From the NCBI GenBank assembly GCA_013376995.1, contig JACAAZ010000017.1, positions 1 to 57,275 on the forward strand: a stretch of DNA of 57,275 bases. Direction: 5' to 3'. Shown in pieces: positions 1 to 57,275 of this stretch (positions are counted from its first letter, which is position 1; every line of letters starts with the position of its first letter). The position numbers and the translations under genes are program-made. The notes under the pieces were generated by a model. The model was not told where the DNA came from, searched no databases, and worked only from the letters and a program-made list of their open reading frames with translations. The DNA comes from Bacteroidota bacterium (GTDB taxonomy: Bacteria; Bacteroidota; Bacteroidia; Bacteroidales; UBA4417).

Positions 1-1
1 T

Positions 2-115
2 ATCTGGAGGGTACAGGCCGTTTACAGGGACGGAACTGTTTGGGAGAACCAGGATTTAGGGAACCGTACTTCTATGAATAATAAAATACGGGGAACGCTG
101 GAATTGATCCGTTAA
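2..115 (+). CDS. C-terminal fragment of an unidentified protein (partial)
   Basis: An open frame enters from the left edge and ends at a TAA at 113-115, giving 37 residues that include WRVQAVYRDGT and end in LELIR. The residue mix (aromatics, turns, few rare residues) reads like the end of a real protein, but the piece is too short to assign to a family. The next gene on this strand starts about 180 bp downstream. The fragment could also be a chance frame. Confidence 0.45.
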   Translation: MWRVQAVYRDGTVWENQDLGNRTSMNNKIRGTLELIR

Positions 116-293
116 CAGAATCCTTATCAATCCATTTCTAAATTGCTTTTTAATTCAATTCTGCCAGGTGCACCTTCAAAGTTCATGCTTCAGCCAGCTA
201 TATCAACAGTACTATTCATAAACAATCATTTATATCTTGTTTTTGCACCCTATTTAGTCCACGTATAGAAAAAAACAGTGTAAACGAAACGAA

Positions 294-833
294 ATGAAAA
301 AATCAATTTTTGCTTATGGAATTGCTTTATTATCGGTAGTAACAGCGTGTCAAAAATCAGATGATACAAAGCCAGACAAAATTTGGTTTGAACAAGTCAA
401 TAAGACAATAACCGCGTCTTATCCAGATTCCATTTCCGGTGCGTGTAAAGATTTAGTATTTAATATCAATGGCAATCTGACTAATGGCTATCAGGCATTC
501 ATCTCTCAAAACTCAGTCCCACTAATTTGCGATGGCGGAAATCAATTCCTGGTTGATGAAAACACAAATCAGATCAAAGCCTTAGCAGAGAATACTGAGG
601 TTTCTGAAAATGGAGCCTGGACTAACGATACCAAATTATATCTTGATCAATTTACCGGACAGGGAGAAAAGTATATTGGATACCGACATTTATCCTTTCC
701 GAGTGGAAAAAGCATTTATTACTATGGATGGATAAAGATCGAATTATCAGCCAACAAAGAAACCCTGACCATCCTAAACAGGGCAACCAACCAAACTGAA
801 TTTAAGAATCTAAATACGGGACAGATCAAATAA
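294..833 (+). CDS. Small hypothetical lipoprotein
   Basis: A 179-residue protein. It starts with a short basic segment, a hydrophobic stretch and a lipobox-like VVTAC, so the mature protein probably begins at Cys19 and is lipid-anchored in the envelope. The mature part has no motif I recognise. It is moderately acidic and rich in Asn and Thr, with aromatic pairs (YYYGWIKIEL) suggesting a beta-sandwich. Bacteroidota genomes carry many such small exported lipoproteins. It stands alone: the upstream DNA (116-293) is AT-rich without a clear gene, and 834-1060 separates it from the next gene. Function unknown. Confidence 0.75.
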   Translation: MKKSIFAYGIALLSVVTACQKSDDTKPDKIWFEQVNKTITASYPDSISGACKDLVFNINGNLTNGYQAFISQNSVPLICDGGNQFLVDENTNQIKALAENTEVSENGAWTNDTKLYLDQFTGQGEKYIGYRHLSFPSGKSIYYYGWIKIELSANKETLTILNRATNQTEFKNLNTGQIK

Positions 834-1033
834 AGAAACACAAGGGTACTGCCTTAGCCACCAAGGCATTGTCCTGGTGTCCGATGTCAAACACCGGCAC
901 CTTTACCCGGAACGGAAGGAATTCTCTACTTAATGATTTTTATTAAATTAAATGTCAGCTCAACAGAAATGAAGCTATGCTATTCACTGCTGAGCAGAAA
1001 ATCTCATTCCTTCTGCAATCCTGTCAGAAATAG

Positions 1034-1041
1034 TATCTTTG
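1034..1041 (+). promoter_or_regulatory. TAnnTTTG -7 element before the acyl-AMP ligase
   Basis: TATCTTTG matches the Bacteroidota sigma-ABfr -7 consensus TAnnTTTG and lies 19 bp before the ATG at 1061. A TTCTG at 1011-1015 could serve as a weak -33 element. No Shine-Dalgarno sequence is visible, as is common in this phylum. Confidence 0.5.
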
Positions 1042-1060
1042 CTCTAACAGTTTAGATATT

Positions 1061-2728
1061 ATGCCTGAGTTAGTTCTTCCTGATTTATTGCTTAAAGCTG
1101 CTCTAGAGTATCCCGATCTTGGGATCAACTATATGCGGGACGATGGTTCGTTGTCCAAACAATCTTATTGGAAACTCAAAAAAGAAGCCGAATCCCTGTC
1201 ATCCGGTTTTGTTGAGATGGGAATAAAGCCGGGTGATACGGCAATAATTATTACAGATAATAACCAGGAAACCATTAATTGTCTTTGGGGTTGTTTTTTT
1301 GCAGGAATTGTTCCCACCATTCTTCAGTCTCCTGTTTCTACCAGTGATCATAGCCAGGCGGCAGTGAAGCTCCTGAATGTATTTCAACAACTTGGTAAGC
1401 CCCTTGTTATTTGCAGCAAACCGATTGGAAATGATGATGAAGAATTTGGCAAGAAAATGGTTTTGTATTCTTCATTGAGAAGAGGAAAAGCTATTCCTGG
1501 TTTCAGGCCTCTGCCGGATGACCTGGCTTTCATTCAATTTTCGTCAGGAAGTACAGGTGATCCTAAAGGAATCATGCTTTCACACCGTAACCTGGCGGTG
1601 AACATGAACTCAATTGCACTTGGCCTTCACCTTACTCACGACGATCATACTGGGAACTGGATGCCATTGTATCATGATATGGGCCTGATTGGTTATCATC
1701 TCACCCCTATCTACTTCACTCATGAGCAGTATCACATTGAAACTGTAGATTTTATAAAGAACCCATCTCTCTGGCTTGACCTTATCAGCGAGCAATCTAT
1801 CAATGTGACAGGATGCCCGAATTTTGGGCAGGCATTGGTTTTAAGACATTTGAAGCGAAAAGTGGATTTCCCTGCCTGGAACTTCTCGCGGATGAAAGCA
1901 ATGCTAAATGGTGCAGAACCCATTTCAGTCAGGATTATGGATGAGTTTGTTTCACAGTTGCAGCGGTTCCAGTTCCCAGTTGAAGCAATGATGCCTGTGT
2001 ATGGTATGGCTGAAGCGACCCTGGCTATTTCATTCACGCCTCTTATGCAACCATCAGTTATCACCCAATTTGATATTGAAGAATTGGATAGAAACAGAAA
2101 GGCCATCCAGGTGAATCCCTCATCAACCGGTAAGACAGGACGACAGATCTCAGGCGTAGGAGTGGCACTCGACAGGGTCAATATTCGTTTAGTTGATGAA
2201 CATGAGCAAGAAGTACCTGAAGGCATTTCGGGCCATATTCAAATCAGCGGACCATCAGTTACACATGGCTATTACCAGAACAGTTCAGCCACGGAAGCAT
2301 TATTTTGTGGTGACTGGCTTCGAACAGGCGATATTGGATTTTTCTTCAAAGGAAATCTCTATATAAGCGGCAGGCACAAGGATATCATCTTCATGAACGG
2401 CAAAAATTACTTTGCGCATGACCTCGAAAGCCTTGCATGTACGCTGGAAGATCTAAGTTATGGAAAGGTAATCTTTGGCGGCATAACGGATCCAAAAAGC
2501 AGCAAAGAGAAAGTTTTAGCTTTTGTAGCGGGTATCTCTGAGCCGAAAGCACCTGAACTTTTACACCGTTTACGATTGCTATTTCGCAAAAACCTTGGGA
2601 TTCAACTTGATGAACTTATCCTTCTCCGATCAAATGAGATTCCGAAAACATCCAGCGGCAAAATACAGCGTTACAAGATTATCCAACGATACCTGGCCGG
2701 CGAATTTAAGGAAAAGAGGGTGAAGTGA
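1061..2728 (+). CDS. Fatty acyl-AMP ligase-like adenylating enzyme (FAAL family)
   Basis: A member of the ANL superfamily, 555 residues. The phosphate-binding loop SSGSTGDPKG is at about 161-170, followed by MPLYHDMGLIG (201-211), GAEP, YGMAE and a GD motif near WLRTGDIG. The catalytic lysine motif PKTSSGKIQR is intact near the C-terminus (Lys about 534). The MPLYHDMGLIG and GAEP signatures are typical of FAALs, which form acyl-adenylates and pass the acyl group to an acyl carrier protein rather than to CoA. No PKS, NRPS or ACP gene adjoins it; the nearest ACP is at 27887-28117. A role in lipid or acyl-glycan synthesis is possible. It could instead be an acyl-CoA ligase. Confidence 0.85.
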   Translation: MPELVLPDLLLKAALEYPDLGINYMRDDGSLSKQSYWKLKKEAESLSSGFVEMGIKPGDTAIIITDNNQETINCLWGCFFAGIVPTILQSPVSTSDHSQAAVKLLNVFQQLGKPLVICSKPIGNDDEEFGKKMVLYSSLRRGKAIPGFRPLPDDLAFIQFSSGSTGDPKGIMLSHRNLAVNMNSIALGLHLTHDDHTGNWMPLYHDMGLIGYHLTPIYFTHEQYHIETVDFIKNPSLWLDLISEQSINVTGCPNFGQALVLRHLKRKVDFPAWNFSRMKAMLNGAEPISVRIMDEFVSQLQRFQFPVEAMMPVYGMAEATLAISFTPLMQPSVITQFDIEELDRNRKAIQVNPSSTGKTGRQISGVGVALDRVNIRLVDEHEQEVPEGISGHIQISGPSVTHGYYQNSSATEALFCGDWLRTGDIGFFFKGNLYISGRHKDIIFMNGKNYFAHDLESLACTLEDLSYGKVIFGGITDPKSSKEKVLAFVAGISEPKAPELLHRLRLLFRKNLGIQLDELILLRSNEIPKTSSGKIQRYKIIQRYLAGEFKEKRVK

Positions 2729-2793
2729 GGGGAAAGGCTGAGCGCATAGGGCAGAGGGCAGAGGGCGTGGCGCTGAGGGTGAAGTGAAGAGCG

Positions 2794-2859
2794 GGCATTC
2801 AGTTGTCATTCAATAGTCATTCGATGGTCATTCAATAGTTACTCTAAAGTCATTCTATT
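2794..2859. repeat. 11-bp tandem repeat, six units
   Basis: Six consecutive 11-bp units resembling GTCATTCAATA (2794-2804, 2805-2815, 2816-2826, 2827-2837, 2838-2848, 2849-2859). Units 2 and 4 are identical and the outer units are diverged. A purine-rich stretch at 2730-2790 with repeated GGGCAGA precedes it. A reverse-oriented relative lies at 47356-47410. An 11-bp period cannot encode a repeated peptide in one frame. It occupies the 256-bp gap before the YgiQ gene. Confidence 0.8.
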
Positions 2860-2949
2860 GCTTATGCCTGTAATGCTGTTTTAGGCATGGATGGATATGA
2901 TCCCATTTCGGATGAATTCAGTTCCTGTCACAGCAATTTCCATTCAGAC

Positions 2950-2957
2950 TATCTTTG
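2950..2957 (+). promoter_or_regulatory. TAnnTTTG -7 element before the YgiQ-family gene
   Basis: TATCTTTG lies 27 bp before the TTG start at 2985 and fits the Bacteroidota -7 consensus. A TTCCTG about 20 bp further upstream is a possible -33 region. It supports a start close to 2985 rather than further upstream. Confidence 0.45.
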
Positions 2958-2984
2958 CATTCCAATATCTGAAACTCAATCCCC

Positions 2985-4838
2985 TTGACTGAATTACCAA
3001 TCAGTAGCTGGCTGCCTATTACACGTGAAGAAGCATTGAAACGTGGATGGGAAGAAGTGGATGTAGTCCTCATCAGCGGGGATGCCTATGTTGATCATCC
3101 GGCATTTGCCAATGCTGTTATAGCCAGGGTGATTGAAGCAGAAGGATTCAGGGTAGCGATTGTTCCGCAGCCAAACTGGAAAGATGACCTCCGCGATTTC
3201 AGGAAATTCGGGAAACCCAGGCTTTGCTTCGCTATTTCCGCGGGCAATATGGATTCGATGGTGAATCATTATACTGCCAACAAAAGACTTCGAAGCGATG
3301 ATGCTTATACTCCCGGTGGCGTTGCCGGGTTCAGGCCTGATTATGCAACGGTCGTTTATTCAAATATCCTTAAAAAGATCTATCCTGAAGTGCCAGTTAT
3401 CATAGGCGGGATAGAAGTCTCCATGCGAAGGCTTGTACATTATGATTACTGGAGTGATTCCCTTAAACCTTCCATTCTTATTGACAGCCAGGCAGATTTG
3501 TTGATTTATGGTATGGGAGAAACCGGAATCAGGCTGGTACTTCAAAAATTAGCAGCCGGAGATAATATCCATAGCATTCACAATATCCCTCAAACGGCCT
3601 ATTCTATTGACAAAGCTCTAACAACTGGCATAATAAAAGATTCCAATGCCATCCGTTTACCATCGTTTGAAGATTGTCTAATCGATAAATCCTCTTTTGC
3701 CAGGTCATTCAAACCGATCGAACAGGAATCCAATAAATCATCTGCCAGGATATTGGTTCAATCGGTTGGGATTAAGGATGTAATTGTAAATCCTCCTTTC
3801 CCATTGATGGAAACACGTGAACTTGATTCTGTATATAACCTACCATTTACCCGTCTTCCGCACCCAAAGTATAAGAAACGGGGCGCTGTTCCAGCCTATG
3901 AAATGATCCGGCATTCAATAACAATGCACAGGGGCTGTTTTGGAGGATGCGCGTTTTGCACGCTTTCGGTACACCAGGGAAAATTCATTGCAAGCAGGTC
4001 TGAAGCATCCATCCTGAAAGAACTTGAGAGCATAACCCAAATGCCTGATTTCAAGGGCCATATTTCCGACCTTGGCGGGCCTTCTGCAAATATGTACAGG
4101 ATGCAGGGAATAGACCTGAATATCTGTTCAAAATGCAGCCGGGCCTCTTGTTTGTTCCCATCAGTTTGCAAAAATCTAGGTTTCGATCATAAACCTCTTA
4201 CTGCTCTTTATCAAAAAGCAATCAAGGTAAAAGGTATCAAGAAAGTCACCATAGGCAGCGGGATTCGCTACGACATGTTAACAGGAAGGTCGGCAGAAGA
4301 GGTCAAACGATTCGGCCTGGAGGAATATTCCCGTCAATTAATAGGGTTCCATGTTTCCGGGCGCCTGAAGGTAGCTCCGGAACACACTTCCGATAGTGTA
4401 TTGAAACTGATGAGGAAACCTTCTTTCAAACTATTTCATCAATTCAGGAATCAATTTGACAGCATCAACAGATCCTTGGGATTGAACCAGCAAATCATAC
4501 CCTATTTCATTTCCAGTCACCCGGGCAGCAAGCTCAATGATATGGCTAACCTGGCTGTGGAGACCAAGGAATTGGGATTCCAGTTAGAACAGGTTCAGGA
4601 TTTCACGCCGACTCCCATGACCCTTGCCAGCGTGATGTACTATTCAGGCATAAACCCAATGACCGAAGAGCCGGTATATTCAGCCAAAACAAAGGAAGAT
4701 AAGCTGGGACAGCGACAATTCTTCTTCTGGTATAAGCATGAGAATCGTTCTGCAATAACAAGTACCCTAAAGCGCATAGGGGAAGAAAGGCTGGTTCCTA
4801 AACTGTTTGGAAACCCGGTTCACCGGGCTAAAAGGTGA
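2985..4838 (+). CDS. YgiQ family radical SAM protein
   Basis: 617 residues, close to the usual length of the YgiQ family. The N-terminal region (LPITREEALKRGW, then SGDAYVDHPAF) is characteristic of it. A radical SAM cluster motif HRGCFGGCAFC places the 4Fe-4S ligands at Cys318, Cys322 and Cys325. A second Cys-rich stretch, CSKCSRASCLFPSVC, follows and may bind another cluster, as in other members. The reaction of YgiQ proteins is not established. The start is a TTG, chosen because the conserved N-terminus begins directly after it and no ATG is available. The 3' end abuts the convergent stress protein gene with no gap. Confidence 0.92.
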   Translation: MTELPISSWLPITREEALKRGWEEVDVVLISGDAYVDHPAFANAVIARVIEAEGFRVAIVPQPNWKDDLRDFRKFGKPRLCFAISAGNMDSMVNHYTANKRLRSDDAYTPGGVAGFRPDYATVVYSNILKKIYPEVPVIIGGIEVSMRRLVHYDYWSDSLKPSILIDSQADLLIYGMGETGIRLVLQKLAAGDNIHSIHNIPQTAYSIDKALTTGIIKDSNAIRLPSFEDCLIDKSSFARSFKPIEQESNKSSARILVQSVGIKDVIVNPPFPLMETRELDSVYNLPFTRLPHPKYKKRGAVPAYEMIRHSITMHRGCFGGCAFCTLSVHQGKFIASRSEASILKELESITQMPDFKGHISDLGGPSANMYRMQGIDLNICSKCSRASCLFPSVCKNLGFDHKPLTALYQKAIKVKGIKKVTIGSGIRYDMLTGRSAEEVKRFGLEEYSRQLIGFHVSGRLKVAPEHTSDSVLKLMRKPSFKLFHQFRNQFDSINRSLGLNQQIIPYFISSHPGSKLNDMANLAVETKELGFQLEQVQDFTPTPMTLASVMYYSGINPMTEEPVYSAKTKEDKLGQRQFFFWYKHENRSAITSTLKRIGEERLVPKLFGNPVHRAKR

Positions 4839-5273
4839 TCACTTTTCAGGGATTATTAAAACCGGACAGCTGCTGGCTTTAATTACCCCGGAGCTAGTAC
4901 TGCCAATAAAAGCACGATAAAGGAAACCATGATTATGGGCTCCCATAATGATCATTTCTGCTCCAAATTCATTGGCTTTTTCCACAATCGTATCGATCAC
5001 TGGCCCCTGGTCAAATTCATAGGATGAATTAATTCCCTGATCCGTAAAAAAGCGAACCATGGCATCCAGGTCACTCTTAATCCTTTCAATTTCTTCGGTC
5101 ATATGCTCAGAAATGACCGGAGGCCCAATTTCGTTCCCGATAAATGACGGGACGGGAGCTTCAACATGAAGGATAAGGATTTCACTTTCAAAGGCCCTGG
5201 CCTGGATACTGGCCTGGTTGAGCACCAGGGTTGCCAGGTCTGAAAAATCAACAGCAACAAGGATTTTCTTCAT
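4839..5273 (-). CDS. Universal stress protein (UspA family)
   Basis: A 144-residue single-domain Usp. The N-terminus MKKILVAVDFSDLA carries the first beta strand and conserved Asp. A typical GxxGH-like region is replaced by MGAHNHGF, followed by GSTSSGVIKASSCPVLII, which matches the phosphate-binding G-x9-G(S/T) pattern of ATP-binding Usp proteins. Such proteins are cytoplasmic and usually induced by growth arrest or stress. The gene is convergent with the YgiQ gene and adjacent to it with no spacer, so the two transcripts probably overlap at their 3' ends. Specific role unknown. Confidence 0.92.
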   Translation of the reverse strand: MKKILVAVDFSDLATLVLNQASIQARAFESEILILHVEAPVPSFIGNEIGPPVISEHMTEEIERIKSDLDAMVRFFTDQGINSSYEFDQGPVIDTIVEKANEFGAEMIIMGAHNHGFLYRAFIGSTSSGVIKASSCPVLIIPEK

Positions 5274-5353
5274 TGGATTGCTTTTGATATACTATAAGAA
5301 GAATCAGAAGTACAAATATACTTATTAAAACAGGAGAAGGAAAGCAATTGATG

Positions 5354-6733
5354 TTAGAACTTGAACATCAGGCCTGAACGAAATCCAAGGGAGAATGAAT
5401 CGGTAGAGGAACCGTTTTGCTCAAGGACTGGTTTAAGATAGAAACGTGAGGTGGGGGCAAAAGAGATAGTCAGTTTGTTGAAGATAGCATAATTAAAATC
5501 AATGCCTGCCATTATGTTAATATTCACCTTATTATAATCCGGAATAGTAAGATCAATATTATTGACAACTGAGTTATTGTGGTTCTTTATTGCATTTATT
5601 GTTTCATCCTTCAGGCTAGCGTTATCAAGTTTCAGGGCAAACCCGGCACCGGTATTGATCCAGGTGGTCATTTTCCCCAGGCTGAAGAGTTTCTTCCCGA
5701 CTCCCAGGTCATAAGTAAAGTACTGATGCTTTTCAGTTCCTTCAAGTTTGGAAGTACCCGGAGCATACATAATTATTGTGGAATCGCTAGATGGGTTTCC
5801 CGGCTTGGGAACTGTAATAGGGATCGACTGTGTGTATCCAACATCATAGGTGCGATGCTCTGAATTGTAGGCCATACCAATAGTAGACTGAATCCTGGTT
5901 TTATCGTTACCCAGGCTTGCCATCAACCCTACATTATGGAACATGGAAGAACCAGAACCATTATCGAGGGTAACAGGCAGGTAATTGGCGGCAACCTGGA
6001 AATTACTGCTCCTGGATTTATTGGGCTGGTATGGATCAGGAGTATAATACTTCGGTTCCTTTCCCTTAACCGTATTATCAATGTTTGCAAAAAGGGGAGC
6101 CTGGTATTCGGGCATCAGAACCAGGTTCTTCCAGGGAATTTCAAGAATTTGCCTTGGGATGAGCAGTTTGATATCAAGTAAACGGATATTCACAATTGCA
6201 ACTTCAGCGAGAGAATTATCCTGCTCTTCAATTCCAGCTACTTGTGATTTATTATCAATTCTATTAACCGAGGGCTTAACAGCAGAAAAGCTACCCTTAT
6301 TCAGAACCTTTTTACCGGCTGGTTGCCCGGGGTTCATCTGTAGTGCAGATACATTATTCTGAAGCTGTTTGCCAGTATTGGGATAGTGTCTTAGTTCTGA
6401 TGTTTGCCTTGATCCGAAATCCTTGTTATTTGAATTGAAAAAGCCCGGCAGCCTGAAGATGGAAAAAAGCAGCAGGATAGCAGCAGCTAAACTCATAACA
6501 GAGTAACTTCCTATTCTTACAACGCGTGCAAACCGCATCCTGTAAAGAATCTTGCTCCAGGTATTAGTTTCCGGATTATGTATTGGTAAATCCTGCAACC
6601 TGCTTTCGTAGTTTTGGGTTGCTTCCAGGTTATCAAGGCTACCGGAAATACCACTCCAAAGACTGTCGTCCGGCGAATGCACCGGGAGACGATCGGAGAG
6701 CCTGTGGCCTGGTATGTTCCTGTAATCTTCCAT
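5354..6733 (-). CDS. Anti-sigma-like membrane protein with C-terminal beta-barrel-like domain
   Basis: The best start is the ATG at 6733 (MEDYRN), four bases after the sigma factor stop; the frame is open 24 bp further upstream. The predicted 459-residue protein has a cytoplasmic N-terminus with two copies of an LPxHxPxxxxWxxI motif, which I associate with Bacteroidota anti-sigma partners. One transmembrane helix follows at about 74-94, then a low-complexity linker, then about 220 residues of alternating strands (NVGLMASLG, GMAYNSEHRTY, SLGFRSGLMFKF) ending in Phe like an outer-membrane barrel. Being directly downstream of an ECF sigma gene suggests a regulator or envelope sensor. The mix of an inner-membrane helix with a barrel-like domain is unusual. 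Confidence 0.75.
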   Translation of the reverse strand: MEDYRNIPGHRLSDRLPVHSPDDSLWSGISGSLDNLEATQNYESRLQDLPIHNPETNTWSKILYRMRFARVVRIGSYSVMSLAAAILLLFSIFRLPGFFNSNNKDFGSRQTSELRHYPNTGKQLQNNVSALQMNPGQPAGKKVLNKGSFSAVKPSVNRIDNKSQVAGIEEQDNSLAEVAIVNIRLLDIKLLIPRQILEIPWKNLVLMPEYQAPLFANIDNTVKGKEPKYYTPDPYQPNKSRSSNFQVAANYLPVTLDNGSGSSMFHNVGLMASLGNDKTRIQSTIGMAYNSEHRTYDVGYTQSIPITVPKPGNPSSDSTIIMYAPGTSKLEGTEKHQYFTYDLGVGKKLFSLGKMTTWINTGAGFALKLDNASLKDETINAIKNHNNSVVNNIDLTIPDYNKVNINIMAGIDFNYAIFNKLTISFAPTSRFYLKPVLEQNGSSTDSFSLGFRSGLMFKF

Positions 6734-6737
6734 AATT

Positions 6738-7298
6738 CTAGTCAAGCAATGAAGCAAGTCTTCGTTTCAACATATTCTTTGCGTGGTGCAATTGCGATTT
6801 TGAAGTCCCGGTACTTATCCCCAGCATATTTGCTGTTTCTTCGTGTGTGTAACCCTCGACTTCAGTAAGCAGGAAAACTGTTCTGTATCCGTCAGGCAAG
6901 GAGAGTATTACTTTTTCAAGGTGTTCTTTGCTTAATGTGTCGGGTATCAGTATTGAGCCTTCAGTTTTAACTTCATCGAGGTTAGTAAATTCCATCCTTC
7001 GGTTCTTATAAATCTGCCTCAATGAAGTCCGGATAACAATGGTCTTTATCCAGGAGCCCAGCGATGATTCGAACCTGTACTGCTTGATATCACGGAACAC
7101 CTGTATAAATGCATCCTGCAGAACATCATGCGCGTCATCGCGGTTATTCATGATCCTGTAGGCAGTCGAGAACATTGCATCACAGTACTTGTAGTAGAGG
7201 TCGCGCTGGGCAATACGATCATTCCGGATACATCGTTCAACGAGGTCCCGTTCCAATTCCGGTTTGTTCCCGGTGATTAGCCTTACAACTTCTCTCAA
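6738..7298 (-). CDS. ECF-type RNA polymerase sigma factor
   Basis: 186 residues, the typical length for an extracytoplasmic-function sigma-70 factor. Region 2 includes YKYCDAMFSTAYRIM and DAHDVLQDAFIQVF, which match the core-binding and -10 recognition helices. Region 4 includes LPDGYRTVFLLTEVEGYTHEE followed by a helix-turn-helix, ETANMLGISTGTSKSQLHHAK. The gene is upstream of, and probably co-transcribed with, the anti-sigma-like protein (4-bp gap). Such pairs respond to envelope or nutrient signals. The target promoters cannot be read from this window. Confidence 0.95.
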   Translation of the reverse strand: MREVVRLITGNKPELERDLVERCIRNDRIAQRDLYYKYCDAMFSTAYRIMNNRDDAHDVLQDAFIQVFRDIKQYRFESSLGSWIKTIVIRTSLRQIYKNRRMEFTNLDEVKTEGSILIPDTLSKEHLEKVILSLPDGYRTVFLLTEVEGYTHEETANMLGISTGTSKSQLHHAKNMLKRRLASLLD

Positions 7299-7511
7299 GG
7301 GTAGAAATCCTTAACTTGTTCTTTATTACAAAGATAACGTTAAGAGTCGATTTAGCGTATAATTGTTCCAGATTGCCTGTATTGGTTTTCACTTTTGTTG
7401 GTAATATGGGTTTGCTATCTTCAAAAAGGTTGTATTGATGATCAAGATTTGTTAATTCTCAAACTTTGAAACCGAATTCAACAAATACCCTTTTAGAAAG
7501 CTATTCCTGCC

Positions 7512-8750
7512 TTATTCAGTCAAAGTCGGATCCTTCACTGTACCAATGAACAAAATAGTCCCGCTGGTTCTTTCATGAATGAAGAAGACAAAAGGTTTAT
7601 CAACTATAAAGTCTTTTGTAACCGGCACAGAGGTAACACCCACACCTATAGATGTAACTGCAGCAGCTTCTGTACCTTCCTCATTTGTTTCAATAAATGT
7701 CTTATGCTTAACTTCCGAGATATAGAGACTTCCCTCCTTGTTAATCCTAGTAAAATCCGCAAGATCCGGGTTGAAAGCACTTTGCATACCCATATCGGCC
7801 ATTATCTGTTTCATTCCCTTTTCATCAAAGGAGAACGTGAATCTAGGCAATAGAAGGTGGACATCTGTTGACAGGAATCTTTGATACCAATTGCTCCATT
7901 TCTCCGAGGATAACTGATTAACAATATCGGAAACTGATTTTCCTTCTCCTGGAAGCATCACCACCATATTAAAATTCCCCTGTGAATAAGGTAGTTCGAT
8001 AGCTTCAAAGCCATCACCTTCGAAATATGCTATAGTCGAATGCCTGGCCATCATCGGGCAATTTTTGGTGGATCCGTCTTCGAGCTTAAAAGGTTTATCC
8101 AGGGTATTCTTTTTATCAAACTGATCCCGCCACTGACCTTTGAAGTAAATGGCATTGATAAGGTACATCACCATATCCGAAGGAATCTGGTTGATTATCT
8201 TAGGGATCAATTGGTTGGTATGGGCAGAAACCCAACTGTTAATAGTAGAAACTGCTTCTGTGCTGTTAAAGTCCAGAGGTGTTACCTCTGAGTTAAAATA
8301 CTCCGTATTCGTATTAACAAAGTCTTTCTCCACATTAAATGTATTCCTGTACCAGATGGAATTAGCAATTTCCATCTTTACCCCTGGATCAAGAGACGAG
8401 AATGTCTCCATAATGTATTTATAGGATTCATTGATTTCAGAATTGCTCATGGAATCCATTCCCAATGCATGGTTTATCTCCTGAAGGGTCAAACCGGAAG
8501 CGCCATTTCTAACCATCCCGAAAGCCATACTGACACTAAGTGGGGAAACCATAAGGTTACTTTGTCCGGTTGACAGTGCATACGATTTACGGAAAAAGTC
8601 AAAACCGAAGGTATTACTTTGATCAATAATCAACTTTTGCTTTTCAGTTAGCTGAACCGGCTTAAGTTCACCCGTTTTATTTGATTCTTTCTTACAGGAA
8701 GCAAGCAATAGGGCGGAAAGGATCAAACTCAGGATCAAGAAATTTCTCAT
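7512..8750 (-). CDS. Serpin family serine protease inhibitor, lipoprotein
   Basis: 412 residues with a lipobox (LLLASC) near residue 19, so probably lipid-anchored and surface or periplasmic. Full-length serpin fold features are present: NSIWYRNTFNVEKDF, INAIYFKGQWRDQFD, MVVMLPGEGKSV and a C-terminal DKPFVFFIHERTSGTILFIG. The reactive-centre hinge EEGTEAAAVT is of the small-residue inhibitory type. Counting from the hinge as in alpha-1-antitrypsin places Thr-Ser near P1-P1'. Serpins trap target serine or cysteine proteases by an irreversible conformational change. Targets could be the cell's own exported proteases or those of competitors. It is a single-gene unit. Confidence 0.95.
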   Translation of the reverse strand: MRNFLILSLILSALLLASCKKESNKTGELKPVQLTEKQKLIIDQSNTFGFDFFRKSYALSTGQSNLMVSPLSVSMAFGMVRNGASGLTLQEINHALGMDSMSNSEINESYKYIMETFSSLDPGVKMEIANSIWYRNTFNVEKDFVNTNTEYFNSEVTPLDFNSTEAVSTINSWVSAHTNQLIPKIINQIPSDMVMYLINAIYFKGQWRDQFDKKNTLDKPFKLEDGSTKNCPMMARHSTIAYFEGDGFEAIELPYSQGNFNMVVMLPGEGKSVSDIVNQLSSEKWSNWYQRFLSTDVHLLLPRFTFSFDEKGMKQIMADMGMQSAFNPDLADFTRINKEGSLYISEVKHKTFIETNEEGTEAAAVTSIGVGVTSVPVTKDFIVDKPFVFFIHERTSGTILFIGTVKDPTLTE

Positions 8751-8858
8751 CTCTGCTTGTATTTGTGATCAGGTTTTAAAGGGTAAAAAAAAGGAAGGAT
8801 AGTTGCATCAAGGTGTGACACAAACAATTCTTCCCGGGACCAGTGAAGTAACCGCAGC

Positions 8859-10391
8859 CTAGAAAAGGCTGTACGTAAAGCTGGCAGACAGAGAAGCTCC
8901 AAAATCGCTGTCTCTTGTTTTCATATTTATATAATTAGGGTCAGGAGGCGTACCACTTTCATTTTTGTTTACTGGCCAACCAATTCTTGCATTCACTAAA
9001 AACCTGAGCCTTTCGGAAATGTAGTAATTGGTATTGAAGAAGAGTTGTATGTTGCTTGAAAAGTGTTTGATCCCATCCCAGGTAGGTTGATTAGCGGATT
9101 CCTGTTTACTCTTGTTACTGTAAATGGATGAATTAATCCCGACAGTCATGTTTGTCCGGGTAGTTGGATAAAAGCCCAGGGAATAGCCGAAGTCATAACT
9201 CCAATAGGTTAAGGTGACCTGCCTTTCCATGAATTCATCGCCTTCAACAGGCAGTAGTTGTTTTTGCCTGCTCTCACCCATAGAATAATACCATTCTAAG
9301 GATGTAACCAGGGTATGTTGCCATTTCAGGCTTGAAGGTTTTTCCCAAATAAACCCTATAATAACAGGGGTTTCCAGTGACAGGTATTTCTTTCTTGTCT
9401 TAAGGTCATCCGACAGAGGAATAATATTGGTTGTTTTTTCAATCGAGATATTATTCTGCAAAAAGGGCTCAGTACCTGCATATAAACGATATCCTGAACT
9501 TCTGACAGGATTAAAAGCATAATTCCAGTTATCGTTGATGGTTGTAAAATAGGCAGCATCCGCTTTCCCAACCCAACCATTTTTTTGAAGCAAGGAATCG
9601 ATAGCAGTGATTTCCCTAATCTTTTGTATGCGGGTATCAAAAAAACGGGTAGTTCTTAATTGAGTGATCAATCTTGCCAGTTCAAATACATCATCCTGGC
9701 TGATGGAGCTTTTTACCCGGTTCACACGGGCCAGGTCATTCAATATAAAGGCTGCAGTCTGGACATCCTGTACCATCTCAATACGCCCGATTCCTGCATA
9801 AATTCCAACACCTTCTGCATCCCCAAAATAGTTCTTATGGAATTTGCTTTGTACCTGGACAAGACCTGTTGAATCGGTGTCCTTTGATCCTGACACATCC
9901 ATTGATGCCCTAATGTTTAAGCGCGGATTCAATTCAAAGAAATACTTCGGTTTGAAGTAAAAACGATTCGTGCTTCCAAGGCTAAGGTTGAGAAAGTTTT
10001 GGCTTTCATTAACCTTGCTGTTGTAATTACTAGTACTACTGCCGTTATTGTTCCCGGAGAACTGATCGGATAAGGTTATAGAAATTAATTGCGAGCCCTG
10101 GTACCTGGAACTATTGGAGGTACGATAATACTCCGGGGATATGGTTGAAGATAAAGAGCTGTACTTTGATGTTCTGGTTGTATTCAGACTTCCCCATTCC
10201 GTTTTTGACTGGTTGTTATTAAAACCGGAATTAAAGTTAAGCCCAACATCTAAGCGCTGATAGTGATAGTCCGGATTTACATAATCCGATAATTTGAGAC
10301 CCTGGACCTGGCCATGGATATTCATGTTTGGACAGATCAAAAGGCAGGATGACAGAATAATTGTCAGGAATGACCGAAAATGATTTTTCAT
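8859..10391 (-). CDS. Putative outer-membrane beta-barrel protein, family not recognised
   Basis: 510 residues. An N-terminal signal peptide is followed by HGQVQG, a common Bacteroidota cleavage context. The body is rich in Ser, Asn and Tyr, with alternating polar and aromatic strands (LFFNTNYYISERLRFLVNARIG) and a C-terminal ASFTYSLF ending in Phe, as expected for an outer-membrane barrel. A helical segment around residues 210-275 (AAFILNDLARVNRVK, RLITQLRT) may be a plug or periplasmic insert. I cannot assign a family. It is separate from the serpin by about 100 bp on the same strand, so co-transcription (this gene first) is possible. Confidence 0.65.
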   Translation of the reverse strand: MKNHFRSFLTIILSSCLLICPNMNIHGQVQGLKLSDYVNPDYHYQRLDVGLNFNSGFNNNQSKTEWGSLNTTRTSKYSSLSSTISPEYYRTSNSSRYQGSQLISITLSDQFSGNNNGSSTSNYNSKVNESQNFLNLSLGSTNRFYFKPKYFFELNPRLNIRASMDVSGSKDTDSTGLVQVQSKFHKNYFGDAEGVGIYAGIGRIEMVQDVQTAAFILNDLARVNRVKSSISQDDVFELARLITQLRTTRFFDTRIQKIREITAIDSLLQKNGWVGKADAAYFTTINDNWNYAFNPVRSSGYRLYAGTEPFLQNNISIEKTTNIIPLSDDLKTRKKYLSLETPVIIGFIWEKPSSLKWQHTLVTSLEWYYSMGESRQKQLLPVEGDEFMERQVTLTYWSYDFGYSLGFYPTTRTNMTVGINSSIYSNKSKQESANQPTWDGIKHFSSNIQLFFNTNYYISERLRFLVNARIGWPVNKNESGTPPDPNYINMKTRDSDFGASLSASFTYSLF

Positions 10392-10525
10392 AATAGATAA
10401 AATTTAGAAATTTGACGAAATAGAGTACAAAGAATAAATACTAATCAAAGCAATTTAAGTTGATATTTGTTTAGTTCAACACCAATGGGGTAATTTCTCA
10501 AAGAAAGTTGCACATAATAAGAGGA

Positions 10526-10543
10526 TTAACGATTCTTAACGAT
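10526..10543. promoter_or_regulatory. Direct repeat TTAACGAT x2 before the BNR gene
   Basis: Two identical 8-bp copies (10526-10533 and 10536-10543) at a 10-bp period lie just upstream of the ATG at 10551. A 10-bp phasing would put both on the same DNA face, so they could bind a regulator. This could also be chance. Confidence 0.3.
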
Positions 10544-10550
10544 CAATTAC

Positions 10551-13500
10551 ATGAAGAAAATCAAAACTCTCAGGATTGTCATTATTGGCGCGATAATAAT
10601 AATGACGCTGGTTTCCCAATTGAATTATGCATTTTCAACCGGTAAACCAAAAGCCGGGAAAAAGCAAAACAAAGTAGAAAAAACAGCGGTTGAAAAAACT
10701 GCTAAAAATGATGCAAATAAGGCTGCACCTGATAAAGACACAAAGAAAAAAGACAGTAAATCGGATACCTTAAAATCTGCATCTTTTAGCGGCCTGAAAT
10801 GGAGAAGCATAGGCCCGGCATTTGCTTCAGGCAGGATCGCGGATTTTGCTGTTAATCCAAAAAACCACAGCGAATGGTTTGTAGCTGCAGCTTCAGGCCA
10901 TGTATGGAAAACATTGAATAATGGCACTACATTCGACCCCGTCTTTGATAATTATGGAGTGTATTCAACAAGCACGGTGATATATGATCCTAACAACACC
11001 AATGTTGTTTGGGTAGGGACCGGTGAAAATAATCACCAGAGAGCACTTGGCTACGGAAATGGAGTGTATAAGAGTACCGATGGAGGCGCAAGCTTCACAA
11101 ACATGGGATTGAAGGAATCCAGGCAGATTGGCAAGATAGTGATTGATCCCAGGAACTCCGATGTGGTTTTTGTAGCAGCTGAAGGATCTGTCTGGGGACC
11201 CGGTGGCGACAGGGGATTATATAAAACTACCGACGGAGGTAAAAGCTGGAAAAAAGTTCTGAATATTAGTGAGAATACCGGAGTAAACAACATCCTCATC
11301 GACCCGCGTAACCCTGACCTGATGTATGCCTCTTCTGAACAGCGCCGCAGGCATGTATTTACAAAAATAGGTGGCGGGCCGGAAACCGCACTTTACAAAT
11401 CCACTAATGCCGGTGAATCATGGGACAAAATGACCAATGGGCTTCCTTCGGCTGATATGGGAGGAATTGGAATGGCCATTTCACCTGTTAATCCGGATAT
11501 CATTTACGCGATCATCGAGGCTTCTGCCGATGCAGGTGGTTTTTACAGAAGTAATGACAGGGGCTCCTCATGGCAAAAAATGAGCGGGCATTTTGCACAG
11601 GGCCAGTATTACAATGAGATTTACTGTGATCCGAAAAATGCTGATAAAGTTTATTCCATGGAGACCGTTTCGCAGGTCACGGAAGATGGCGGAAAATCAT
11701 GGCAACAATTGGGGAATAATAAGCGTCATGTTGATGATCATGCATTCTGGATAGACAATAATGACACCAGGCATTTCCTGATTGGATGCGACGGTGGAGT
11801 TTATGAATCCTTTGACGGAGGAGCAAACTTCCTTTTCAAATCCAATTTGCCTATTACCCAATTCTATAGGGTGCAGGTAGACAATTCGCTTCCTTTCTAC
11901 TATGTATATGGCGGAACACAGGATAATAACAGCATGGGCGGGCCTTCAAGGAATATTTCCAGGGGCGGAGTTGTAAGCGATGAATGGTTTACAACCAATG
12001 GTGGTGATGGATTCTGGTCACAAATTGACCCGGAAGATCCAAATATAGCTTATGCTGAATCCCAGTATGGAGGCATGGTAAGATATGACCGCAAGAGCCA
12101 GGAGGCTGTTGATATCCGCCCGGAGCCAAGGAAAGGGGAAGACAGCTACAAATGGAACTGGAATACCCCACTAATTCTGAGCTCACATTCACATACAAGG
12201 CTTTATTGCTCTGCAAACAAGGTATTCAGGAGTGATGACCGCGGCAACACATGGAAGGTAATTTCGGATGACCTGACAGCCCAAATCGACCGCAACACAT
12301 GGCCGGTGATGGGAAAATACTGGCCCAGTGATGCAGTTGCCAAAGACATTTCTACCTCACAATATGGGACCATAATATCCCTGGAAGAATCTCCCCTGAA
12401 TGAAAACCTCCTCTATGCCGGAACTGATGACGGTCTTATCAGGGTTACCAACGACGGGGGAACAAACTGGGCAAAATATGCAACTTTTCCAGGTATACCT
12501 GAAAACACCTATGTAAGTGACATACTCGCTTCAAAATTTGATGAAAACGTTGTGTTTGCATCTTTCGATAATATCCTCAGGGATGATTTCAAGCCTTACC
12601 TGTTAAAGAGCACTGACAAAGGAAAAAGCTGGGTATCCATTTCCGGTAACTTACCATTGAATGGGACTGTGCATAGCTTACAGCAGGATTTTGTTAATCC
12701 CGATCTATTATTTGCCGGAACCGAATTCGGTTTCTACTTCACTATTGACGGCGGAAAAACCTGGGTACAGCTTAAATCCGGAATGCCCCCTATCCCGGTA
12801 AGGGATATTGCAATTCAGAAGAGGGAAAACGATATTGTAGTTGCTACCTTCGGAAGAGGCTTTTATGTTCTTGATGATTATACTCCACTCAGGACTTTCA
12901 AGAAGGAAATCCTCGACAAGGAAGGTTACCTGTTCCCGGTTAAGGATGCTTTGATGTACATTCCGGGAGATGTAAAGGATTCGCAGGGATCCACCTATTT
13001 TGTAGCAAAGAATCCTGATTTTGGGGCTGTATTTACCTATAGCAGCAAAGCTGATTTCAAGTCGATGAAAGATCAACGGAAGGAGAAAGAAGCTGAACTT
13101 TTCAAGAAAGGTGAACCAATTCCTCAACCTTCGGATGCTGTTCTTGAGGCGGAAACCAAGGAGATTCCCCCTTACCTCACTTTTACAGTGACTGATGAAT
13201 CGGGAAACATAGCCAGGATGATCCGTAAAGCACCATCAGCAGGTATAAATCGTGTAAACTGGGATTTACGTTACCAGAGCAACCGCTGGGTGGAGGCCGG
13301 AGAAAAAACAGACCCTCTTGGTGATGCAGGAAGCGATGTACTTGCTATGCCCGGGAAGTATAAAGTTACCCTTTCACTCACCAGTAAGGGTGAAACAAAG
13401 GATATTGCCGGCCCTGTAGAATTCAACTGTGTAGTACTCAATAACACTTCTCTTCCTGCTGCCGACAGGCAATCACTGGTTGCTTTCCACAAGAAAGTTT

Positions 13501-13943
13501 CTGAAATCAGCAGGGTGATGCAGGGAACAGAGCTATATGCTGAAGGCCTCTTCAAGAGATCGAAAGATATCATCCAGGCTCTTGACGAAACTCCCAAAAC
13601 TACGGTTGCGTTAATGAAACAAGCAACTGATGTTTCCATGCAACTTGACAGCATCCTGAATAAGAAATTCAATCGCAGGTCAAACAGGCCGAGCGAGGAA
13701 GAAAATCCTCCTGCCCCGGTTACCTTGAATTCGCGCCTGGGTAAGATTGCATGGACAACCTGGGGAAGCACCACCGCTCCTACTCAATCGCAGTTGGATG
13801 CTTATTCCATACTGATGGACGAATTTCCGCCAGTATATAACCTGGTTAAGAAACTAGGGGAATCTGATATCCCTGCCCTGGAAAATGAACTAGAAAAGAT
13901 CGGGGCCCCGGTTACCCCCGGGCGAATCCCTGAATGGAAATAA
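10551..13943 (+). CDS. VPS10/BNR-repeat beta-propeller protein, exported
   Basis: 1130 residues. A signal peptide or signal anchor (about 8-28) is followed by a Lys/Asp-rich linker (about 30-75) and then a long beta-propeller region. This contains many Asp-box/BNR motifs of the form S-x-D-x-G-x-(S/T)-W: STDGGASF, TTDGGKSW, SNDRGSSW, SDDRGNTW, TIDGGKTW. FGRGFYVLDDYTPLR closes the propeller region, as in sortilin/VPS10-like glycosyl hydrolase family proteins. The C-terminal ~330 residues hold beta-rich and helical segments. No T9SS sorting domain is visible. Related proteins are annotated as glycosyl hydrolases, but no catalytic residue can be assigned here. Its own terminator follows at 13952-13986. 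Confidence 0.85.
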   Translation: MKKIKTLRIVIIGAIIIMTLVSQLNYAFSTGKPKAGKKQNKVEKTAVEKTAKNDANKAAPDKDTKKKDSKSDTLKSASFSGLKWRSIGPAFASGRIADFAVNPKNHSEWFVAAASGHVWKTLNNGTTFDPVFDNYGVYSTSTVIYDPNNTNVVWVGTGENNHQRALGYGNGVYKSTDGGASFTNMGLKESRQIGKIVIDPRNSDVVFVAAEGSVWGPGGDRGLYKTTDGGKSWKKVLNISENTGVNNILIDPRNPDLMYASSEQRRRHVFTKIGGGPETALYKSTNAGESWDKMTNGLPSADMGGIGMAISPVNPDIIYAIIEASADAGGFYRSNDRGSSWQKMSGHFAQGQYYNEIYCDPKNADKVYSMETVSQVTEDGGKSWQQLGNNKRHVDDHAFWIDNNDTRHFLIGCDGGVYESFDGGANFLFKSNLPITQFYRVQVDNSLPFYYVYGGTQDNNSMGGPSRNISRGGVVSDEWFTTNGGDGFWSQIDPEDPNIAYAESQYGGMVRYDRKSQEAVDIRPEPRKGEDSYKWNWNTPLILSSHSHTRLYCSANKVFRSDDRGNTWKVISDDLTAQIDRNTWPVMGKYWPSDAVAKDISTSQYGTIISLEESPLNENLLYAGTDDGLIRVTNDGGTNWAKYATFPGIPENTYVSDILASKFDENVVFASFDNILRDDFKPYLLKSTDKGKSWVSISGNLPLNGTVHSLQQDFVNPDLLFAGTEFGFYFTIDGGKTWVQLKSGMPPIPVRDIAIQKRENDIVVATFGRGFYVLDDYTPLRTFKKEILDKEGYLFPVKDALMYIPGDVKDSQGSTYFVAKNPDFGAVFTYSSKADFKSMKDQRKEKEAELFKKGEPIPQPSDAVLEAETKEIPPYLTFTVTDESGNIARMIRKAPSAGINRVNWDLRYQSNRWVEAGEKTDPLGDAGSDVLAMPGKYKVTLSLTSKGETKDIAGPVEFNCVVLNNTSLPAADRQSLVAFHKKVSEISRVMQGTELYAEGLFKRSKDIIQALDETPKTTVALMKQATDVSMQLDSILNKKFNRRSNRPSEEENPPAPVTLNSRLGKIAWTTWGSTTAPTQSQLDAYSILMDEFPPVYNLVKKLGESDIPALENELEKIGAPVTPGRIPEWK

Positions 13944-13951
13944 TTAAAGAA

Positions 13952-13986
13952 AGAAGGCCGTCTCAATAGAAACGGCCTTCTTTTTT
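13952..13986 (+). terminator. Rho-independent terminator, probably bidirectional
   Basis: A perfect 10-bp stem AGAAGGCCGT/ACGGCCTTCT (13952-13961 and 13972-13981) with a 10-nt loop, followed by a T run. It lies nine bases after the BNR gene stop and ahead of the convergent gene at 14002, whose transcript would see a T-rich stretch on the other side. Confidence 0.9.
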
Positions 13987-14001
13987 CATGAGGTGAATGT
14001 A

Positions 14002-14505
14002 TTAATGAATCAAAAACTTACTCATTACTCGATCTGAAAGAGTGTTTACTGCAAGGAAATACATTCCAGGATCTTTTGTGCCTAAATCAACAATGATCTT
14101 ATTTCCATTTTCGGGGAAGTAGTCGGATGAATAGATTACCTGCCCGCCCCTGTTCAATACCTGGATTGTCCCTTTATCTTTTATCAGCGAGGCAGGAAGT
14201 TCTACTACAAAATAACCAAGATTGGGATTGGGATAGATACTTGGCTCAACTCTCAATTCTGCTGACATTTGAGATTCAACTGCGGCCTCCTGACCTTGTA
14301 TTTGAGGAGAATGACTTTCCTGCCCCTTTTGAACCTGAAACTGATCTCCTTCATATGTTAATGCTGATTCTTCATTATTCCGGAATGAAATACTTTCGTT
14401 AAAGGTGTTTGAAGGGAGAGAAGATAAACTGACCGGCAGATCAGAACTATTCAAGCCTATCACCAGCATACCAGCGATAATGGAGAGAAGATGAGAATTG
14501 TTCAT
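14002..14505 (-). CDS. Small T9SS-sorted protein, nearly a free-standing sorting domain
   Basis: 167 residues with a hydrophobic N-terminal export signal (HLLSIIAGMLVIGLN). A Ser/Glu/Gln-rich low-complexity segment (about 20-85) follows, then a complete type A sorting domain: IYPNPNLGYFVVELP, IQVLNRGGQVIYS, and the end strand MYFLAVNTLSDRVMSKFLIH. Such domains direct cargo through the type IX system for attachment to the surface. There is no recognisable passenger domain, so the mature function is unclear. It could be a remnant of a larger cargo protein, though the frame is intact. A structured element lies upstream at 14580-14646. Confidence 0.8.
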   Translation of the reverse strand: MNNSHLLSIIAGMLVIGLNSSDLPVSLSSLPSNTFNESISFRNNEESALTYEGDQFQVQKGQESHSPQIQGQEAAVESQMSAELRVEPSIYPNPNLGYFVVELPASLIKDKGTIQVLNRGGQVIYSSDYFPENGNKIIVDLGTKDPGMYFLAVNTLSDRVMSKFLIH

Positions 14506-14579
14506 AGGAGTAAGATTTAGAGATTATTAGACTAGAATCTTTAATAAAGTTACTTCCATAACAGAGCAAAAGCCATTAT

Positions 14580-14646
14580 AAGTTGCCGGAAAGGGATCAA
14601 CAAGGACTGAGCGGGTTAATTCGTTGATTGAATGGTCCGGCAACTT
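14580..14646. promoter_or_regulatory. Long dyad with nested inner stem upstream of the T9SS gene
   Basis: An 11-bp perfect inverted repeat (AAGTTGCCGGA at 14580-14590 and its complement at 14636-14646) encloses 45 nt. Inside is a second perfect 6-bp pair, ATCAAC (14596-14601) and GTTGAT (14623-14628). It sits 75-140 bp upstream of the start at 14505, in the otherwise gene-free stretch 14506-14970. It could be a structured leader, a small RNA or an operator. No known riboswitch is recognised. Confidence 0.55.
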
Positions 14647-14897
14647 TCTGGTATCCATCTCTGGGTACTATATCTCTTGGCTTTGGCCATTGCTTTTGTA
14701 TTTAAAGGATAATCTTAGTCAATAAGACGATTATAACCCCATCAAGCCTTGTTGCATGAAACAAGGATACGCAATGCGTATAACAAAAAAGACTTTTATC
14801 AGGTCTGTAATATAGCTAGACAATCACAGTACTTTTTCCTGATGCATGCAGTGGGACCTGGCAATGAGGCAGTCTATGAAAATAAGTTCTATAGAAT

Positions 14898-14928
14898 AAA
14901 AAAAGCCTGGCGGAACCACCCGCCAGGC
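14898..14928 (-). terminator. Rho-independent terminator of the 523-residue T9SS gene
   Basis: A 9-bp perfect stem GCCTGGCGG/CCGCCAGGC (14905-14913, 14920-14928) with a 6-nt loop. On the minus strand it is followed by seven T (the A run at 14898-14904). It lies 43 bp past the stop at 14971. Confidence 0.88.
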
Positions 14929-14970
14929 CTGCACCTAACTAAAACAACGTAATTATGAAAAAAACTAGAA

Positions 14971-16542
14971 TTACTGAATAAAGAGTTTCTGTTTCAAAAC
15001 TCTCGTTTCTTCATTGATCATCATGATATAAACTCCTGTTTCGAGAGAGAGATCAAGTGAATTAAGGCCTTTGTCGTTTACAGTAGCTTTGTAAACTTCC
15101 TTACCTGAAGCATCCATGATGAGGAGCAAGGCAGTTTCCTTGTCGCCATTGAGTTCAAGTGTGAAATGGCCATAGCTGGGATTCGGGTAAACCCTGACTT
15201 TAGAAACGTCAATTACATTTACTCCGGTTGTATTTATAACATGGGTCATTTTAACCAATGACCATGTTCCATCTCCACAGGCATTTACAGATTTTACACT
15301 GATGCTGGCATCACCCATGAATGCGCCATCCCAGGTAACGGTTGCAGATGTGCTTGTGCCGCTGATTGATCCTGCATTTGCAGGGCTCAGATCCCATACA
15401 TAGGAAGTAGCCCCTGCAGCTCCCGTTGTAGCATAGCTACTGCTTGAGGTTGTCCTGATGTCTACCTGGTCAGGACCTGTTGGTGTTGCTGCAGCAGACG
15501 GTATAGAGGAAACAGTCAAAGCCTTACTTACGCTGGTGCCATTACCGCATGAATTTGAAGGAACAGCAGTAACACTGCCGCTATTGCTTCCAACGGCTAC
15601 AGTGATTGAATTCGTTCCCTGTCCAGAGCTGATAGAGCTTCCTGAAGGAACTGTCCATGTATAGGTTACTCCTGAAACATTGGTTACAGCATAACTCTGG
15701 GTTGTACCAGTGCAGGGTGTTGCAGTACCGGCAATTGCTGAAGGCTGCGAAGGTGCCGAGCTAACAGTTACGGGCAGGCTGCTTGGAGTTCCATTACCAG
15801 CTGTATTGGACCCGTAAACACTTACATTGCCTGAAGATGCTGAAGCGCTGAAATTAACTGTAATACTTGTAGTACCCTGACCTGAACTGATAGTTGCTCC
15901 GGTAGGAACTGACCATGTATAGGAAGTAGCTCCATTGATGGACCCTACTGAATAATTAAAGCTATTTCCGCTGCATACAGATGAAGGCCCGGTGATAGGT
16001 CCTGCAGCTGCAGGAAGGGTTGCAGTCTGTTCATTCACAACCAAAGTGCTTAATCTTACCGGACCAGGGTGACTGCGTGCAAAGGAACCATAGAAGGTAA
16101 CATCACCGGTTCCGGCAGCAGGTGCTGTCCAGTTGAAAGTCCATGTTTTCAAGGACGATGTTGCATTGGAATGAGTAATATATTTCGTTCCGCCAACCAA
16201 TTTAGTACCTGAGCCAACAGCAAGAGTACCAAGTTGACTACCAGCAGCATTCTGAGGAGAAACTTCGAAACCATATTTACCTGAACCAGTGATCGAGTTA
16301 GTTGCGGTAATCTGGTATGTTTGTCCGGGGACATAACCAGAGGCTGGGATATTGGAAGTAATCCAACCAGCAACGGTAGTTGCAGTACCACCATGACACT
16401 GAGTACAATCGCTGCCATCACCAGGAGAACCTGTAACTGCAGCTGGGGCTCCATTTGGATAAAGAGCAATAAAGCTAGATAGGAACAGTACCGTAAGCGC
16501 TCCAATAATCAAGGGTAAGTGTTTGATTTTCATAATTTTCAA
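14971..16542 (-). CDS. Choice-of-anchor V-like, PKD-like repeat protein with T9SS sorting domain
   Basis: 523 residues. A signal peptide precedes a GSPGDGSDCTQCH segment, with a CxxCH motif at 46-50 that could bind haem c. A domain of about 130 residues (GYVPGQTYQITATNSITGSG, TWTFNWTAPAAGTGDVTFY) follows, resembling the Reeler/choice-of-anchor V type. Then come two PKD-like repeats of about 80 residues (TYTWTVPSGSSISSGQGT, VPSNSCGNGT), a third diverged one, and a C-terminal sorting domain (VYPNPSYGHFTLEL). Export by T9SS to the cell surface is expected. A paralogue lies immediately upstream on the same strand, with a terminator between them. Confidence 0.85.
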   Translation of the reverse strand: MKIMKIKHLPLIIGALTVLFLSSFIALYPNGAPAAVTGSPGDGSDCTQCHGGTATTVAGWITSNIPASGYVPGQTYQITATNSITGSGKYGFEVSPQNAAGSQLGTLAVGSGTKLVGGTKYITHSNATSSLKTWTFNWTAPAAGTGDVTFYGSFARSHPGPVRLSTLVVNEQTATLPAAAGPITGPSSVCSGNSFNYSVGSINGATSYTWSVPTGATISSGQGTTSITVNFSASASSGNVSVYGSNTAGNGTPSSLPVTVSSAPSQPSAIAGTATPCTGTTQSYAVTNVSGVTYTWTVPSGSSISSGQGTNSITVAVGSNSGSVTAVPSNSCGNGTSVSKALTVSSIPSAAATPTGPDQVDIRTTSSSSYATTGAAGATSYVWDLSPANAGSISGTSTSATVTWDGAFMGDASISVKSVNACGDGTWSLVKMTHVINTTGVNVIDVSKVRVYPNPSYGHFTLELNGDKETALLLIMDASGKEVYKATVNDKGLNSLDLSLETGVYIMMINEETRVLKQKLFIQ

Positions 16543-16740
16543 ATTGATTTAGCGATTATTTCGGGTTTTTGATATCGACTTATGCAATACAAATTTACTC
16601 CCGCCTACCCTGTTAAAATCAGGATATTTCCCAAACAGGTAAAATGAATGTCTGAACAGGAATTTTTCAGGATGAACCGGAAGAGTGGAATATATATATG
16701 AAACAATCAAACATGACCAATCGTTTAAATTCAACTAAAA

Positions 16741-16767
16741 AACCCGGTAATCAGGGATTACCGGGTT
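16741..16767 (-). terminator. Terminator of the 688-residue T9SS gene
   Basis: A perfect 12-bp stem AACCCGGTAATC/GATTACCGGGTT with an AGG loop. On the minus strand TTTT follows. It is 22 bp past the stop codon at 16790-16792 and separates the two paralogous genes into independent units. Confidence 0.85.
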
Positions 16768-16789
16768 CAGTTTGCATTTATATAAGAAA

Positions 16790-18856
16790 TTATTTAATCA
16801 CCAGTTTAGACTTGGTAACATTTGTGCCTGTTTCCAGCATGAGGAAGTAAACCCCTGAAGCAAGCTGTACCTGAACGGGAACAATACAATTGCCTGTGTA
16901 TGTCTTGCTGTAGAGTTCTGCACCGGAGGTGTTCATTATTCTTACAGTAACATCTCCCTTTACAGCCTGTAGATCGATGCTAAAATTCCCATCGTTTGGA
17001 CTGGGATAGATCAGGACATTATTTATGGAAGTTTGAATGATACCGGTGCTATTGCTGACCTGTACTTCCTTAATGCCAGACCATTCACCATCACCACAAG
17101 TATTAACGGCTTTTACCTTAATGCTTGCAAGGCCCAAATAAGAAGGGTTCCATGTTACTGTAGAAGTTACTCCTGTTCCAGCGATCGTGCCGGAATTTGC
17201 AGGTGTCAGATCCCAGGTGTACGAGGTTGCATCTGTTGCACCGGTGGTAGCATATTGGCTTGTAGTAACTGAAACAAGGTCAACGGATGACGGGCCGGAA
17301 ATAGCAGCAGGTATTCCTGGTAAAAGGCTGATGGTAATTGCTTTGGTTTGAACAGGGCCTGAACCACATTCATTTGTTGGAGTAACAGTAATATCTCCTG
17401 CAATTGATCCTGTGGTAACAGAAATTGCATTCGTACCTTGTCCTGATGAAATGTTTGTACCGGATGGTACAGTCCAGTTAAAAGTTACGCCAATCAGGTT
17501 ATTAACTGAGTAGCTCTGTGTGCTTCCCAGGCAGGGAGCCGAAGCTCCGGTAACTGCAGAAGGCTGCATGGGGGCGATATTTACAGCAACAGTAAGAGCC
17601 CGACCTTGACCGTTTCCGCAAGAATTAGAGGGTACAACTTCTATGGAACCACCTGAAGTACCCATGGTAACATTTATGGCATTTGAACCCTGGCCAGAAT
17701 TGATAGTTGTTCCTGATGGAACACTCCATGCATAGGTGACACCTGATACGCCGGTAACATAATAACTTTGTGTGCTGCCTGAACATACTGAGGCTGCGCC
17801 GGTGATTGTTGAAGGCTGTGCCGGCACCGGGCTGACCGTAATAGCGGTATTGCTCCCTGTACCATTGCCACAACTGTTGGAAGGGACAACTTCAACATTT
17901 CCGCTAGTTCCGCCAATCAGAACATTAATAGTATTAGTTCCCTGGCCTGAAGTAATTGAGGATCCGGCAGGGACGGTCCAGGTATAGGATATCCCGGCTG
18001 TATTCGGAACTGAATAGCTTTGTGTAGTTCCCTGGCAAGGAGCAACATTACCTGAAATTGCACCGGCTGCTCCGGGTAATGAATTTACAGTGACCGCCAG
18101 ATTGCTTGCAGCACCGTTCCCGTTGGCATTTGAACCGTAAACAGATACATTACCTGAAACTGCCGAAGAACCAAAATTCACAACGATGCTGGTTGTGCCG
18201 GATCCGGAAGTTATACTGGCACCAGCAGGTACGCTCCAAACATAGCTGGTGGCTCCTGTAATTGTGCCGACAGAATAGGTTCCGTTACTGCTTTTACAGA
18301 CAGTTGACGGGCCACTGATTGGCCCTGCTGCTGCAGGTAAACTTCCGCCTGTTTGTTCACTGACCACAAGTGTGGTTAATTTTACGGAACTACCGGTACT
18401 CCTTGCAAAAGAGGCATAAAATGTAACGTTGCCTGTTCCAGCAGCCGGTGCTGTCCAGCTAAAGGTCCATGAAGTGACACTATTGGAAGCGCTGGATTGT
18501 GTAACCCATTTGCCGCTTCCAACAAGTTTGCTGTTTGTGCCGGGAGCTAGAGTTCCTACAAGTGCTCCCCCTGTAGTCTGAGGTGAACATTCAAACCCAT
18601 ATTTCCCTGAGCCACTAATGGAGTTTGTAGCTGTAATCTGGTAAGTAGTTCCCGGTACATAGCCGGAAGCAGGAACATTGGAAGTTAACCAGCCTGTGAC
18701 ATTCCCGGGATTGCCGTGGCATTGGGAACAGTCGTTTCCATCACCTGGTGAGCCAGTGTAGGTATAAGGTGAAGGAGCCCCACCCGGGTAGGGCATAAAG
18801 CTACAAAGTATTATAGCCAACAAGGAAAGAGAAAGGAGTAACCATTTAATTTTCAT
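16790..18856 (-). CDS. Paralogous CxxCH/PKD-like repeat protein with T9SS sorting domain
   Basis: 688 residues with the same architecture as its downstream neighbour. A signal peptide is followed by GSPGDGNDCSQCH (CxxCH at 43-47), a choice-of-anchor V/Reeler-like domain, then four PKD-like repeats of about 80 residues and a fifth diverged one, and a sorting domain (IYPSPNDGNFSIDL). The excess over the paralogue is about 165 residues, which is two repeat units. The repeats share the core SYxWxVPxGxxIxSGQGTNxI and VPSNSCGNG. Probably a surface-exposed structural or electron-transfer-related protein; haem attachment is suggested only by the motif. The gene has its own terminator at 16741-16767. 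Confidence 0.85.
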   Translation of the reverse strand: MKIKWLLLSLSLLAIILCSFMPYPGGAPSPYTYTGSPGDGNDCSQCHGNPGNVTGWLTSNVPASGYVPGTTYQITATNSISGSGKYGFECSPQTTGGALVGTLAPGTNSKLVGSGKWVTQSSASNSVTSWTFSWTAPAAGTGNVTFYASFARSTGSSVKLTTLVVSEQTGGSLPAAAGPISGPSTVCKSSNGTYSVGTITGATSYVWSVPAGASITSGSGTTSIVVNFGSSAVSGNVSVYGSNANGNGAASNLAVTVNSLPGAAGAISGNVAPCQGTTQSYSVPNTAGISYTWTVPAGSSITSGQGTNTINVLIGGTSGNVEVVPSNSCGNGTGSNTAITVSPVPAQPSTITGAASVCSGSTQSYYVTGVSGVTYAWSVPSGTTINSGQGSNAINVTMGTSGGSIEVVPSNSCGNGQGRALTVAVNIAPMQPSAVTGASAPCLGSTQSYSVNNLIGVTFNWTVPSGTNISSGQGTNAISVTTGSIAGDITVTPTNECGSGPVQTKAITISLLPGIPAAISGPSSVDLVSVTTSQYATTGATDATSYTWDLTPANSGTIAGTGVTSTVTWNPSYLGLASIKVKAVNTCGDGEWSGIKEVQVSNSTGIIQTSINNVLIYPSPNDGNFSIDLQAVKGDVTVRIMNTSGAELYSKTYTGNCIVPVQVQLASGVYFLMLETGTNVTKSKLVIK

Positions 18857-19123
18857 AATCCAGCTGCGTTAAATTTTTAATTATATTAGTATGCAGGTTT
18901 GCTCATATGAGCAAAAATAAATAAAATAGATTCCGAAAAAGTCTCTGCAGCGTTCAGGAATGCAATATCCCTGATCAATACGCAAACCTGGGAAATAATG
19001 AAATCTGAATTTATAGGAAGTGCAAGCCCTAAATGCCTTGACATCACTACATCACACGCTTATATCCCAGTATTTGAATACAACAATACCGGTTTAATTG
19101 AATTGATTTTAAATAAGAAGAAT

Positions 19124-20260
19124 CTAGGATTTATAGAATTGATGAATAAGATCGCTTACTTCATCAATCTCATTTTCTGTAAGATCATAGAAAAAAGGAA
19201 GGCGGATCAATGTCCTGGCATAGCGGTCAGCATTGGAAAGTTCCCTGCCATCATGCCGGTTACTATAAAATGAACTTGAATGAAGCGGAAGATAGTGAAA
19301 TACGGCTTGTATCCCATTTTTCCCCAGGTACCTTATCAATTGATCACGCTCATCCAGCCCGCTGGTAAGTATATAAAAAAGATGGCCATTCTGAGTTGCA
19401 TAATCCGGGCAGGTTGGTAGCGATAACTTCGCTTGTTGTTCCAGTCCGGACAGTCTGGAAAGATACCTGGAATGAATCTCCTTACGTTTACGCTGAATTT
19501 CACCCAGCATTTCAATCTGGCCGTAGAGAAAGGCAGCAGTAAGGTCGGAAGGCAGGAAAGAAGAACCGATATCTACCCAGCCATACTTATCAACTTCTCC
19601 CCTGTAGAAAGCTGCCCTGTTTGTACCTTTTTCCCAAATGATTTCTGACCTGCCAATAAAACGCGAATCGTTAACAACAAAAAGTCCCCCTTCGCCTGAG
19701 GTAATGTTTTTTGTTTCGTGAAACGAAAAAGTAGCCATCTGCCCAATGCTCCCAAGAGCTTTCTTCCTGTAGTAAGAATCAATGGCATGAGCTGCATCTT
19801 CTATCACAAGGATTCCATGCTTTTCACCAATCTGCATTATAACATCCATATCGCATGCAATACCCGCATAATGAACCGGGATTATAGCCTTGGTCCTGGG
19901 GGTGATCAGGCTTTCCAGTAAGGAGGCATCAATATTGGGGTGATCTCCCATGCTATCTGCAAAGACGATCTTAGCACCGCGAAGCACAAAAGCGTTTGCT
20001 GTGCTAACAAATGTGAAGGAAGGAATGATGACCTCGTCACCGGGCTGTATATCGCAAAGAATAGCCGCCATTTCAAGGGCATCAGTACAGGAAGAGGTCA
20101 ACAGAGCCTTACGAAAATGATATTTTTTCTCAAAAAACGAATGGCATTTCTGGGTCATGACCCCATTTCCCGAAATCTTGCCCAGGCTGATAGCAGCAGA
20201 AACATGATAAGCTTCCCGGCTGGTAAAATGAGGTTTGTTAAAAGGAATCCTATAATTCAT
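19124..20260 (-). CDS. wecE: dTDP-4-amino-4,6-dideoxygalactose transaminase (WecE/RffA type)
   Basis: 378 residues of the DegT/DnrJ/EryC1 PLP aminotransferase fold. The PLP-binding lysine lies in SFHETKNITSGEGG (Lys184) and the pyridine-nitrogen Asp in VIEDAAHAI (about 155). The start (IPFNKPHFTSRE), TSSCTDALEMAA and FSFHETKN regions match the WecE/RffA branch, which makes dTDP-4-amino-4,6-dideoxy-D-galactose from the 4-keto sugar for enterobacterial common antigen and O-antigens. Genes for the dTDP-4-keto-6-deoxyglucose precursor are not in this window. It is divergent from the sulfotransferase-flippase operon, and an AAGG precedes the ATG. A related sugar specificity cannot be excluded. Confidence 0.9.
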   Translation of the reverse strand: MNYRIPFNKPHFTSREAYHVSAAISLGKISGNGVMTQKCHSFFEKKYHFRKALLTSSCTDALEMAAILCDIQPGDEVIIPSFTFVSTANAFVLRGAKIVFADSMGDHPNIDASLLESLITPRTKAIIPVHYAGIACDMDVIMQIGEKHGILVIEDAAHAIDSYYRKKALGSIGQMATFSFHETKNITSGEGGLFVVNDSRFIGRSEIIWEKGTNRAAFYRGEVDKYGWVDIGSSFLPSDLTAAFLYGQIEMLGEIQRKRKEIHSRYLSRLSGLEQQAKLSLPTCPDYATQNGHLFYILTSGLDERDQLIRYLGKNGIQAVFHYLPLHSSSFYSNRHDGRELSNADRYARTLIRLPFFYDLTENEIDEVSDLIHQFYKS

Positions 20261-20647
20261 CCTTACTGGAATTTGGTAGTGTAAAGGGTGAAATAGTTTC
20301 CCTATACACAGGAAGTAAAGTAGCTGTTGCTAAATTAGTATTTTGTAATTAATCACCAAGAATCAATTGCTGAGATTGAACTGAAGGGAAAGTGAAATTC
20401 AATTTGCAACATCCAAATTTCAAATTGCAAAAGTTAAATTGCAAATTATCTAAAGAGTTTATGGTTTGTAAGGTGGAATGATGCTTTATTCCAACATCCG
20501 GTCTGGGTAGGGTCCTTTGTGCTTAAACTGCTTCTTTAACAAACCTATTCTATCCATCTGGCCCAAGGCTTTATCATTTTTCCCTATTTTTGCGCAAAAC
20601 CCAGTTTTTTGAACTAACAACCAACTGTTTACCAGCATTTCCAATAC
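20261..20647. other. Divergent intergenic region with low-complexity AATTTGCAA-like repeats
   Basis: 387 bp between the transaminase and the first sulfotransferase. At 20395-20450 there are repeated, partly inverted blocks related to CAATTTGCAA, CAAATTGCAA and AAATTGCAAATT. A TATTTTTG at 20585-20592, 56 bp before the downstream ATG, is a candidate -7 element. No gene is visible. Confidence 0.5.
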
Positions 20648-21709
20648 ATGCCAACTCCTACTATCAGTCAGCAGGTCCAAAATATCCCCGTATTCTTCAT
20701 CCTGGGAAGGCCCCGTTCAGGAACCACCTTACTCAGGACCTTGTTCGACGCTCATCCCAATGTAACAACACCGGTTGAATGTGCATTTATCATCAACATG
20801 AACCAGAAATACGGCAAGATCAGGAGCTGGACCAAGGATATGCTGCTGGAGTTCTATGAAGATGTTCAGAAGCATATCAAGTTCGACACCTGGAACATCA
20901 ATCTTGACACCCTTAAGGCTGATTTGCTGGAATGTGAAGGCGAAAACACATTTCAGAATGTATGCAAAGTAGTATACTTTGACTATGAATCGCTTTTCCC
21001 GAAAGAAGAGATCAAATGGATAGGTGATAAGAACCCTGTTTATGCCACTTACACTCCGGAGTTGTTAAAGCTTTTCCCGGATGCCAAATTCATCCACCTC
21101 ATAAGGGATCCAAGGGACAATATCATATCCCTGAAAAATGTCGATTTTGAAGGCCCTTTTACAGCCTTACTCGCTTACCGCTGGGAACACTCTGCCAGGA
21201 AACTGCATTACATCAAGAAAAAACACCCGGATAAGTTCTATACTATCCGTTACGAAGACCTGGTATCTGAACCCACAAAATATTACAGGGAGCTCTGCGA
21301 TTTCCTTTCTATTCCTTACAACGACAGCGTTTTTGAATTCTACAAGATTCAAGGGGAGGCGATGAAGAAATTCAATGTGGAAAAGATCATGAAGTACCAC
21401 AAAAGCCTGCTTTCACCTATCAATACCAAGAAAGTCAATCTCTGGAAGACCGAACTGCCTGAACGTGATATCCGGATCACTGAATTTGTTGCCGGACGAT
21501 GGATAAAGAAGAGCGGATATGAAAGAAGGTACCGCTGGCCGGGATTTGTGGCCATCCTCTACTCAATTCCTTGGCTTATCTATGGACGGGCTTTGTACCT
21601 GCTGAGAGACATGATTGATAAACTCCCCTTCAACCTTAAGATTGCCGTCAAAAACCGCGGGCCTGTACTTGCCCGTACCTTTGTCAAATTAAGGAATTCA
21701 GATACCTGA
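20648..21709 (+). CDS. PAPS-dependent sulfotransferase family protein (copy 1)
   Basis: 353 residues. The 5'-phosphosulfate loop is at the N-terminus (FFILGRPRSGTTLLRTLF) and the 3'-phosphate motif is FIHLIRDPRDNIISL, both hallmarks of PAPS sulfotransferases, followed by FYTIRYEDLVSEP. These enzymes move sulfate from PAPS to a hydroxyl or amine on a glycan, lipid or protein. The C-terminus has a hydrophobic stretch (WPGFVAILYSIPWLIYGRALYLL), suggesting membrane association. It begins a tight three-gene operon (4 bp to the flippase). A close paralogue is the third gene. The acceptor is probably the glycan or lipid handled by the flippase. Confidence 0.9.
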   Translation: MPTPTISQQVQNIPVFFILGRPRSGTTLLRTLFDAHPNVTTPVECAFIINMNQKYGKIRSWTKDMLLEFYEDVQKHIKFDTWNINLDTLKADLLECEGENTFQNVCKVVYFDYESLFPKEEIKWIGDKNPVYATYTPELLKLFPDAKFIHLIRDPRDNIISLKNVDFEGPFTALLAYRWEHSARKLHYIKKKHPDKFYTIRYEDLVSEPTKYYRELCDFLSIPYNDSVFEFYKIQGEAMKKFNVEKIMKYHKSLLSPINTKKVNLWKTELPERDIRITEFVAGRWIKKSGYERRYRWPGFVAILYSIPWLIYGRALYLLRDMIDKLPFNLKIAVKNRGPVLARTFVKLRNSDT

Positions 21710-21713
21710 TCCT

Positions 21714-23015
21714 ATGTCCCAGCGAAGTTTCCTGAGGGATATCAGCGGAGTATTCGGGAGTAACCTCCTGGCGCTTGTCAATGCTTTTTTGATTGATATT
21801 GTCCTTTCCAGGCAACTTGGGCCCGAAGGCCGAGGCCTTTATACATCCATACTTGTTGTGCCGCTCATTGTGGTTAGTTTCGCCCTGCTGGGTATTCGCC
21901 GTTCTGCAGTTTTTCACCTTGGGAATAAGGTATTTGATGAAAACCGTACAGTTTCCGGTGTAATGAGCCTGCTTGTGATCAGTAGTGTTTTGGCGATAGT
22001 GATCAGCGGATTCGCATTGCTTTTTATGATGCCTAAAGGATTGACCTGGCCCATGGCAGTCATGGCTTTGCTATCCATCCCGGTCAAATTGATACTGGTG
22101 TATTCCGGCGGGATCTATATTGGAAAAGAAGAATTTAAGAGGTCGAACCTGCAGGTTTGGTTACCAATGTTTTACAACCTGGCAGGAATCATTCTTTTTG
22201 TGTTTTTCCTGAAGTGGTCCGTTTTGGGCGCTTTGCTATCCCTGTTTATTGCAAACTTATTGGTTTCACTGGTTTCACTTTCCTATCTAAAAAAACATTA
22301 TGCTATCCGGCTGCGATGGGATAAAGAAGTTATAGGCAGCCTTGCCCAACTTGGGATTGTTTATGCTTTTGCCGTTGTTGTGATGCAGTTGAATTACAGG
22401 GTTGATCTGCTGTTATTGCAAAAACTATCAACATTAAAGGAAGTTGGATACTATTCGCTGGGAGTAGCCATCAGTGACAAGCTATGGCAACTACCATCCG
22501 CTATTGGGCTTGTGGTAATGAGCCGCAGCGCCAATACAACTGACGAGCAGAAACTAAACCGTGATGTAGCGCGGTTGCTCAGGCTCTCATTCCTGTTGGT
22601 TTTATTCACGGCAGCAGTTTTATGGCTGATTATTCCCTTAGTCCTCCCATTATTATTTGGTGACCGGTTTATCCCCAGTATTACGATAGTACGGTGGATG
22701 TTACCGGGAATCCTGATGTTTGTAATCGTTCGTATTCTTACGGGCAGGTTTGCAGGAAAAGGTCAACCCCTAATACTGATAAGCATTTTCGTCCCGGCCC
22801 TTATCCTGAATATTCTACTCAACCTTATCTGGATTCCTTCGCATGGAGGCGTTGGCGCAGCCTGGGCAAGCAATGTGAGTTACTCTGCCGGAGCTATTGC
22901 TCTGTTAGCGGTGTTTTCAGTTAAGATGAAGGTATCTTTCAGGGAGTTGGTGATGATCAGGGCAACGGATTTTGATTTTCTGCGTACGCTTATCAAGAAA
23001 ACCAGGAAAGCATGA
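21714..23015 (+). CDS. Wzx-like polysaccharide flippase (oligosaccharide export family)
   Basis: 433 residues with about 12 transmembrane helices and no long soluble domain. The N-terminus FGSNLLALVNAFLIDIVLSRQLGPEGRGLYTS is typical of the polysaccharide transporter/MurJ-MOP group, where an LGPEGRG-like motif follows the first helix. Such proteins flip undecaprenyl-linked oligosaccharides from the cytoplasmic to the periplasmic face. It lies between two sulfotransferase genes: 4 bp after the first, and overlapping the second by 4 bp (ATGA). This suggests that the exported unit is sulfated before or around flipping. Specific substrate unknown. Confidence 0.9.
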   Translation: MSQRSFLRDISGVFGSNLLALVNAFLIDIVLSRQLGPEGRGLYTSILVVPLIVVSFALLGIRRSAVFHLGNKVFDENRTVSGVMSLLVISSVLAIVISGFALLFMMPKGLTWPMAVMALLSIPVKLILVYSGGIYIGKEEFKRSNLQVWLPMFYNLAGIILFVFFLKWSVLGALLSLFIANLLVSLVSLSYLKKHYAIRLRWDKEVIGSLAQLGIVYAFAVVVMQLNYRVDLLLLQKLSTLKEVGYYSLGVAISDKLWQLPSAIGLVVMSRSANTTDEQKLNRDVARLLRLSFLLVLFTAAVLWLIIPLVLPLLFGDRFIPSITIVRWMLPGILMFVIVRILTGRFAGKGQPLILISIFVPALILNILLNLIWIPSHGGVGAAWASNVSYSAGAIALLAVFSVKMKVSFRELVMIRATDFDFLRTLIKKTRKA

Positions 23016-24082
23016 GTAAGAAGGAGCAGGATATCATTCGCAAAACGCCCATGTTTTTCATTGTCGGAAGGCCCAGGACCGGCTCTACACTGCTCAGGAC
23101 CTTGTTTGATGCGCATCCTAATGTTTCAATCCCCCAGGAATGGCCCATGCTGCTAGCTCTCCACCGGCAATTCGGTGAAGTTAAGGTTTGGAACAAGGTG
23201 ATATTACAAGACTTTTATGAGGCATTATTTCAGCATCTGAGGATTTCTTACTGGGAAATCACCAATTGGCCGAAGTTTGATAAAGAAGAGCTCTGGCAGG
23301 CATTATTGCAGTGTGAGGGGCCCAACTCGTTTGAAACCGTTTTCAAGACTGTTTATAGCCAGTATCATTCTTATTACGAGAAGAAGGATATCCTGCTTTT
23401 CGGAGACAAGAACCCTGTTTACTCCAACCAGGTTGATATGCTGGCAAAGATATTTCCGACCGCCCGGTTCATCCATCTCACGCGTGATTACAGGGACAAC
23501 CTGGTTTCGATGCTGGATGTGGATTTTGAGATGCCTAATATTTCGGTGCTGGTTTACAGATGGAAGTATTCCTGGATGACTATCAACAAAGTGGCTTCCA
23601 AATATCCTGAAAGGTTCCTGACCATTCGTTATGAAGACCTGGTTGAAAATGCCCAGGAAAGGTTCTGCGAGTTATGCAGGTTCCTTGAGATCCCTTTTGA
23701 ACCTTCGATCTTTGAATTCCATAATCGAAAGGAAGAGTTGGAAAGCCATTTTCCGAAAGAGATCATCGACCGCTATTTCAGGAGTTTATTTAACCCGATT
23801 GATACTAGCAAGGTGGGAATCTATAAGAAGCGCCTGAGCCAATTCCAGGTCCGGGTAGCAGACCAGGTTGCAGGCATTGCGGCAGCTGAAGCAGGGTATG
23901 AAAGAGAATTCGGGAAATTTGACCTGCCGGTATATTTATGGACCCTACCTGCACAAATCTATGCAAGCTGGCTATACACGGTTGGATGGATGGTGTCACT
24001 CCTGCCCTACAAGACAATGATGTGGCTGCTGAACAAGCCCTCATTCCTTGTAAAGATGTATTCCAATATATTCAGGAAGTAG
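23012..24082 (+). CDS. PAPS-dependent sulfotransferase family protein (copy 2)
   Basis: 356 residues, paralogous to the first gene of the operon. The N-terminal loop FFIVGRPRTGSTLLRTLF and DAHPNV after it are nearly identical to copy 1. The 3'-phosphate motif is FIHLTRDYRDNLVSML, and FLTIRYEDLVENA is conserved. The C-terminal hydrophobic segment (YLWTLPAQIYASWLYTVGWM) again suggests attachment to the membrane. The ATG overlaps the flippase stop (ATGA), implying translational coupling. The middle parts differ enough to suggest a different acceptor position or substrate. The 3' end is six bases from the convergent GNAT gene. Confidence 0.9.
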   Translation: MSKKEQDIIRKTPMFFIVGRPRTGSTLLRTLFDAHPNVSIPQEWPMLLALHRQFGEVKVWNKVILQDFYEALFQHLRISYWEITNWPKFDKEELWQALLQCEGPNSFETVFKTVYSQYHSYYEKKDILLFGDKNPVYSNQVDMLAKIFPTARFIHLTRDYRDNLVSMLDVDFEMPNISVLVYRWKYSWMTINKVASKYPERFLTIRYEDLVENAQERFCELCRFLEIPFEPSIFEFHNRKEELESHFPKEIIDRYFRSLFNPIDTSKVGIYKKRLSQFQVRVADQVAGIAAAEAGYEREFGKFDLPVYLWTLPAQIYASWLYTVGWMVSLLPYKTMMWLLNKPSFLVKMYSNIFRK

Positions 24083-24088
24083 TTCATA

Positions 24089-24778
24089 TTATTTCAACCT
24101 GGGCCTGAAAAATCTTTTTCCCTCCGCATTTGATTCACTTTCGAGGTTTACCCCTGCCTTCAGGAAATATTCTTCAATACGGTCAGCCAGGCCGGATTCA
24201 TAATCCTGCGGTTCCAGCAGGACAAATCCTTCCGGGTATTCGTCTTCAATAAAAACGCTGGCTGCTTTCCTGATTTTTTTACCCAGGTATTCGAAATTCT
24301 GCCGGTTAAGGAAGTAAAGCTGGTTTTCCTCATTTTCCTGTCCAGGGCATAGGACATAGCCGATTTGTTTTGTGTATGCAATAGCAGCAGGATTATCACG
24401 CATCACGTGCACGTAGGAGGTATTCCAGTCGAGGTAGTAAAAACCCATTTCCAGCATTACCAGGGAGGCTAAAATTGGGATAAAGGTGTGTATGTAATCC
24501 TTATCCCAGAAGAAAACACCGGATTCGCTGGTCCGTGCATCCCAGTCCATGTTTTTGTCGTTGATAAGTCCAATCTTTTCCCCTTGATATTCAACGATAT
24601 AATAGTAATTCTCAAAATTGTTGATACGCTCGAACCAGGCCAGCTGCATCTCAGGAGTTATTTCCTGCCGGTATTGCATAACCTGCCGGATGTCGTCAGA
24701 ATTACGCATCTGCCTAACCAGTTCAATATCCTCCAACGTTAGCCGGCGCAGGGTAATACCATATTTCCTTATGATCAT
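24089..24778 (-). CDS. GNAT family N-acyltransferase
   Basis: 229 residues. The N-terminal two thirds fit the RimJ/RimL-like GNAT fold: ITLRRLTLEDIELVRQMRN, then a beta sheet around YYIVEYQGEKIGLIN, and late-fold VMRDNPAAIAYTKQIGYV, which matches the xxNxxAxxxYxKxGF acetyl-CoA site region. The last 60 residues extend beyond the fold. It overlaps the upstream GT2 gene by 4 bp, so the two are translated together. In sugar pathways such enzymes acylate a 4-amino group of dideoxy sugars. With a WecE transaminase and an ACP in the locus this is a plausible role, with acetyl-CoA or an acyl-ACP as donor. Confidence 0.8.
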   Translation of the reverse strand: MIIRKYGITLRRLTLEDIELVRQMRNSDDIRQVMQYRQEITPEMQLAWFERINNFENYYYIVEYQGEKIGLINDKNMDWDARTSESGVFFWDKDYIHTFIPILASLVMLEMGFYYLDWNTSYVHVMRDNPAAIAYTKQIGYVLCPGQENEENQLYFLNRQNFEYLGKKIRKAASVFIEDEYPEGFVLLEPQDYESGLADRIEEYFLKAGVNLESESNAEGKRFFRPRLK

Positions 24779-25698
24779 TTGAGGATCTTTTTGATGGAAT
24801 AGGGCGGCTTCTTGTTCTGAACTTTGTAGATGCGAGTGAGATATTCACCGATCATTCCAAGGCAAAGCATGATGATGCTTGTGGAAAAAAGAATGGCTAC
24901 TATCAACGAGGTGTAGCCAAGTGGTACATCGTGGATGAGCTTGTTGATAATGAAGCGGACAGCCAGCAAAAGGCTCAGCACTGACAGGATAAACCCGCCA
25001 TAAGTCATGATCCTTAAGGGAACTGCTGTATAGTAGATGATGATATTGAAAGAAAGCTTCATCAGTTTCCAGGTTGAATACCCGGAATGGTTTACTGACC
25101 TTTTTTCGTGAGAAACCTGGACAAACGAGATATTTCCTGTATACCAGAGCAACAATTCATCAATATACATGAAGTGCTGGTTGTGTTTTAAGATATTTAT
25201 TGCCAGTTCCCTGGTGAGCAGGCGGAAAGATGAGCCCTCTCCCGGAGATTGAAGCAGTATTCTTGATGATTTTTTGATGAAGTAACTTCCGAAATTGCGG
25301 AACAGGGAGTGCTTTTTCTTTCCAAAATACCCGTAAACAAGGTCTGCATCAGATTCATCAAGGCTTTGGATCAATTTGGGAATCTCCTCAGGTGGGATCT
25401 GGAGGTCATCATCAATGGTAATCAGGTATTCTCCTCTCGCATGGTCGAAGCCGCAAAATACTGCATTATGCTGGCCATAATTACGTGTAAGCCTGATCGC
25501 CGTTACTTCTTCAGTATATTGCGATTTCAACTTAGCCAGTATCTCCCAACTTTTATCTTTGCTGCTATCGTCAACAAATACAATCTCAAATGTCTTTCCC
25601 AAAGCCGCAAACACCACTTTTGTCCGGGCAAAGAGCTGCTCCAGGGTACTTTCGCTGTTGTAAACAGGCACTATAATGCTATATTCGGGATTGTTCAA
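24775..25698 (-). CDS. GT2 glycosyltransferase, polyprenyl-phosphate type (GtrB/ArnC/DPM1-like)
   Basis: 307 residues. A GT-A catalytic domain carries YSIIVPVYNSESTLEQL, the nucleotide-binding VDDSSKD, the metal-binding TIDDDLQIPPEEIP (DDD about 96-98) and YGQHNAVFCGFDHARGE. Two C-terminal transmembrane helices follow (about 225-295). This layout is that of enzymes that load a sugar on undecaprenyl or dolichyl phosphate for later transfer outside the membrane. The TMTC-like protein at 34171 could use such a donor. The start is TTG at 25698, and the polypyrimidine DNA upstream has no Shine-Dalgarno. It is co-transcribed with the GNAT gene. Confidence 0.9.
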   Translation of the reverse strand: MNNPEYSIIVPVYNSESTLEQLFARTKVVFAALGKTFEIVFVDDSSKDKSWEILAKLKSQYTEEVTAIRLTRNYGQHNAVFCGFDHARGEYLITIDDDLQIPPEEIPKLIQSLDESDADLVYGYFGKKKHSLFRNFGSYFIKKSSRILLQSPGEGSSFRLLTRELAINILKHNQHFMYIDELLLWYTGNISFVQVSHEKRSVNHSGYSTWKLMKLSFNIIIYYTAVPLRIMTYGGFILSVLSLLLAVRFIINKLIHDVPLGYTSLIVAILFSTSIIMLCLGMIGEYLTRIYKVQNKKPPYSIKKILK

Positions 25699-25753
25699 AG
25701 GGGGAAGGGGGATTGGTTATAAGTTAATGGTTGTTTGTTATTGGTTGTCCGGC

Positions 25754-26012
25754 GTCACACTTCGGCTGCGCTCAGTGTGACTCGTTTATTTTTTGGCTGC
25801 GGTCAGTGTGACTTTTACTCATTATTCTGTTGCGCCAGTGTGACTCGTCGTTTATTTTTCGGCTGCGCCAGTGTGACTTTGTGTACTATTTCAGGTTATG
25901 CTCAGTGTGACTCTTCACTCATTATTCGGCTGCGCTCAGTGTGACTCGTCGTTTATTATTCGGCTGCGCTCAATGTGACTTGGACAAGGATGCTGGCTGC
26001 GGTCAGTGTGAC
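25754..26012. repeat. Eight-copy 31-34 bp array with a hairpin head
   Basis: AGTGTGAC (one copy AATGTGAC) occurs at 25774, 25805, 25837, 25870, 25904, 25938, 25972 and 26005, a spacing of 31, 32, 33, 34, 34, 34 and 33 bp. Each copy is preceded by a version of GGCTGCGCTC and followed by AT-rich filler such as TCGTTTATT. The first copy also has the inverted arm GTCACACT at 25754-25761, forming a hairpin with the 12-nt loop TCGGCTGCGCTC. The array fills the gap between the SDR and GT2 genes. It is not a CRISPR array. Confidence 0.9.
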
Positions 26013-26014
26013 TC

Positions 26015-26038
26015 GTAAGCCATGCATGCATGGCTTAC
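26015..26038. repeat. 24-bp perfect palindrome
   Basis: The half-site GTAAGCCATGCA (26015-26026) is followed directly by its exact complement to 26038, with no spacer. It starts three bases after the last array unit and ends seven bases before the hairpin at 26046. Possible protein-binding site or recombination scar. Confidence 0.85.
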
Positions 26039-26045
26039 ATCCACA

Positions 26046-26081
26046 GGCGGTCAGGCCGAGCGTAGCCGAGGCCTAGCCGCC
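26046..26081. repeat. Hairpin with the array's loop sequence over the SDR stop codon
   Basis: A 12+12+12 structure with arms GGCGGTCAGGCC and GGCCTAGCCGCC (10 of 12 pairs) around a loop which, on the minus strand, reads TCGGCTACGCTC, one base different from the array head loop. The SDR stop TAG (26073-26075) is in the first arm on the minus strand. It could stop or slow transcription, although no T run follows. Confidence 0.8.
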
Positions 26082-26804
26082 GAGCACCATATTGCTCCCT
26101 GTCACCCATTTGGATGCATCCGAAAGGAGGTAAACGATGGCATTGGCAACATCATTCGGTTCACCAAAGCCCAGGGGCATCATTTTTTCAAATTTCTCCA
26201 TCACTTCTTTCGAAATGGTCTCAGCAGCACCTTCAACCATTGGGGTTCTAACAAAGGATGGAGATATGCAGTTTGAACGTATCCCTTTGGGCGCCAGTTC
26301 AATAGCCAGGACCCTGGAATATGCTTCAATAGCAGCTTTCGTACTTCCATATAAAGACCCTCCAAAGTATGGGTATTTTGTTGCGATGGATGAAAGGAAA
26401 ACCAATGAGGCTTTGCTGTTGATCTTTTTCTTCCTTAGGAGCAAGCTCATAAGCAGGACCGGAGCTTTATAGTTGATGTCGAAAAAGTTCGACAGGTCTT
26501 CATTTCCAATAAACTTTGCGGGTAGGTGCCCCGTAATGCCGGCCGAAAATACAACTCCATCCAGTGCAGGTACCTGATCTACCAGGATTGACAATTCATC
26601 ACTCTTAGTCAAATCAGCACTGATCGATAGATTTCCATCTCCCTTAAGATTGGATAGAGCTTCCTCAAGCCTTTCATTATTCCGTCCGGTAAGAATTACA
26701 TTGGCCCCTGAGAGACTTATGATCCTGGCAGCTTCCTTGCCTATGCCTGATGAGGCACCTGTTACAAGAATGGTTTTTCCGGTAAGATCAAAAGGGTTAT
26801 CCAC
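26073..26804 (-). CDS. Short-chain dehydrogenase/reductase (FabG-like)
   Basis: 243 residues with a classical SDR fold. The cofactor loop is TGASSGIGK (about 15-23) and the active site has Ser139 (FLSS), Tyr152 and Lys156 (YGSTK). The usual NNAG is FSAG here. It ends VTGSNMVLGG, at the point where SDRs normally have VDGG, and the stop codon lies inside a repeat hairpin. It is 21 bp downstream of the KASIII gene, and the two with ACP form an apparent operon. The expected reaction is NADPH reduction of a 3-oxoacyl-ACP made by the KASIII, giving a 3-hydroxyacyl group. Reduction of a sugar or other ketone is an alternative. Confidence 0.88.
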   Translation of the reverse strand: MDNPFDLTGKTILVTGASSGIGKEAARIISLSGANVILTGRNNERLEEALSNLKGDGNLSISADLTKSDELSILVDQVPALDGVVFSAGITGHLPAKFIGNEDLSNFFDINYKAPVLLMSLLLRKKKINSKASLVFLSSIATKYPYFGGSLYGSTKAAIEAYSRVLAIELAPKGIRSNCISPSFVRTPMVEGAAETISKEVMEKFEKMMPLGFGEPNDVANAIVYLLSDASKWVTGSNMVLGG

Positions 26805-26825
26805 AATTCAAAAATAAGTGTAGAA

Positions 26826-27881
26826 TCAATAATCAATAACCGGGGGACAAACTACCTTATTGGCTTCTATGGCAACAGATCCCCAGGAAAGCCCAACCCC
26901 GAAACCGCAGGTCAGCAGGTTTACTTTTCCGCCTGTAATCTGCTCTCTGAGTTCAGAAACTATGGTTAGTGGAATGGAAGCAGAGCTTGTATTTCCGTAT
27001 TTCCTGATGGTATAGGGAACTTTTTCCTTTTCCAGCTTCATCATCTTCCGGATGGTTTCATTCATCAGGAGGTTAGCCTGGTGAAAGACAAAATAATCAA
27101 AATCGGCAGGTGTTCTCGAAATATCCTGCAAGAGTTTCTTGACATTTGGAACTACTTCTCTCAGTGCGAAGTTAAAGACTTCTATTCCGTTCAGTGCTAT
27201 TTGCAGGCGATTGCGATAAATCCCGGTGCCGTATTTTTTCTGATCAAATGATTTTTTACTGATAAAATTCCGCATCCCGCCATCCTGTATGATAATAGCG
27301 TCGTAACCTGATCCATCCGATTCAAGGTTAAAATGAATAGGAACTGCAGATTCATTGTATTCAAATGCAGTTGCAGTTGCAGCATCCCCAAAAAGTGGAT
27401 ATGTGCTTTTGTCACGATATGAGGCAGTCAGCGTGGAAATATCGCCAACCAGGAGTAAGCCTTTTTTGATTTTGGAAGCATACATCATGCTTGCCATAGC
27501 TGAAATGCCGTACACCCAGCCGGAACAGCCAAGGCCTATGTCATAAGCAACACAGCTATGGGGTAAACCAAGCCTGTCCTGGATAATGCCTGAAGTTGAG
27601 GGTATGATGTAATCGCGTGACTGGCTAATGAATACCAGTAACTCTATTTCCTGTTTATTCCATCCCAATTCCTGTATCAGCTTTTCGGCAGACGCAACAC
27701 AAAGATCAGAAGTGGCTGTGCCTTGTTCAGCGACACGACGCTTTTCCACTCCAACGGTCTTTACCAGCATCTCCCTGTCTTTTACCGGGATCCATTTATA
27801 ATCCAGGTTAGAAACTTCAGTTTTAGGAACTGCAGCGGCGATACCAGCCATCCTCACATTGGGAATGGAAAAAATTGCCAT
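26826..27881 (-). CDS. 3-oxoacyl-ACP synthase III family protein (KASIII/FabH-like)
   Basis: 351 residues with the KASIII catalytic triad in order: Cys119 in DIGLGCSGWVYGI, His267 in FVFHQAN, and Asn297 in RKYGNTSSASIP. These enzymes condense an acyl-CoA starter with malonyl-ACP. The gene sits between an ACP (5 bp upstream) and an SDR (21 bp downstream), which is a dedicated mini fatty-acid set rather than the housekeeping fab cluster. I know such KASIII/SDR/ACP trios from Bacteroidota surface-polysaccharide loci, where they supply hydroxyacyl decorations for amino sugars; this is the inferred role here. The sequence between positions 210 and 230 (KKSFDQKKYGTG) is family-variable. Confidence 0.92.
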   Translation of the reverse strand: MAIFSIPNVRMAGIAAAVPKTEVSNLDYKWIPVKDREMLVKTVGVEKRRVAEQGTATSDLCVASAEKLIQELGWNKQEIELLVFISQSRDYIIPSTSGIIQDRLGLPHSCVAYDIGLGCSGWVYGISAMASMMYASKIKKGLLLVGDISTLTASYRDKSTYPLFGDAATATAFEYNESAVPIHFNLESDGSGYDAIIIQDGGMRNFISKKSFDQKKYGTGIYRNRLQIALNGIEVFNFALREVVPNVKKLLQDISRTPADFDYFVFHQANLLMNETIRKMMKLEKEKVPYTIRKYGNTSSASIPLTIVSELREQITGGKVNLLTCGFGVGLSWGSVAIEANKVVCPPVIDY

Positions 27882-27886
27882 GACAA

Positions 27887-28117
27887 CTAGAGCTTAGATT
27901 TGACGGTTTCGTATAAGTCGTTGATGGTCTTGGATTTCTGAATGTCTTCTGCATTTATTGCAGCCCCGTATTCTGTCTTAACCATAGCGATCAAAATCAG
28001 GGCGTTTATACTGTTCCAATCGAAAACTTCACGAAAATTTGTTTCAGGAGTAAGCTTACCGGGAACGATATCCTCAAATTCAGCTTCAATATTTTTAATA
28101 AAATCTTCAAGGGTCAT
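27887..28117 (-). CDS. Acyl carrier protein
   Basis: The likely start is MTLEDFIKNIEAEFED at 28117, giving 76 residues; the frame is open nine codons further. The phosphopantetheine serine is in DWNSINALILIAMV (Ser36 from this start), in place of the usual DSL. This variant, with the EYG that follows, is typical of ACPs located in polysaccharide loci rather than of the housekeeping AcpP. It is the first gene of the ACP-KASIII-SDR operon and divergent from the B12 radical SAM gene. It would carry the growing acyl chain to the KASIII, the SDR and finally an acyltransferase such as the GNAT. Confidence 0.9.
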   Translation of the reverse strand: MTLEDFIKNIEAEFEDIVPGKLTPETNFREVFDWNSINALILIAMVKTEYGAAINAEDIQKSKTINDLYETVKSKL

Positions 28118-28228
28118 GGCAGGGTAATTAGGAAGGTGTAACATCTAAGGCAAAAGTAAACAAATTTAACAGATTCCATTTTTAATGGTTCGATTTATCT
28201 ATATATAGCAAAATCTGAATTTGTTGAT

Positions 28229-28236
28229 TATATTTG
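28229..28236 (+). promoter_or_regulatory. TAnnTTTG -7 element before the B12 radical SAM gene
   Basis: TATATTTG lies 33 bp before the GTG at 28269, in the 151-bp divergent region shared with the ACP operon. No clear -33 element is visible. Confidence 0.4.
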
Positions 28237-28268
28237 CTCAACACAGATGGAATATTATACTGAATTAG

Positions 28269-29663
28269 GTGCTGGAGAAAAAGAAAAAAAGACTGCTTCT
28301 AATAAATCCGATTAACCCTGTTGACAAGGGATTCGTTGTCAGTATTCCCGGGCGCTACCCTCCGCTGGGATTAGGTTATGTAGCAGCTTTAACACCTTCC
28401 GACTGGGAAGTTTATATCCTGGATGAAGCTTTCAAACCTTTTGCATTCCGTGATGCCGACCTGGTTGGCTTCACAGCATTTACATTTACCGCACCCAGGG
28501 CTTATGAACTGGCAGCCATTTATCGTGAAAGAGGGATACCAACCGTTCTCGGGGGGATACATGCTTCCATGATGCCTGAAGAAGCCAGGCAATATATGGA
28601 TGCTGTTGTGATTGGAGAAGCAGAATCAGCCTGGCCACAGCTTATTGCTGATTTTGAAGCCGGCCAGATGAAGAATGAATACCATGGTGGCCTAACAGAT
28701 CTGAAAAACCTGGTAAAACCGCGCCACGACCTCTTCCATCCGGATTATTGGTTTGCTTCAATATTCACAACCCGTGGATGTCCCAGCAATTGCTCATTCT
28801 GTTCAGTTACCTCTTTCAATGGAGCCAAGCAGCGTTTCCGCCCCGTGGAGGAAGTATTGGATGAGATTGCCATGGTAAAGCAAAAATTGATCTTCTTTGT
28901 AGACGACAACATCATTGGGTACGGTACAGAGGCCAGGGAGCATGCTTTGGCAATTTTCAAGGGGATGGCAGAACGCAAGCTGGATAAGATCTGGTTTTCG
29001 CAGGCTTCCCTTAATTTCGGCGATAACGATGAATTGTTACAGGCTGCCAGTAATGCAGGATGCAGGATGATCCTTCTTGGAATTGAGTCGGAAAAGGCAG
29101 AACAATTGAAATCAGCCCACAAGAACTTCAATCTGAAACGGCTGGATAAATATTCAACTACCTTCAGGAATATCCATAAGCATAACATAGCTGTCCTTGG
29201 CACCTTCATATTCGGCCTTGACGGCGACAACAAACAGGCACTCTACCAGAGAGCCGAATATATTCTCAGATCGGAAGTTGATGCTTACCAGACAACCATT
29301 TTGACACCCTTGCCGGGAACAACGCTTTACAAGCAGATGGTGGAAGATGACCGCTTGTTGAAAACCAATTTCCCAGCCGACTGGAGTTCATTCCAGTTTT
29401 TCAGGGTAAATTTCAAGCCAAAGTCCATGCATCCTGTCGAGCTTTTTGAGACCATGGTGGATATCTGGTCACACATTTACCGCCGCAGGGTCATCGAGTG
29501 GAAAGCGGTCAAGACCTTCTGGAATATGAGAAGCTGGAATTTACAACTTTGGTTCACCAGGGGCTGGCAAGCTACATTATGGGCCTATCACACCAACTGG
29601 ATTTACCGGAACCTGATTATGGGGAAATCGAAGAAGAACAGGATACGGCTTGGAGAACAATAA
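28269..29663 (+). CDS. B12-binding domain radical SAM protein
   Basis: 464 residues. The N-terminal Rossmann-like cobalamin domain (INPINPVDKG, PPLGLGYVAAL, VGFTAFTFTAPRAYE, VLGGIHASMMPEEA) is followed by the radical SAM motif TRGCPSNCSFCSV with cluster ligands Cys171, Cys175 and Cys178. FFVDDNIIGY and LLGIESE follow, as in the BchE/HpnJ-like group. Members of this class methylate or rearrange unactivated carbons in lipids, sugars and natural products. The C-terminal 100 residues are rich in Trp and Arg. The start is a GTG at 28269. The gene lies between the acyl-chain operon and a membrane acyltransferase, so a lipid or glycolipid substrate is a reasonable guess. Confidence 0.9.
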   Translation: MLEKKKKRLLLINPINPVDKGFVVSIPGRYPPLGLGYVAALTPSDWEVYILDEAFKPFAFRDADLVGFTAFTFTAPRAYELAAIYRERGIPTVLGGIHASMMPEEARQYMDAVVIGEAESAWPQLIADFEAGQMKNEYHGGLTDLKNLVKPRHDLFHPDYWFASIFTTRGCPSNCSFCSVTSFNGAKQRFRPVEEVLDEIAMVKQKLIFFVDDNIIGYGTEAREHALAIFKGMAERKLDKIWFSQASLNFGDNDELLQAASNAGCRMILLGIESEKAEQLKSAHKNFNLKRLDKYSTTFRNIHKHNIAVLGTFIFGLDGDNKQALYQRAEYILRSEVDAYQTTILTPLPGTTLYKQMVEDDRLLKTNFPADWSSFQFFRVNFKPKSMHPVELFETMVDIWSHIYRRRVIEWKAVKTFWNMRSWNLQLWFTRGWQATLWAYHTNWIYRNLIMGKSKKNRIRLGEQ

Positions 29664-29725
29664 GCAGCCTGAGTATTTCAGAAAATTTGGTCGGTTCAAC
29701 CCATTTTTGCTGAATTCTGAATCTG

Positions 29726-29733
29726 TATCTTTG
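29726..29733 (+). promoter_or_regulatory. TAnnTTTG promoter before the acyltransferase
   Basis: TATCTTTG 20 bp before the ATG at 29754, with TTTG at 29706-29709 as a possible -33 element (16-bp gap). This is the most complete Bacteroidota-type promoter seen in the window. Confidence 0.5.
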
Positions 29734-29753
29734 CCAGTTCTAACCTGGATTAG

Positions 29754-30881
29754 ATGAAATCACGCATTGTCTATCTCGATAACATCCGTATCGTTCTTAT
29801 CTCCTACGTAATAGCAGGGCACATTTCAGTTGCCTATGGAGCTATCGGAAGGGGGAACTGGTACTATATCGAGCCGGTGCATGATTTCTTAACCAAAGCC
29901 GTTCTTTACCTTTTCGATATGCTGGCGTATTCATTCCTGATGGCCATGTTTATTTTTATAGCCGGGTATTTTACACCAGCTTCCCTGGCAAAAAAAGGAA
30001 CCTTTAAATTCCTGAAAGAACGCAGCTTACGATTATTTATTCCTTTGGTTTTTTACTACTTCCTGCTTGGACCTGTAGTGAAATATATCAGCCAACTGGC
30101 AAAAGGAGAAACTGGCAGTCTCGGCAGGTTCTTTGCAGATATGTATCATTCAGGAGTTTACGGATATATGGGCGTAATGTGGTTTGTTGAATTGATACTG
30201 GTATTTTCATTTGCCTATGCTGCTTATAAATACTTTTTCCCGGATGGGATCTGGCAATTAAAAAGTGAAGATTTTCCAGTTAACCGGAGAATACTGGTTT
30301 TTATCCTGTTTTTCGGATTGGCCAGTTTCCTTTCGCGTGTTTTATTCCCGATGGGAGGAGGCTATATGGCGGCCCGGCCGCTTGCCTCCATCGTGCTGTT
30401 TGCAACTTCTTTCTTTTTGGGGACCATTGCCTGGAAATACAACTGGCTCGAAAAAATGCCCGAAGATTCAGCCCGGCTTTGGTTTTGGGTTGCCCTGGCA
30501 GTGATGGTGCTACCCCTGGTTGCATTCGTGATTTTGAGGAAAAGCATTGGTTTTACAACCATTAGAGGTGCCGGTTCTGCAGCATCTCTTCTTTACTCCT
30601 ATTGGGAAGTGATAAAATGTATTGGAACCGGGATGATATCTATTGTAGTGTTCAGGAAATATTTCGACAGGCAGGGTAAGATAGCCGGCGCGATGGGACG
30701 GAGCGCCTTTGCAGCCTATGTACTGCATCCACTTGTATGTGTTTTGATCATGTGGGCTTTGGCATCTGTTTCTATCCACCCGCTGCTTAAGTTCAGCATC
30801 GTTGCTCCTACAGCATTGGTGGGAACTTTCGGGGTATCCTGGCTTTTTCTCCAGATCCCTGGGGTAAATAAAGTATTCTAA
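29754..30881 (+). CDS. Acyltransferase 3 family membrane protein (OafA-like)
   Basis: 375 residues with about ten transmembrane helices. The N-terminus YLDNIRIVLISYVIAGHIS has the LDxxR...H pattern of the acyltransferase 3 family, in which the His is needed for catalysis; LKERSLRLFIPLVFYYFL fits the family's RxxRIxxP region. These inner-membrane enzymes move acyl groups, usually acetyl, to sugars or lipids on either face of the membrane. The gene follows the B12 radical SAM gene by 90 bp on the same strand and has its own promoter-like element. A role in O-acylating the surface glycan is the simplest reading. Confidence 0.88.
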   Translation: MKSRIVYLDNIRIVLISYVIAGHISVAYGAIGRGNWYYIEPVHDFLTKAVLYLFDMLAYSFLMAMFIFIAGYFTPASLAKKGTFKFLKERSLRLFIPLVFYYFLLGPVVKYISQLAKGETGSLGRFFADMYHSGVYGYMGVMWFVELILVFSFAYAAYKYFFPDGIWQLKSEDFPVNRRILVFILFFGLASFLSRVLFPMGGGYMAARPLASIVLFATSFFLGTIAWKYNWLEKMPEDSARLWFWVALAVMVLPLVAFVILRKSIGFTTIRGAGSAASLLYSYWEVIKCIGTGMISIVVFRKYFDRQGKIAGAMGRSAFAAYVLHPLVCVLIMWALASVSIHPLLKFSIVAPTALVGTFGVSWLFLQIPGVNKVF

Positions 30882-30928
30882 ACAGATTTTGCCTGAAGTT
30901 AACATTATCCGGCAGCATCATTGGAAGT

Positions 30929-32317
30929 TTAGACCTTAACTTCCTTCCATCCGCCTTTCCTGAAATAATACCAGGCCAGCAATGCAATGAATGATTCGGC
31001 AACTGGCACTGCTATAAAAACTCCGTTAGTACCCATCTTCATGAAATTTGCAAGGAAATAGGCTAAAGGAATCTGAAAGAGCCAGAATCCAACAAAATTG
31101 ATAAGAGTAGGAGTCCTGGTATCACCGGCACCATTAAGCGCCTGGGTCATTACCATGGCCAGTCCGTAAAACACAAAGCCGGAGCCTATAATCCGAAGAG
31201 CTCTTGTTCCATAATCAATAACCGAGGGTTCATGAGAAAAGAAACTAATAATAGGGTGAGCAAACAAAAGGAAGATGATTGTCACCAGGCTCATAAAAAC
31301 AGCATTGTACCTGGCGGTAAGACTTGCACTTTGTTCAGCTCTCAGCAGTTGTTTCGCCCCCAGGTTTTGCCCGACAAGTGTAGCAGCAGCATTGCTAAGT
31401 CCCCAGGCAGGCAGAATGAAGAATACAACATTCCGGATGGCAATCTGGTACCCGGCTGATGCAGTAGTCCCCCCTGTCTCGGCTACCAACCTTGCCAGTA
31501 TGATCCAGCTACCGCTGGCAATGATGAACTGAAGTGTTGCCGGCCATGCGATTTTAATTATAGATGTAACGATGCTTAGATCAAATCGAAAGTGCAGCCA
31601 ACGAAACCTGAGTATCCCGCTACCTTTGAAAAGATGGTACCCCTGGTACAAAACACCTGTTGAACGCCCTGTTACTGTTGCGATTGCGGCACCCTTTAAT
31701 CCAAAGAAATGGATCATCAGCGGGCAAAGAATAATATTCGTAAGACTTGCTATCCAAAGGCTTCTCATGGCGATTGCAGCATCCCCGGCACCCCTGAATA
31801 TACCATTGATCAGGAATAGTAGCATAATGGCCCCGCTGCCACCAAACATGATCCGGGTGAATATTGCACCGTTTGTCACAACTTCCTTACTTGCACCCAT
31901 AAAAGTGAGGATTTCGGGTGCATAAACGGCTCCGGCAAGACTGATGATTAGCGTTCCAAGCAACGAGACAACCAATGCCTGGGCTCCGGCATGTGATGCT
32001 GCTTCCGGATTTTTCTCACCAATACGGCGGGCTACGATGGCTGTTGCAGCAGTACTAATGCCAATAGCCAGGGAGTAGACGAGACTTATGACCGACTCAG
32101 TCAACCCAACTGTTGCAATGGCATCCTGTCCCAGGCGGCCAACGAAAAACATATCCACTACGGCAAAAACGCTTTCCAGGCATAGTTCCAGGATCATGGG
32201 TATGGCCAACAAGAACACAGCCACTCGCATGCTTCCAGTGGTATAATCCCGCTCCTCCCCTTTTATTGAAAGCTTGATAACCTGAATCGCGTCAGAAAGT
32301 CTGTTTCTAAATGTCAT
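30929..32317 (-). CDS. MATE family efflux transporter
   Basis: 462 residues with about 12 transmembrane helices in two related halves. The N-terminal half has PMILELCLESVFAVVDMFFVGRLGQDAIATVGLTES, a clear MATE signature. The second half has the matching ALNGAGDTRTPTLINFVGFWLFQIPLAYFLA. MATE proteins export cationic drugs or metabolites using Na+ or H+; members of the wider MOP superfamily also move lipid-linked compounds. It is convergent with the acyltransferase gene (47 bp) and 88 bp downstream of the acyl-activating enzyme gene, so it may be the last gene of that operon. Confidence 0.93.
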   Translation of the reverse strand: MTFRNRLSDAIQVIKLSIKGEERDYTTGSMRVAVFLLAIPMILELCLESVFAVVDMFFVGRLGQDAIATVGLTESVISLVYSLAIGISTAATAIVARRIGEKNPEAASHAGAQALVVSLLGTLIISLAGAVYAPEILTFMGASKEVVTNGAIFTRIMFGGSGAIMLLFLINGIFRGAGDAAIAMRSLWIASLTNIILCPLMIHFFGLKGAAIATVTGRSTGVLYQGYHLFKGSGILRFRWLHFRFDLSIVTSIIKIAWPATLQFIIASGSWIILARLVAETGGTTASAGYQIAIRNVVFFILPAWGLSNAAATLVGQNLGAKQLLRAEQSASLTARYNAVFMSLVTIIFLLFAHPIISFFSHEPSVIDYGTRALRIIGSGFVFYGLAMVMTQALNGAGDTRTPTLINFVGFWLFQIPLAYFLANFMKMGTNGVFIAVPVAESFIALLAWYYFRKGGWKEVKV

Positions 32318-32405
32318 CCTTGTAACTTGGAAGTAAAATAAGGCTCAAAGAGAGTAAATTGTTTGATCGGAATGTTTAATAAATTAATCAAGGCCTGGTT
32401 CCAGG

Positions 32406-34193
32406 CTAGAGTTCAAAAGATTTACTATACAAAGAATCAAGTATTTCTGCGTAATGTTGCTGTAATTTCACACGGTCAAGCGCTTTGTTTTCTTTCAAAA
32501 ATCCATTTTCAACAGTCCATTCATCATTTACGATCGTGAATTTCAGCACCTGGTCAGGGCCACGCCTCATGGAGTTTCCTGTTTTTAATTCCGATGTCAG
32601 CAGCTCATTCACCCGCTTGTTTGTAATCAAACTGGCATTATCCAGTTGTTCCAACCCATGTATTTTCTGTTTGATCTCCCCGAAATCAGGAATCAGGATG
32701 GCTACCAGGAAATTCCTGTTATGCCCGGAGACCCATGCTTCCTTGATAAACCTGGATTTGCGCAATTGTTCTTCGACTACTTTAGGGTTTACATAAAGTC
32801 CGGAAGAAAGTTTGAAAATTTCCTTTTTTACCCCTGTCAGCGTAAGAAACCCCAGGGCATCCATCGTTCCAAGGTCGCCGGTATGCAACCAGCCATCCCT
32901 GTCCACAGCCTCATGGCTGGCTCCCTTATGCGCATAATATCCGGCCATGACCCCGTCACTACGTACGCATACTTCGCCATCGGGAAGTATTTTCACTTCA
33001 ACACCATTCATGGGTTTGCCTACTGAATAGTTTCTACAGGACCCTTTCAGATTATAGGAAACCAGCGGGCCGGCTTCTGTAATTCCGTACCCTTCATATA
33101 TTGCAATACCCATGGCATTGGAGAGGTTCAGCCAAGCCGGGTTTAGTGCTGCTCCTCCGCAAAGAATGGTATGAAGCTTACCACCAAGGGCCTTTCTCCA
33201 TGAAGGAAAAATGATCAATTTCCCAAGAAGTAAATAGAACAACTGTATCAGATTCTTTTTCTTCCCGGGTTCTGCTTGCTTAGCAGCCTGGATAGCTTTC
33301 CTGGCAACAGCTGATATCATCCATCCTGAACGCAGGGTCTGTTGCTCGAAGGAAGTAAATAGCCGTTCGATCAGCAAGGGTACCATAACAACCATTTCAG
33401 GCCGGATCTCTTTGAAATCCTTCTGCATGCCTGGAATTTTATCATTGTACCAAATTCTCACCCCAAAATACTGCTGGCAATAATTGATGGTCCTTTCGTA
33501 GCTATGCGCAAGGGGAAGCAGGCTTACCGTTGATTTCACATTTTCAACATGATTTGCCTTTGCATAATTCAGGATATTAAAAACATGATTCCCGTGGGTA
33601 AGCACAACTCCTTTTACAGCAGTTGATCCTCCTGATATATAGATGACAGAAGCCGGATCTTCTGGTTTTACCTTTGATTTTAACTCTTCCAGCCATGTTT
33701 CGTTTCCAGGCATCTCTTCAGATGAAAGGAAAGCATTAAAATCTCTAATCCCTTCCACCGGATCAAAGGCAACCACCCATTCCAGGGCAGGAAACTCCGA
33801 ACGCCTGGAAAGGATTTTCATCAGTGCTGATTTGGCAGAAATGAAAGCGATGCGGCAATTGGTCTCCTGCAATATCTTGATCAGCTTACCTTCCGGAACA
33901 CTTGGATATAATGGAACATGGATCGCACCAATCTGCAATGCCCCCATGTCCACACAATTGAATTCAGGCCGGTTGGGAGTGAGGGTAATTATTGTATCCC
34001 CCTTTTTTATACCCAGCGATTTCAGCGCAAAACTGACCTTGTTGGCGGTTTCAATATATCTTTCAACGGAAATCGTTTCCCATTGTCCATTCCGCCGGTA
34101 ACCAAAGACAACTTTCCCGCTAAAGTTTTTTTGCAGATGGTTTAACAGGTCGAAGACCCTGGTCAAAGGCTCAGAATGGTTTGGAAGGTTCAT
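32406..34193 (-). CDS. Long-chain acyl-CoA synthetase-like AMP-binding protein with atypical motifs
   Basis: 595 residues with the length and order of the FAA1/FadD15-type ligases: LLPLAHSYERTINY, GKLHTILCGGAALNP, YEGYGITEAGPLVSYN, DGWLHTGDLGTMD, then a C-terminal domain. The phosphate loop reads YISGGSTAVKGVVLTH (185-200) where YTSGTTGxPKGVxLTH is usual, so a Gly and the Pro are replaced. The C-terminal lysine motif is LKENKALDR, where family members usually have TPTxKxKR; the lysine appears shifted by one. It may be a divergent or impaired enzyme. Its start overlaps the end of the TPR gene by 23 bp, implying coupled translation. Expected role: activation of a fatty acid. Confidence 0.85.
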   Translation of the reverse strand: MNLPNHSEPLTRVFDLLNHLQKNFSGKVVFGYRRNGQWETISVERYIETANKVSFALKSLGIKKGDTIITLTPNRPEFNCVDMGALQIGAIHVPLYPSVPEGKLIKILQETNCRIAFISAKSALMKILSRRSEFPALEWVVAFDPVEGIRDFNAFLSSEEMPGNETWLEELKSKVKPEDPASVIYISGGSTAVKGVVLTHGNHVFNILNYAKANHVENVKSTVSLLPLAHSYERTINYCQQYFGVRIWYNDKIPGMQKDFKEIRPEMVVMVPLLIERLFTSFEQQTLRSGWMISAVARKAIQAAKQAEPGKKKNLIQLFYLLLGKLIIFPSWRKALGGKLHTILCGGAALNPAWLNLSNAMGIAIYEGYGITEAGPLVSYNLKGSCRNYSVGKPMNGVEVKILPDGEVCVRSDGVMAGYYAHKGASHEAVDRDGWLHTGDLGTMDALGFLTLTGVKKEIFKLSSGLYVNPKVVEEQLRKSRFIKEAWVSGHNRNFLVAILIPDFGEIKQKIHGLEQLDNASLITNKRVNELLTSELKTGNSMRRGPDQVLKFTIVNDEWTVENGFLKENKALDRVKLQQHYAEILDSLYSKSFEL

Positions 34194-36213
34194 CCTGCTT
34201 TGGCTGGGAGGTTTGCTGACTGCTGATTAGCACTTGCTTGTAGTATTCCGTTTTCTCCTTGTTCCGCCTGCCCAGGTAATACATGTAAAGCACAGAGGCA
34301 ATCCTGCGGTCGCCGGGGTGGATAGCGTCGATTTGCTCTAACCATGGCACAGCATTAACCGTATCATGGTGTTGCATGTAATAGGTAATGATATTGAGGT
34401 AGGGAAGTTTCATCTTAGGCCTGATCTTCAGGATCTGCTTGTTGACATAAATTGCGGAATCCACTTTATCTACCTTGCTGTAACAGGCTCCCAGGTTTGA
34501 CAATGCCTTTACGTCGGTAGTATCCAGTGCGAACGCCATCCGGTAGCATGGGATTGCCTCGGCGAACTGTTCAAGCTGCTGATGTGCATAGCCCATATTA
34601 AACCATGCAGGAGCATATTTGGGCCTGACATCACTAGCCTTTTTAAAATATTCAAGTGCCTTTGTATAATCCTGCTGCATCATGGTGCTCAATTCCCCCA
34701 TGGTATTCCAGGCTTCGAAATAACCCGGGTAAATATCGACTGTTTGCTTTAAAAGTGCATTGATCTTTTCGATCTGATCCTCATACCCTGTTTTAACTCC
34801 TGTATTTTTAATTTCCTCAATCATGGCACTCTTAAGTGCATTCGCATAAATATAATGCGCCTTTGCGGATTTATCGAGGTATTTGATGTCATGCGAAAAC
34901 AGGCTTACTTCCGACTTCCAGTCTTTGTTACGGGTAATGGTTTTTGCTGTAGCCGGGATCAACAAAATGACCGTCACGCCCAGAACAGTCATTGCACCTT
35001 TATTCGTGAGAAGGCTGTCAAGCGGTTGTTTCAGCACTTTGAACATGAGGTATGCCAATGCCATGCAGAAAGCTATGGAAGGAATGTAGAGAAAACGCTC
35101 AGCTACAATGCCGGTAGGCTGCTTAACGAAATTGGCATACATGGAGATGGTGACAATATAGAAAAGGATGCAGAAAGAAAGAATATGCTTTTCGCGGATC
35201 TTCCAGATTGCAAACACAAACAAGGCAACATGCACAAGTATGGAGAGGATTACCCAGGGATTAGCAAAGTTCACCACGGGAATCATATTATATCCGTAAT
35301 AGAATGCAAGTGGATGTGGGAACAGCAGAAGTTTTATATAGAAAAGCAGGACGTAGAACCCTGTGGAAATCTTCAGGAAGAAGTTCTTTTCAAAAAGCAG
35401 TGGATTTTCAATAAACAATACCGGGCGGTTGACAAAAGGCATTGAATATTTCACGACCTGCAGGGCTATGTAGAATATTGCAAGCAGGGAAACTGCCGAC
35501 CAGATTAGAGTCCTTGGTTTTGCATCTGTGAAGAAGTAGAGTACCAAAGGGATGGCTACGATAAATGTCAGGGTTCCCGGCTTCGAAATCAGGCTGAAGA
35601 GGAAGGCAAAGGCCCCTGCGATGATAAGCCAAACAGAAGGTTTTCGAGTATACCTGAGGAAGAAGTAGATGGATAGCAGTCCAAAGAGGAAACTGAGGAT
35701 CTCTTCACGGTTTTTAAGGCTGGCAACAACCTCTGTATGAAGCGGATGGGCTGCCCAGAGGAGACAGGCGATAAAGGGGAACCAGGCGGAATATTTTGGA
35801 AGCAGCCTCCTGATGATTACGAAAAGCAGGAGGATATTCAGTCCATACAGGATAACATTGATAAGGTGGCTGGGGCCGGGATTGTCGCCAAAAAACTCAT
35901 GTTCAACGGCGAACATGGCTTTGGCAATTGGCCGGTAGCCGAAATTCATGGTGCCGCCTTCTTCAGCGTTTATGTTGATGTAAAGAGAGGTGAAAATCCG
36001 TGGAATAGCTTTGATCCCTTGTTTAACTACCGGGTTATTGTAAGTTACATAGAGGTCATCAAGGGAGTAACCGTTTTTAAGGGTATTTCCGTACAAAATG
36101 AAGGCAAAGGAAAATAAAATAACCTTGAACCACAGTTCTTTATGTGATCTCTTTTGAACTTCAGGATTGGGTTCGGGAACAGCCGGGACTTTGATCGGTT
36201 TTTTCTTAACCAT
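34171..36213 (-). CDS. TMTC-like GT-C membrane protein with C-terminal TPR repeats
   Basis: 680 residues. The N-terminal ~440 contain about 10 transmembrane helices. The first periplasmic loop has the acidic pair SLDDLY (52-53), then YRPI (93-96), HPLHTEVVASLKNREE (156-171) and LFSLISKPGTL. These fit the pattern of TMTC/POMT-like GT-C glycosyltransferases, in which the DD is catalytic. The C-terminal ~190 residues hold TPR repeats (EYFKKASDVRPKYAPAWFNM, AIPCYRMAFALDTTDVKALSNL). TMTC proteins O-mannosylate proteins from a lipid-linked sugar. A similar envelope protein O-glycosylation is inferred, not proven. It is first in an operon with the AMP-binding protein (23-bp overlap). Confidence 0.75.
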   Translation of the reverse strand: MVKKKPIKVPAVPEPNPEVQKRSHKELWFKVILFSFAFILYGNTLKNGYSLDDLYVTYNNPVVKQGIKAIPRIFTSLYININAEEGGTMNFGYRPIAKAMFAVEHEFFGDNPGPSHLINVILYGLNILLLFVIIRRLLPKYSAWFPFIACLLWAAHPLHTEVVASLKNREEILSFLFGLLSIYFFLRYTRKPSVWLIIAGAFAFLFSLISKPGTLTFIVAIPLVLYFFTDAKPRTLIWSAVSLLAIFYIALQVVKYSMPFVNRPVLFIENPLLFEKNFFLKISTGFYVLLFYIKLLLFPHPLAFYYGYNMIPVVNFANPWVILSILVHVALFVFAIWKIREKHILSFCILFYIVTISMYANFVKQPTGIVAERFLYIPSIAFCMALAYLMFKVLKQPLDSLLTNKGAMTVLGVTVILLIPATAKTITRNKDWKSEVSLFSHDIKYLDKSAKAHYIYANALKSAMIEEIKNTGVKTGYEDQIEKINALLKQTVDIYPGYFEAWNTMGELSTMMQQDYTKALEYFKKASDVRPKYAPAWFNMGYAHQQLEQFAEAIPCYRMAFALDTTDVKALSNLGACYSKVDKVDSAIYVNKQILKIRPKMKLPYLNIITYYMQHHDTVNAVPWLEQIDAIHPGDRRIASVLYMYYLGRRNKEKTEYYKQVLISSQQTSQPKQDEPSKPF

Positions 36214-36543
36214 CTCACTATTATTGGTATTGCAAAATAAGACAATCCCTTGGAGGTATCAAAATGGAAAGTTGGAAGGCAAGACCTAGATTGAATGAGA
36301 TGAAAGTGAAGCACTATAGGAATCAGAAAGAATTATCAACTTATTACAACATCTGCACTTATTTGAATTAAAAAATTGCCACAAAGGCACGAAGGCACTA
36401 AGAAACACAAAATCATAACAATCAATTTACCTTCGTGTCCTCCTCAGGCGGATGTGCCTTAGTGTGTTAGCGGCATTTAAAACGAATAATTGCAGATGAA
36501 TCCCTATTAATAACCTACACCCTTTCCCAGGAATTGTTATGAA
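36214..36543. other. Intergenic region with a dyad repeat element
   Basis: 330 bp with no gene. At 36376-36478 a long imperfect inverted repeat has ends based on GCCACAAAGGCAC and GTGCCTTAGTG, with CTTCGTGTC in the right arm. That arm also contains CCTCAGGCGGA, half of the GC palindrome found in other intergenic regions of this window. Confidence 0.65.
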
Positions 36544-37179
36544 TTAATACCGGAAACACCCTGCCATATGATCGTTCACCATGCCGGCGGCTTGCATGAA
36601 AGCATAGCATATCGTGGAACCCACAAATTTGAAACCTCGCTTTTTCAGGTCCTTGCTCATAGCGTCGGACTCTTTTGAAGTTGCCTGTAATTGGGAAAAA
36701 GAAGTCAGTTTGTTATGGATGGTCTTCCCGCCTGTAAATTGCCAGATGTAGCGGTCGAAAGTTCCGAACTCCTCTTTTACTTTGAGGAATGCAATCGCAT
36801 TTTCGACAGTCCCGCGCACCTTTGCCCGGTTGCGGATAATGCCTGCATCCTGGAGTAGAAGCTGGATCTTTCCTTCAGTATACTGTGCAATTACTTCTGG
36901 TTCGAAATTATCGAAAGCCTTCCTGAAATTTTCCCGCTTATGGAGGATCGTCTTCCAGCTAAGCCCTGCCTGGAAAGCATCAAGCACCAGGAATTCAAAT
37001 AGTTTTTGGTCATCATGCAGGGGAATTCCCCATTCCTTATCGTGGTATTCGAGCATTAAGGGATCATTGGATGGCCAGTTGCAGGTTGGTAACTCTTTAA
37101 CTGATGTTGAGCTAGATGTTTCTGAAATCATAGGTATTGATATAATAGAGTGATCGTTTTGTAACTGGAGCTTCCCCAA
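36544..37179 (-). CDS. tag: DNA-3-methyladenine glycosylase I
   Basis: 211 residues (about 195 if the internal ATG at 37131 is used, which is closer to the family length). Family motifs are present: CNWPSNDPLMLEYHDKEWG, FEFLVLDAFQAGLSWKTIL, RENFRKAF, and the C-terminal STICYAFMQAAGMVNDHMAGC. The Cys and His near the N-terminus and the His and Cys at the C-terminus correspond to the zinc ligands of Tag. The enzyme removes 3-methyladenine from alkylated DNA. It is a single gene, divergent from the Rossmann protein gene at 37533. Confidence 0.93.
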   Translation of the reverse strand: MGKLQLQNDHSIISIPMISETSSSTSVKELPTCNWPSNDPLMLEYHDKEWGIPLHDDQKLFEFLVLDAFQAGLSWKTILHKRENFRKAFDNFEPEVIAQYTEGKIQLLLQDAGIIRNRAKVRGTVENAIAFLKVKEEFGTFDRYIWQFTGGKTIHNKLTSFSQLQATSKESDAMSKDLKKRGFKFVGSTICYAFMQAAGMVNDHMAGCFRY

Positions 37180-37210
37180 AAAAGAGGATGTTCAGCCTGG
37201 TTAACAAAAA

Positions 37211-37318
37211 AAATAGCACACAGATCCGCCTAAGGCGGGCGGAAAGAACAGATTTACACGGATTTGATCTGTGATAATCTTTCCGTCAATTGACGGATCA
37301 GTGTCATCCGAGTGCAAA
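37211..37318. repeat. Intergenic dyad element interrupted by two palindromes
   Basis: Imperfect inverted repeat with ends AGCACACAGAT and ATCAGTGTCATCCGAGTGC, and a centre of ACAGATTTACACGGATTTGATCTGTGA. The left arm is interrupted by CCGCCTAAGGCGG (37226-37238), and the right arm by the perfect 14-bp palindrome CCGTCAATTGACGG (37282-37295). It is a relative of the element at 41141-41234. Confidence 0.75.
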
Positions 37319-37436
37319 ACTATTTAACATAGATATATTTGCTACGCATTGACATTTGGCTCTTTAGGTTAATTTATACTCAAATTTTGAACAAACTCCA
37401 GTATTATAACAAGAAATCATAAAAATAGATCAAAAT

Positions 37437-37461
37437 CAAATCCCAAAAAGCCTGGGATTTG
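37437..37461. other. 9-bp hairpin upstream of the Rossmann gene
   Basis: Perfect stem CAAATCCCA/TGGGATTTG with a 7-nt loop, followed by a weak T-rich stretch. It lies in a divergent promoter region, 40 bp before the -7 element, so it does not end any visible gene. Possibly an operator or an orphan terminator. Confidence 0.5.
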
Positions 37462-37500
37462 TTATTTCCTTTTAATCAAGCCAGCAAGAAATTACTTGTT

Positions 37501-37508
37501 TAATTTTG
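37501..37508 (+). promoter_or_regulatory. TAnnTTTG -7 element that decides the start at 37533
   Basis: TAATTTTG matches the -7 consensus and overlaps the in-frame TTG at 37506. That TTG therefore cannot be the start if this promoter is used, and the ATG at 37533 is 24 bp downstream. Confidence 0.45.
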
Positions 37509-37532
37509 AAAACCAATACCAAAAGAAAAGCA

Positions 37533-38207
37533 ATGACAAACAAACTCAGGGTAATAATTACAGGTGGTACAGGCATGATAGGAGAAGGTGTCCTGTACGA
37601 ATGCCTGCATGATGAATCGGTGGAATCTGTGCTGGCTGTCAACAGGAGGCCGACAGGTTATTCGCATCCTAAACTGAAGGAAATAATGCTTGATGATTTT
37701 TTCAACCTGGCACCCATCGAACAGCAGCTAAAAGGGTACAACGCATGCTTTTTTTGCCTTGGAGTTACATCATTGGGCAAAAAGGTGGAAGAATATACCC
37801 GTTTAACTTATTCCCTGACCATGAGTTTTGCAGAAACCCTCGCAAAGCTCAACCCAGGAATGACATTCTGTTTCATATCCGGTGCCGGGACTGATTCTAC
37901 AGCGCAGGGCAAGAGTATGTGGGCACGTGTGAAAGGCAGGACAGAAAATGATCTTCAGAAAATCCCCGCACTCAAGGTATTCAGTTTCAGGCCGGTCGCA
38001 ATACTTCCCACTCTGTCACTTAAACCGGGACAAACTTATTACTACACCTACAGGTATGCTGGCTGGCGAATGCCAATTCTCAAATTTTTCTTTCCCAATG
38101 CAGTCATACGATTACCTGACCTGGGTAAAGCTATGATTGTGGTTGCCAGGGAAGGATTTCCCTCCTCCATCCTTGAAGCAAGGGACATCAATGCATTGGG
38201 CAAATAA
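37533..38207 (+). CDS. NAD(P)-binding Rossmann protein, atypical SDR/epimerase family
   Basis: About 224 residues from the ATG at 37533. The N-terminal strand and loop RVIITGGTGMIGEGVLYECL has the GGTGxxGxG nucleotide-binding motif. CFFCLGVTSLGKKVEEYTRLTYSLTM follows, then CFISGAGTD where a catalytic Ser would lie, but I do not see a standard YxxxK. Such proteins resemble NAD-dependent epimerases and the NmrA/HTATIP2-like sensors. A cytoplasmic redox or regulatory function is likely and the substrate is unknown. A single gene, downstream of a promoter-like element and a small hairpin. Confidence 0.8.
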   Translation: MTNKLRVIITGGTGMIGEGVLYECLHDESVESVLAVNRRPTGYSHPKLKEIMLDDFFNLAPIEQQLKGYNACFFCLGVTSLGKKVEEYTRLTYSLTMSFAETLAKLNPGMTFCFISGAGTDSTAQGKSMWARVKGRTENDLQKIPALKVFSFRPVAILPTLSLKPGQTYYYTYRYAGWRMPILKFFFPNAVIRLPDLGKAMIVVAREGFPSSILEARDINALGK

Positions 38208-38332
38208 TGCATTTTCCGGATCTGTTCAGGCCCCATGATTCAGAAACTCCTGAATTTAAAATGGGGTAATTGAGGTGTGTGCAGGAACATATCATATATT
38301 TGATAGATTCTATTCACCTTTTTTGTATCCCA

Positions 38333-40984
38333 ATGTTTAGAAACCATTTTAGACGATCCGGCCTCTTCTTGTCATCCTGCATTTTATTTTCATTTCATGC
38401 TTTTCCCCAGGGATCGGGAATGTGTTCAGTTTGGACAGCTGGCAGCAAGGATTCAATATTTCACGAAACCGATTTTAACAATGGCATTCCAGATCTGATC
38501 GAAGGAAGCAGCTCAACGTATATAGTTCGAAATAAAGATTTTAATCAGGGATTCATAATCTCGCCGCTTGAACTGGTACAGGGAAGAATTCCCGGGCTGA
38601 TGATCACATCCCGGGATGGCAGGCCAGGAAATGAATTGCTCGTTTCAGGCCCGCGGTATACATCCTTGTCGACCGACATCACGCCACTTCTCATTTTGGA
38701 TGGAGTTCCTGTTCAAAAACTCATTATCAACCCAAGGGATATTGAAAGCATATTATTCAGCAACGACGCAGCTTTACCCGGTTTATACGGGAACCTTGCA
38801 GCTAATGGTGCACTTTTCATCAACACTAAAAAAGGAACAAAAAAGCTGAAAGTAGATTATTCAGGAACATTCTCCATTTCTGAAATACCAAAAATGGAGG
38901 ATGTTTATTCCGGAGATGAATTCCGGAAATTGATTCACGATCAGTATTCCTCATCTCCAGGTGTATTTAATTTCTTAGGATCATCAAACACAAACTGGCA
39001 AAAGGAAATATACCAGAAAGCCATTGGACAGGACCATTATTTATCCATTTCCGGAACAGTGCTGAACATTCCTGTCCGTGCATCCATTGGAAAAACCTTG
39101 CAGGATGGCATTCTGAAGACATCTTCCATCAACAGGACTACAAGTTCCCTCAGAATAAGCCCCAGTTTCTTTCGCAACCACCTTAAGATCAATTTGAATG
39201 TGGATGGTGCTTTTAACCGGAATTCACTTGCCAATGAATCTTCAATCAGGAATGCGGTTCTTTTTGACCCAACTCAACCGGTACGTAATGGTAGCCGGTT
39301 CGGTGGGTATTATACCTGGCTTTATCCTACAGGTGCGCTAAATATTTCGGGCACAAAGAACGCTGTAGCCATGCTGAACCTTGCTGATAGCAAGGAGAAC
39401 GTAAACCATTTCAACAGGAGCCTGAACATCGATTACGCCTTTCACTTTTTCCCGGCTTTGAGAATTGGGATTGGGTACGAAAAAGAAAGTTTTGATCAGA
39501 AAACCAATACGTTCACTGATTCAACAGCCACATGGACCATATATTCCGGAAATCAAACTACTGATTTGGTTAAAAATTCAAGCTGGAAACGAAACCGGGA
39601 GGTTTATCTAAGCTATTGCGCGAAATTTGTCTTCCTTAAAGCCAAACTCAATATGCTGGCCGGCTACAGGGATCAATTCGCCCACCTGAGAAATGATACG
39701 GAAAAGACAATTAACGGGCCCTGGACCCAGGAACCTATCTCTTCCTATTATATGCTTGAAACCTCAAATGCATCTATTTATGGAAATGCACGATATTCAA
39801 TTCTTGATAAATATAGCCTGAATGTAGCCATGAGCGCTAATTCCGATTCCCGTATCGTTGGTAAAAAGAAAAGCCTGGAAGCAGGTGGAGCTTCATTGGA
39901 ATGGAATCTCAAAAATGAAAGTTTCCTCAAGGATGTGTATCCTCTATCAGCCCTTAACTTCTTTCTATCATACAATGTGAGTGAAAGCTACAATTTAACT
40001 ATTCTTCCTGGAACTACTGTAAATATCAATCCAAAAATACAGGCAGAACAATTCTCCATTTTTTCAACTGGCATAGCTTACAGCCTACTGAAAAATAAAG
40101 TTTCAGGGTCAGTTTCCCTGTATTCATCAACATGGGATAAATCTATATCAAGCATTCGAACTCCTTCAGGATCCAATTTCAATAATTCAATTATAGAGAA
40201 TGTAGGCACCCTTGCAAACAAAGGGCTAGAGCTTTCCCTCAATATAAATCCAGTTTCAACGAATTCAATTAGCCTGAACCTTGGATTTACCCTGGGTTAT
40301 AACCAGAATAAAATCAAGCAATTATCCGAAGGAGAAACCCCTGTCTATAACTATCTTCTTTATGGAGATAATTTTAATGGCTTTTATAAAATTTCGAAAG
40401 AGGGATATCCTGCCAATTCATTTTTCTTCAACAAACAAGTTTATAATGCTGAAGGTAAACCTATTGAAGGCATGTACGTTGACCTTTCAGGGAACGGTGG
40501 TGTTATTAGCGGGAACTTAAACGATAAATATGTCTGCCATCAACCTGCTCCTGATTACAGCTCAGGCATGAACTTCGACTTTACTTATAAACACATAGAA
40601 CTATCAGGCTCAGCTCATGCGAATATTGGAAACTACGTCTATAATACAGTGGCAGCCAACAGTTCGTACGATATGCTTTATTATTTCGGATACTTGCAGA
40701 ATTCTCCCAAATACCTGAATACAACACAGTTTGGAAAAAGACAGTATACCAGCGACTACTTTGTCGAGAATGCTTCATTCCTGAGAATGGACTATGTCAG
40801 CCTGGGGTATAAATTCAATGATATCTGCTCAAAAAAAGTTGGACTTTCTGTTTTCTTCTCGATACAAAATGCGTTTGTCATCAGCAAGTATAGCGGGCTT
40901 GACCCCGAAGTTGAATATGGTGTTGACCAGTATATGTATCCACGTTCCAGAACTTTTTCACTTGGCTTGAATCTTTCTATCTGA
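38333..40984 (+). CDS. Orphan SusC-like TonB-dependent receptor
   Basis: 883 residues from the ATG at 38333, where a good signal peptide begins (FRNHFRRSGLFLSSCILFSF, then AFPQG). The plug domain is SusC-like: LVQGRIPGLMITSRDGRPG, then PLLILDGVPV, NPRDIESILF and GNLAANGALFINTKKG. A beta-barrel of about 650 residues follows and ends SLGLNLSI. The usual N-terminal carboxypeptidase-regulatory-like domain is missing, and there is no SusD gene beside it, so it is not a standard glycan-uptake pair. It could take up siderophores, peptides or sugars through TonB. It is a stand-alone gene. Confidence 0.88.
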   Translation: MFRNHFRRSGLFLSSCILFSFHAFPQGSGMCSVWTAGSKDSIFHETDFNNGIPDLIEGSSSTYIVRNKDFNQGFIISPLELVQGRIPGLMITSRDGRPGNELLVSGPRYTSLSTDITPLLILDGVPVQKLIINPRDIESILFSNDAALPGLYGNLAANGALFINTKKGTKKLKVDYSGTFSISEIPKMEDVYSGDEFRKLIHDQYSSSPGVFNFLGSSNTNWQKEIYQKAIGQDHYLSISGTVLNIPVRASIGKTLQDGILKTSSINRTTSSLRISPSFFRNHLKINLNVDGAFNRNSLANESSIRNAVLFDPTQPVRNGSRFGGYYTWLYPTGALNISGTKNAVAMLNLADSKENVNHFNRSLNIDYAFHFFPALRIGIGYEKESFDQKTNTFTDSTATWTIYSGNQTTDLVKNSSWKRNREVYLSYCAKFVFLKAKLNMLAGYRDQFAHLRNDTEKTINGPWTQEPISSYYMLETSNASIYGNARYSILDKYSLNVAMSANSDSRIVGKKKSLEAGGASLEWNLKNESFLKDVYPLSALNFFLSYNVSESYNLTILPGTTVNINPKIQAEQFSIFSTGIAYSLLKNKVSGSVSLYSSTWDKSISSIRTPSGSNFNNSIIENVGTLANKGLELSLNINPVSTNSISLNLGFTLGYNQNKIKQLSEGETPVYNYLLYGDNFNGFYKISKEGYPANSFFFNKQVYNAEGKPIEGMYVDLSGNGGVISGNLNDKYVCHQPAPDYSSGMNFDFTYKHIELSGSAHANIGNYVYNTVAANSSYDMLYYFGYLQNSPKYLNTTQFGKRQYTSDYFVENASFLRMDYVSLGYKFNDICSKKVGLSVFFSIQNAFVISKYSGLDPEVEYGVDQYMYPRSRTFSLGLNLSI

Positions 40985-41140
40985 ACAGATTCTCACATAC
41001 CTACTCCAGCCTGGAATTGAACTTCCATTATTTGATCAAGATACTGAGCGCATAGGAGTTACTGCATTATCAGATTACTAATTGAACTACACTTAAAAGA
41101 ATCAATAACTGGTAAATTTTCATACTCCGTGTAAGATTGC

Positions 41141-41234
41141 AACACTGATGAAACAGAAAGAATTGATTTGCACAGATTTAATCCGTGAAAATCTGTCCGC
41201 CTCAGGCGGATCCGTGTCATCTGTGTGCTATTAA
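41141..41234. repeat. Intergenic element with CCGCCTCAGGCGG palindrome
   Basis: The sequence runs AACACTGATGAAACAGAAAG ... TTTGCACAGATTTAATCCGTG ... ATCCGTGTCATCTGTGTGC and is interrupted at 41197-41209 by the palindrome CCGCCTCAGGCGG. Related to the elements at 37211-37318 and 57104-57275. It fills part of the 365-bp gap after the SusC-like gene. Confidence 0.75.
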
Positions 41235-41298
41235 TTTGGAATAATCGAAATTCCGATTTCTTTAGGAAACCATATCAAATACCTGTTAATAATTAGTT

Positions 41299-41314
41299 AA
41301 TAGTGTAAACTATT
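41299..41314. promoter_or_regulatory. Candidate MarR operator
   Basis: A perfect inverted repeat AATAGT-GTAA-ACTATT, with a wider pair GTAAAC (41305-41310) and GTTTAC (41325-41330) overlapping it. TACCTTTG at 41328-41335 fits a -7 element just before the MarR start at 41350. An autoregulatory operator is plausible. Confidence 0.45.
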
Positions 41315-41349
41315 TTTTGATTTCGTTTACCTTTGCTGCCTGCTTCGCT

Positions 41350-41808
41350 ATGAAAACATCGTCTGAGTCAGCCGTGCAACAACCACTGGGAAGAATCTTA
41401 TCCCAGCTGGGAAGAAATTACCTCCGCCAGTTAAACACAGAGCTCAGTTACCTTGATATTGACAGGAATTACTATGCCCTTCTGCTTATCAATGAGGGAA
41501 AGGGTAACATCACCCAGAATGAATTGGCCGCTAAGCTGGAGTCGGACAAGGTTAGTATGGTACGCATCATCGACTATCTTACAGAAAAAGGTTATGTAAA
41601 CCGCATCCGGAGTTCTTCAGATAAAAGAAAATATTGTCTCACCCTTACACCCAAAGGCATACAAGCCATTCCCGGCATAAAGGAAGCAATTCAAAAGGCT
41701 ACAACTGTTGCATTGTGCGGAATGGAGGCGTCACAGATTGCTTTCTTTATGCAATCTCTGGATATCATCAAATCGAATTTGAAAAAAGCTAACAATACTG
41801 CCTTATGA
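41350..41808 (+). CDS. MarR family transcriptional regulator
   Basis: 152 residues from the ATG at 41350 (an in-frame TTG 33 bp upstream lies inside the promoter-like region). The winged helix is ITQNELAAKLESDKVSMVRIIDYLTEKGYVNRIRSSSDKRKY, with the recognition helix and the Asp-Lys-Arg wing typical of MarR. It is the first gene of an efflux operon and overlaps the adaptor gene by 4 bp (ATGA). It probably represses its own operon and is released by a small-molecule ligand, commonly an aromatic acid or drug. Confidence 0.92.
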   Translation: MKTSSESAVQQPLGRILSQLGRNYLRQLNTELSYLDIDRNYYALLLINEGKGNITQNELAAKLESDKVSMVRIIDYLTEKGYVNRIRSSSDKRKYCLTLTPKGIQAIPGIKEAIQKATTVALCGMEASQIAFFMQSLDIIKSNLKKANNTAL

Positions 41809-42848
41809 AAGGTTTAAAAGTCACCGGCATACTGATAATGCTGTCTCTCTTGATTTCCTGTAAATCAAAGAACAAAGATCAAGCTTCAAAAGAGAAACCT
41901 CCGGCCCTGGTTGAAGTAATGGTAGCCGGTGACCAGGATTTCTCAAGCAGACTCGAAGTGAATGGCTCTGTTCTGTCATACGAACTGGTGGAACTCCACC
42001 CTGAGATCAGCGGCCGTATAACCTACCTGAACATACCCGACGGTGCTACTGTTACCGAAGGTTCTATCCTGGCAAAGATCAATGATGCGGACATGCAGGC
42101 CCAGAAAGAACAACTTCAGATTCAACTGGAACTTGCTAAAAAGACTGAGAGCCGCCTCAGGAACCTCCTGAAAGTGAATGGTGTTAACCAGGCAGATTAT
42201 GATGCAGCACTCAGCCAGGTAAATACCCTGCAAGCCAATATTAAAGTGCTGGATGCTCAACTTGATAAAACCGTGATACGAGCTCCGTTTACCGGTCAGC
42301 TAGGGCTACGCGAGGTTAGCCCGGGTGCTTATGTCACGCCTCAGACATTAATTGCAACCCTGCAACAAAGCAACAAAGTTAAAATCGATTTTACAGTCCC
42401 GGAGACATTTAACAACCTGGTTAAAAAAGGAAACAAGGTTCACGTTGAAACGGCAGACGTTGATACCAAAATTCTTGCAACAATTGTTGCAGTTGAACCT
42501 CAGGTGAATTCAACCACAAGGAATATCAAAGTCCGTGCTGTCCCGGCAGGTGGAAACCTGCTACCAGGCTCCTTTGTTAAAATACTTCTTGATCAAAACC
42601 GGAAAGTTATTGTTGTTCCCACCAATGCTATCATTCCGGATGCTTTCCAGAACCAGGTAGTACTAGTTAAGAATAATAAAGCCGTATTTACAAACGTGGA
42701 AACCGGATCCAGGAATGAAAACATGGTGGAACTGACCGGCGGCATTCAGCAAGGCGATAGTATAGTCATCAGCGGGATGCTTTTTGTTCGCCCGAATGGA
42801 GCCGTTAAGGTCAAAAAAGTGAGAGTTAAGGCAGATAAGAAAAACTGA
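41805..42848 (+). CDS. RND efflux periplasmic adaptor (membrane fusion lipoprotein)
   Basis: 347 residues with a lipobox (LLISC, Cys19). The order is as in AcrA/MexA: a lipoyl half (VELHPEISGRITYLNIPDGATVTEGSILAKIND), a coiled-coil hairpin (about 95-150, with KKTESRLRNLLK), the second lipoyl half (IRAPFTGQLGLREVSPGAYV), then beta-barrel and membrane-proximal domains (VPTNAIIPD). It joins the inner-membrane pump to the TolC-like channel. The hairpin is short. Second gene of the MarR-adaptor-pump-channel operon, five bases before the pump gene. Confidence 0.95.
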   Translation: MKGLKVTGILIMLSLLISCKSKNKDQASKEKPPALVEVMVAGDQDFSSRLEVNGSVLSYELVELHPEISGRITYLNIPDGATVTEGSILAKINDADMQAQKEQLQIQLELAKKTESRLRNLLKVNGVNQADYDAALSQVNTLQANIKVLDAQLDKTVIRAPFTGQLGLREVSPGAYVTPQTLIATLQQSNKVKIDFTVPETFNNLVKKGNKVHVETADVDTKILATIVAVEPQVNSTTRNIKVRAVPAGGNLLPGSFVKILLDQNRKVIVVPTNAIIPDAFQNQVVLVKNNKAVFTNVETGSRNENMVELTGGIQQGDSIVISGMLFVRPNGAVKVKKVRVKADKKN

Positions 42849-42853
42849 TCGAC

Positions 42854-45800
42854 ATGAATATTTCAGAACTTTCGCTCAGAAGGCCGGTACTCGCAACAGT
42901 GATGAGTCTTTTTCTCATCCTTTTTGGGGTGATCGGCTTCAATTTCCTGGGGATACGCGATTATCCTGCCATCGACCCGCCGGTTATCACCGTAAATACA
43001 TCCTATGCCGGTGCCAATTCCGATATTATCGAAAGCCAGATCACCGAGCCTCTTGAGAAATCAATTAACGGAATCCCGGGAATACGCACCATCACTTCGT
43101 CAAGTTCGGTAGGTAACAGCAATATCTCGGTAGAATTCAACCTCAGCTCTGACCTGGAAGCTGCTGCAAATGATGTACGCGATAAAGTCAGCCAGGCCGT
43201 CCGTAACCTGCCCCAGGACATTGATGCCCCGCCGGTAGTAACTAAGGCAGACGCAAACTCAGACTTTATCATTCTTATGGCCATCCAGAGCCAGAGCAAG
43301 GGATTACTGGAGCTGAGCGATTATGCCGAAAATGTCTTGCAGAATAAATTCCAGACGATCCCTGAAGTAAGTTCAGTAAATATAGTAGGTCAGAAACGCC
43401 CGGCAATGCGGTTGTGGATTGATCCCGACAAACTGAATGCCTACAATATCGCATTCAACGATATCACAAACGTCCTGAACAAGGAAAACGTAGAAGTCCC
43501 TTCAGGAAAGATCTATGGTAACAAAACCGAACTCACCATTCGTGCATTGGGCCGCCTTACGACCGAAAAGGATTTCCGCGACCTGATCATCCGTGAGGAT
43601 AATGATGGGATCGTCAGGCTTAGTGATGTTGCTAAAGTTGAAATAGGCCCTGAACAATACGAGCAAAGCTGGAAACTGAACGGAGTGAGTGCTGTCGGGC
43701 TTGCCATTATTCCCCAACCCGGAGCCAATTACATCAACATTTCGGATGAATTCAGCAAACGGTTGGAGGAAATCAAAAAATCGCAGAAGAATGATATCCA
43801 GTTCACTACCTTAATCGACAATACCAAGAATGTAAGGAGATCATTATCGGAGGTTCAGCAAACGCTGCTCATTTCGTTCATCCTGGTTATCATGGTCATC
43901 TTCCTGTTTTTCAGGAACTGGCTGATAGCGATCCGCCCACTGATTGACATACCCATTTCGCTTATCGCTACCTTCTTTGTGATGTACCTTGCCGGGTTCT
44001 CTATCAACATCCTGTCCCTGCTGGGCATTATCCTTGCGACGGGACTTGTGGTTGATGATGGAATCGTGGTAACGGAGAATATATTCCGGAAATTTGAGAA
44101 AGGAATGCCCATCCGCAGAGCGGCCCTGGAGGGAAGTAAGGAGATCTTTTTTGCGGTCATTTCAACATCTATCACCCTTGCCATCGTTTTTCTACCGGTT
44201 CTTTTCCTGCAAGGGTTTATAGGGAGCCTATTCCGTGAATTTGCGGTGGTTGTGGCCACGGCTGTGCTTATTTCAGCCTTTGTCTCGCTTACCATCACAC
44301 CCGTGTTGAACGTTTACCTCAACAAACCTAATGCCCGTGAGCGCTGGTTCTATTCAAAAACCGAACCTTTCTTCACAGGCATGGAGCATGGATACACGAA
44401 GTCTCTCCAGAAATTCCTGAATCGCCGATGGTTTGCCTGGATTATCGTTGTAGCCTGTTTAGGTATTATTTATGTGATTGGCCGTTCGCTTCAAAGTGAA
44501 ATAGCTCCGCTGGAAGACAAGGGCAGTATCCGTTTCCAGATCAGCGGGCCAGAAGGATCCAGTTATGGATATATGGCAAAAAATGTAGGCGACTTTGCCA
44601 ACTTCCTTATTGATTCTGTCCCCGGGCGAAGTTTTTCATTTGTTTCGGTTCCTGGTTTTGGCAATGCTGGCACCAATGCAGCCAGCGGAAGGCTCGGACT
44701 TTTGCCCGCCAGCGAGAGGTCAAAAACGCAAAGCCAGATTGTAAAAGAGTTGACAAAAAAAATCACCCGTTATAATAACCTGAGGATATTCCCGATCGAA
44801 GAACAGACCATTTCAGTGGGACTTGGTTCAAGGGGTTCATTACCAGTTCAGTATGTTATTCAGAACCTTGATTTTGATAAACTTAAATCAATAATTCCAA
44901 AATTCCTGGATGCCGCAAAGAATGACAAAACATTCCAGAATGTGGATGTGAACCTGAAATTCAACAAACCGGAAGTGGATGTCATTATTAACCGTATCAA
45001 AGCCCGGGAATTGGGTTTGACTGTCACAGATATTGCAAACGTAATCCAAAGTGCTTTCAGTGGAAGGAGGCTTGCTTATTTCATCATGAACGGAAGGCAG
45101 TACCAGGTTATCAGCCAGGTGGGGATTAAAGACAGGCAGCAACCTACTGATATCTCCAAGCTATATGTGAGAAACAACCTTGGAAATAACATTGCCTTGT
45201 CGGAAGTACTTGATATGTCAACCAATGCAAACCCTCCTACCCTTTTTCACTTCAACCGTTACAAATCAGCAACTATTTCTGCATCCCTTGCCGAAGGAAA
45301 GACGATCAGCGATGGTGTAAAAGCCATGCAAAAAATTGGAGATGGCTTACTCGATGAAAGTTTCCAGACTTCATTAACCGGTCCCTCACGCGATTATGCC
45401 GAAAGTTCCTCCAATACTGCCTTTGCTTTCCTGCTCGCCTTAATGCTGATCTATTTAGTGCTTGCTGCTCAGTTTGAAAGTTTCAGGGATCCGTTTATCA
45501 TCATGATCACCGTTCCGCTGGCTGTTGCAGGAGCATTGCTTTGCCTGTGGGTATTCAACCAGACCCTCAACATATTTTCGGAGATTGGGATGATTACCCT
45601 GATTGGGCTGGTTACCAAAAATGGGATCCTTATCGTGGAATTCGCGAATAAGAAACGTGCCCTGGGAATGTCGAGGTTTGAAGCAGTAACTGAAGCTGCC
45701 ACTCAACGACTAAGGCCGATCCTTATGACCAGCCTGGCCACTTCACTCGGGGCCCTGCCAATTGCATTGAGCCTTGGTGAAGCTGCTTCAAGCCGTGTTC

Positions 45801-45931
45801 CTTTAGGTATTGTGATAGTTGGAGGGATTCTCTTTTCGCTGATCCTAACATTATTTGTAATCCCGGCAGTGTACACCTTTGTATCAGGTAAACACGTTAC
45901 CCAGGAAGAAATTGATAATCAGTTTAAATAA
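42854..45931 (+). CDS. RND multidrug efflux permease (HAE-1 type)
   Basis: 1025 residues, the normal length for an AcrB/MexB-type pump. It starts with MNISELSLRRPVLATVMSL and RDYPAIDPPVITVNTSYAGA. The proton-relay Asp pair lies in TM4 (GLVVDDGIVVTENIFR). The second half has MITLIGLVTKNGILIVEFAN and QRLRPILMTSLATSLGALP, the family repeat. Twelve transmembrane helices and two large periplasmic loops are predicted. It exports drugs, detergents or lipophilic metabolites via the adaptor and TolC-like channel. The Asp in TM4 argues for the HAE-1 drug group rather than heavy-metal pumps. Confidence 0.96.
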   Translation: MNISELSLRRPVLATVMSLFLILFGVIGFNFLGIRDYPAIDPPVITVNTSYAGANSDIIESQITEPLEKSINGIPGIRTITSSSSVGNSNISVEFNLSSDLEAAANDVRDKVSQAVRNLPQDIDAPPVVTKADANSDFIILMAIQSQSKGLLELSDYAENVLQNKFQTIPEVSSVNIVGQKRPAMRLWIDPDKLNAYNIAFNDITNVLNKENVEVPSGKIYGNKTELTIRALGRLTTEKDFRDLIIREDNDGIVRLSDVAKVEIGPEQYEQSWKLNGVSAVGLAIIPQPGANYINISDEFSKRLEEIKKSQKNDIQFTTLIDNTKNVRRSLSEVQQTLLISFILVIMVIFLFFRNWLIAIRPLIDIPISLIATFFVMYLAGFSINILSLLGIILATGLVVDDGIVVTENIFRKFEKGMPIRRAALEGSKEIFFAVISTSITLAIVFLPVLFLQGFIGSLFREFAVVVATAVLISAFVSLTITPVLNVYLNKPNARERWFYSKTEPFFTGMEHGYTKSLQKFLNRRWFAWIIVVACLGIIYVIGRSLQSEIAPLEDKGSIRFQISGPEGSSYGYMAKNVGDFANFLIDSVPGRSFSFVSVPGFGNAGTNAASGRLGLLPASERSKTQSQIVKELTKKITRYNNLRIFPIEEQTISVGLGSRGSLPVQYVIQNLDFDKLKSIIPKFLDAAKNDKTFQNVDVNLKFNKPEVDVIINRIKARELGLTVTDIANVIQSAFSGRRLAYFIMNGRQYQVISQVGIKDRQQPTDISKLYVRNNLGNNIALSEVLDMSTNANPPTLFHFNRYKSATISASLAEGKTISDGVKAMQKIGDGLLDESFQTSLTGPSRDYAESSSNTAFAFLLALMLIYLVLAAQFESFRDPFIIMITVPLAVAGALLCLWVFNQTLNIFSEIGMITLIGLVTKNGILIVEFANKKRALGMSRFEAVTEAATQRLRPILMTSLATSLGALPIALSLGEAASSRVPLGIVIVGGILFSLILTLFVIPAVYTFVSGKHVTQEEIDNQFK

Positions 45932-45937
45932 TATTAT

Positions 45938-47233
45938 ATGAAACTGATCACATTATTTTGTGCTCTCCTGATGCCGCTGCTGATGGCAGCACAAACTTCA
46001 CTTTCGCTGAAGAGTATTATTGATACGACACTGAAAAACAGTTTCGATATCCAGATCGCCTCCAATACCGTTGAGATCAACAAGATCAACAATAACAACG
46101 GAGTTGCAGGCGGACTTCCAACTGTGAGCGCATCCGTTTCTGACAATCAATCTGTGACCAATGTTTACCAGAAACTAAATACCGGTGTAGAAATCAGGAA
46201 AAACAATGCAAGCGGCAATACCATGACTTCAAGCCTGACAGCGGGGATGCTCCTGTTTAACGGTTTCAGGGTTGTAGCCACAAAAGAAAGATTGAACAGG
46301 CTGCAGGCACAAAGCGAATTACAGCTTAACCTTGCCATTCAGAATAGTATCGCTGCCGTTACTGCCAAGTATTACGACATTGTCAGGCAGCAGGAATACC
46401 TGAAGATTATTGATTACCTGCTTGATGTTTCACAAAAGAAGCTGGACATCGTTACTGAAAGAAGGAATGTCGGGATGGCGAATGATGCAGATTTCCTTCA
46501 GGCACAAATTGATGTAAATTCAGCAATTCAGAACCAAAGGAACCAGCAATTGGTTGTCGACCAGGCCAAGACTGAATTGCTTCAGCTCATGAGCATTAAC
46601 CGCTATTATCCTTTTTCAGTTGATGACAGCATCGTCCCGGATAAAGCTCTTCAGCTTACTAATATATTAGGCTATCTTGAGAAGAATCCTCAATACCTTA
46701 CGGCTGAGCAACAGGTGAAGATCAACGAGCAGATTGTGAAGGAAGTAGCAGCACTTCGTTATCCTTCTCTGCGTATCAATACCGGTCTCAACCTGAACCG
46801 GAATCAAAGTGACGCCGGCCTTACACTTATCAACCAGAATTACGGGCCCTATGCCGGGCTTACCCTCCAGGTACCCATCTATAACGGAAATGCTTACAGA
46901 TCGCAGAAGGAAACAGCCGTCTATAATGTTCACAATGCAAAGCTGCAGCAACAAAGCCTGTTAAATTCCCTGACGGCTGATGCGGTCAGGACCTATCAAT
47001 CTTATTCTTCCACCCTTCAACAGCTGGAATCCCAGCAGAAATCAGTTGAGTTATCTGGCAAACTGATTGCTATCGTCATGCAGCGTTTCCAGGTAAACCA
47101 GGCAACGATACTGGATGTTAAGGCAGCCCAGTCAAGTTTTGAGAGCACGGGCTACCAGTTGGTCAACCTTAAGTATGCTTCCAAGATTGCTGAAATAGAG
47201 CTGAAACGCCTTATGTACCAGCTGGGCGATTGA
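45938..47233 (+). CDS. TolC-family outer-membrane efflux channel
   Basis: 431 residues with a signal peptide (LITLFCALLMPLLMAAQTS). Two TolC repeats each hold long helices: the first around INKINNNNGVAGGLPTVSAS to YYDIVRQQEYLKII, the second around EIVKEVAALRYPSL-like text to QLESQQKSVELSGKLIAIV. VNQATILDVKAAQSSF and YASKIAEIELKRLMYQLG complete the second half. Six bases after the pump gene, so the operon carries its own outer-membrane exit duct. Confidence 0.95.
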   Translation: MKLITLFCALLMPLLMAAQTSLSLKSIIDTTLKNSFDIQIASNTVEINKINNNNGVAGGLPTVSASVSDNQSVTNVYQKLNTGVEIRKNNASGNTMTSSLTAGMLLFNGFRVVATKERLNRLQAQSELQLNLAIQNSIAAVTAKYYDIVRQQEYLKIIDYLLDVSQKKLDIVTERRNVGMANDADFLQAQIDVNSAIQNQRNQQLVVDQAKTELLQLMSINRYYPFSVDDSIVPDKALQLTNILGYLEKNPQYLTAEQQVKINEQIVKEVAALRYPSLRINTGLNLNRNQSDAGLTLINQNYGPYAGLTLQVPIYNGNAYRSQKETAVYNVHNAKLQQQSLLNSLTADAVRTYQSYSSTLQQLESQQKSVELSGKLIAIVMQRFQVNQATILDVKAAQSSFESTGYQLVNLKYASKIAEIELKRLMYQLGD

Positions 47234-47639
47234 TATGTAATGACTTTAAACTCAAAGTTAATGCAGATATTCCCGTGATTTATGATAAAATTCTTTGTGT
47301 CCGCCTAAGGCGGATTTGTCTTCGCCTCTTCGTGGCATTTTTTAGCCATCCGCCTCCGGAAATGACTACTGATTGAATATCGAGTGGCCATTGTATGACC
47401 ATAGAATGACCACTAAATCTTCTTCTTTAACTCCCTGCACTCTGCGCTTTGCGTTTCGCGCTAAATTTCATTACCCAATATACACCGAATAGGATAGGAT
47501 ATTTAGCGTTAATTAGAATCGTTGGACACTATAAATTTTATTGATAATATGCTTATTCTTGCAGTTGTATAACGACTTCAAGTCAAAATAAGAAAAACTG
47601 GAACTCAGCCAGAACTTGTTTTACAAACAACCGGATAGC
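47234..47639. other. Repeat-rich intergenic region
   Basis: About 400 bp without a gene. It contains CCGCCTAAGGCGG (47301-47313) inside TTCTTTGTGT...TTTGTCTTCGCCTCTTCGTGGC. A second partial palindrome CCGCCTCCGG is at 47350-47359, the reverse 11-bp array at 47356-47410, and a GCGC-rich stretch at 47430-47465 (CTCTGCGCTTTGCG). TATTCTTG near 47550 may be a weak -7 element for the CotH gene. Confidence 0.65.
47356..47410. repeat. 11-bp tandem repeat, reverse orientation, five units
   Basis: Read on the minus strand from 47410: GTCATTCTATG, GTCATACAATG, GCCACTCGATA, TTCAATCAGTA, GTCATTTCCGG, all 11 bp, with the fourth degenerate. It is the same unit family as at 2794-2859, and in both cases a purine/GCGC-rich stretch lies on the 5' side of the units. 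Confidence 0.7.
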
Positions 47640-50600
47640 ATGGTAATAAAAAAATTGATTAATAGTTCGATTGCATTTTTGCTTCTCTGCAGCGGAGTAA
47701 GTGCTCAGGTAGTGATAAATGAAGGAAGCAACAGGAACTATTCAAGCATTTCCGATGAAGATGGCGATTATCCTGATTGGGTTGAAATCTACAACTCAGG
47801 AATAGATACCGTTGACCTCTTAAATTACACCATAAGCGACAAGCTGTCAAATCCAGTAAAATGGGTATTTCCTGAGGTTAAACTTTCACCAGGGCAGTTC
47901 AGAACCATATTTTGCAGCGGGAAGGACAGGAAACCGGTTTCAGGCTTTGTAAATGTTGTAAATACCGGATCATTTACACCAATTGTCGGATGGAACACAC
48001 ATACTTTCTCAACACCTTTTTTCTGGGATGGAATCTCTAACCTCTTAATCAACACCTGTTCTTACAACTCGAACGGGTATACGTCAAATTCGGTCTTCAA
48101 TCAAACAGCAACATCATACCCATCGACGGTTTTTACCTTTCAGGACGGGAGCCCTGCTTCCTGCCAGCAAAGCTATGGATATGTGGTCTCCCAGCGGCCT
48201 GATATGAAGCTGAACGGAATTACTGTTGGGACTGGTACAATCCTTAATTCGCCATATGATTATCCTGCTCCATATGGCAACTGGTATTGGGGCGCAAAAA
48301 ACCAGATGCTTATCCGGGCATCAGAACTGACAGAGGCAGGTTTAACAGCCGGAAATATTACAAGCCTGGCATTTAGCGTTGCTTCAACCGATCCGGCTAC
48401 GGTTTACGATTATATTGATATCAACATGAAAATGGTAGCTGAAAATTCAGTTTCTTCTCATTTTGAGACTGTTGATACTAACAATAACCTGCATACCAAC
48501 TTTAAGATTTCAAAATCAGGAGAAACGATATACCTGTATTCCCCGGCTCAGGTTCTGCAAAACAGTTTGTTTGTAAACTGCAATGAGCTGAACAATAGCA
48601 GGGGGTCATCCCCAGATGCAGCTTCCAATGTGTTCCTTTTTCATACTGCAACTCCCGGGATGTCCAACAACCAGTCCGCTACTTTCACATCATATTTGTT
48701 CCCACCAACTTTTTCTGTGCAGTCAGGTATTTACCAGGCACCTTTCTCTGTGACCATAAACAATCCAAATGGGAGCACCTCTTACATACAGTATACAACT
48801 GATGGAAGTGATCCTTCGTCTTTCTCACTAGTATATGACGGGAACCCGATTCCCATTGATTCAACCACCATTTTAAAAGCTGTTGCTATCGAAAATGGAA
48901 TTTTACCCAGCCCGATAACCGTTTCGTCCTACCTTATTGGAATTGAACATGTAACGCCTGTCTTATCCGTAGTTACCGATAACAATAACCTTTACGGGCC
49001 AAGCGGGATATTTGACAACTGGTGGAATGACTGGGAACGCCCTTCCTATGTTGAATACTTTGATTCCACGCAACAACTTATTTTTTCCCAGAACTCAGGC
49101 ATGCAGATTGACGGGGGTGCAGGTGGAAGCCGCGCCAATCCACAGCATTCCTTCCGTCTTGAACTGGATAACGGAGTTCTTGGCGATGGTCCTATCAATT
49201 ACCAGTTGATTCCCAACAGGCCTAACAGGACGAAATACAGTAGCTTTTATCTGCGCAATGGAAGCAACCAATATCTTGTCATCCCTTATAAAGATGCTTC
49301 CCAGGTTATGTCAATGGGTGGTGAGACTAACAATTATTTTTCCGCATGGCGGCCTGTTTCAGTATATATAAACGGCTCTTATTTTGGCCTTTATGAATTG
49401 CGCGAAAAATTTGACACAGAATACTTCAAAACATTGGAAGATGCTGATGCCGACAGTACCGACATACTGAGCCTGAGTTATTGGTATGGGGGTGTTCTGC
49501 GGCCTGTTGCCGGTTCAGTTGATTCGTTGTGGGCTTCGATGGCAGCATTCAACGACCTGGATCCTGCCGATACTGCTTTTTGGGACAAGGCGGATAAGTA
49601 CTTCGACATGGCCTTTTACAACGATTACATCATCGCTGAGTCATGGATAGCAAATAATGATTGGCCCGGTAATAACATCAAGATATACCGTTCTGATAAA
49701 ACAAATTTCAGATGGAGGTTTTGCCTGGTCGATATGGAACTGAGCCTGTCTCCCAATGGATGGACCGACTGCTATTTTGATCATATCCACTACATGATGG
49801 GAATCAACTCATCAAATCCTTATTTGAATATCTGGTGGAAAGGAATTCAAAATGGCAGGTTCCGGAATTATTTCATCAACCGGTATGCTGACGTTATGAA
49901 TACTGCTTATGATAAAAGCCGTATTACAGCTATTGAAAATAACATGTTCAATGCAACGGCATCGGAAATGCGAAATGAATATACGCGGTGGGGTGATCCC
50001 AATACTGTTCCCCAACAAATGACCGGGTTCTTTAACAATCATCTCATATTGGGATCCCAGTTCCGAAAAAGAACCTCCCAGGTACGTAATCACATTCAAT
50101 CAAATTTTACTTTACCTAACCAGGTTGACGTAATACTGGATGTTGATCCGCCAGGAGCCGGAAAAATACATATCAGTACAATCGCCCCCGACAGCTACCC
50201 ATGGGAAGGAGTATATTTTAACGGCCTTCCGGTCAAAATTGAGGCAATTCCCAATCCGGGTTTTGCATTCCTGAATTGGGGCCCCAATTCGTTAATTAAG
50301 GATACTCTGAACCCTGTTTTCAATGATACCTTAACAACCGAAAATACAACATTTACTGCTCACTTTGCTGATTTTACGTCTGTCAAAACATACGAGGCAG
50401 CATCAGGCTACAGCTTATATCCAAACCCGGCGAGTTCGAACCTTTTCCTGGTTAATCACAGCAACAATGCAAAAACGAAGCTTTTGTACCAGGTAATTGA
50501 CCTGAACGGAAGGATTGTTCAATCAGGGAGAATTATAAATTCAAAACCGGAATCGGCAATTGACATTCATTCACTTCCGGCATCACTGTACCTGCTAAGA

Positions 50601-50663
50601 ATTGTTGACGGTGCCGGCACCAGTGCGCAGCTTCGTTTCATTAAATTAGCAACCAATCGCTAA
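47640..50663 (+). CDS. Lamin-tail and CotH-kinase protein with T9SS sorting domain
   Basis: 1007 residues from the ATG at 47640 (an in-frame TTG lies 24 bp upstream). Signal peptide ending GVSAQ. A lamin tail domain (about 24-105: VVINEGSNRN, YPDWVEIYNSGIDTVDL) follows. Next is a chitobiase-like Fn3 segment (about 355-430, YIQYTTDGSDPS), then a CotH domain (about 445-800) with SVYINGSYFGLYELREKFD and NDYIIAESWIANNDWPGNN, and FRWRFCLVDMELSL with the metal-site Asp. The C-terminal sorting domain is YSLYPNPASSNLFLV to LRFIKLATNR. CotH is an atypical kinase that phosphorylates spore coat proteins in Bacillus; a surface-exposed homologue here would act outside the cell, with unknown targets. Confidence 0.9.
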   Translation: MVIKKLINSSIAFLLLCSGVSAQVVINEGSNRNYSSISDEDGDYPDWVEIYNSGIDTVDLLNYTISDKLSNPVKWVFPEVKLSPGQFRTIFCSGKDRKPVSGFVNVVNTGSFTPIVGWNTHTFSTPFFWDGISNLLINTCSYNSNGYTSNSVFNQTATSYPSTVFTFQDGSPASCQQSYGYVVSQRPDMKLNGITVGTGTILNSPYDYPAPYGNWYWGAKNQMLIRASELTEAGLTAGNITSLAFSVASTDPATVYDYIDINMKMVAENSVSSHFETVDTNNNLHTNFKISKSGETIYLYSPAQVLQNSLFVNCNELNNSRGSSPDAASNVFLFHTATPGMSNNQSATFTSYLFPPTFSVQSGIYQAPFSVTINNPNGSTSYIQYTTDGSDPSSFSLVYDGNPIPIDSTTILKAVAIENGILPSPITVSSYLIGIEHVTPVLSVVTDNNNLYGPSGIFDNWWNDWERPSYVEYFDSTQQLIFSQNSGMQIDGGAGGSRANPQHSFRLELDNGVLGDGPINYQLIPNRPNRTKYSSFYLRNGSNQYLVIPYKDASQVMSMGGETNNYFSAWRPVSVYINGSYFGLYELREKFDTEYFKTLEDADADSTDILSLSYWYGGVLRPVAGSVDSLWASMAAFNDLDPADTAFWDKADKYFDMAFYNDYIIAESWIANNDWPGNNIKIYRSDKTNFRWRFCLVDMELSLSPNGWTDCYFDHIHYMMGINSSNPYLNIWWKGIQNGRFRNYFINRYADVMNTAYDKSRITAIENNMFNATASEMRNEYTRWGDPNTVPQQMTGFFNNHLILGSQFRKRTSQVRNHIQSNFTLPNQVDVILDVDPPGAGKIHISTIAPDSYPWEGVYFNGLPVKIEAIPNPGFAFLNWGPNSLIKDTLNPVFNDTLTTENTTFTAHFADFTSVKTYEAASGYSLYPNPASSNLFLVNHSNNAKTKLLYQVIDLNGRIVQSGRIINSKPESAIDIHSLPASLYLLRIVDGAGTSAQLRFIKLATNR

Positions 50664-50898
50664 TGTCTCACTGCACATATTGATTATGTAGGAATTAGCC
50701 CTGAATATTCCATCACTTTTCCAGGAATGGAAGTGAAAAGGCAGAAAGATCAATTGGGAAATTGATCGTAAGTTTCTATTTTCGCAGCAAATGCCATTCT
50801 TTTTTCTGGATCACAAACGTGATTAATTGTATTCTTTCCTGTTACATCCGGCAGGAAGTAGAATTAATAACTAAGTCCAAGTCATTCAATGTTTTTTC

Positions 50899-52086
50899 AT
50901 GACAGAAAAACGGCCTGTTTCATTGCTTCAGCTATTTCTTGCATTTTGCAGGCTGGGTGCGGTTTCATTCGGTGGAAATATGGCTTTGGTGTCAGTAGTT
51001 CAAAATTATGCCTGTAGAAAGAAAAAATGGCTAACTGACGATGTTGTTCTGGATGGCGTAACTTTATGCAGTCTCTTGCCTGGCCCTTTAGCCGTTAACC
51101 TTATAGCCTATTCAGGATACAAGATCCGCGGTTTGGCAGGAGCTATCGTCAGTATTCTGGGAATTCTGCTTCCTTCCTTCATTTTGGTTACCGGCTTATC
51201 TTACCTGTATTTCAATTTCGGTAAGATTCCTGTTGTTAAATCCATTCTTCACAGCCTGGCACCTGTTATGGCAGGGGTTATTTTTGCAACGGTAATTCCT
51301 CTTGCAAGGAAGAACCTTCTTAAAAACTCCCAATACATCATTGCCTCAGCTGCGCTGGTCGTCATGCTTGCATTCCGCGGACCGGCTGGAATTGTAAGTG
51401 TCATTATTTGTTCAGGATTGGCCGGGTATATCCTATTTTACAAGAAGGCCGATATTGAAAATAAGCCTGAAAAATCAAGCCTTCCTGTTTTAAGAATATT
51501 ATTGCTTATACTTCTACTGATAGCAGTTACAGGAGTTTTCTACTTCAAGGTATTGTTTCCCGATGAGAGCCTTCGCCTGTTAGGAAAAACATTCTCAGGA
51601 ATGAGCCTTACCCTCTTCGGAGGCGGATATGTGTTTATTCCCTCCATAGGGACTATTGTTACCAGCACTTTCCACTGGTTAACAATGAAAGAATTTACCG
51701 ACGGGATTGCCATCGGCCAGATCACCCCGGGACCCATACTAATCACTTCAGCTTTTATCGGTTTCAAGATAGCCGGAGTTGGAGGAGCTTTGCTGGCTAC
51801 GCTGGCTACTTTTATCCCCCCGGCAATATTGGTAATGATATCCTCCCATTTCCTGAATTACCTGAAGTCACAACCTGCAGCCCAGTCCATATTCTCCGGC
51901 CTGCGGCCTGCTATTATCGGGATGATTGCTTCAGCAATAGTATTTATTGGTAAAGATGCTGCTCTTGAGTGGCAGAGCTGGTTATTGTTCATAATGGTTG
52001 TAGTTTCGATCCAGCATTACAAGATTGATGCATCCATTGTGATACCCGGGTCTGTGTTCATTGGATATTTTCTCTGTATGCTCTGA
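50899..52086 (+). CDS. chrA: Chromate transporter (CHR family, two-domain)
   Basis: 395 residues in two homologous halves of about 190, each with several transmembrane helices, the full-length long-chain CHR form. The first half has FCRLGAVSFGGNMALVSVVQNY and LCSLLPGPLAVNLIAYSGY; the second has LTLFGGGYVFIPSIGTIVT and GITPGPILI-like text (AIGQITPGPILITSAFIG). Family members export chromate, an analogue of sulfate. The gene is followed after 2 bp by a sulfotransferase and then an arylsulfotransferase, so a sulfate-related substrate deserves thought. No regulator gene adjoins it. Confidence 0.9.
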   Translation: MTEKRPVSLLQLFLAFCRLGAVSFGGNMALVSVVQNYACRKKKWLTDDVVLDGVTLCSLLPGPLAVNLIAYSGYKIRGLAGAIVSILGILLPSFILVTGLSYLYFNFGKIPVVKSILHSLAPVMAGVIFATVIPLARKNLLKNSQYIIASAALVVMLAFRGPAGIVSVIICSGLAGYILFYKKADIENKPEKSSLPVLRILLLILLLIAVTGVFYFKVLFPDESLRLLGKTFSGMSLTLFGGGYVFIPSIGTIVTSTFHWLTMKEFTDGIAIGQITPGPILITSAFIGFKIAGVGGALLATLATFIPPAILVMISSHFLNYLKSQPAAQSIFSGLRPAIIGMIASAIVFIGKDAALEWQSWLLFIMVVVSIQHYKIDASIVIPGSVFIGYFLCML

Positions 52087-52088
52087 TT

Positions 52089-53114
52089 ATGACTAAAGGA
52101 ATACAAGTTATCGGAACCCAGCGTTCGGGCTCGAACCTCCTAAGGGTAATGCTGCATCAGTCCTCACATATCTGTGCGCCACATCCGCCTCATTTGCTTC
52201 GCACCTTTTATCCAATCCTCGAAATGTATGAGGACCTGAGCCAGGATCATAACTTCAAATGCCTTGTCTCTGATGTAATCCATGTTATCCACCTGAACCC
52301 GGTAAACTGGAACTATACCTTTAGTGTACAGGAGGTTATTGAACACTGCAAAAACCAGTCACTTCCTCAGGTTATGAAAGCTGTGTATGAACTCATGGCA
52401 CTTAAGAAAAATGCCGGGATATGGTGTAACAAAAGCATGGCCAATGTTAAGTATTTTAAACAAATGGAAGATGCCGATGTACACCCTTTTTATATCTACC
52501 TCTACCGTGATGGAAGAGATGTAGCACTTTCGTTTAAAAAAGCTGTTGTTGGCGAGAAACACATTTATCACCTGGCAAAACAGTGGCGGCAAGATCAGAT
52601 CCTGGCGATGAACCTTGGGAAAGAGATCGGTGAAGATCGGATTATGAATATCTCGTACGAGAGCTTCACACAACATCCCAAAACCATGCTGGTTGAGCTC
52701 TGCCATAAACTTGATATCCCTTTTGAATCGGAAATGCTGGATTATTACAAATCAGACGAATCAAGATATACTGCCCAGGCAGGCAACATGTGGAACAACC
52801 TCGTGAAACCTGTGCTGAAACATAATAGCAATAAATTTCTTTCTGAGTTATCTGCAGATGACATCCTTATTTTTGAGTCTATAGCCGGTGATGTGCTCGA
52901 GACCTTGGGATATCCACTGGTAAACCCAAATTCTGCCTTGCGAAAAGAATTCAGTGCGACAGAGATTGATACATTTACTTCTGAGAATAAGAAAATGAAG
53001 GAAGCTATCTGGGCTTCTGTTTCCTTAGACATGGAGAAACGACAGGCACAAGAAGAATTCATTCATGAACTTTACCAGCAATTTTACACCTACGAAGCCA
53101 TTAACAAACAATAG
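52089..53114 (+). CDS. Sulfotransferase family protein (third copy)
   Basis: 341 residues. The PAPS 5'-loop is IGTQRSGSNLLRVML at the N-terminus, and the 3'-phosphate site is YLYRDGRDVALSFKKAVVG. The central text (YHLAKQWRQDQILAMNLGKEIGEDRIMNISYESF) fits the bacterial Sulfotransfer_3-like group. It differs clearly from the pair at 20648 and 23012 and lacks their C-terminal hydrophobic segment. It starts 2 bp after the chrA stop and is followed by an arylsulfotransferase after 57 bp. Its acceptor is unknown, probably a small molecule, glycan or lipid. Confidence 0.9.
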   Translation: MTKGIQVIGTQRSGSNLLRVMLHQSSHICAPHPPHLLRTFYPILEMYEDLSQDHNFKCLVSDVIHVIHLNPVNWNYTFSVQEVIEHCKNQSLPQVMKAVYELMALKKNAGIWCNKSMANVKYFKQMEDADVHPFYIYLYRDGRDVALSFKKAVVGEKHIYHLAKQWRQDQILAMNLGKEIGEDRIMNISYESFTQHPKTMLVELCHKLDIPFESEMLDYYKSDESRYTAQAGNMWNNLVKPVLKHNSNKFLSELSADDILIFESIAGDVLETLGYPLVNPNSALRKEFSATEIDTFTSENKKMKEAIWASVSLDMEKRQAQEEFIHELYQQFYTYEAINKQ

Positions 53115-53137
53115 AGGTGAAATTGGATAGTATGCTA

Positions 53138-53145
53138 TACTTTTG
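53138..53145 (+). promoter_or_regulatory. TAnnTTTG -7 element before the arylsulfotransferase
   Basis: TACTTTTG, 26 bp before the ATG at 53172 and within the 57-bp gap after the sulfotransferase stop. It may give the arylsulfotransferase-aldo/keto reductase pair separate transcription. Confidence 0.4.
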
Positions 53146-53171
53146 TAATTCCAAACACCTGTTTTTTGTTT

Positions 53172-54935
53172 ATGATAAGAGCTTTTGTATCCATACTGCT
53201 TCTTTTCAGCATTAGCCTCTGTGCGCAGGTAATCCCACGCAACGGCAGTAACCTCATCCACAGCCAGATCATGTTCGAATACCCTGCTGTTAAGGATGCT
53301 TCCGGCTACGAGATCCAAATTTCAAAATGGGATTCTACCAAACAGGTAACCATTCCCTGCCTCAGGCAAGCAGATAAAACAACGGCAACACTGGTACCCT
53401 GGCTTGATTTTGGATATGAATACAGGTGGACTTACCAGGCTTTCGACAAAAATGGCAAAGCCTTCTTTACATCCCCGGAATATAAATTTTACCTGAAAAT
53501 GCCTGTTGAGCCAAGACTGGACCAGCAGCGTGTCAGGCTCATTCCTTCAAATTGTGTTGATACCCTAAAAGGGCTTATCGCCCTTGATTATACCAAAACG
53601 GTTTTTGACAGGAAAGGCCGGCCCGTTTATTACGTACCCATTAGCCCTCCTTTACTCCCATCGGGATTCTTTATTCGTGATCTTCGTATCTCCCAGGGAG
53701 GCACCATTACGCTTGTTACCAAGTTTGATGCCGTTGAAATGGATCTTGAAGGTCACATTATCTGGATTGCCCCCAATGATGGCAAGGTATCGGGCGAAGC
53801 TACCGAATTTTATCACCATGATTTTAGCAGGTTGGATAATGGCAATTACATGGTACTCTCAGCCAAGCATAAGCTGATGCAGGCACCAAATGATACAGTA
53901 CATGCCAATGTTGAATTTGGCACCATCATCGAATATGATCAGGATGGCAATGTGGTCTGGCATTGGGATTCGGATAAGTATTTTGATACAAGGGACTTGT
54001 TTGCACACAAACTCCCGGATAACAAGTACGATGCATCAACCCACAGCAATTCCATTAAAGTTTCCCCTGATGGTAAGTACATCTACCTGGGGTTTCGGGA
54101 TGTGAGCCGAGTTATCAAAATTGAGAAGGTAAGCGGCAGAGTGATTGAAAGCTATGGTGCAAAGATGCCCTCGGGTGAAGCCAGGAAAGCCAATGGCTTT
54201 TTCCGCTTTCAGCATAGCATGATCCCGCTTAAAGATGGTAACCTTGCGGTATTTAATAATGATTCCATAGCAGATCCTAAAGTTACCTCAAGCGTCTTGA
54301 TCTTCACTGACCCAAAAAATGAGAAGACTCCGTCTAAAATTTTGTGGAAATTCGATTGTAAATTTGATAGCCTATCCAATGGCAAAAGCCTTAAAATGGG
54401 CAATGTAATGGAACTACCCAACCATGACCTCCTGGTCAATATGGGAACTCTTAACAGGACCATCGAGCTTTCCAGGGATAAAAAGATCCTATGGGATGCT
54501 TTTACAGAACAATGGAATGCCAAAGTAAACAAATGGGAGCCATTTTCAACTTTCCGATGTAATTATGTGTCCTCCCTTTATCCCTGCTATTTCACCGCCG
54601 GAATAATGGATGATGGATCCGGAAATACGAAGAAGGGGAATTCTTCTATCCAGGTCTTCAACGAAGGAACGGAAGCAGACAGCTATACCATACAAGTCAG
54701 GAGTGCAGGGGGCCAGAAGGAACTCAGGACTGCTTCCGTATTACCTGGAGAATCTGTTTCGGTTAATTTTGACAAGCCGAAGGCAGAGGGAAAATACCAG
54801 GTCTTTATCATCTCTTCTCTGGATTCCAGAAGAACTAGGACCATTGATATGCCAGGTAATATGCAAGAATCCACGCTTAATAACCTTCCTCAGCATTTTA
54901 CATACAAACAGGAAAAACCAATAGAATTAAGATGA
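53172..54935 (+). CDS. Arylsulfate sulfotransferase (ASST) family protein, exported
   Basis: 587 residues from the ATG at 53172 (a TTG six bases upstream is in frame). A signal peptide ends SLCAQ, so it acts outside the cytoplasm. An N-terminal Fn3-like domain (about 20-110) is followed by a propeller with the ASST pattern: FYHHDFSRLDNGNYMVLS (His215/216), THSNSIKVSPDGKYI (His291), GFRDVSRVIKI (Arg309) and FQHSMIPLKDGNLAVFNN (His348). In the known enzyme the corresponding His and Arg residues bind and transfer sulfate between phenols without PAPS. It lies next to a PAPS-type sulfotransferase and overlaps the aldo/keto reductase by 4 bp. Confidence 0.88.
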   Translation: MIRAFVSILLLFSISLCAQVIPRNGSNLIHSQIMFEYPAVKDASGYEIQISKWDSTKQVTIPCLRQADKTTATLVPWLDFGYEYRWTYQAFDKNGKAFFTSPEYKFYLKMPVEPRLDQQRVRLIPSNCVDTLKGLIALDYTKTVFDRKGRPVYYVPISPPLLPSGFFIRDLRISQGGTITLVTKFDAVEMDLEGHIIWIAPNDGKVSGEATEFYHHDFSRLDNGNYMVLSAKHKLMQAPNDTVHANVEFGTIIEYDQDGNVVWHWDSDKYFDTRDLFAHKLPDNKYDASTHSNSIKVSPDGKYIYLGFRDVSRVIKIEKVSGRVIESYGAKMPSGEARKANGFFRFQHSMIPLKDGNLAVFNNDSIADPKVTSSVLIFTDPKNEKTPSKILWKFDCKFDSLSNGKSLKMGNVMELPNHDLLVNMGTLNRTIELSRDKKILWDAFTEQWNAKVNKWEPFSTFRCNYVSSLYPCYFTAGIMDDGSGNTKKGNSSIQVFNEGTEADSYTIQVRSAGGQKELRTASVLPGESVSVNFDKPKAEGKYQVFIISSLDSRRTRTIDMPGNMQESTLNNLPQHFTYKQEKPIELR

Positions 54936-55954
54936 AATACAATCTGCTTGGAAAGACCGGGGTGCTGGTTTCTGAACTCAGCCTTGGCACAATGACTTTT
55001 GGTGGAAAAGGATACTGGAAAGCTATAGGAGAACTGCCCCAGGATGACATCAATGATATTCTGAAAACAGCTCTAGACAGTGGAATAAATTTCATTGATA
55101 CAGCCAACGGATATTCAGAAGGACTTGCTGAGACCATGCTGGGTAAAGGCCTTAAAGACCTTGGAATATCGAGGCAACTAGTGGTGATCGCTACAAAAGT
55201 CCGGATACGGATGGGTGCAGGAGCAAACCAGGTAGGGCTTTCAAAATTGCATATTGCAGATTCAGTGGACGACAGCCTGAAACGCCTTGGAATGTCGCAT
55301 ATTGACCTGCTGTACATTCATGGCGTTGACCCGATAACCCCATTGGAAGAAACCATGCGGGGATTGGAAGATGTTGTCCGCGACGGGAAAGTTCGTTACC
55401 TGGGGATCAGCAACCACCCTGCATGGATGGTAACGAAGGCAAATGGTATAGCTGATAAGATGGGCTGGTCAAAATTTGTTGCCTTACAAAACTATTACAC
55501 TATTGCTTCACGTGATATAGAAAGAGAGATCGTCCCGATGGCTCTGAGCGAGGGACTTTCTATTATGCCATGGAGCCCGCTTGCAGGAGGTTTCCTTTCA
55601 GGGAAATATACAAGGGAGCACCCGGTAGCCGGCCACAGCCGTCGCGATAACTTCGACTTCCCCCCCATCAACAAACCCAAAGCCTACGACCTTATTGATG
55701 CAATGAAGCTTATAGCCTCAGCACATAAAGTATCCGTCGCCCAGGTTGCACTTGCTTACCTGCTGAAAAAACCAGGTGTAACGAGCATTATTATAGGGGC
55801 AAAGAAAAGTGCCCAGCTGGTTGATAATATTGCAGCATCCCAATTGGCCCTGACTTCAGAAGAGATGAACCAGCTGGACAATATCAGTGCATTGACAACT
55901 GAATACCCGGCATGGATGGTGGAAAGACAGTCAACGGGAAGATTCCCTGAATAA
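54932..55954 (+). CDS. Aldo/keto reductase
   Basis: 340 residues, a TIM-barrel AKR. The catalytic tetrad is visible: Asp and Tyr in FIDTANGYSEGLAETMLG, Lys in VVIATKVRIR, and His in LLYIHGVD. The C-terminal NADPH-binding motif IIIGAKKSAQLVDNIAA is intact. The sequence resembles the YajO/Tas-like AKR group, whose physiological substrates are mostly unknown aldehydes or sugars. The ATG overlaps the ASST stop (ATGA), so the two are translationally coupled. It is convergent with mtnA, 10 bp away. Confidence 0.93.
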   Translation: MKYNLLGKTGVLVSELSLGTMTFGGKGYWKAIGELPQDDINDILKTALDSGINFIDTANGYSEGLAETMLGKGLKDLGISRQLVVIATKVRIRMGAGANQVGLSKLHIADSVDDSLKRLGMSHIDLLYIHGVDPITPLEETMRGLEDVVRDGKVRYLGISNHPAWMVTKANGIADKMGWSKFVALQNYYTIASRDIEREIVPMALSEGLSIMPWSPLAGGFLSGKYTREHPVAGHSRRDNFDFPPINKPKAYDLIDAMKLIASAHKVSVAQVALAYLLKKPGVTSIIIGAKKSAQLVDNIAASQLALTSEEMNQLDNISALTTEYPAWMVERQSTGRFPE

Positions 55955-55964
55955 TCAACGATTT

Positions 55965-57050
55965 CTAATGCCCGATCAGGGAGTGTATCTCTTTGATATG
56001 CTCTGAATTGGCACCAATTATCCCTTTTTCAGTTATTATCCCGCTGATATATTCTGCCGGGGTAACATCAAATGCCGGGTTAAATGCTGAAGAACCCGGG
56101 GAGGTCACACGGATTCTGCGAATTATACCTTCTTCATCAGGCCCCGACTGGAAATGTACTTCTTCTTCGTCACGCTCTTCTATCACAATGTGTGTTCCAT
56201 TTGGAATTGAAAGGTCAAAGGTCGTAAATGGAGCGGCAATATAGAAGGGAATACCGAATTGCTTAGCTATGATTGCCTTTTCGAAGGTGCCTATTTTATT
56301 GGCAGCGTCACCGTTGGCTGCTATGCGGTCAGCACCTGTTATCACCATATCCACCATACCTTTTGACATAAGATAAGCTGCTGCATTATCCGGAACTATG
56401 CTATGCGATATTCCTTCATTCATCAACTCCCAGGCAGTGAGTCGTGCCCCCTGGCTCCTGGGACGGGTTTCATCTGCATATACGAAAACCTTTTTCCCAT
56501 CGCGATTGGATATATATATCGGAGAAAGAGCTGATCCGTAATCCACGAACCCCAGCCAACCGGCATTGCAGTGGGTAAGTATCCTGTTCCCATCCTTTAT
56601 GAGCTTACTTCCAAATTCACCAATACTGATAGCATTCTGTACATTCTCCTCAGCAAGCCGCTGGGCTTCCGAAACTGCAGCATCAGCAGATATGAGTCCT
56701 GCGGTGAAAACCTTTTCCGTGGCGTAATAAAGGTTGCGTGCAGTTGGGCGTGTAGCTTCAATCTCATTCCTGGCATCCTCAACGTTAAAATGTTCTTCGG
56801 AAGGCTGGGCGCTAAGTGCTAAGCGCCTGCCACTTTCCCTTTCCAGAAAGGCCTGTGCCATTGCGAAACCCGCTGCTGCCCCAATGGCGCCGGCTCCCCT
56901 GGTAATCATAGTCCGGATCGCATGGCAGGTATCCTTGCAGGTCCTGGCCTCATAAATCCTGAATTCAAACGGCAGGGCATTCTGATCAATCATAAAGACC
57001 GATGAGCCTTCCATCCATATGGTCCTGTAGTGTTTCCCGGCGACTTTCAT
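55965..57050 (-). CDS. mtnA: S-methyl-5-thioribose-1-phosphate isomerase
   Basis: 361 residues. The family motifs are complete: ITRGAGAIGAAAGFAMAQA, ILTHCNAGWLG with the catalytic Cys, YADETRPRSQGARLTAWEL, and VITGADRIAANGDAANKIGT with the catalytic Asp. The enzyme converts methylthioribose-1-phosphate to methylthioribulose-1-phosphate in the methionine salvage pathway. Other salvage genes (mtnB to mtnK) are not in this window. It is a single gene whose upstream region contains the 57104-57275 repeats. Confidence 0.95.
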   Translation of the reverse strand: MKVAGKHYRTIWMEGSSVFMIDQNALPFEFRIYEARTCKDTCHAIRTMITRGAGAIGAAAGFAMAQAFLERESGRRLALSAQPSEEHFNVEDARNEIEATRPTARNLYYATEKVFTAGLISADAAVSEAQRLAEENVQNAISIGEFGSKLIKDGNRILTHCNAGWLGFVDYGSALSPIYISNRDGKKVFVYADETRPRSQGARLTAWELMNEGISHSIVPDNAAAYLMSKGMVDMVITGADRIAANGDAANKIGTFEKAIIAKQFGIPFYIAAPFTTFDLSIPNGTHIVIEERDEEEVHFQSGPDEEGIIRRIRVTSPGSSAFNPAFDVTPAEYISGIITEKGIIGANSEHIKEIHSLIGH

Positions 57051-57103
57051 AGGGGTAATTTACGGGTTTGGAAATAAACTGAATATTTTTTTCTGTCCTG
57101 ATT

Positions 57104-57275
57104 TGTGTGCTCTTAATCTTTTTGAACACTGATGACACTGAAAGAAATGATTTTCACAGAAAAATAGCTTTTTACATACATAATAACCTTTCTGTGACAA
57201 TCTGTATTTTCAGTTTAATCTGTGTGCTCTTAATCTTTTTGAACACTGATGACACTGAAAGAAATGATTTTCACA
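57104..57275. repeat. 55-bp direct repeat at the window end
   Basis: 57104-57158 recurs exactly at 57221-57275, 117 bp apart, and may continue past the window edge. The unit begins TGTGTGCTCTTAATC and contains GAACACTGATGACACTGAAAG; between the copies are AATCTGT and CAGTTTAATC. It belongs to the same CTGTGTGC family as the elements at 37211 and 41141. Confidence 0.9.

Follow-up and report, generated by a model that had tools for sequence, protein, structure and literature searches.

A co-inherited gene set in Bacteroidales predicted to build an acylated, sulfated 4-amino sugar for extracytoplasmic transfer

The Arn pathway (ArnB, ArnC, and ArnT) combines 4-amination and N-formylation of a sugar with its loading on polyprenyl phosphate by ArnC and a final transfer by a GT-C enzyme. 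Three-component extracytoplasmic systems, such as Gtr and undP-Ribf with GT136, are outlined in the literature as a polyprenyl-phosphate sugar synthase, a flippase, and a GT-C transferase (PMC11127046). A dedicated acyl route is known from Flavobacterium psychrophilum, where, in the part of the published account used here, wfpC-G lead to UDP-D-Qui2NAc4NR and an ACP, a 3-ketoacyl-ACP synthase, and a reductase are predicted to supply the hydroxyacyl group for the 4-amine; the 3,5-dihydroxyhexanoyl group concerned involves two synthases and is attached by a PglD-like acyltransferase to the UDP sugar for the O-polysaccharide (PMC6519341). Finally, FdhC of Acinetobacter nosocomialis (PDB 5kta) is, by the title of its cited publication, a GNAT-superfamily sugar N-acyltransferase.

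We analyzed a 57,275-nucleotide stretch of DNA from a Bacteroidota bacterium, hereafter the window, in which 14 genes, all open frames at their predicted places, span positions 19124–36213. The original prediction had assigned a family to each named gene, and Pfam and NCBIfam searches found every one present and of the family proposed. Pfam cut-offs were passed by both sulfotransferases, the flippase, the GNAT, the GT2, the SDR, the KASIII, the ACP, and the B12-binding and radical SAM domains, as well as by the Acyl_transf_3, MatE, and AMP-binding proteins, and all motifs that were checked are intact. The anatomy of the locus and the comparative data agree best with the acylated, sulfated 4-amino-sugar pathway that had been proposed, its products being read from the sequence. 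The specific reading we favor, to which we give roughly an even chance, is a co-inherited pathway to a polyprenyl-phosphate-linked, N-(3-hydroxyacyl), sulfated 4-amino-4,6-dideoxyhexose that is delivered to an extracytoplasmic acceptor.

On the reverse strand, the ACP, KASIII, SDR, GT2, and GNAT genes form a conserved cassette. The dedicated acyl carrier protein (27887–28144; PF00550) retains Ser45 in 41 of 41 sequences, and the dedicated KASIII (26826–27881), identified by Pfam, retains Cys119, His267, and Asn297 in all 41 of its own; Tyr152 and Lys156 of the FabG-like SDR ketoreductase (26073–26804) are present in 39 of 39. Because its best other match within the genome shares only 28% identity with it, and a branch with 100/100 support sets it apart from ten FabH-like sequences, we reject the reading of the KASIII as a misread housekeeping FabH. 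Of 42 related loci, 29 show the KAS–SDR–GT2–GNAT order; among the 13 without it, 8 stop no more than 2.3 kb from the KAS gene. Five others (L036, L050, L056, L074, and L076) have room downstream of KAS but lack the GT2 or the GNAT there; L050 and L056 each come from a genome with a GT2 on another contig. One genome, G042, carries a GT2–GNAT pair without an adjoining KASIII. A comparison of gene order among relatives, as suggested in the original prediction, showed the order to be kept within the genus (L032, L033, L091, and L034, the last belonging to a locus of G011 that is split over four contigs, L034 and L092–L094) and across 19 families.

The GT2 (24775–25698, reverse) retains Asp96-Asp97-Asp98 in 33 of 33 sequences, its hydropathy confines hydrophobic segments to residues 226–287, and its relatives in the PDB include the GtrB-like sll0501 (5ekp, 5.2e-46) and ArnC (9bhc, 1.2e-45). 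It thus appears to be a polyprenyl-phosphate sugar synthase of the GtrB/ArnC type, albeit one that misses the ArnC equivalog cut-off (177.4 of 529 bits). Like the GT2, the putative sugar N-acyltransferase of the GNAT family (24089–24778, reverse; Pfam) scores below its curated equivalog cut-off, reaching 51.3 bits against 93.1 for PseH, its best curated match. A profile of 29 GNAT sequences retrieved FdhC first (5kta, 1.3e-10) and PseH second (4xpk, 5.1e-10) from the PDB. The GNAT alignment (A1) covers 28 of the 30 relatives listed, and that of the TMTC-like protein discussed below (A2) 11 of 14, for totals of 29 and 12 sequences, respectively.

A long-chain acyl-CoA ligase-like AMP-binding enzyme (32406–34193, reverse; AMP-binding) bears on the length of the acyl group. 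Relatives of its gene adjoin TMTC genes in L044, L084, and L092, FAAL-type enzymes take its place in other loci, and AMP-binding genes recur beside the cassette in 24 of 54 loci, window included; the 53 loci compared omit L045, the second, 41% KASIII of G048, and L085, a repeat of L039. Several of these enzymes are of the FAAL type with a fused ACP domain, and a second KASIII lies upstream in some relatives (for example, L065, L066, and L072–L076). These features would suit a sulfated glycolipid or lipid-like metabolite, in which ligase, ACP, KASIII, and SDR make a long acyl chain, either 3-hydroxy or branched, with a head group supplied by the sugar genes. We consider this improbable: the cassette continues into the GT2 and the sugar-acyltransferase-like GNAT in the 29 loci mentioned above, the single KASIII of the window locus suggests that the chain is short if the ligase does not prime its synthesis, and the recurrent families yielded no dehydratase, enoyl reductase, or KASI/II.

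The sugar of the favored pathway is suggested by the WecE-type aminotransferase (19124–20260, reverse), which passes both curated cut-offs, for the subfamily (PRK11706, 529.9 bits; cut-off 375) and for the equivalog (ECA_wecE, 486.6 bits; cut-off 434.85). Its closest relative in the PDB is 4piw, a dTDP-4-amino-4,6-dideoxygalactose transaminase, and Lys184 is kept in all 7 sequences compared, that of the window among them; judged by this similarity, it most likely makes a dTDP-4-amino-4,6-dideoxyhexose. The genome also encodes dTDP-glucose 4,6-dehydratase and APS kinase. Of the 34 genomes with both WecE and KASIII, 13, window included, have WecE no more than 20 kb from a module gene. Of the 38 WecE genomes without KASIII, one does, namely G091, whose module is broken by contig ends. 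In L090, WecE adjoins the GNAT. Since 38 of 72 WecE genomes have no KASIII, WecE must serve other pathways too.

Three forward-strand genes encode PAPS-type sulfotransferase 1 (20648–21709), a Polysacc_synt/MurJ-like flippase with about 11 hydrophobic segments (21714–23015), and PAPS-type sulfotransferase 2 (23012–24082; Pfam), whose start overlaps the flippase stop. Arg153 and Asp154 of sulfotransferase 1 are found in 41 of 41 sequences, and hydropathy revealed no transmembrane segment in this protein. While the flippase has a relative in 15 of the 42 related loci, sulfotransferases occur in 23, in 19 of these downstream, with 34 of 35 copies convergent. A sulfotransferase–ASST pair elsewhere in the window (52089–54935) was considered as a part of the system but set aside, since a search of the other 79 genomes at 1e-20 gave no relative of its ASST.

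The forward-strand B12-binding radical SAM enzyme (28269–29663) retains Cys171, Cys175, and Cys178 in 33 of 33 sequences and is encoded in 18 of the 42 related loci; in 15 of these it lies upstream of and divergent from KAS (28 copies), and in 4 downstream. An OafA-like acyltransferase-3 (29754–30881, forward; Acyl_transf_3) has 57% identical relatives in L032 and L035; some relatives carry MBOAT and DUF1574 genes instead (MBOAT in 8 loci, DUF1574-like in 7). The acyltransferase-3 and MATE transporter genes (the latter at 30929–32317, reverse; MatE) are the least conserved parts of the locus, and neither is among the recurrent neighbor families.

The last gene (34171–36213, reverse) encodes a TMTC-like, putative GT-C transferase with about 11 hydrophobic segments by hydropathy. 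Its TMTC_DUF1736 domain lies barely above the cut-off (30.3 bits versus 27) and is followed by C-terminal TPR repeats, the architecture of TMTC protein O-mannosyltransferases. Asp52 and Asp53 are present in 14 of 15 sequences, the 15th having a gap, and a profile search of the PDB gave solely TPR matches among the best 60 listed. The gene is found in 15 of 42 related loci, in 14 of them upstream and in the same direction.

The presence of this protein bears on how the sugar is handed on. Classical Wzy and initiating-transferase genes had been noted as missing: this holds for the 14 locus proteins, among which no such domain is listed at E values up to 0.001; initiating transferases do occur elsewhere in the genome, with five PF02397 matches on four contigs. 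The genes could build and decorate the repeat unit of a conventional glycan exported by Wzx (an O-antigen, a capsule, or a general protein O-glycan). Acyl-Fuc4N would then be one residue of a lipid-pyrophosphate-linked oligosaccharide, with initiator and polymerase encoded elsewhere and the TMTC-like enzyme adding only a side sugar. The flippase is indeed Polysacc_synt/Wzx-like, the wfpC-G precedent, in the part of the account cited above, serves an O-polysaccharide, and related KASIIIs in L031 and L040 accompany an aminotransferase and a confirmed PglD-like acyltransferase, both loci being of another type and their PglD-like proteins clustering with three more such loci. Such a glycan is nonetheless unlikely, if worth serious consideration. 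Apart from the ArnC/GtrB-like GT2 and TMTC, we identified no glycosyltransferase in the recurrent locus families, and both of these accompany the KASIII in 37 of 40 genomes each, a co-inheritance suggestive of a polyprenyl-phosphate donor. The lack of Wzy and of an initiator in the locus fits a polyprenyl-phosphate-monosaccharide route using the GT2 and a GT-C enzyme better than a short Wzx/Wzy glycan; the original prediction had allowed for a short or protein-linked product.

To place these genes in a wider context, we compared 344 genomes of the order. KASIII of the window type occurs in 40 of them, from 19 families. In these 40, the GT2 and TMTC counts given above contrast with 4.7 and 5.2 expected, respectively, while WecE was found in 34 (8.4 expected) and the radical SAM enzyme in 24 (3.4 expected), with Fisher p values from 6e-21 to 1e-42, which ignore the kinship of the genomes. 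A sulfotransferase relative is present in 37 of the 40, compared with 1 of 40 genomes without KASIII (p 8e-18), and in that single genome a portion of the locus lies where a contig breaks off. WecE is absent at threshold from 6 and the radical SAM enzyme from 16 of the 40, so neither is taken as obligatory. One fixed set of thresholds was used throughout (KASIII 1e-90, tightened to 1e-125 for the window type; GT2 1e-70; WecE 1e-120; radical SAM 1e-100; TMTC 1e-110; sulfotransferase 1e-50). The 40 genomes include two partial matches at contig edges (G028 and G144) and omit 7 of 47 (G017, G042, G137, G160, G259, G270, and G341), which have a more distant KASIII in different neighborhoods; with all 47, the counts are 38 for GT2, 38 for TMTC, 36 for WecE, and 25 for radical SAM. 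Among the named genomes, the KASIII scan found one locus, L031, in a Paludibacteraceae MAG.

In some relatives, the cassette adjoins unrelated genes, such as cytochrome bd in L037 and an ABC exporter in L036, the latter without a GNAT, as would be expected if the locus were a chance neighborhood of unrelated surface-glycan genes in which the ACP–KASIII–SDR–GT2–GNAT operon alone cooperates. Genes that are not linked are nevertheless still co-inherited: TMTC accompanies the KASIII in 37 of 40 genomes, yet in just 21 is it no more than 20 kb away from another module gene, and the sulfotransferase shows the same 37 of 40. Given the conserved order, the orientation, and the genome-wide co-occurrence, we reject a chance grouping as highly improbable.

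In the polyprenyl-phosphate pathway that we favor, for which we infer every substrate, the acceptor, and the order of steps from N-acylation to sulfation and export, WecE-type transamination would first yield dTDP-Fuc4N. The KASIII, with malonyl on the dedicated ACP, would then lengthen a short acyl starter and the SDR reduce the product, giving 3-hydroxybutyryl if acetyl-primed and a longer group if the AMP-binding enzyme primes. The FdhC/PseH-like GNAT would transfer this 3-hydroxyacyl group to the 4-amine, and the ArnC/GtrB-like GT2 would load the sugar onto polyprenyl phosphate. Next, the cytosolic PAPS sulfotransferases are predicted to sulfate the sugar and the flippase encoded between them to export it, after which the TMTC-like GT-C enzyme would transfer it outside, perhaps onto protein, a possible acceptor because of the TPR domain. 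Further changes to the sugar may come from the radical SAM enzyme, perhaps as C-methylation, and from the O-acyltransferases. By analogy, the F. psychrophilum acyl route, as far as its cited account goes, offers a precedent for acyl synthesis and N-acylation, and the cited three-component GT-C systems one for the steps from loading to transfer.

The locus thus probably builds a sugar with a custom acyl group and a sulfate that is attached outside the cell. It would unite three chemistries that are usually apart, dedicated acyl synthesis, sulfation, and polyprenyl-phosphate GT-C transfer, in one gene set that spans 19 families of a single order. The original prediction did not recognize this combination as a described pathway, and we likewise found no published account of it among the open-access papers that our literature searches listed. 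The locus also supplies a substrate hypothesis for bacterial TMTC-like proteins: speculatively, and with considerable doubt on our part, such enzymes might move a single sulfated N-(3-hydroxyacyl) 4-amino sugar from polyprenyl phosphate to TPR-selected proteins. If this is true and the acyl chain is long, it would amount to lipidation of surface proteins via a sugar.

Among the systems introduced above, FdhC is the nearest solved relative of the locus GNAT family, although the similarity is distant (1.3e-10); we take its specificity to be for 3-hydroxybutanoyl and dTDP-Fuc3N. Like wfpC-G, the locus has a dedicated ACP and a reductase with their catalytic residues kept. Compared with wfpC-G as portrayed in the cited account, it has one KASIII rather than two 3-ketoacyl-ACP synthases, a GNAT rather than a PglD-like hexapeptide acyltransferase, and, in addition, the dTDP-type WecE, a polyprenyl-phosphate GT2, sulfotransferases, and TMTC. 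With the three-component systems, in their cited description, it appears to share a GtrB/ArnC-type synthase and flippases (the Polysacc_synt flippase and the MATE protein), whereas N-acylation and sulfation are predicted for its sugar, and its GT-C candidate is of the TMTC/TPR type. The curated scores, including an ArnB equivalog score that is missed like that of ArnC (236.3 of 631), and the missing parts led us to reject classing the locus as either Arn or wfp. Its putative 4-amination, N-acylation, ArnC-type loading, and GT-C transfer do recall the Arn pathway, from which it differs in a WecE that is not of the ArnB family, a predicted hydroxyacyl group in place of formyl, a TMTC-like enzyme in place of ArnT, and the addition of sulfation.

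Every gene named in the original prediction is an open frame at its given coordinates in the window, which belongs to a 5.05 Mb genome, and the family assignments were confirmed. Starting at the far end, the genes run TMTC> FACL> MATE> <Acyl_transf_3 <radical SAM ACP> KASIII> SDR> GT2> GNAT> <ST2 <flippase <ST1 WecE>. Between the GT2 and SDR genes (25761-26016) lie about 7.7 imperfect 33-base units with the core GGCTGCGCTCAGTGTGACT; this exact core is absent from the 86 other fetched loci. The AMP-binding enzyme (FACL, 32406-34193) carries SGGSTAVKGV where relatives usually show SGTTGxPKG, and its activity may therefore be altered. Judged from sequence, the locus is a real, conserved pathway of predicted chemistry, whose individual parts are of known kinds and whose combination is new; none of the papers listed by literature searches describes this gene combination.

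The search for KASIII relatives covered 60 genomes and a sample of 344 from the order, 47 of which matched at 1e-90; stretches around matches were fetched, giving 53 annotated loci. The KASIII is of the window type in 42 of these, from 39 genomes of the 344 sample, the window's own not counted, plus G006, G009, and G012; the remaining 11 are unlike it, five of them sharing a PglD-like family. The 42 loci contain KASIII (42), ACP (41), SDR (39), GT2 (33), GNAT (30), sulfotransferase (23), radical SAM (18), flippase (15), TMTC (15), and WecE (7). Conserved gene order in relatives, the check set by the original prediction, was borne out: KAS-SDR-GT2-GNAT is kept in 29 of the 42 loci. Among the other 13, eight lie on stretches that stop no more than 2.3 kb past KAS on its downstream side; five (L036, L050, L056, L074, and L076) miss GT2 or GNAT there despite room. 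A GT2-GNAT pair also occurs beside a 215-aa gene, with no adjoining KASIII, in genome G042 (L095:7018-8573).

Orientation is mostly conserved. Sulfotransferases lie downstream in 19 of 23 loci and upstream in four, with 34 of 35 downstream copies convergent; radical SAM genes lie upstream in 15 of 18 loci (28/28 copies divergent) and downstream in four; TMTC lies upstream and co-directional in 14 of 15 loci, with L062 carrying it downstream. Locus L047, from a different family, reads TMTC> FAAL> ACP> <FAAL-ACP KASIII> SDR> GT2> GNAT> <ST <flippase MBOAT> DUF1574> <ST WecE>, which is the window's plan with different acyl-activating and O-acyl enzymes. At L047:6885-9074, L046:6796-8832, and L050:2630-8916, the space between ACP and KASIII is occupied by FAAL-type AMP-binding proteins that contain a DIP2-like domain and end in a fused ACP; L050 has three in tandem.

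Window-type KASIII (threshold 1e-125) is present in 40 of the 344 genomes, spread over 19 families. These 40 genomes carry GT2 in 37 (4.7 expected), TMTC in 37 (5.2), WecE in 34 (8.4), and radical SAM in 24 (3.4), with co-occurrence p values that ignore relatedness of the genomes; sulfotransferase occurs in 37, versus one of 40 genomes without KASIII. By family, TMTC and GT2 are each found in 18 of the 19, sulfotransferase and WecE in 17, and radical SAM in 12. The lone KASIII-less genome with a sulfotransferase, G014, has WecE-ST-flippase-ST-GNAT reaching a contig end (L091). In G091 and G263, which have GT2 and no KASIII match, contig ends adjoin GT2 or SDR (L088-L090), and WecE and GNAT are adjacent in G091. 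In G011 the set is split over four contigs (L034, L092-L094), the fetched stretches of which contain neither MATE nor Acyl_transf_3. Members of families f103, f47, f13, and f120 each fall in separate branches of the KASIII tree, which suggests horizontal transfer.

Adjoining the locus (14971-18856) are two PKD_6 proteins with T9SS sorting tails, one of which has a 65% relative next to WecE in G014 (L091). The T9SS tails (PF18962) of P0016 and P0019 suggest that the window comes from a member of the Bacteroidota. At 52089-54935, a chromate-transporter-family gene precedes a third PAPS-type sulfotransferase, directly followed by an ASST-family protein (arylsulfotransferase) with a hydrophobic N-terminus and no relative at 1e-20 among 79 other genomes. 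Sulfotransfer_3 has just three matches in the genome, every one of them inside the window. A full-length serpin (PF00079, 371.9 bits) is encoded at 7512-8750 of this bacterial genome.

Residues taken as catalytic in these families are kept, window included, in KASIII (C119/H267/N297, 41/41), ACP (S45, 41/41), SDR (Y152/K156, 39/39), GT2 (DDD, 33/33), radical SAM (cysteines, 33/33), sulfotransferase (R153/D154, 41/41), WecE (K184, 7/7), and TMTC (D52/D53, 14/15, with a gap in one). The window's genome also encodes APS kinase and a dTDP-glucose 4,6-dehydratase scoring above its cut-off. With hydrophobic spans absent from the sulfotransferases and confined in GT2 to the region near its C-terminus, sulfation is expected to take place in the cytosol, ahead of export. 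The single KASIII suggests a C4 acyl group; longer chains could be primed by the acyl-activating enzymes. The TPR domain of TMTC suggests a protein acceptor, and precedent would suggest a glycan acceptor.

Our polyprenyl-phosphate acyl-aminosugar model draws on several lines. WecE would yield dTDP-Fuc4N. The solved structures nearest to the GNAT family in a profile search of the PDB are FdhC and PseH, described as sugar amine acyl- or acetyltransferases, and GT2 matches a GtrB-like protein and ArnC equally well in a PDB search. F. psychrophilum offers a published case (PMC6519341): its dedicated ACP, together with ketoacyl synthases and a reductase, is predicted to build the hydroxyacyl group that a 4-amino sugar receives, and the window's predicted acyl route resembles this one in its dedicated ACP, ketoacyl synthase, and reductase. 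With the three-component glycosylation systems, whose published plan is GT2, flippase, and GT-C (PMC11127046), the window shares a GT2 and a flippase, and its TMTC-like protein is a candidate for the GT-C enzyme.
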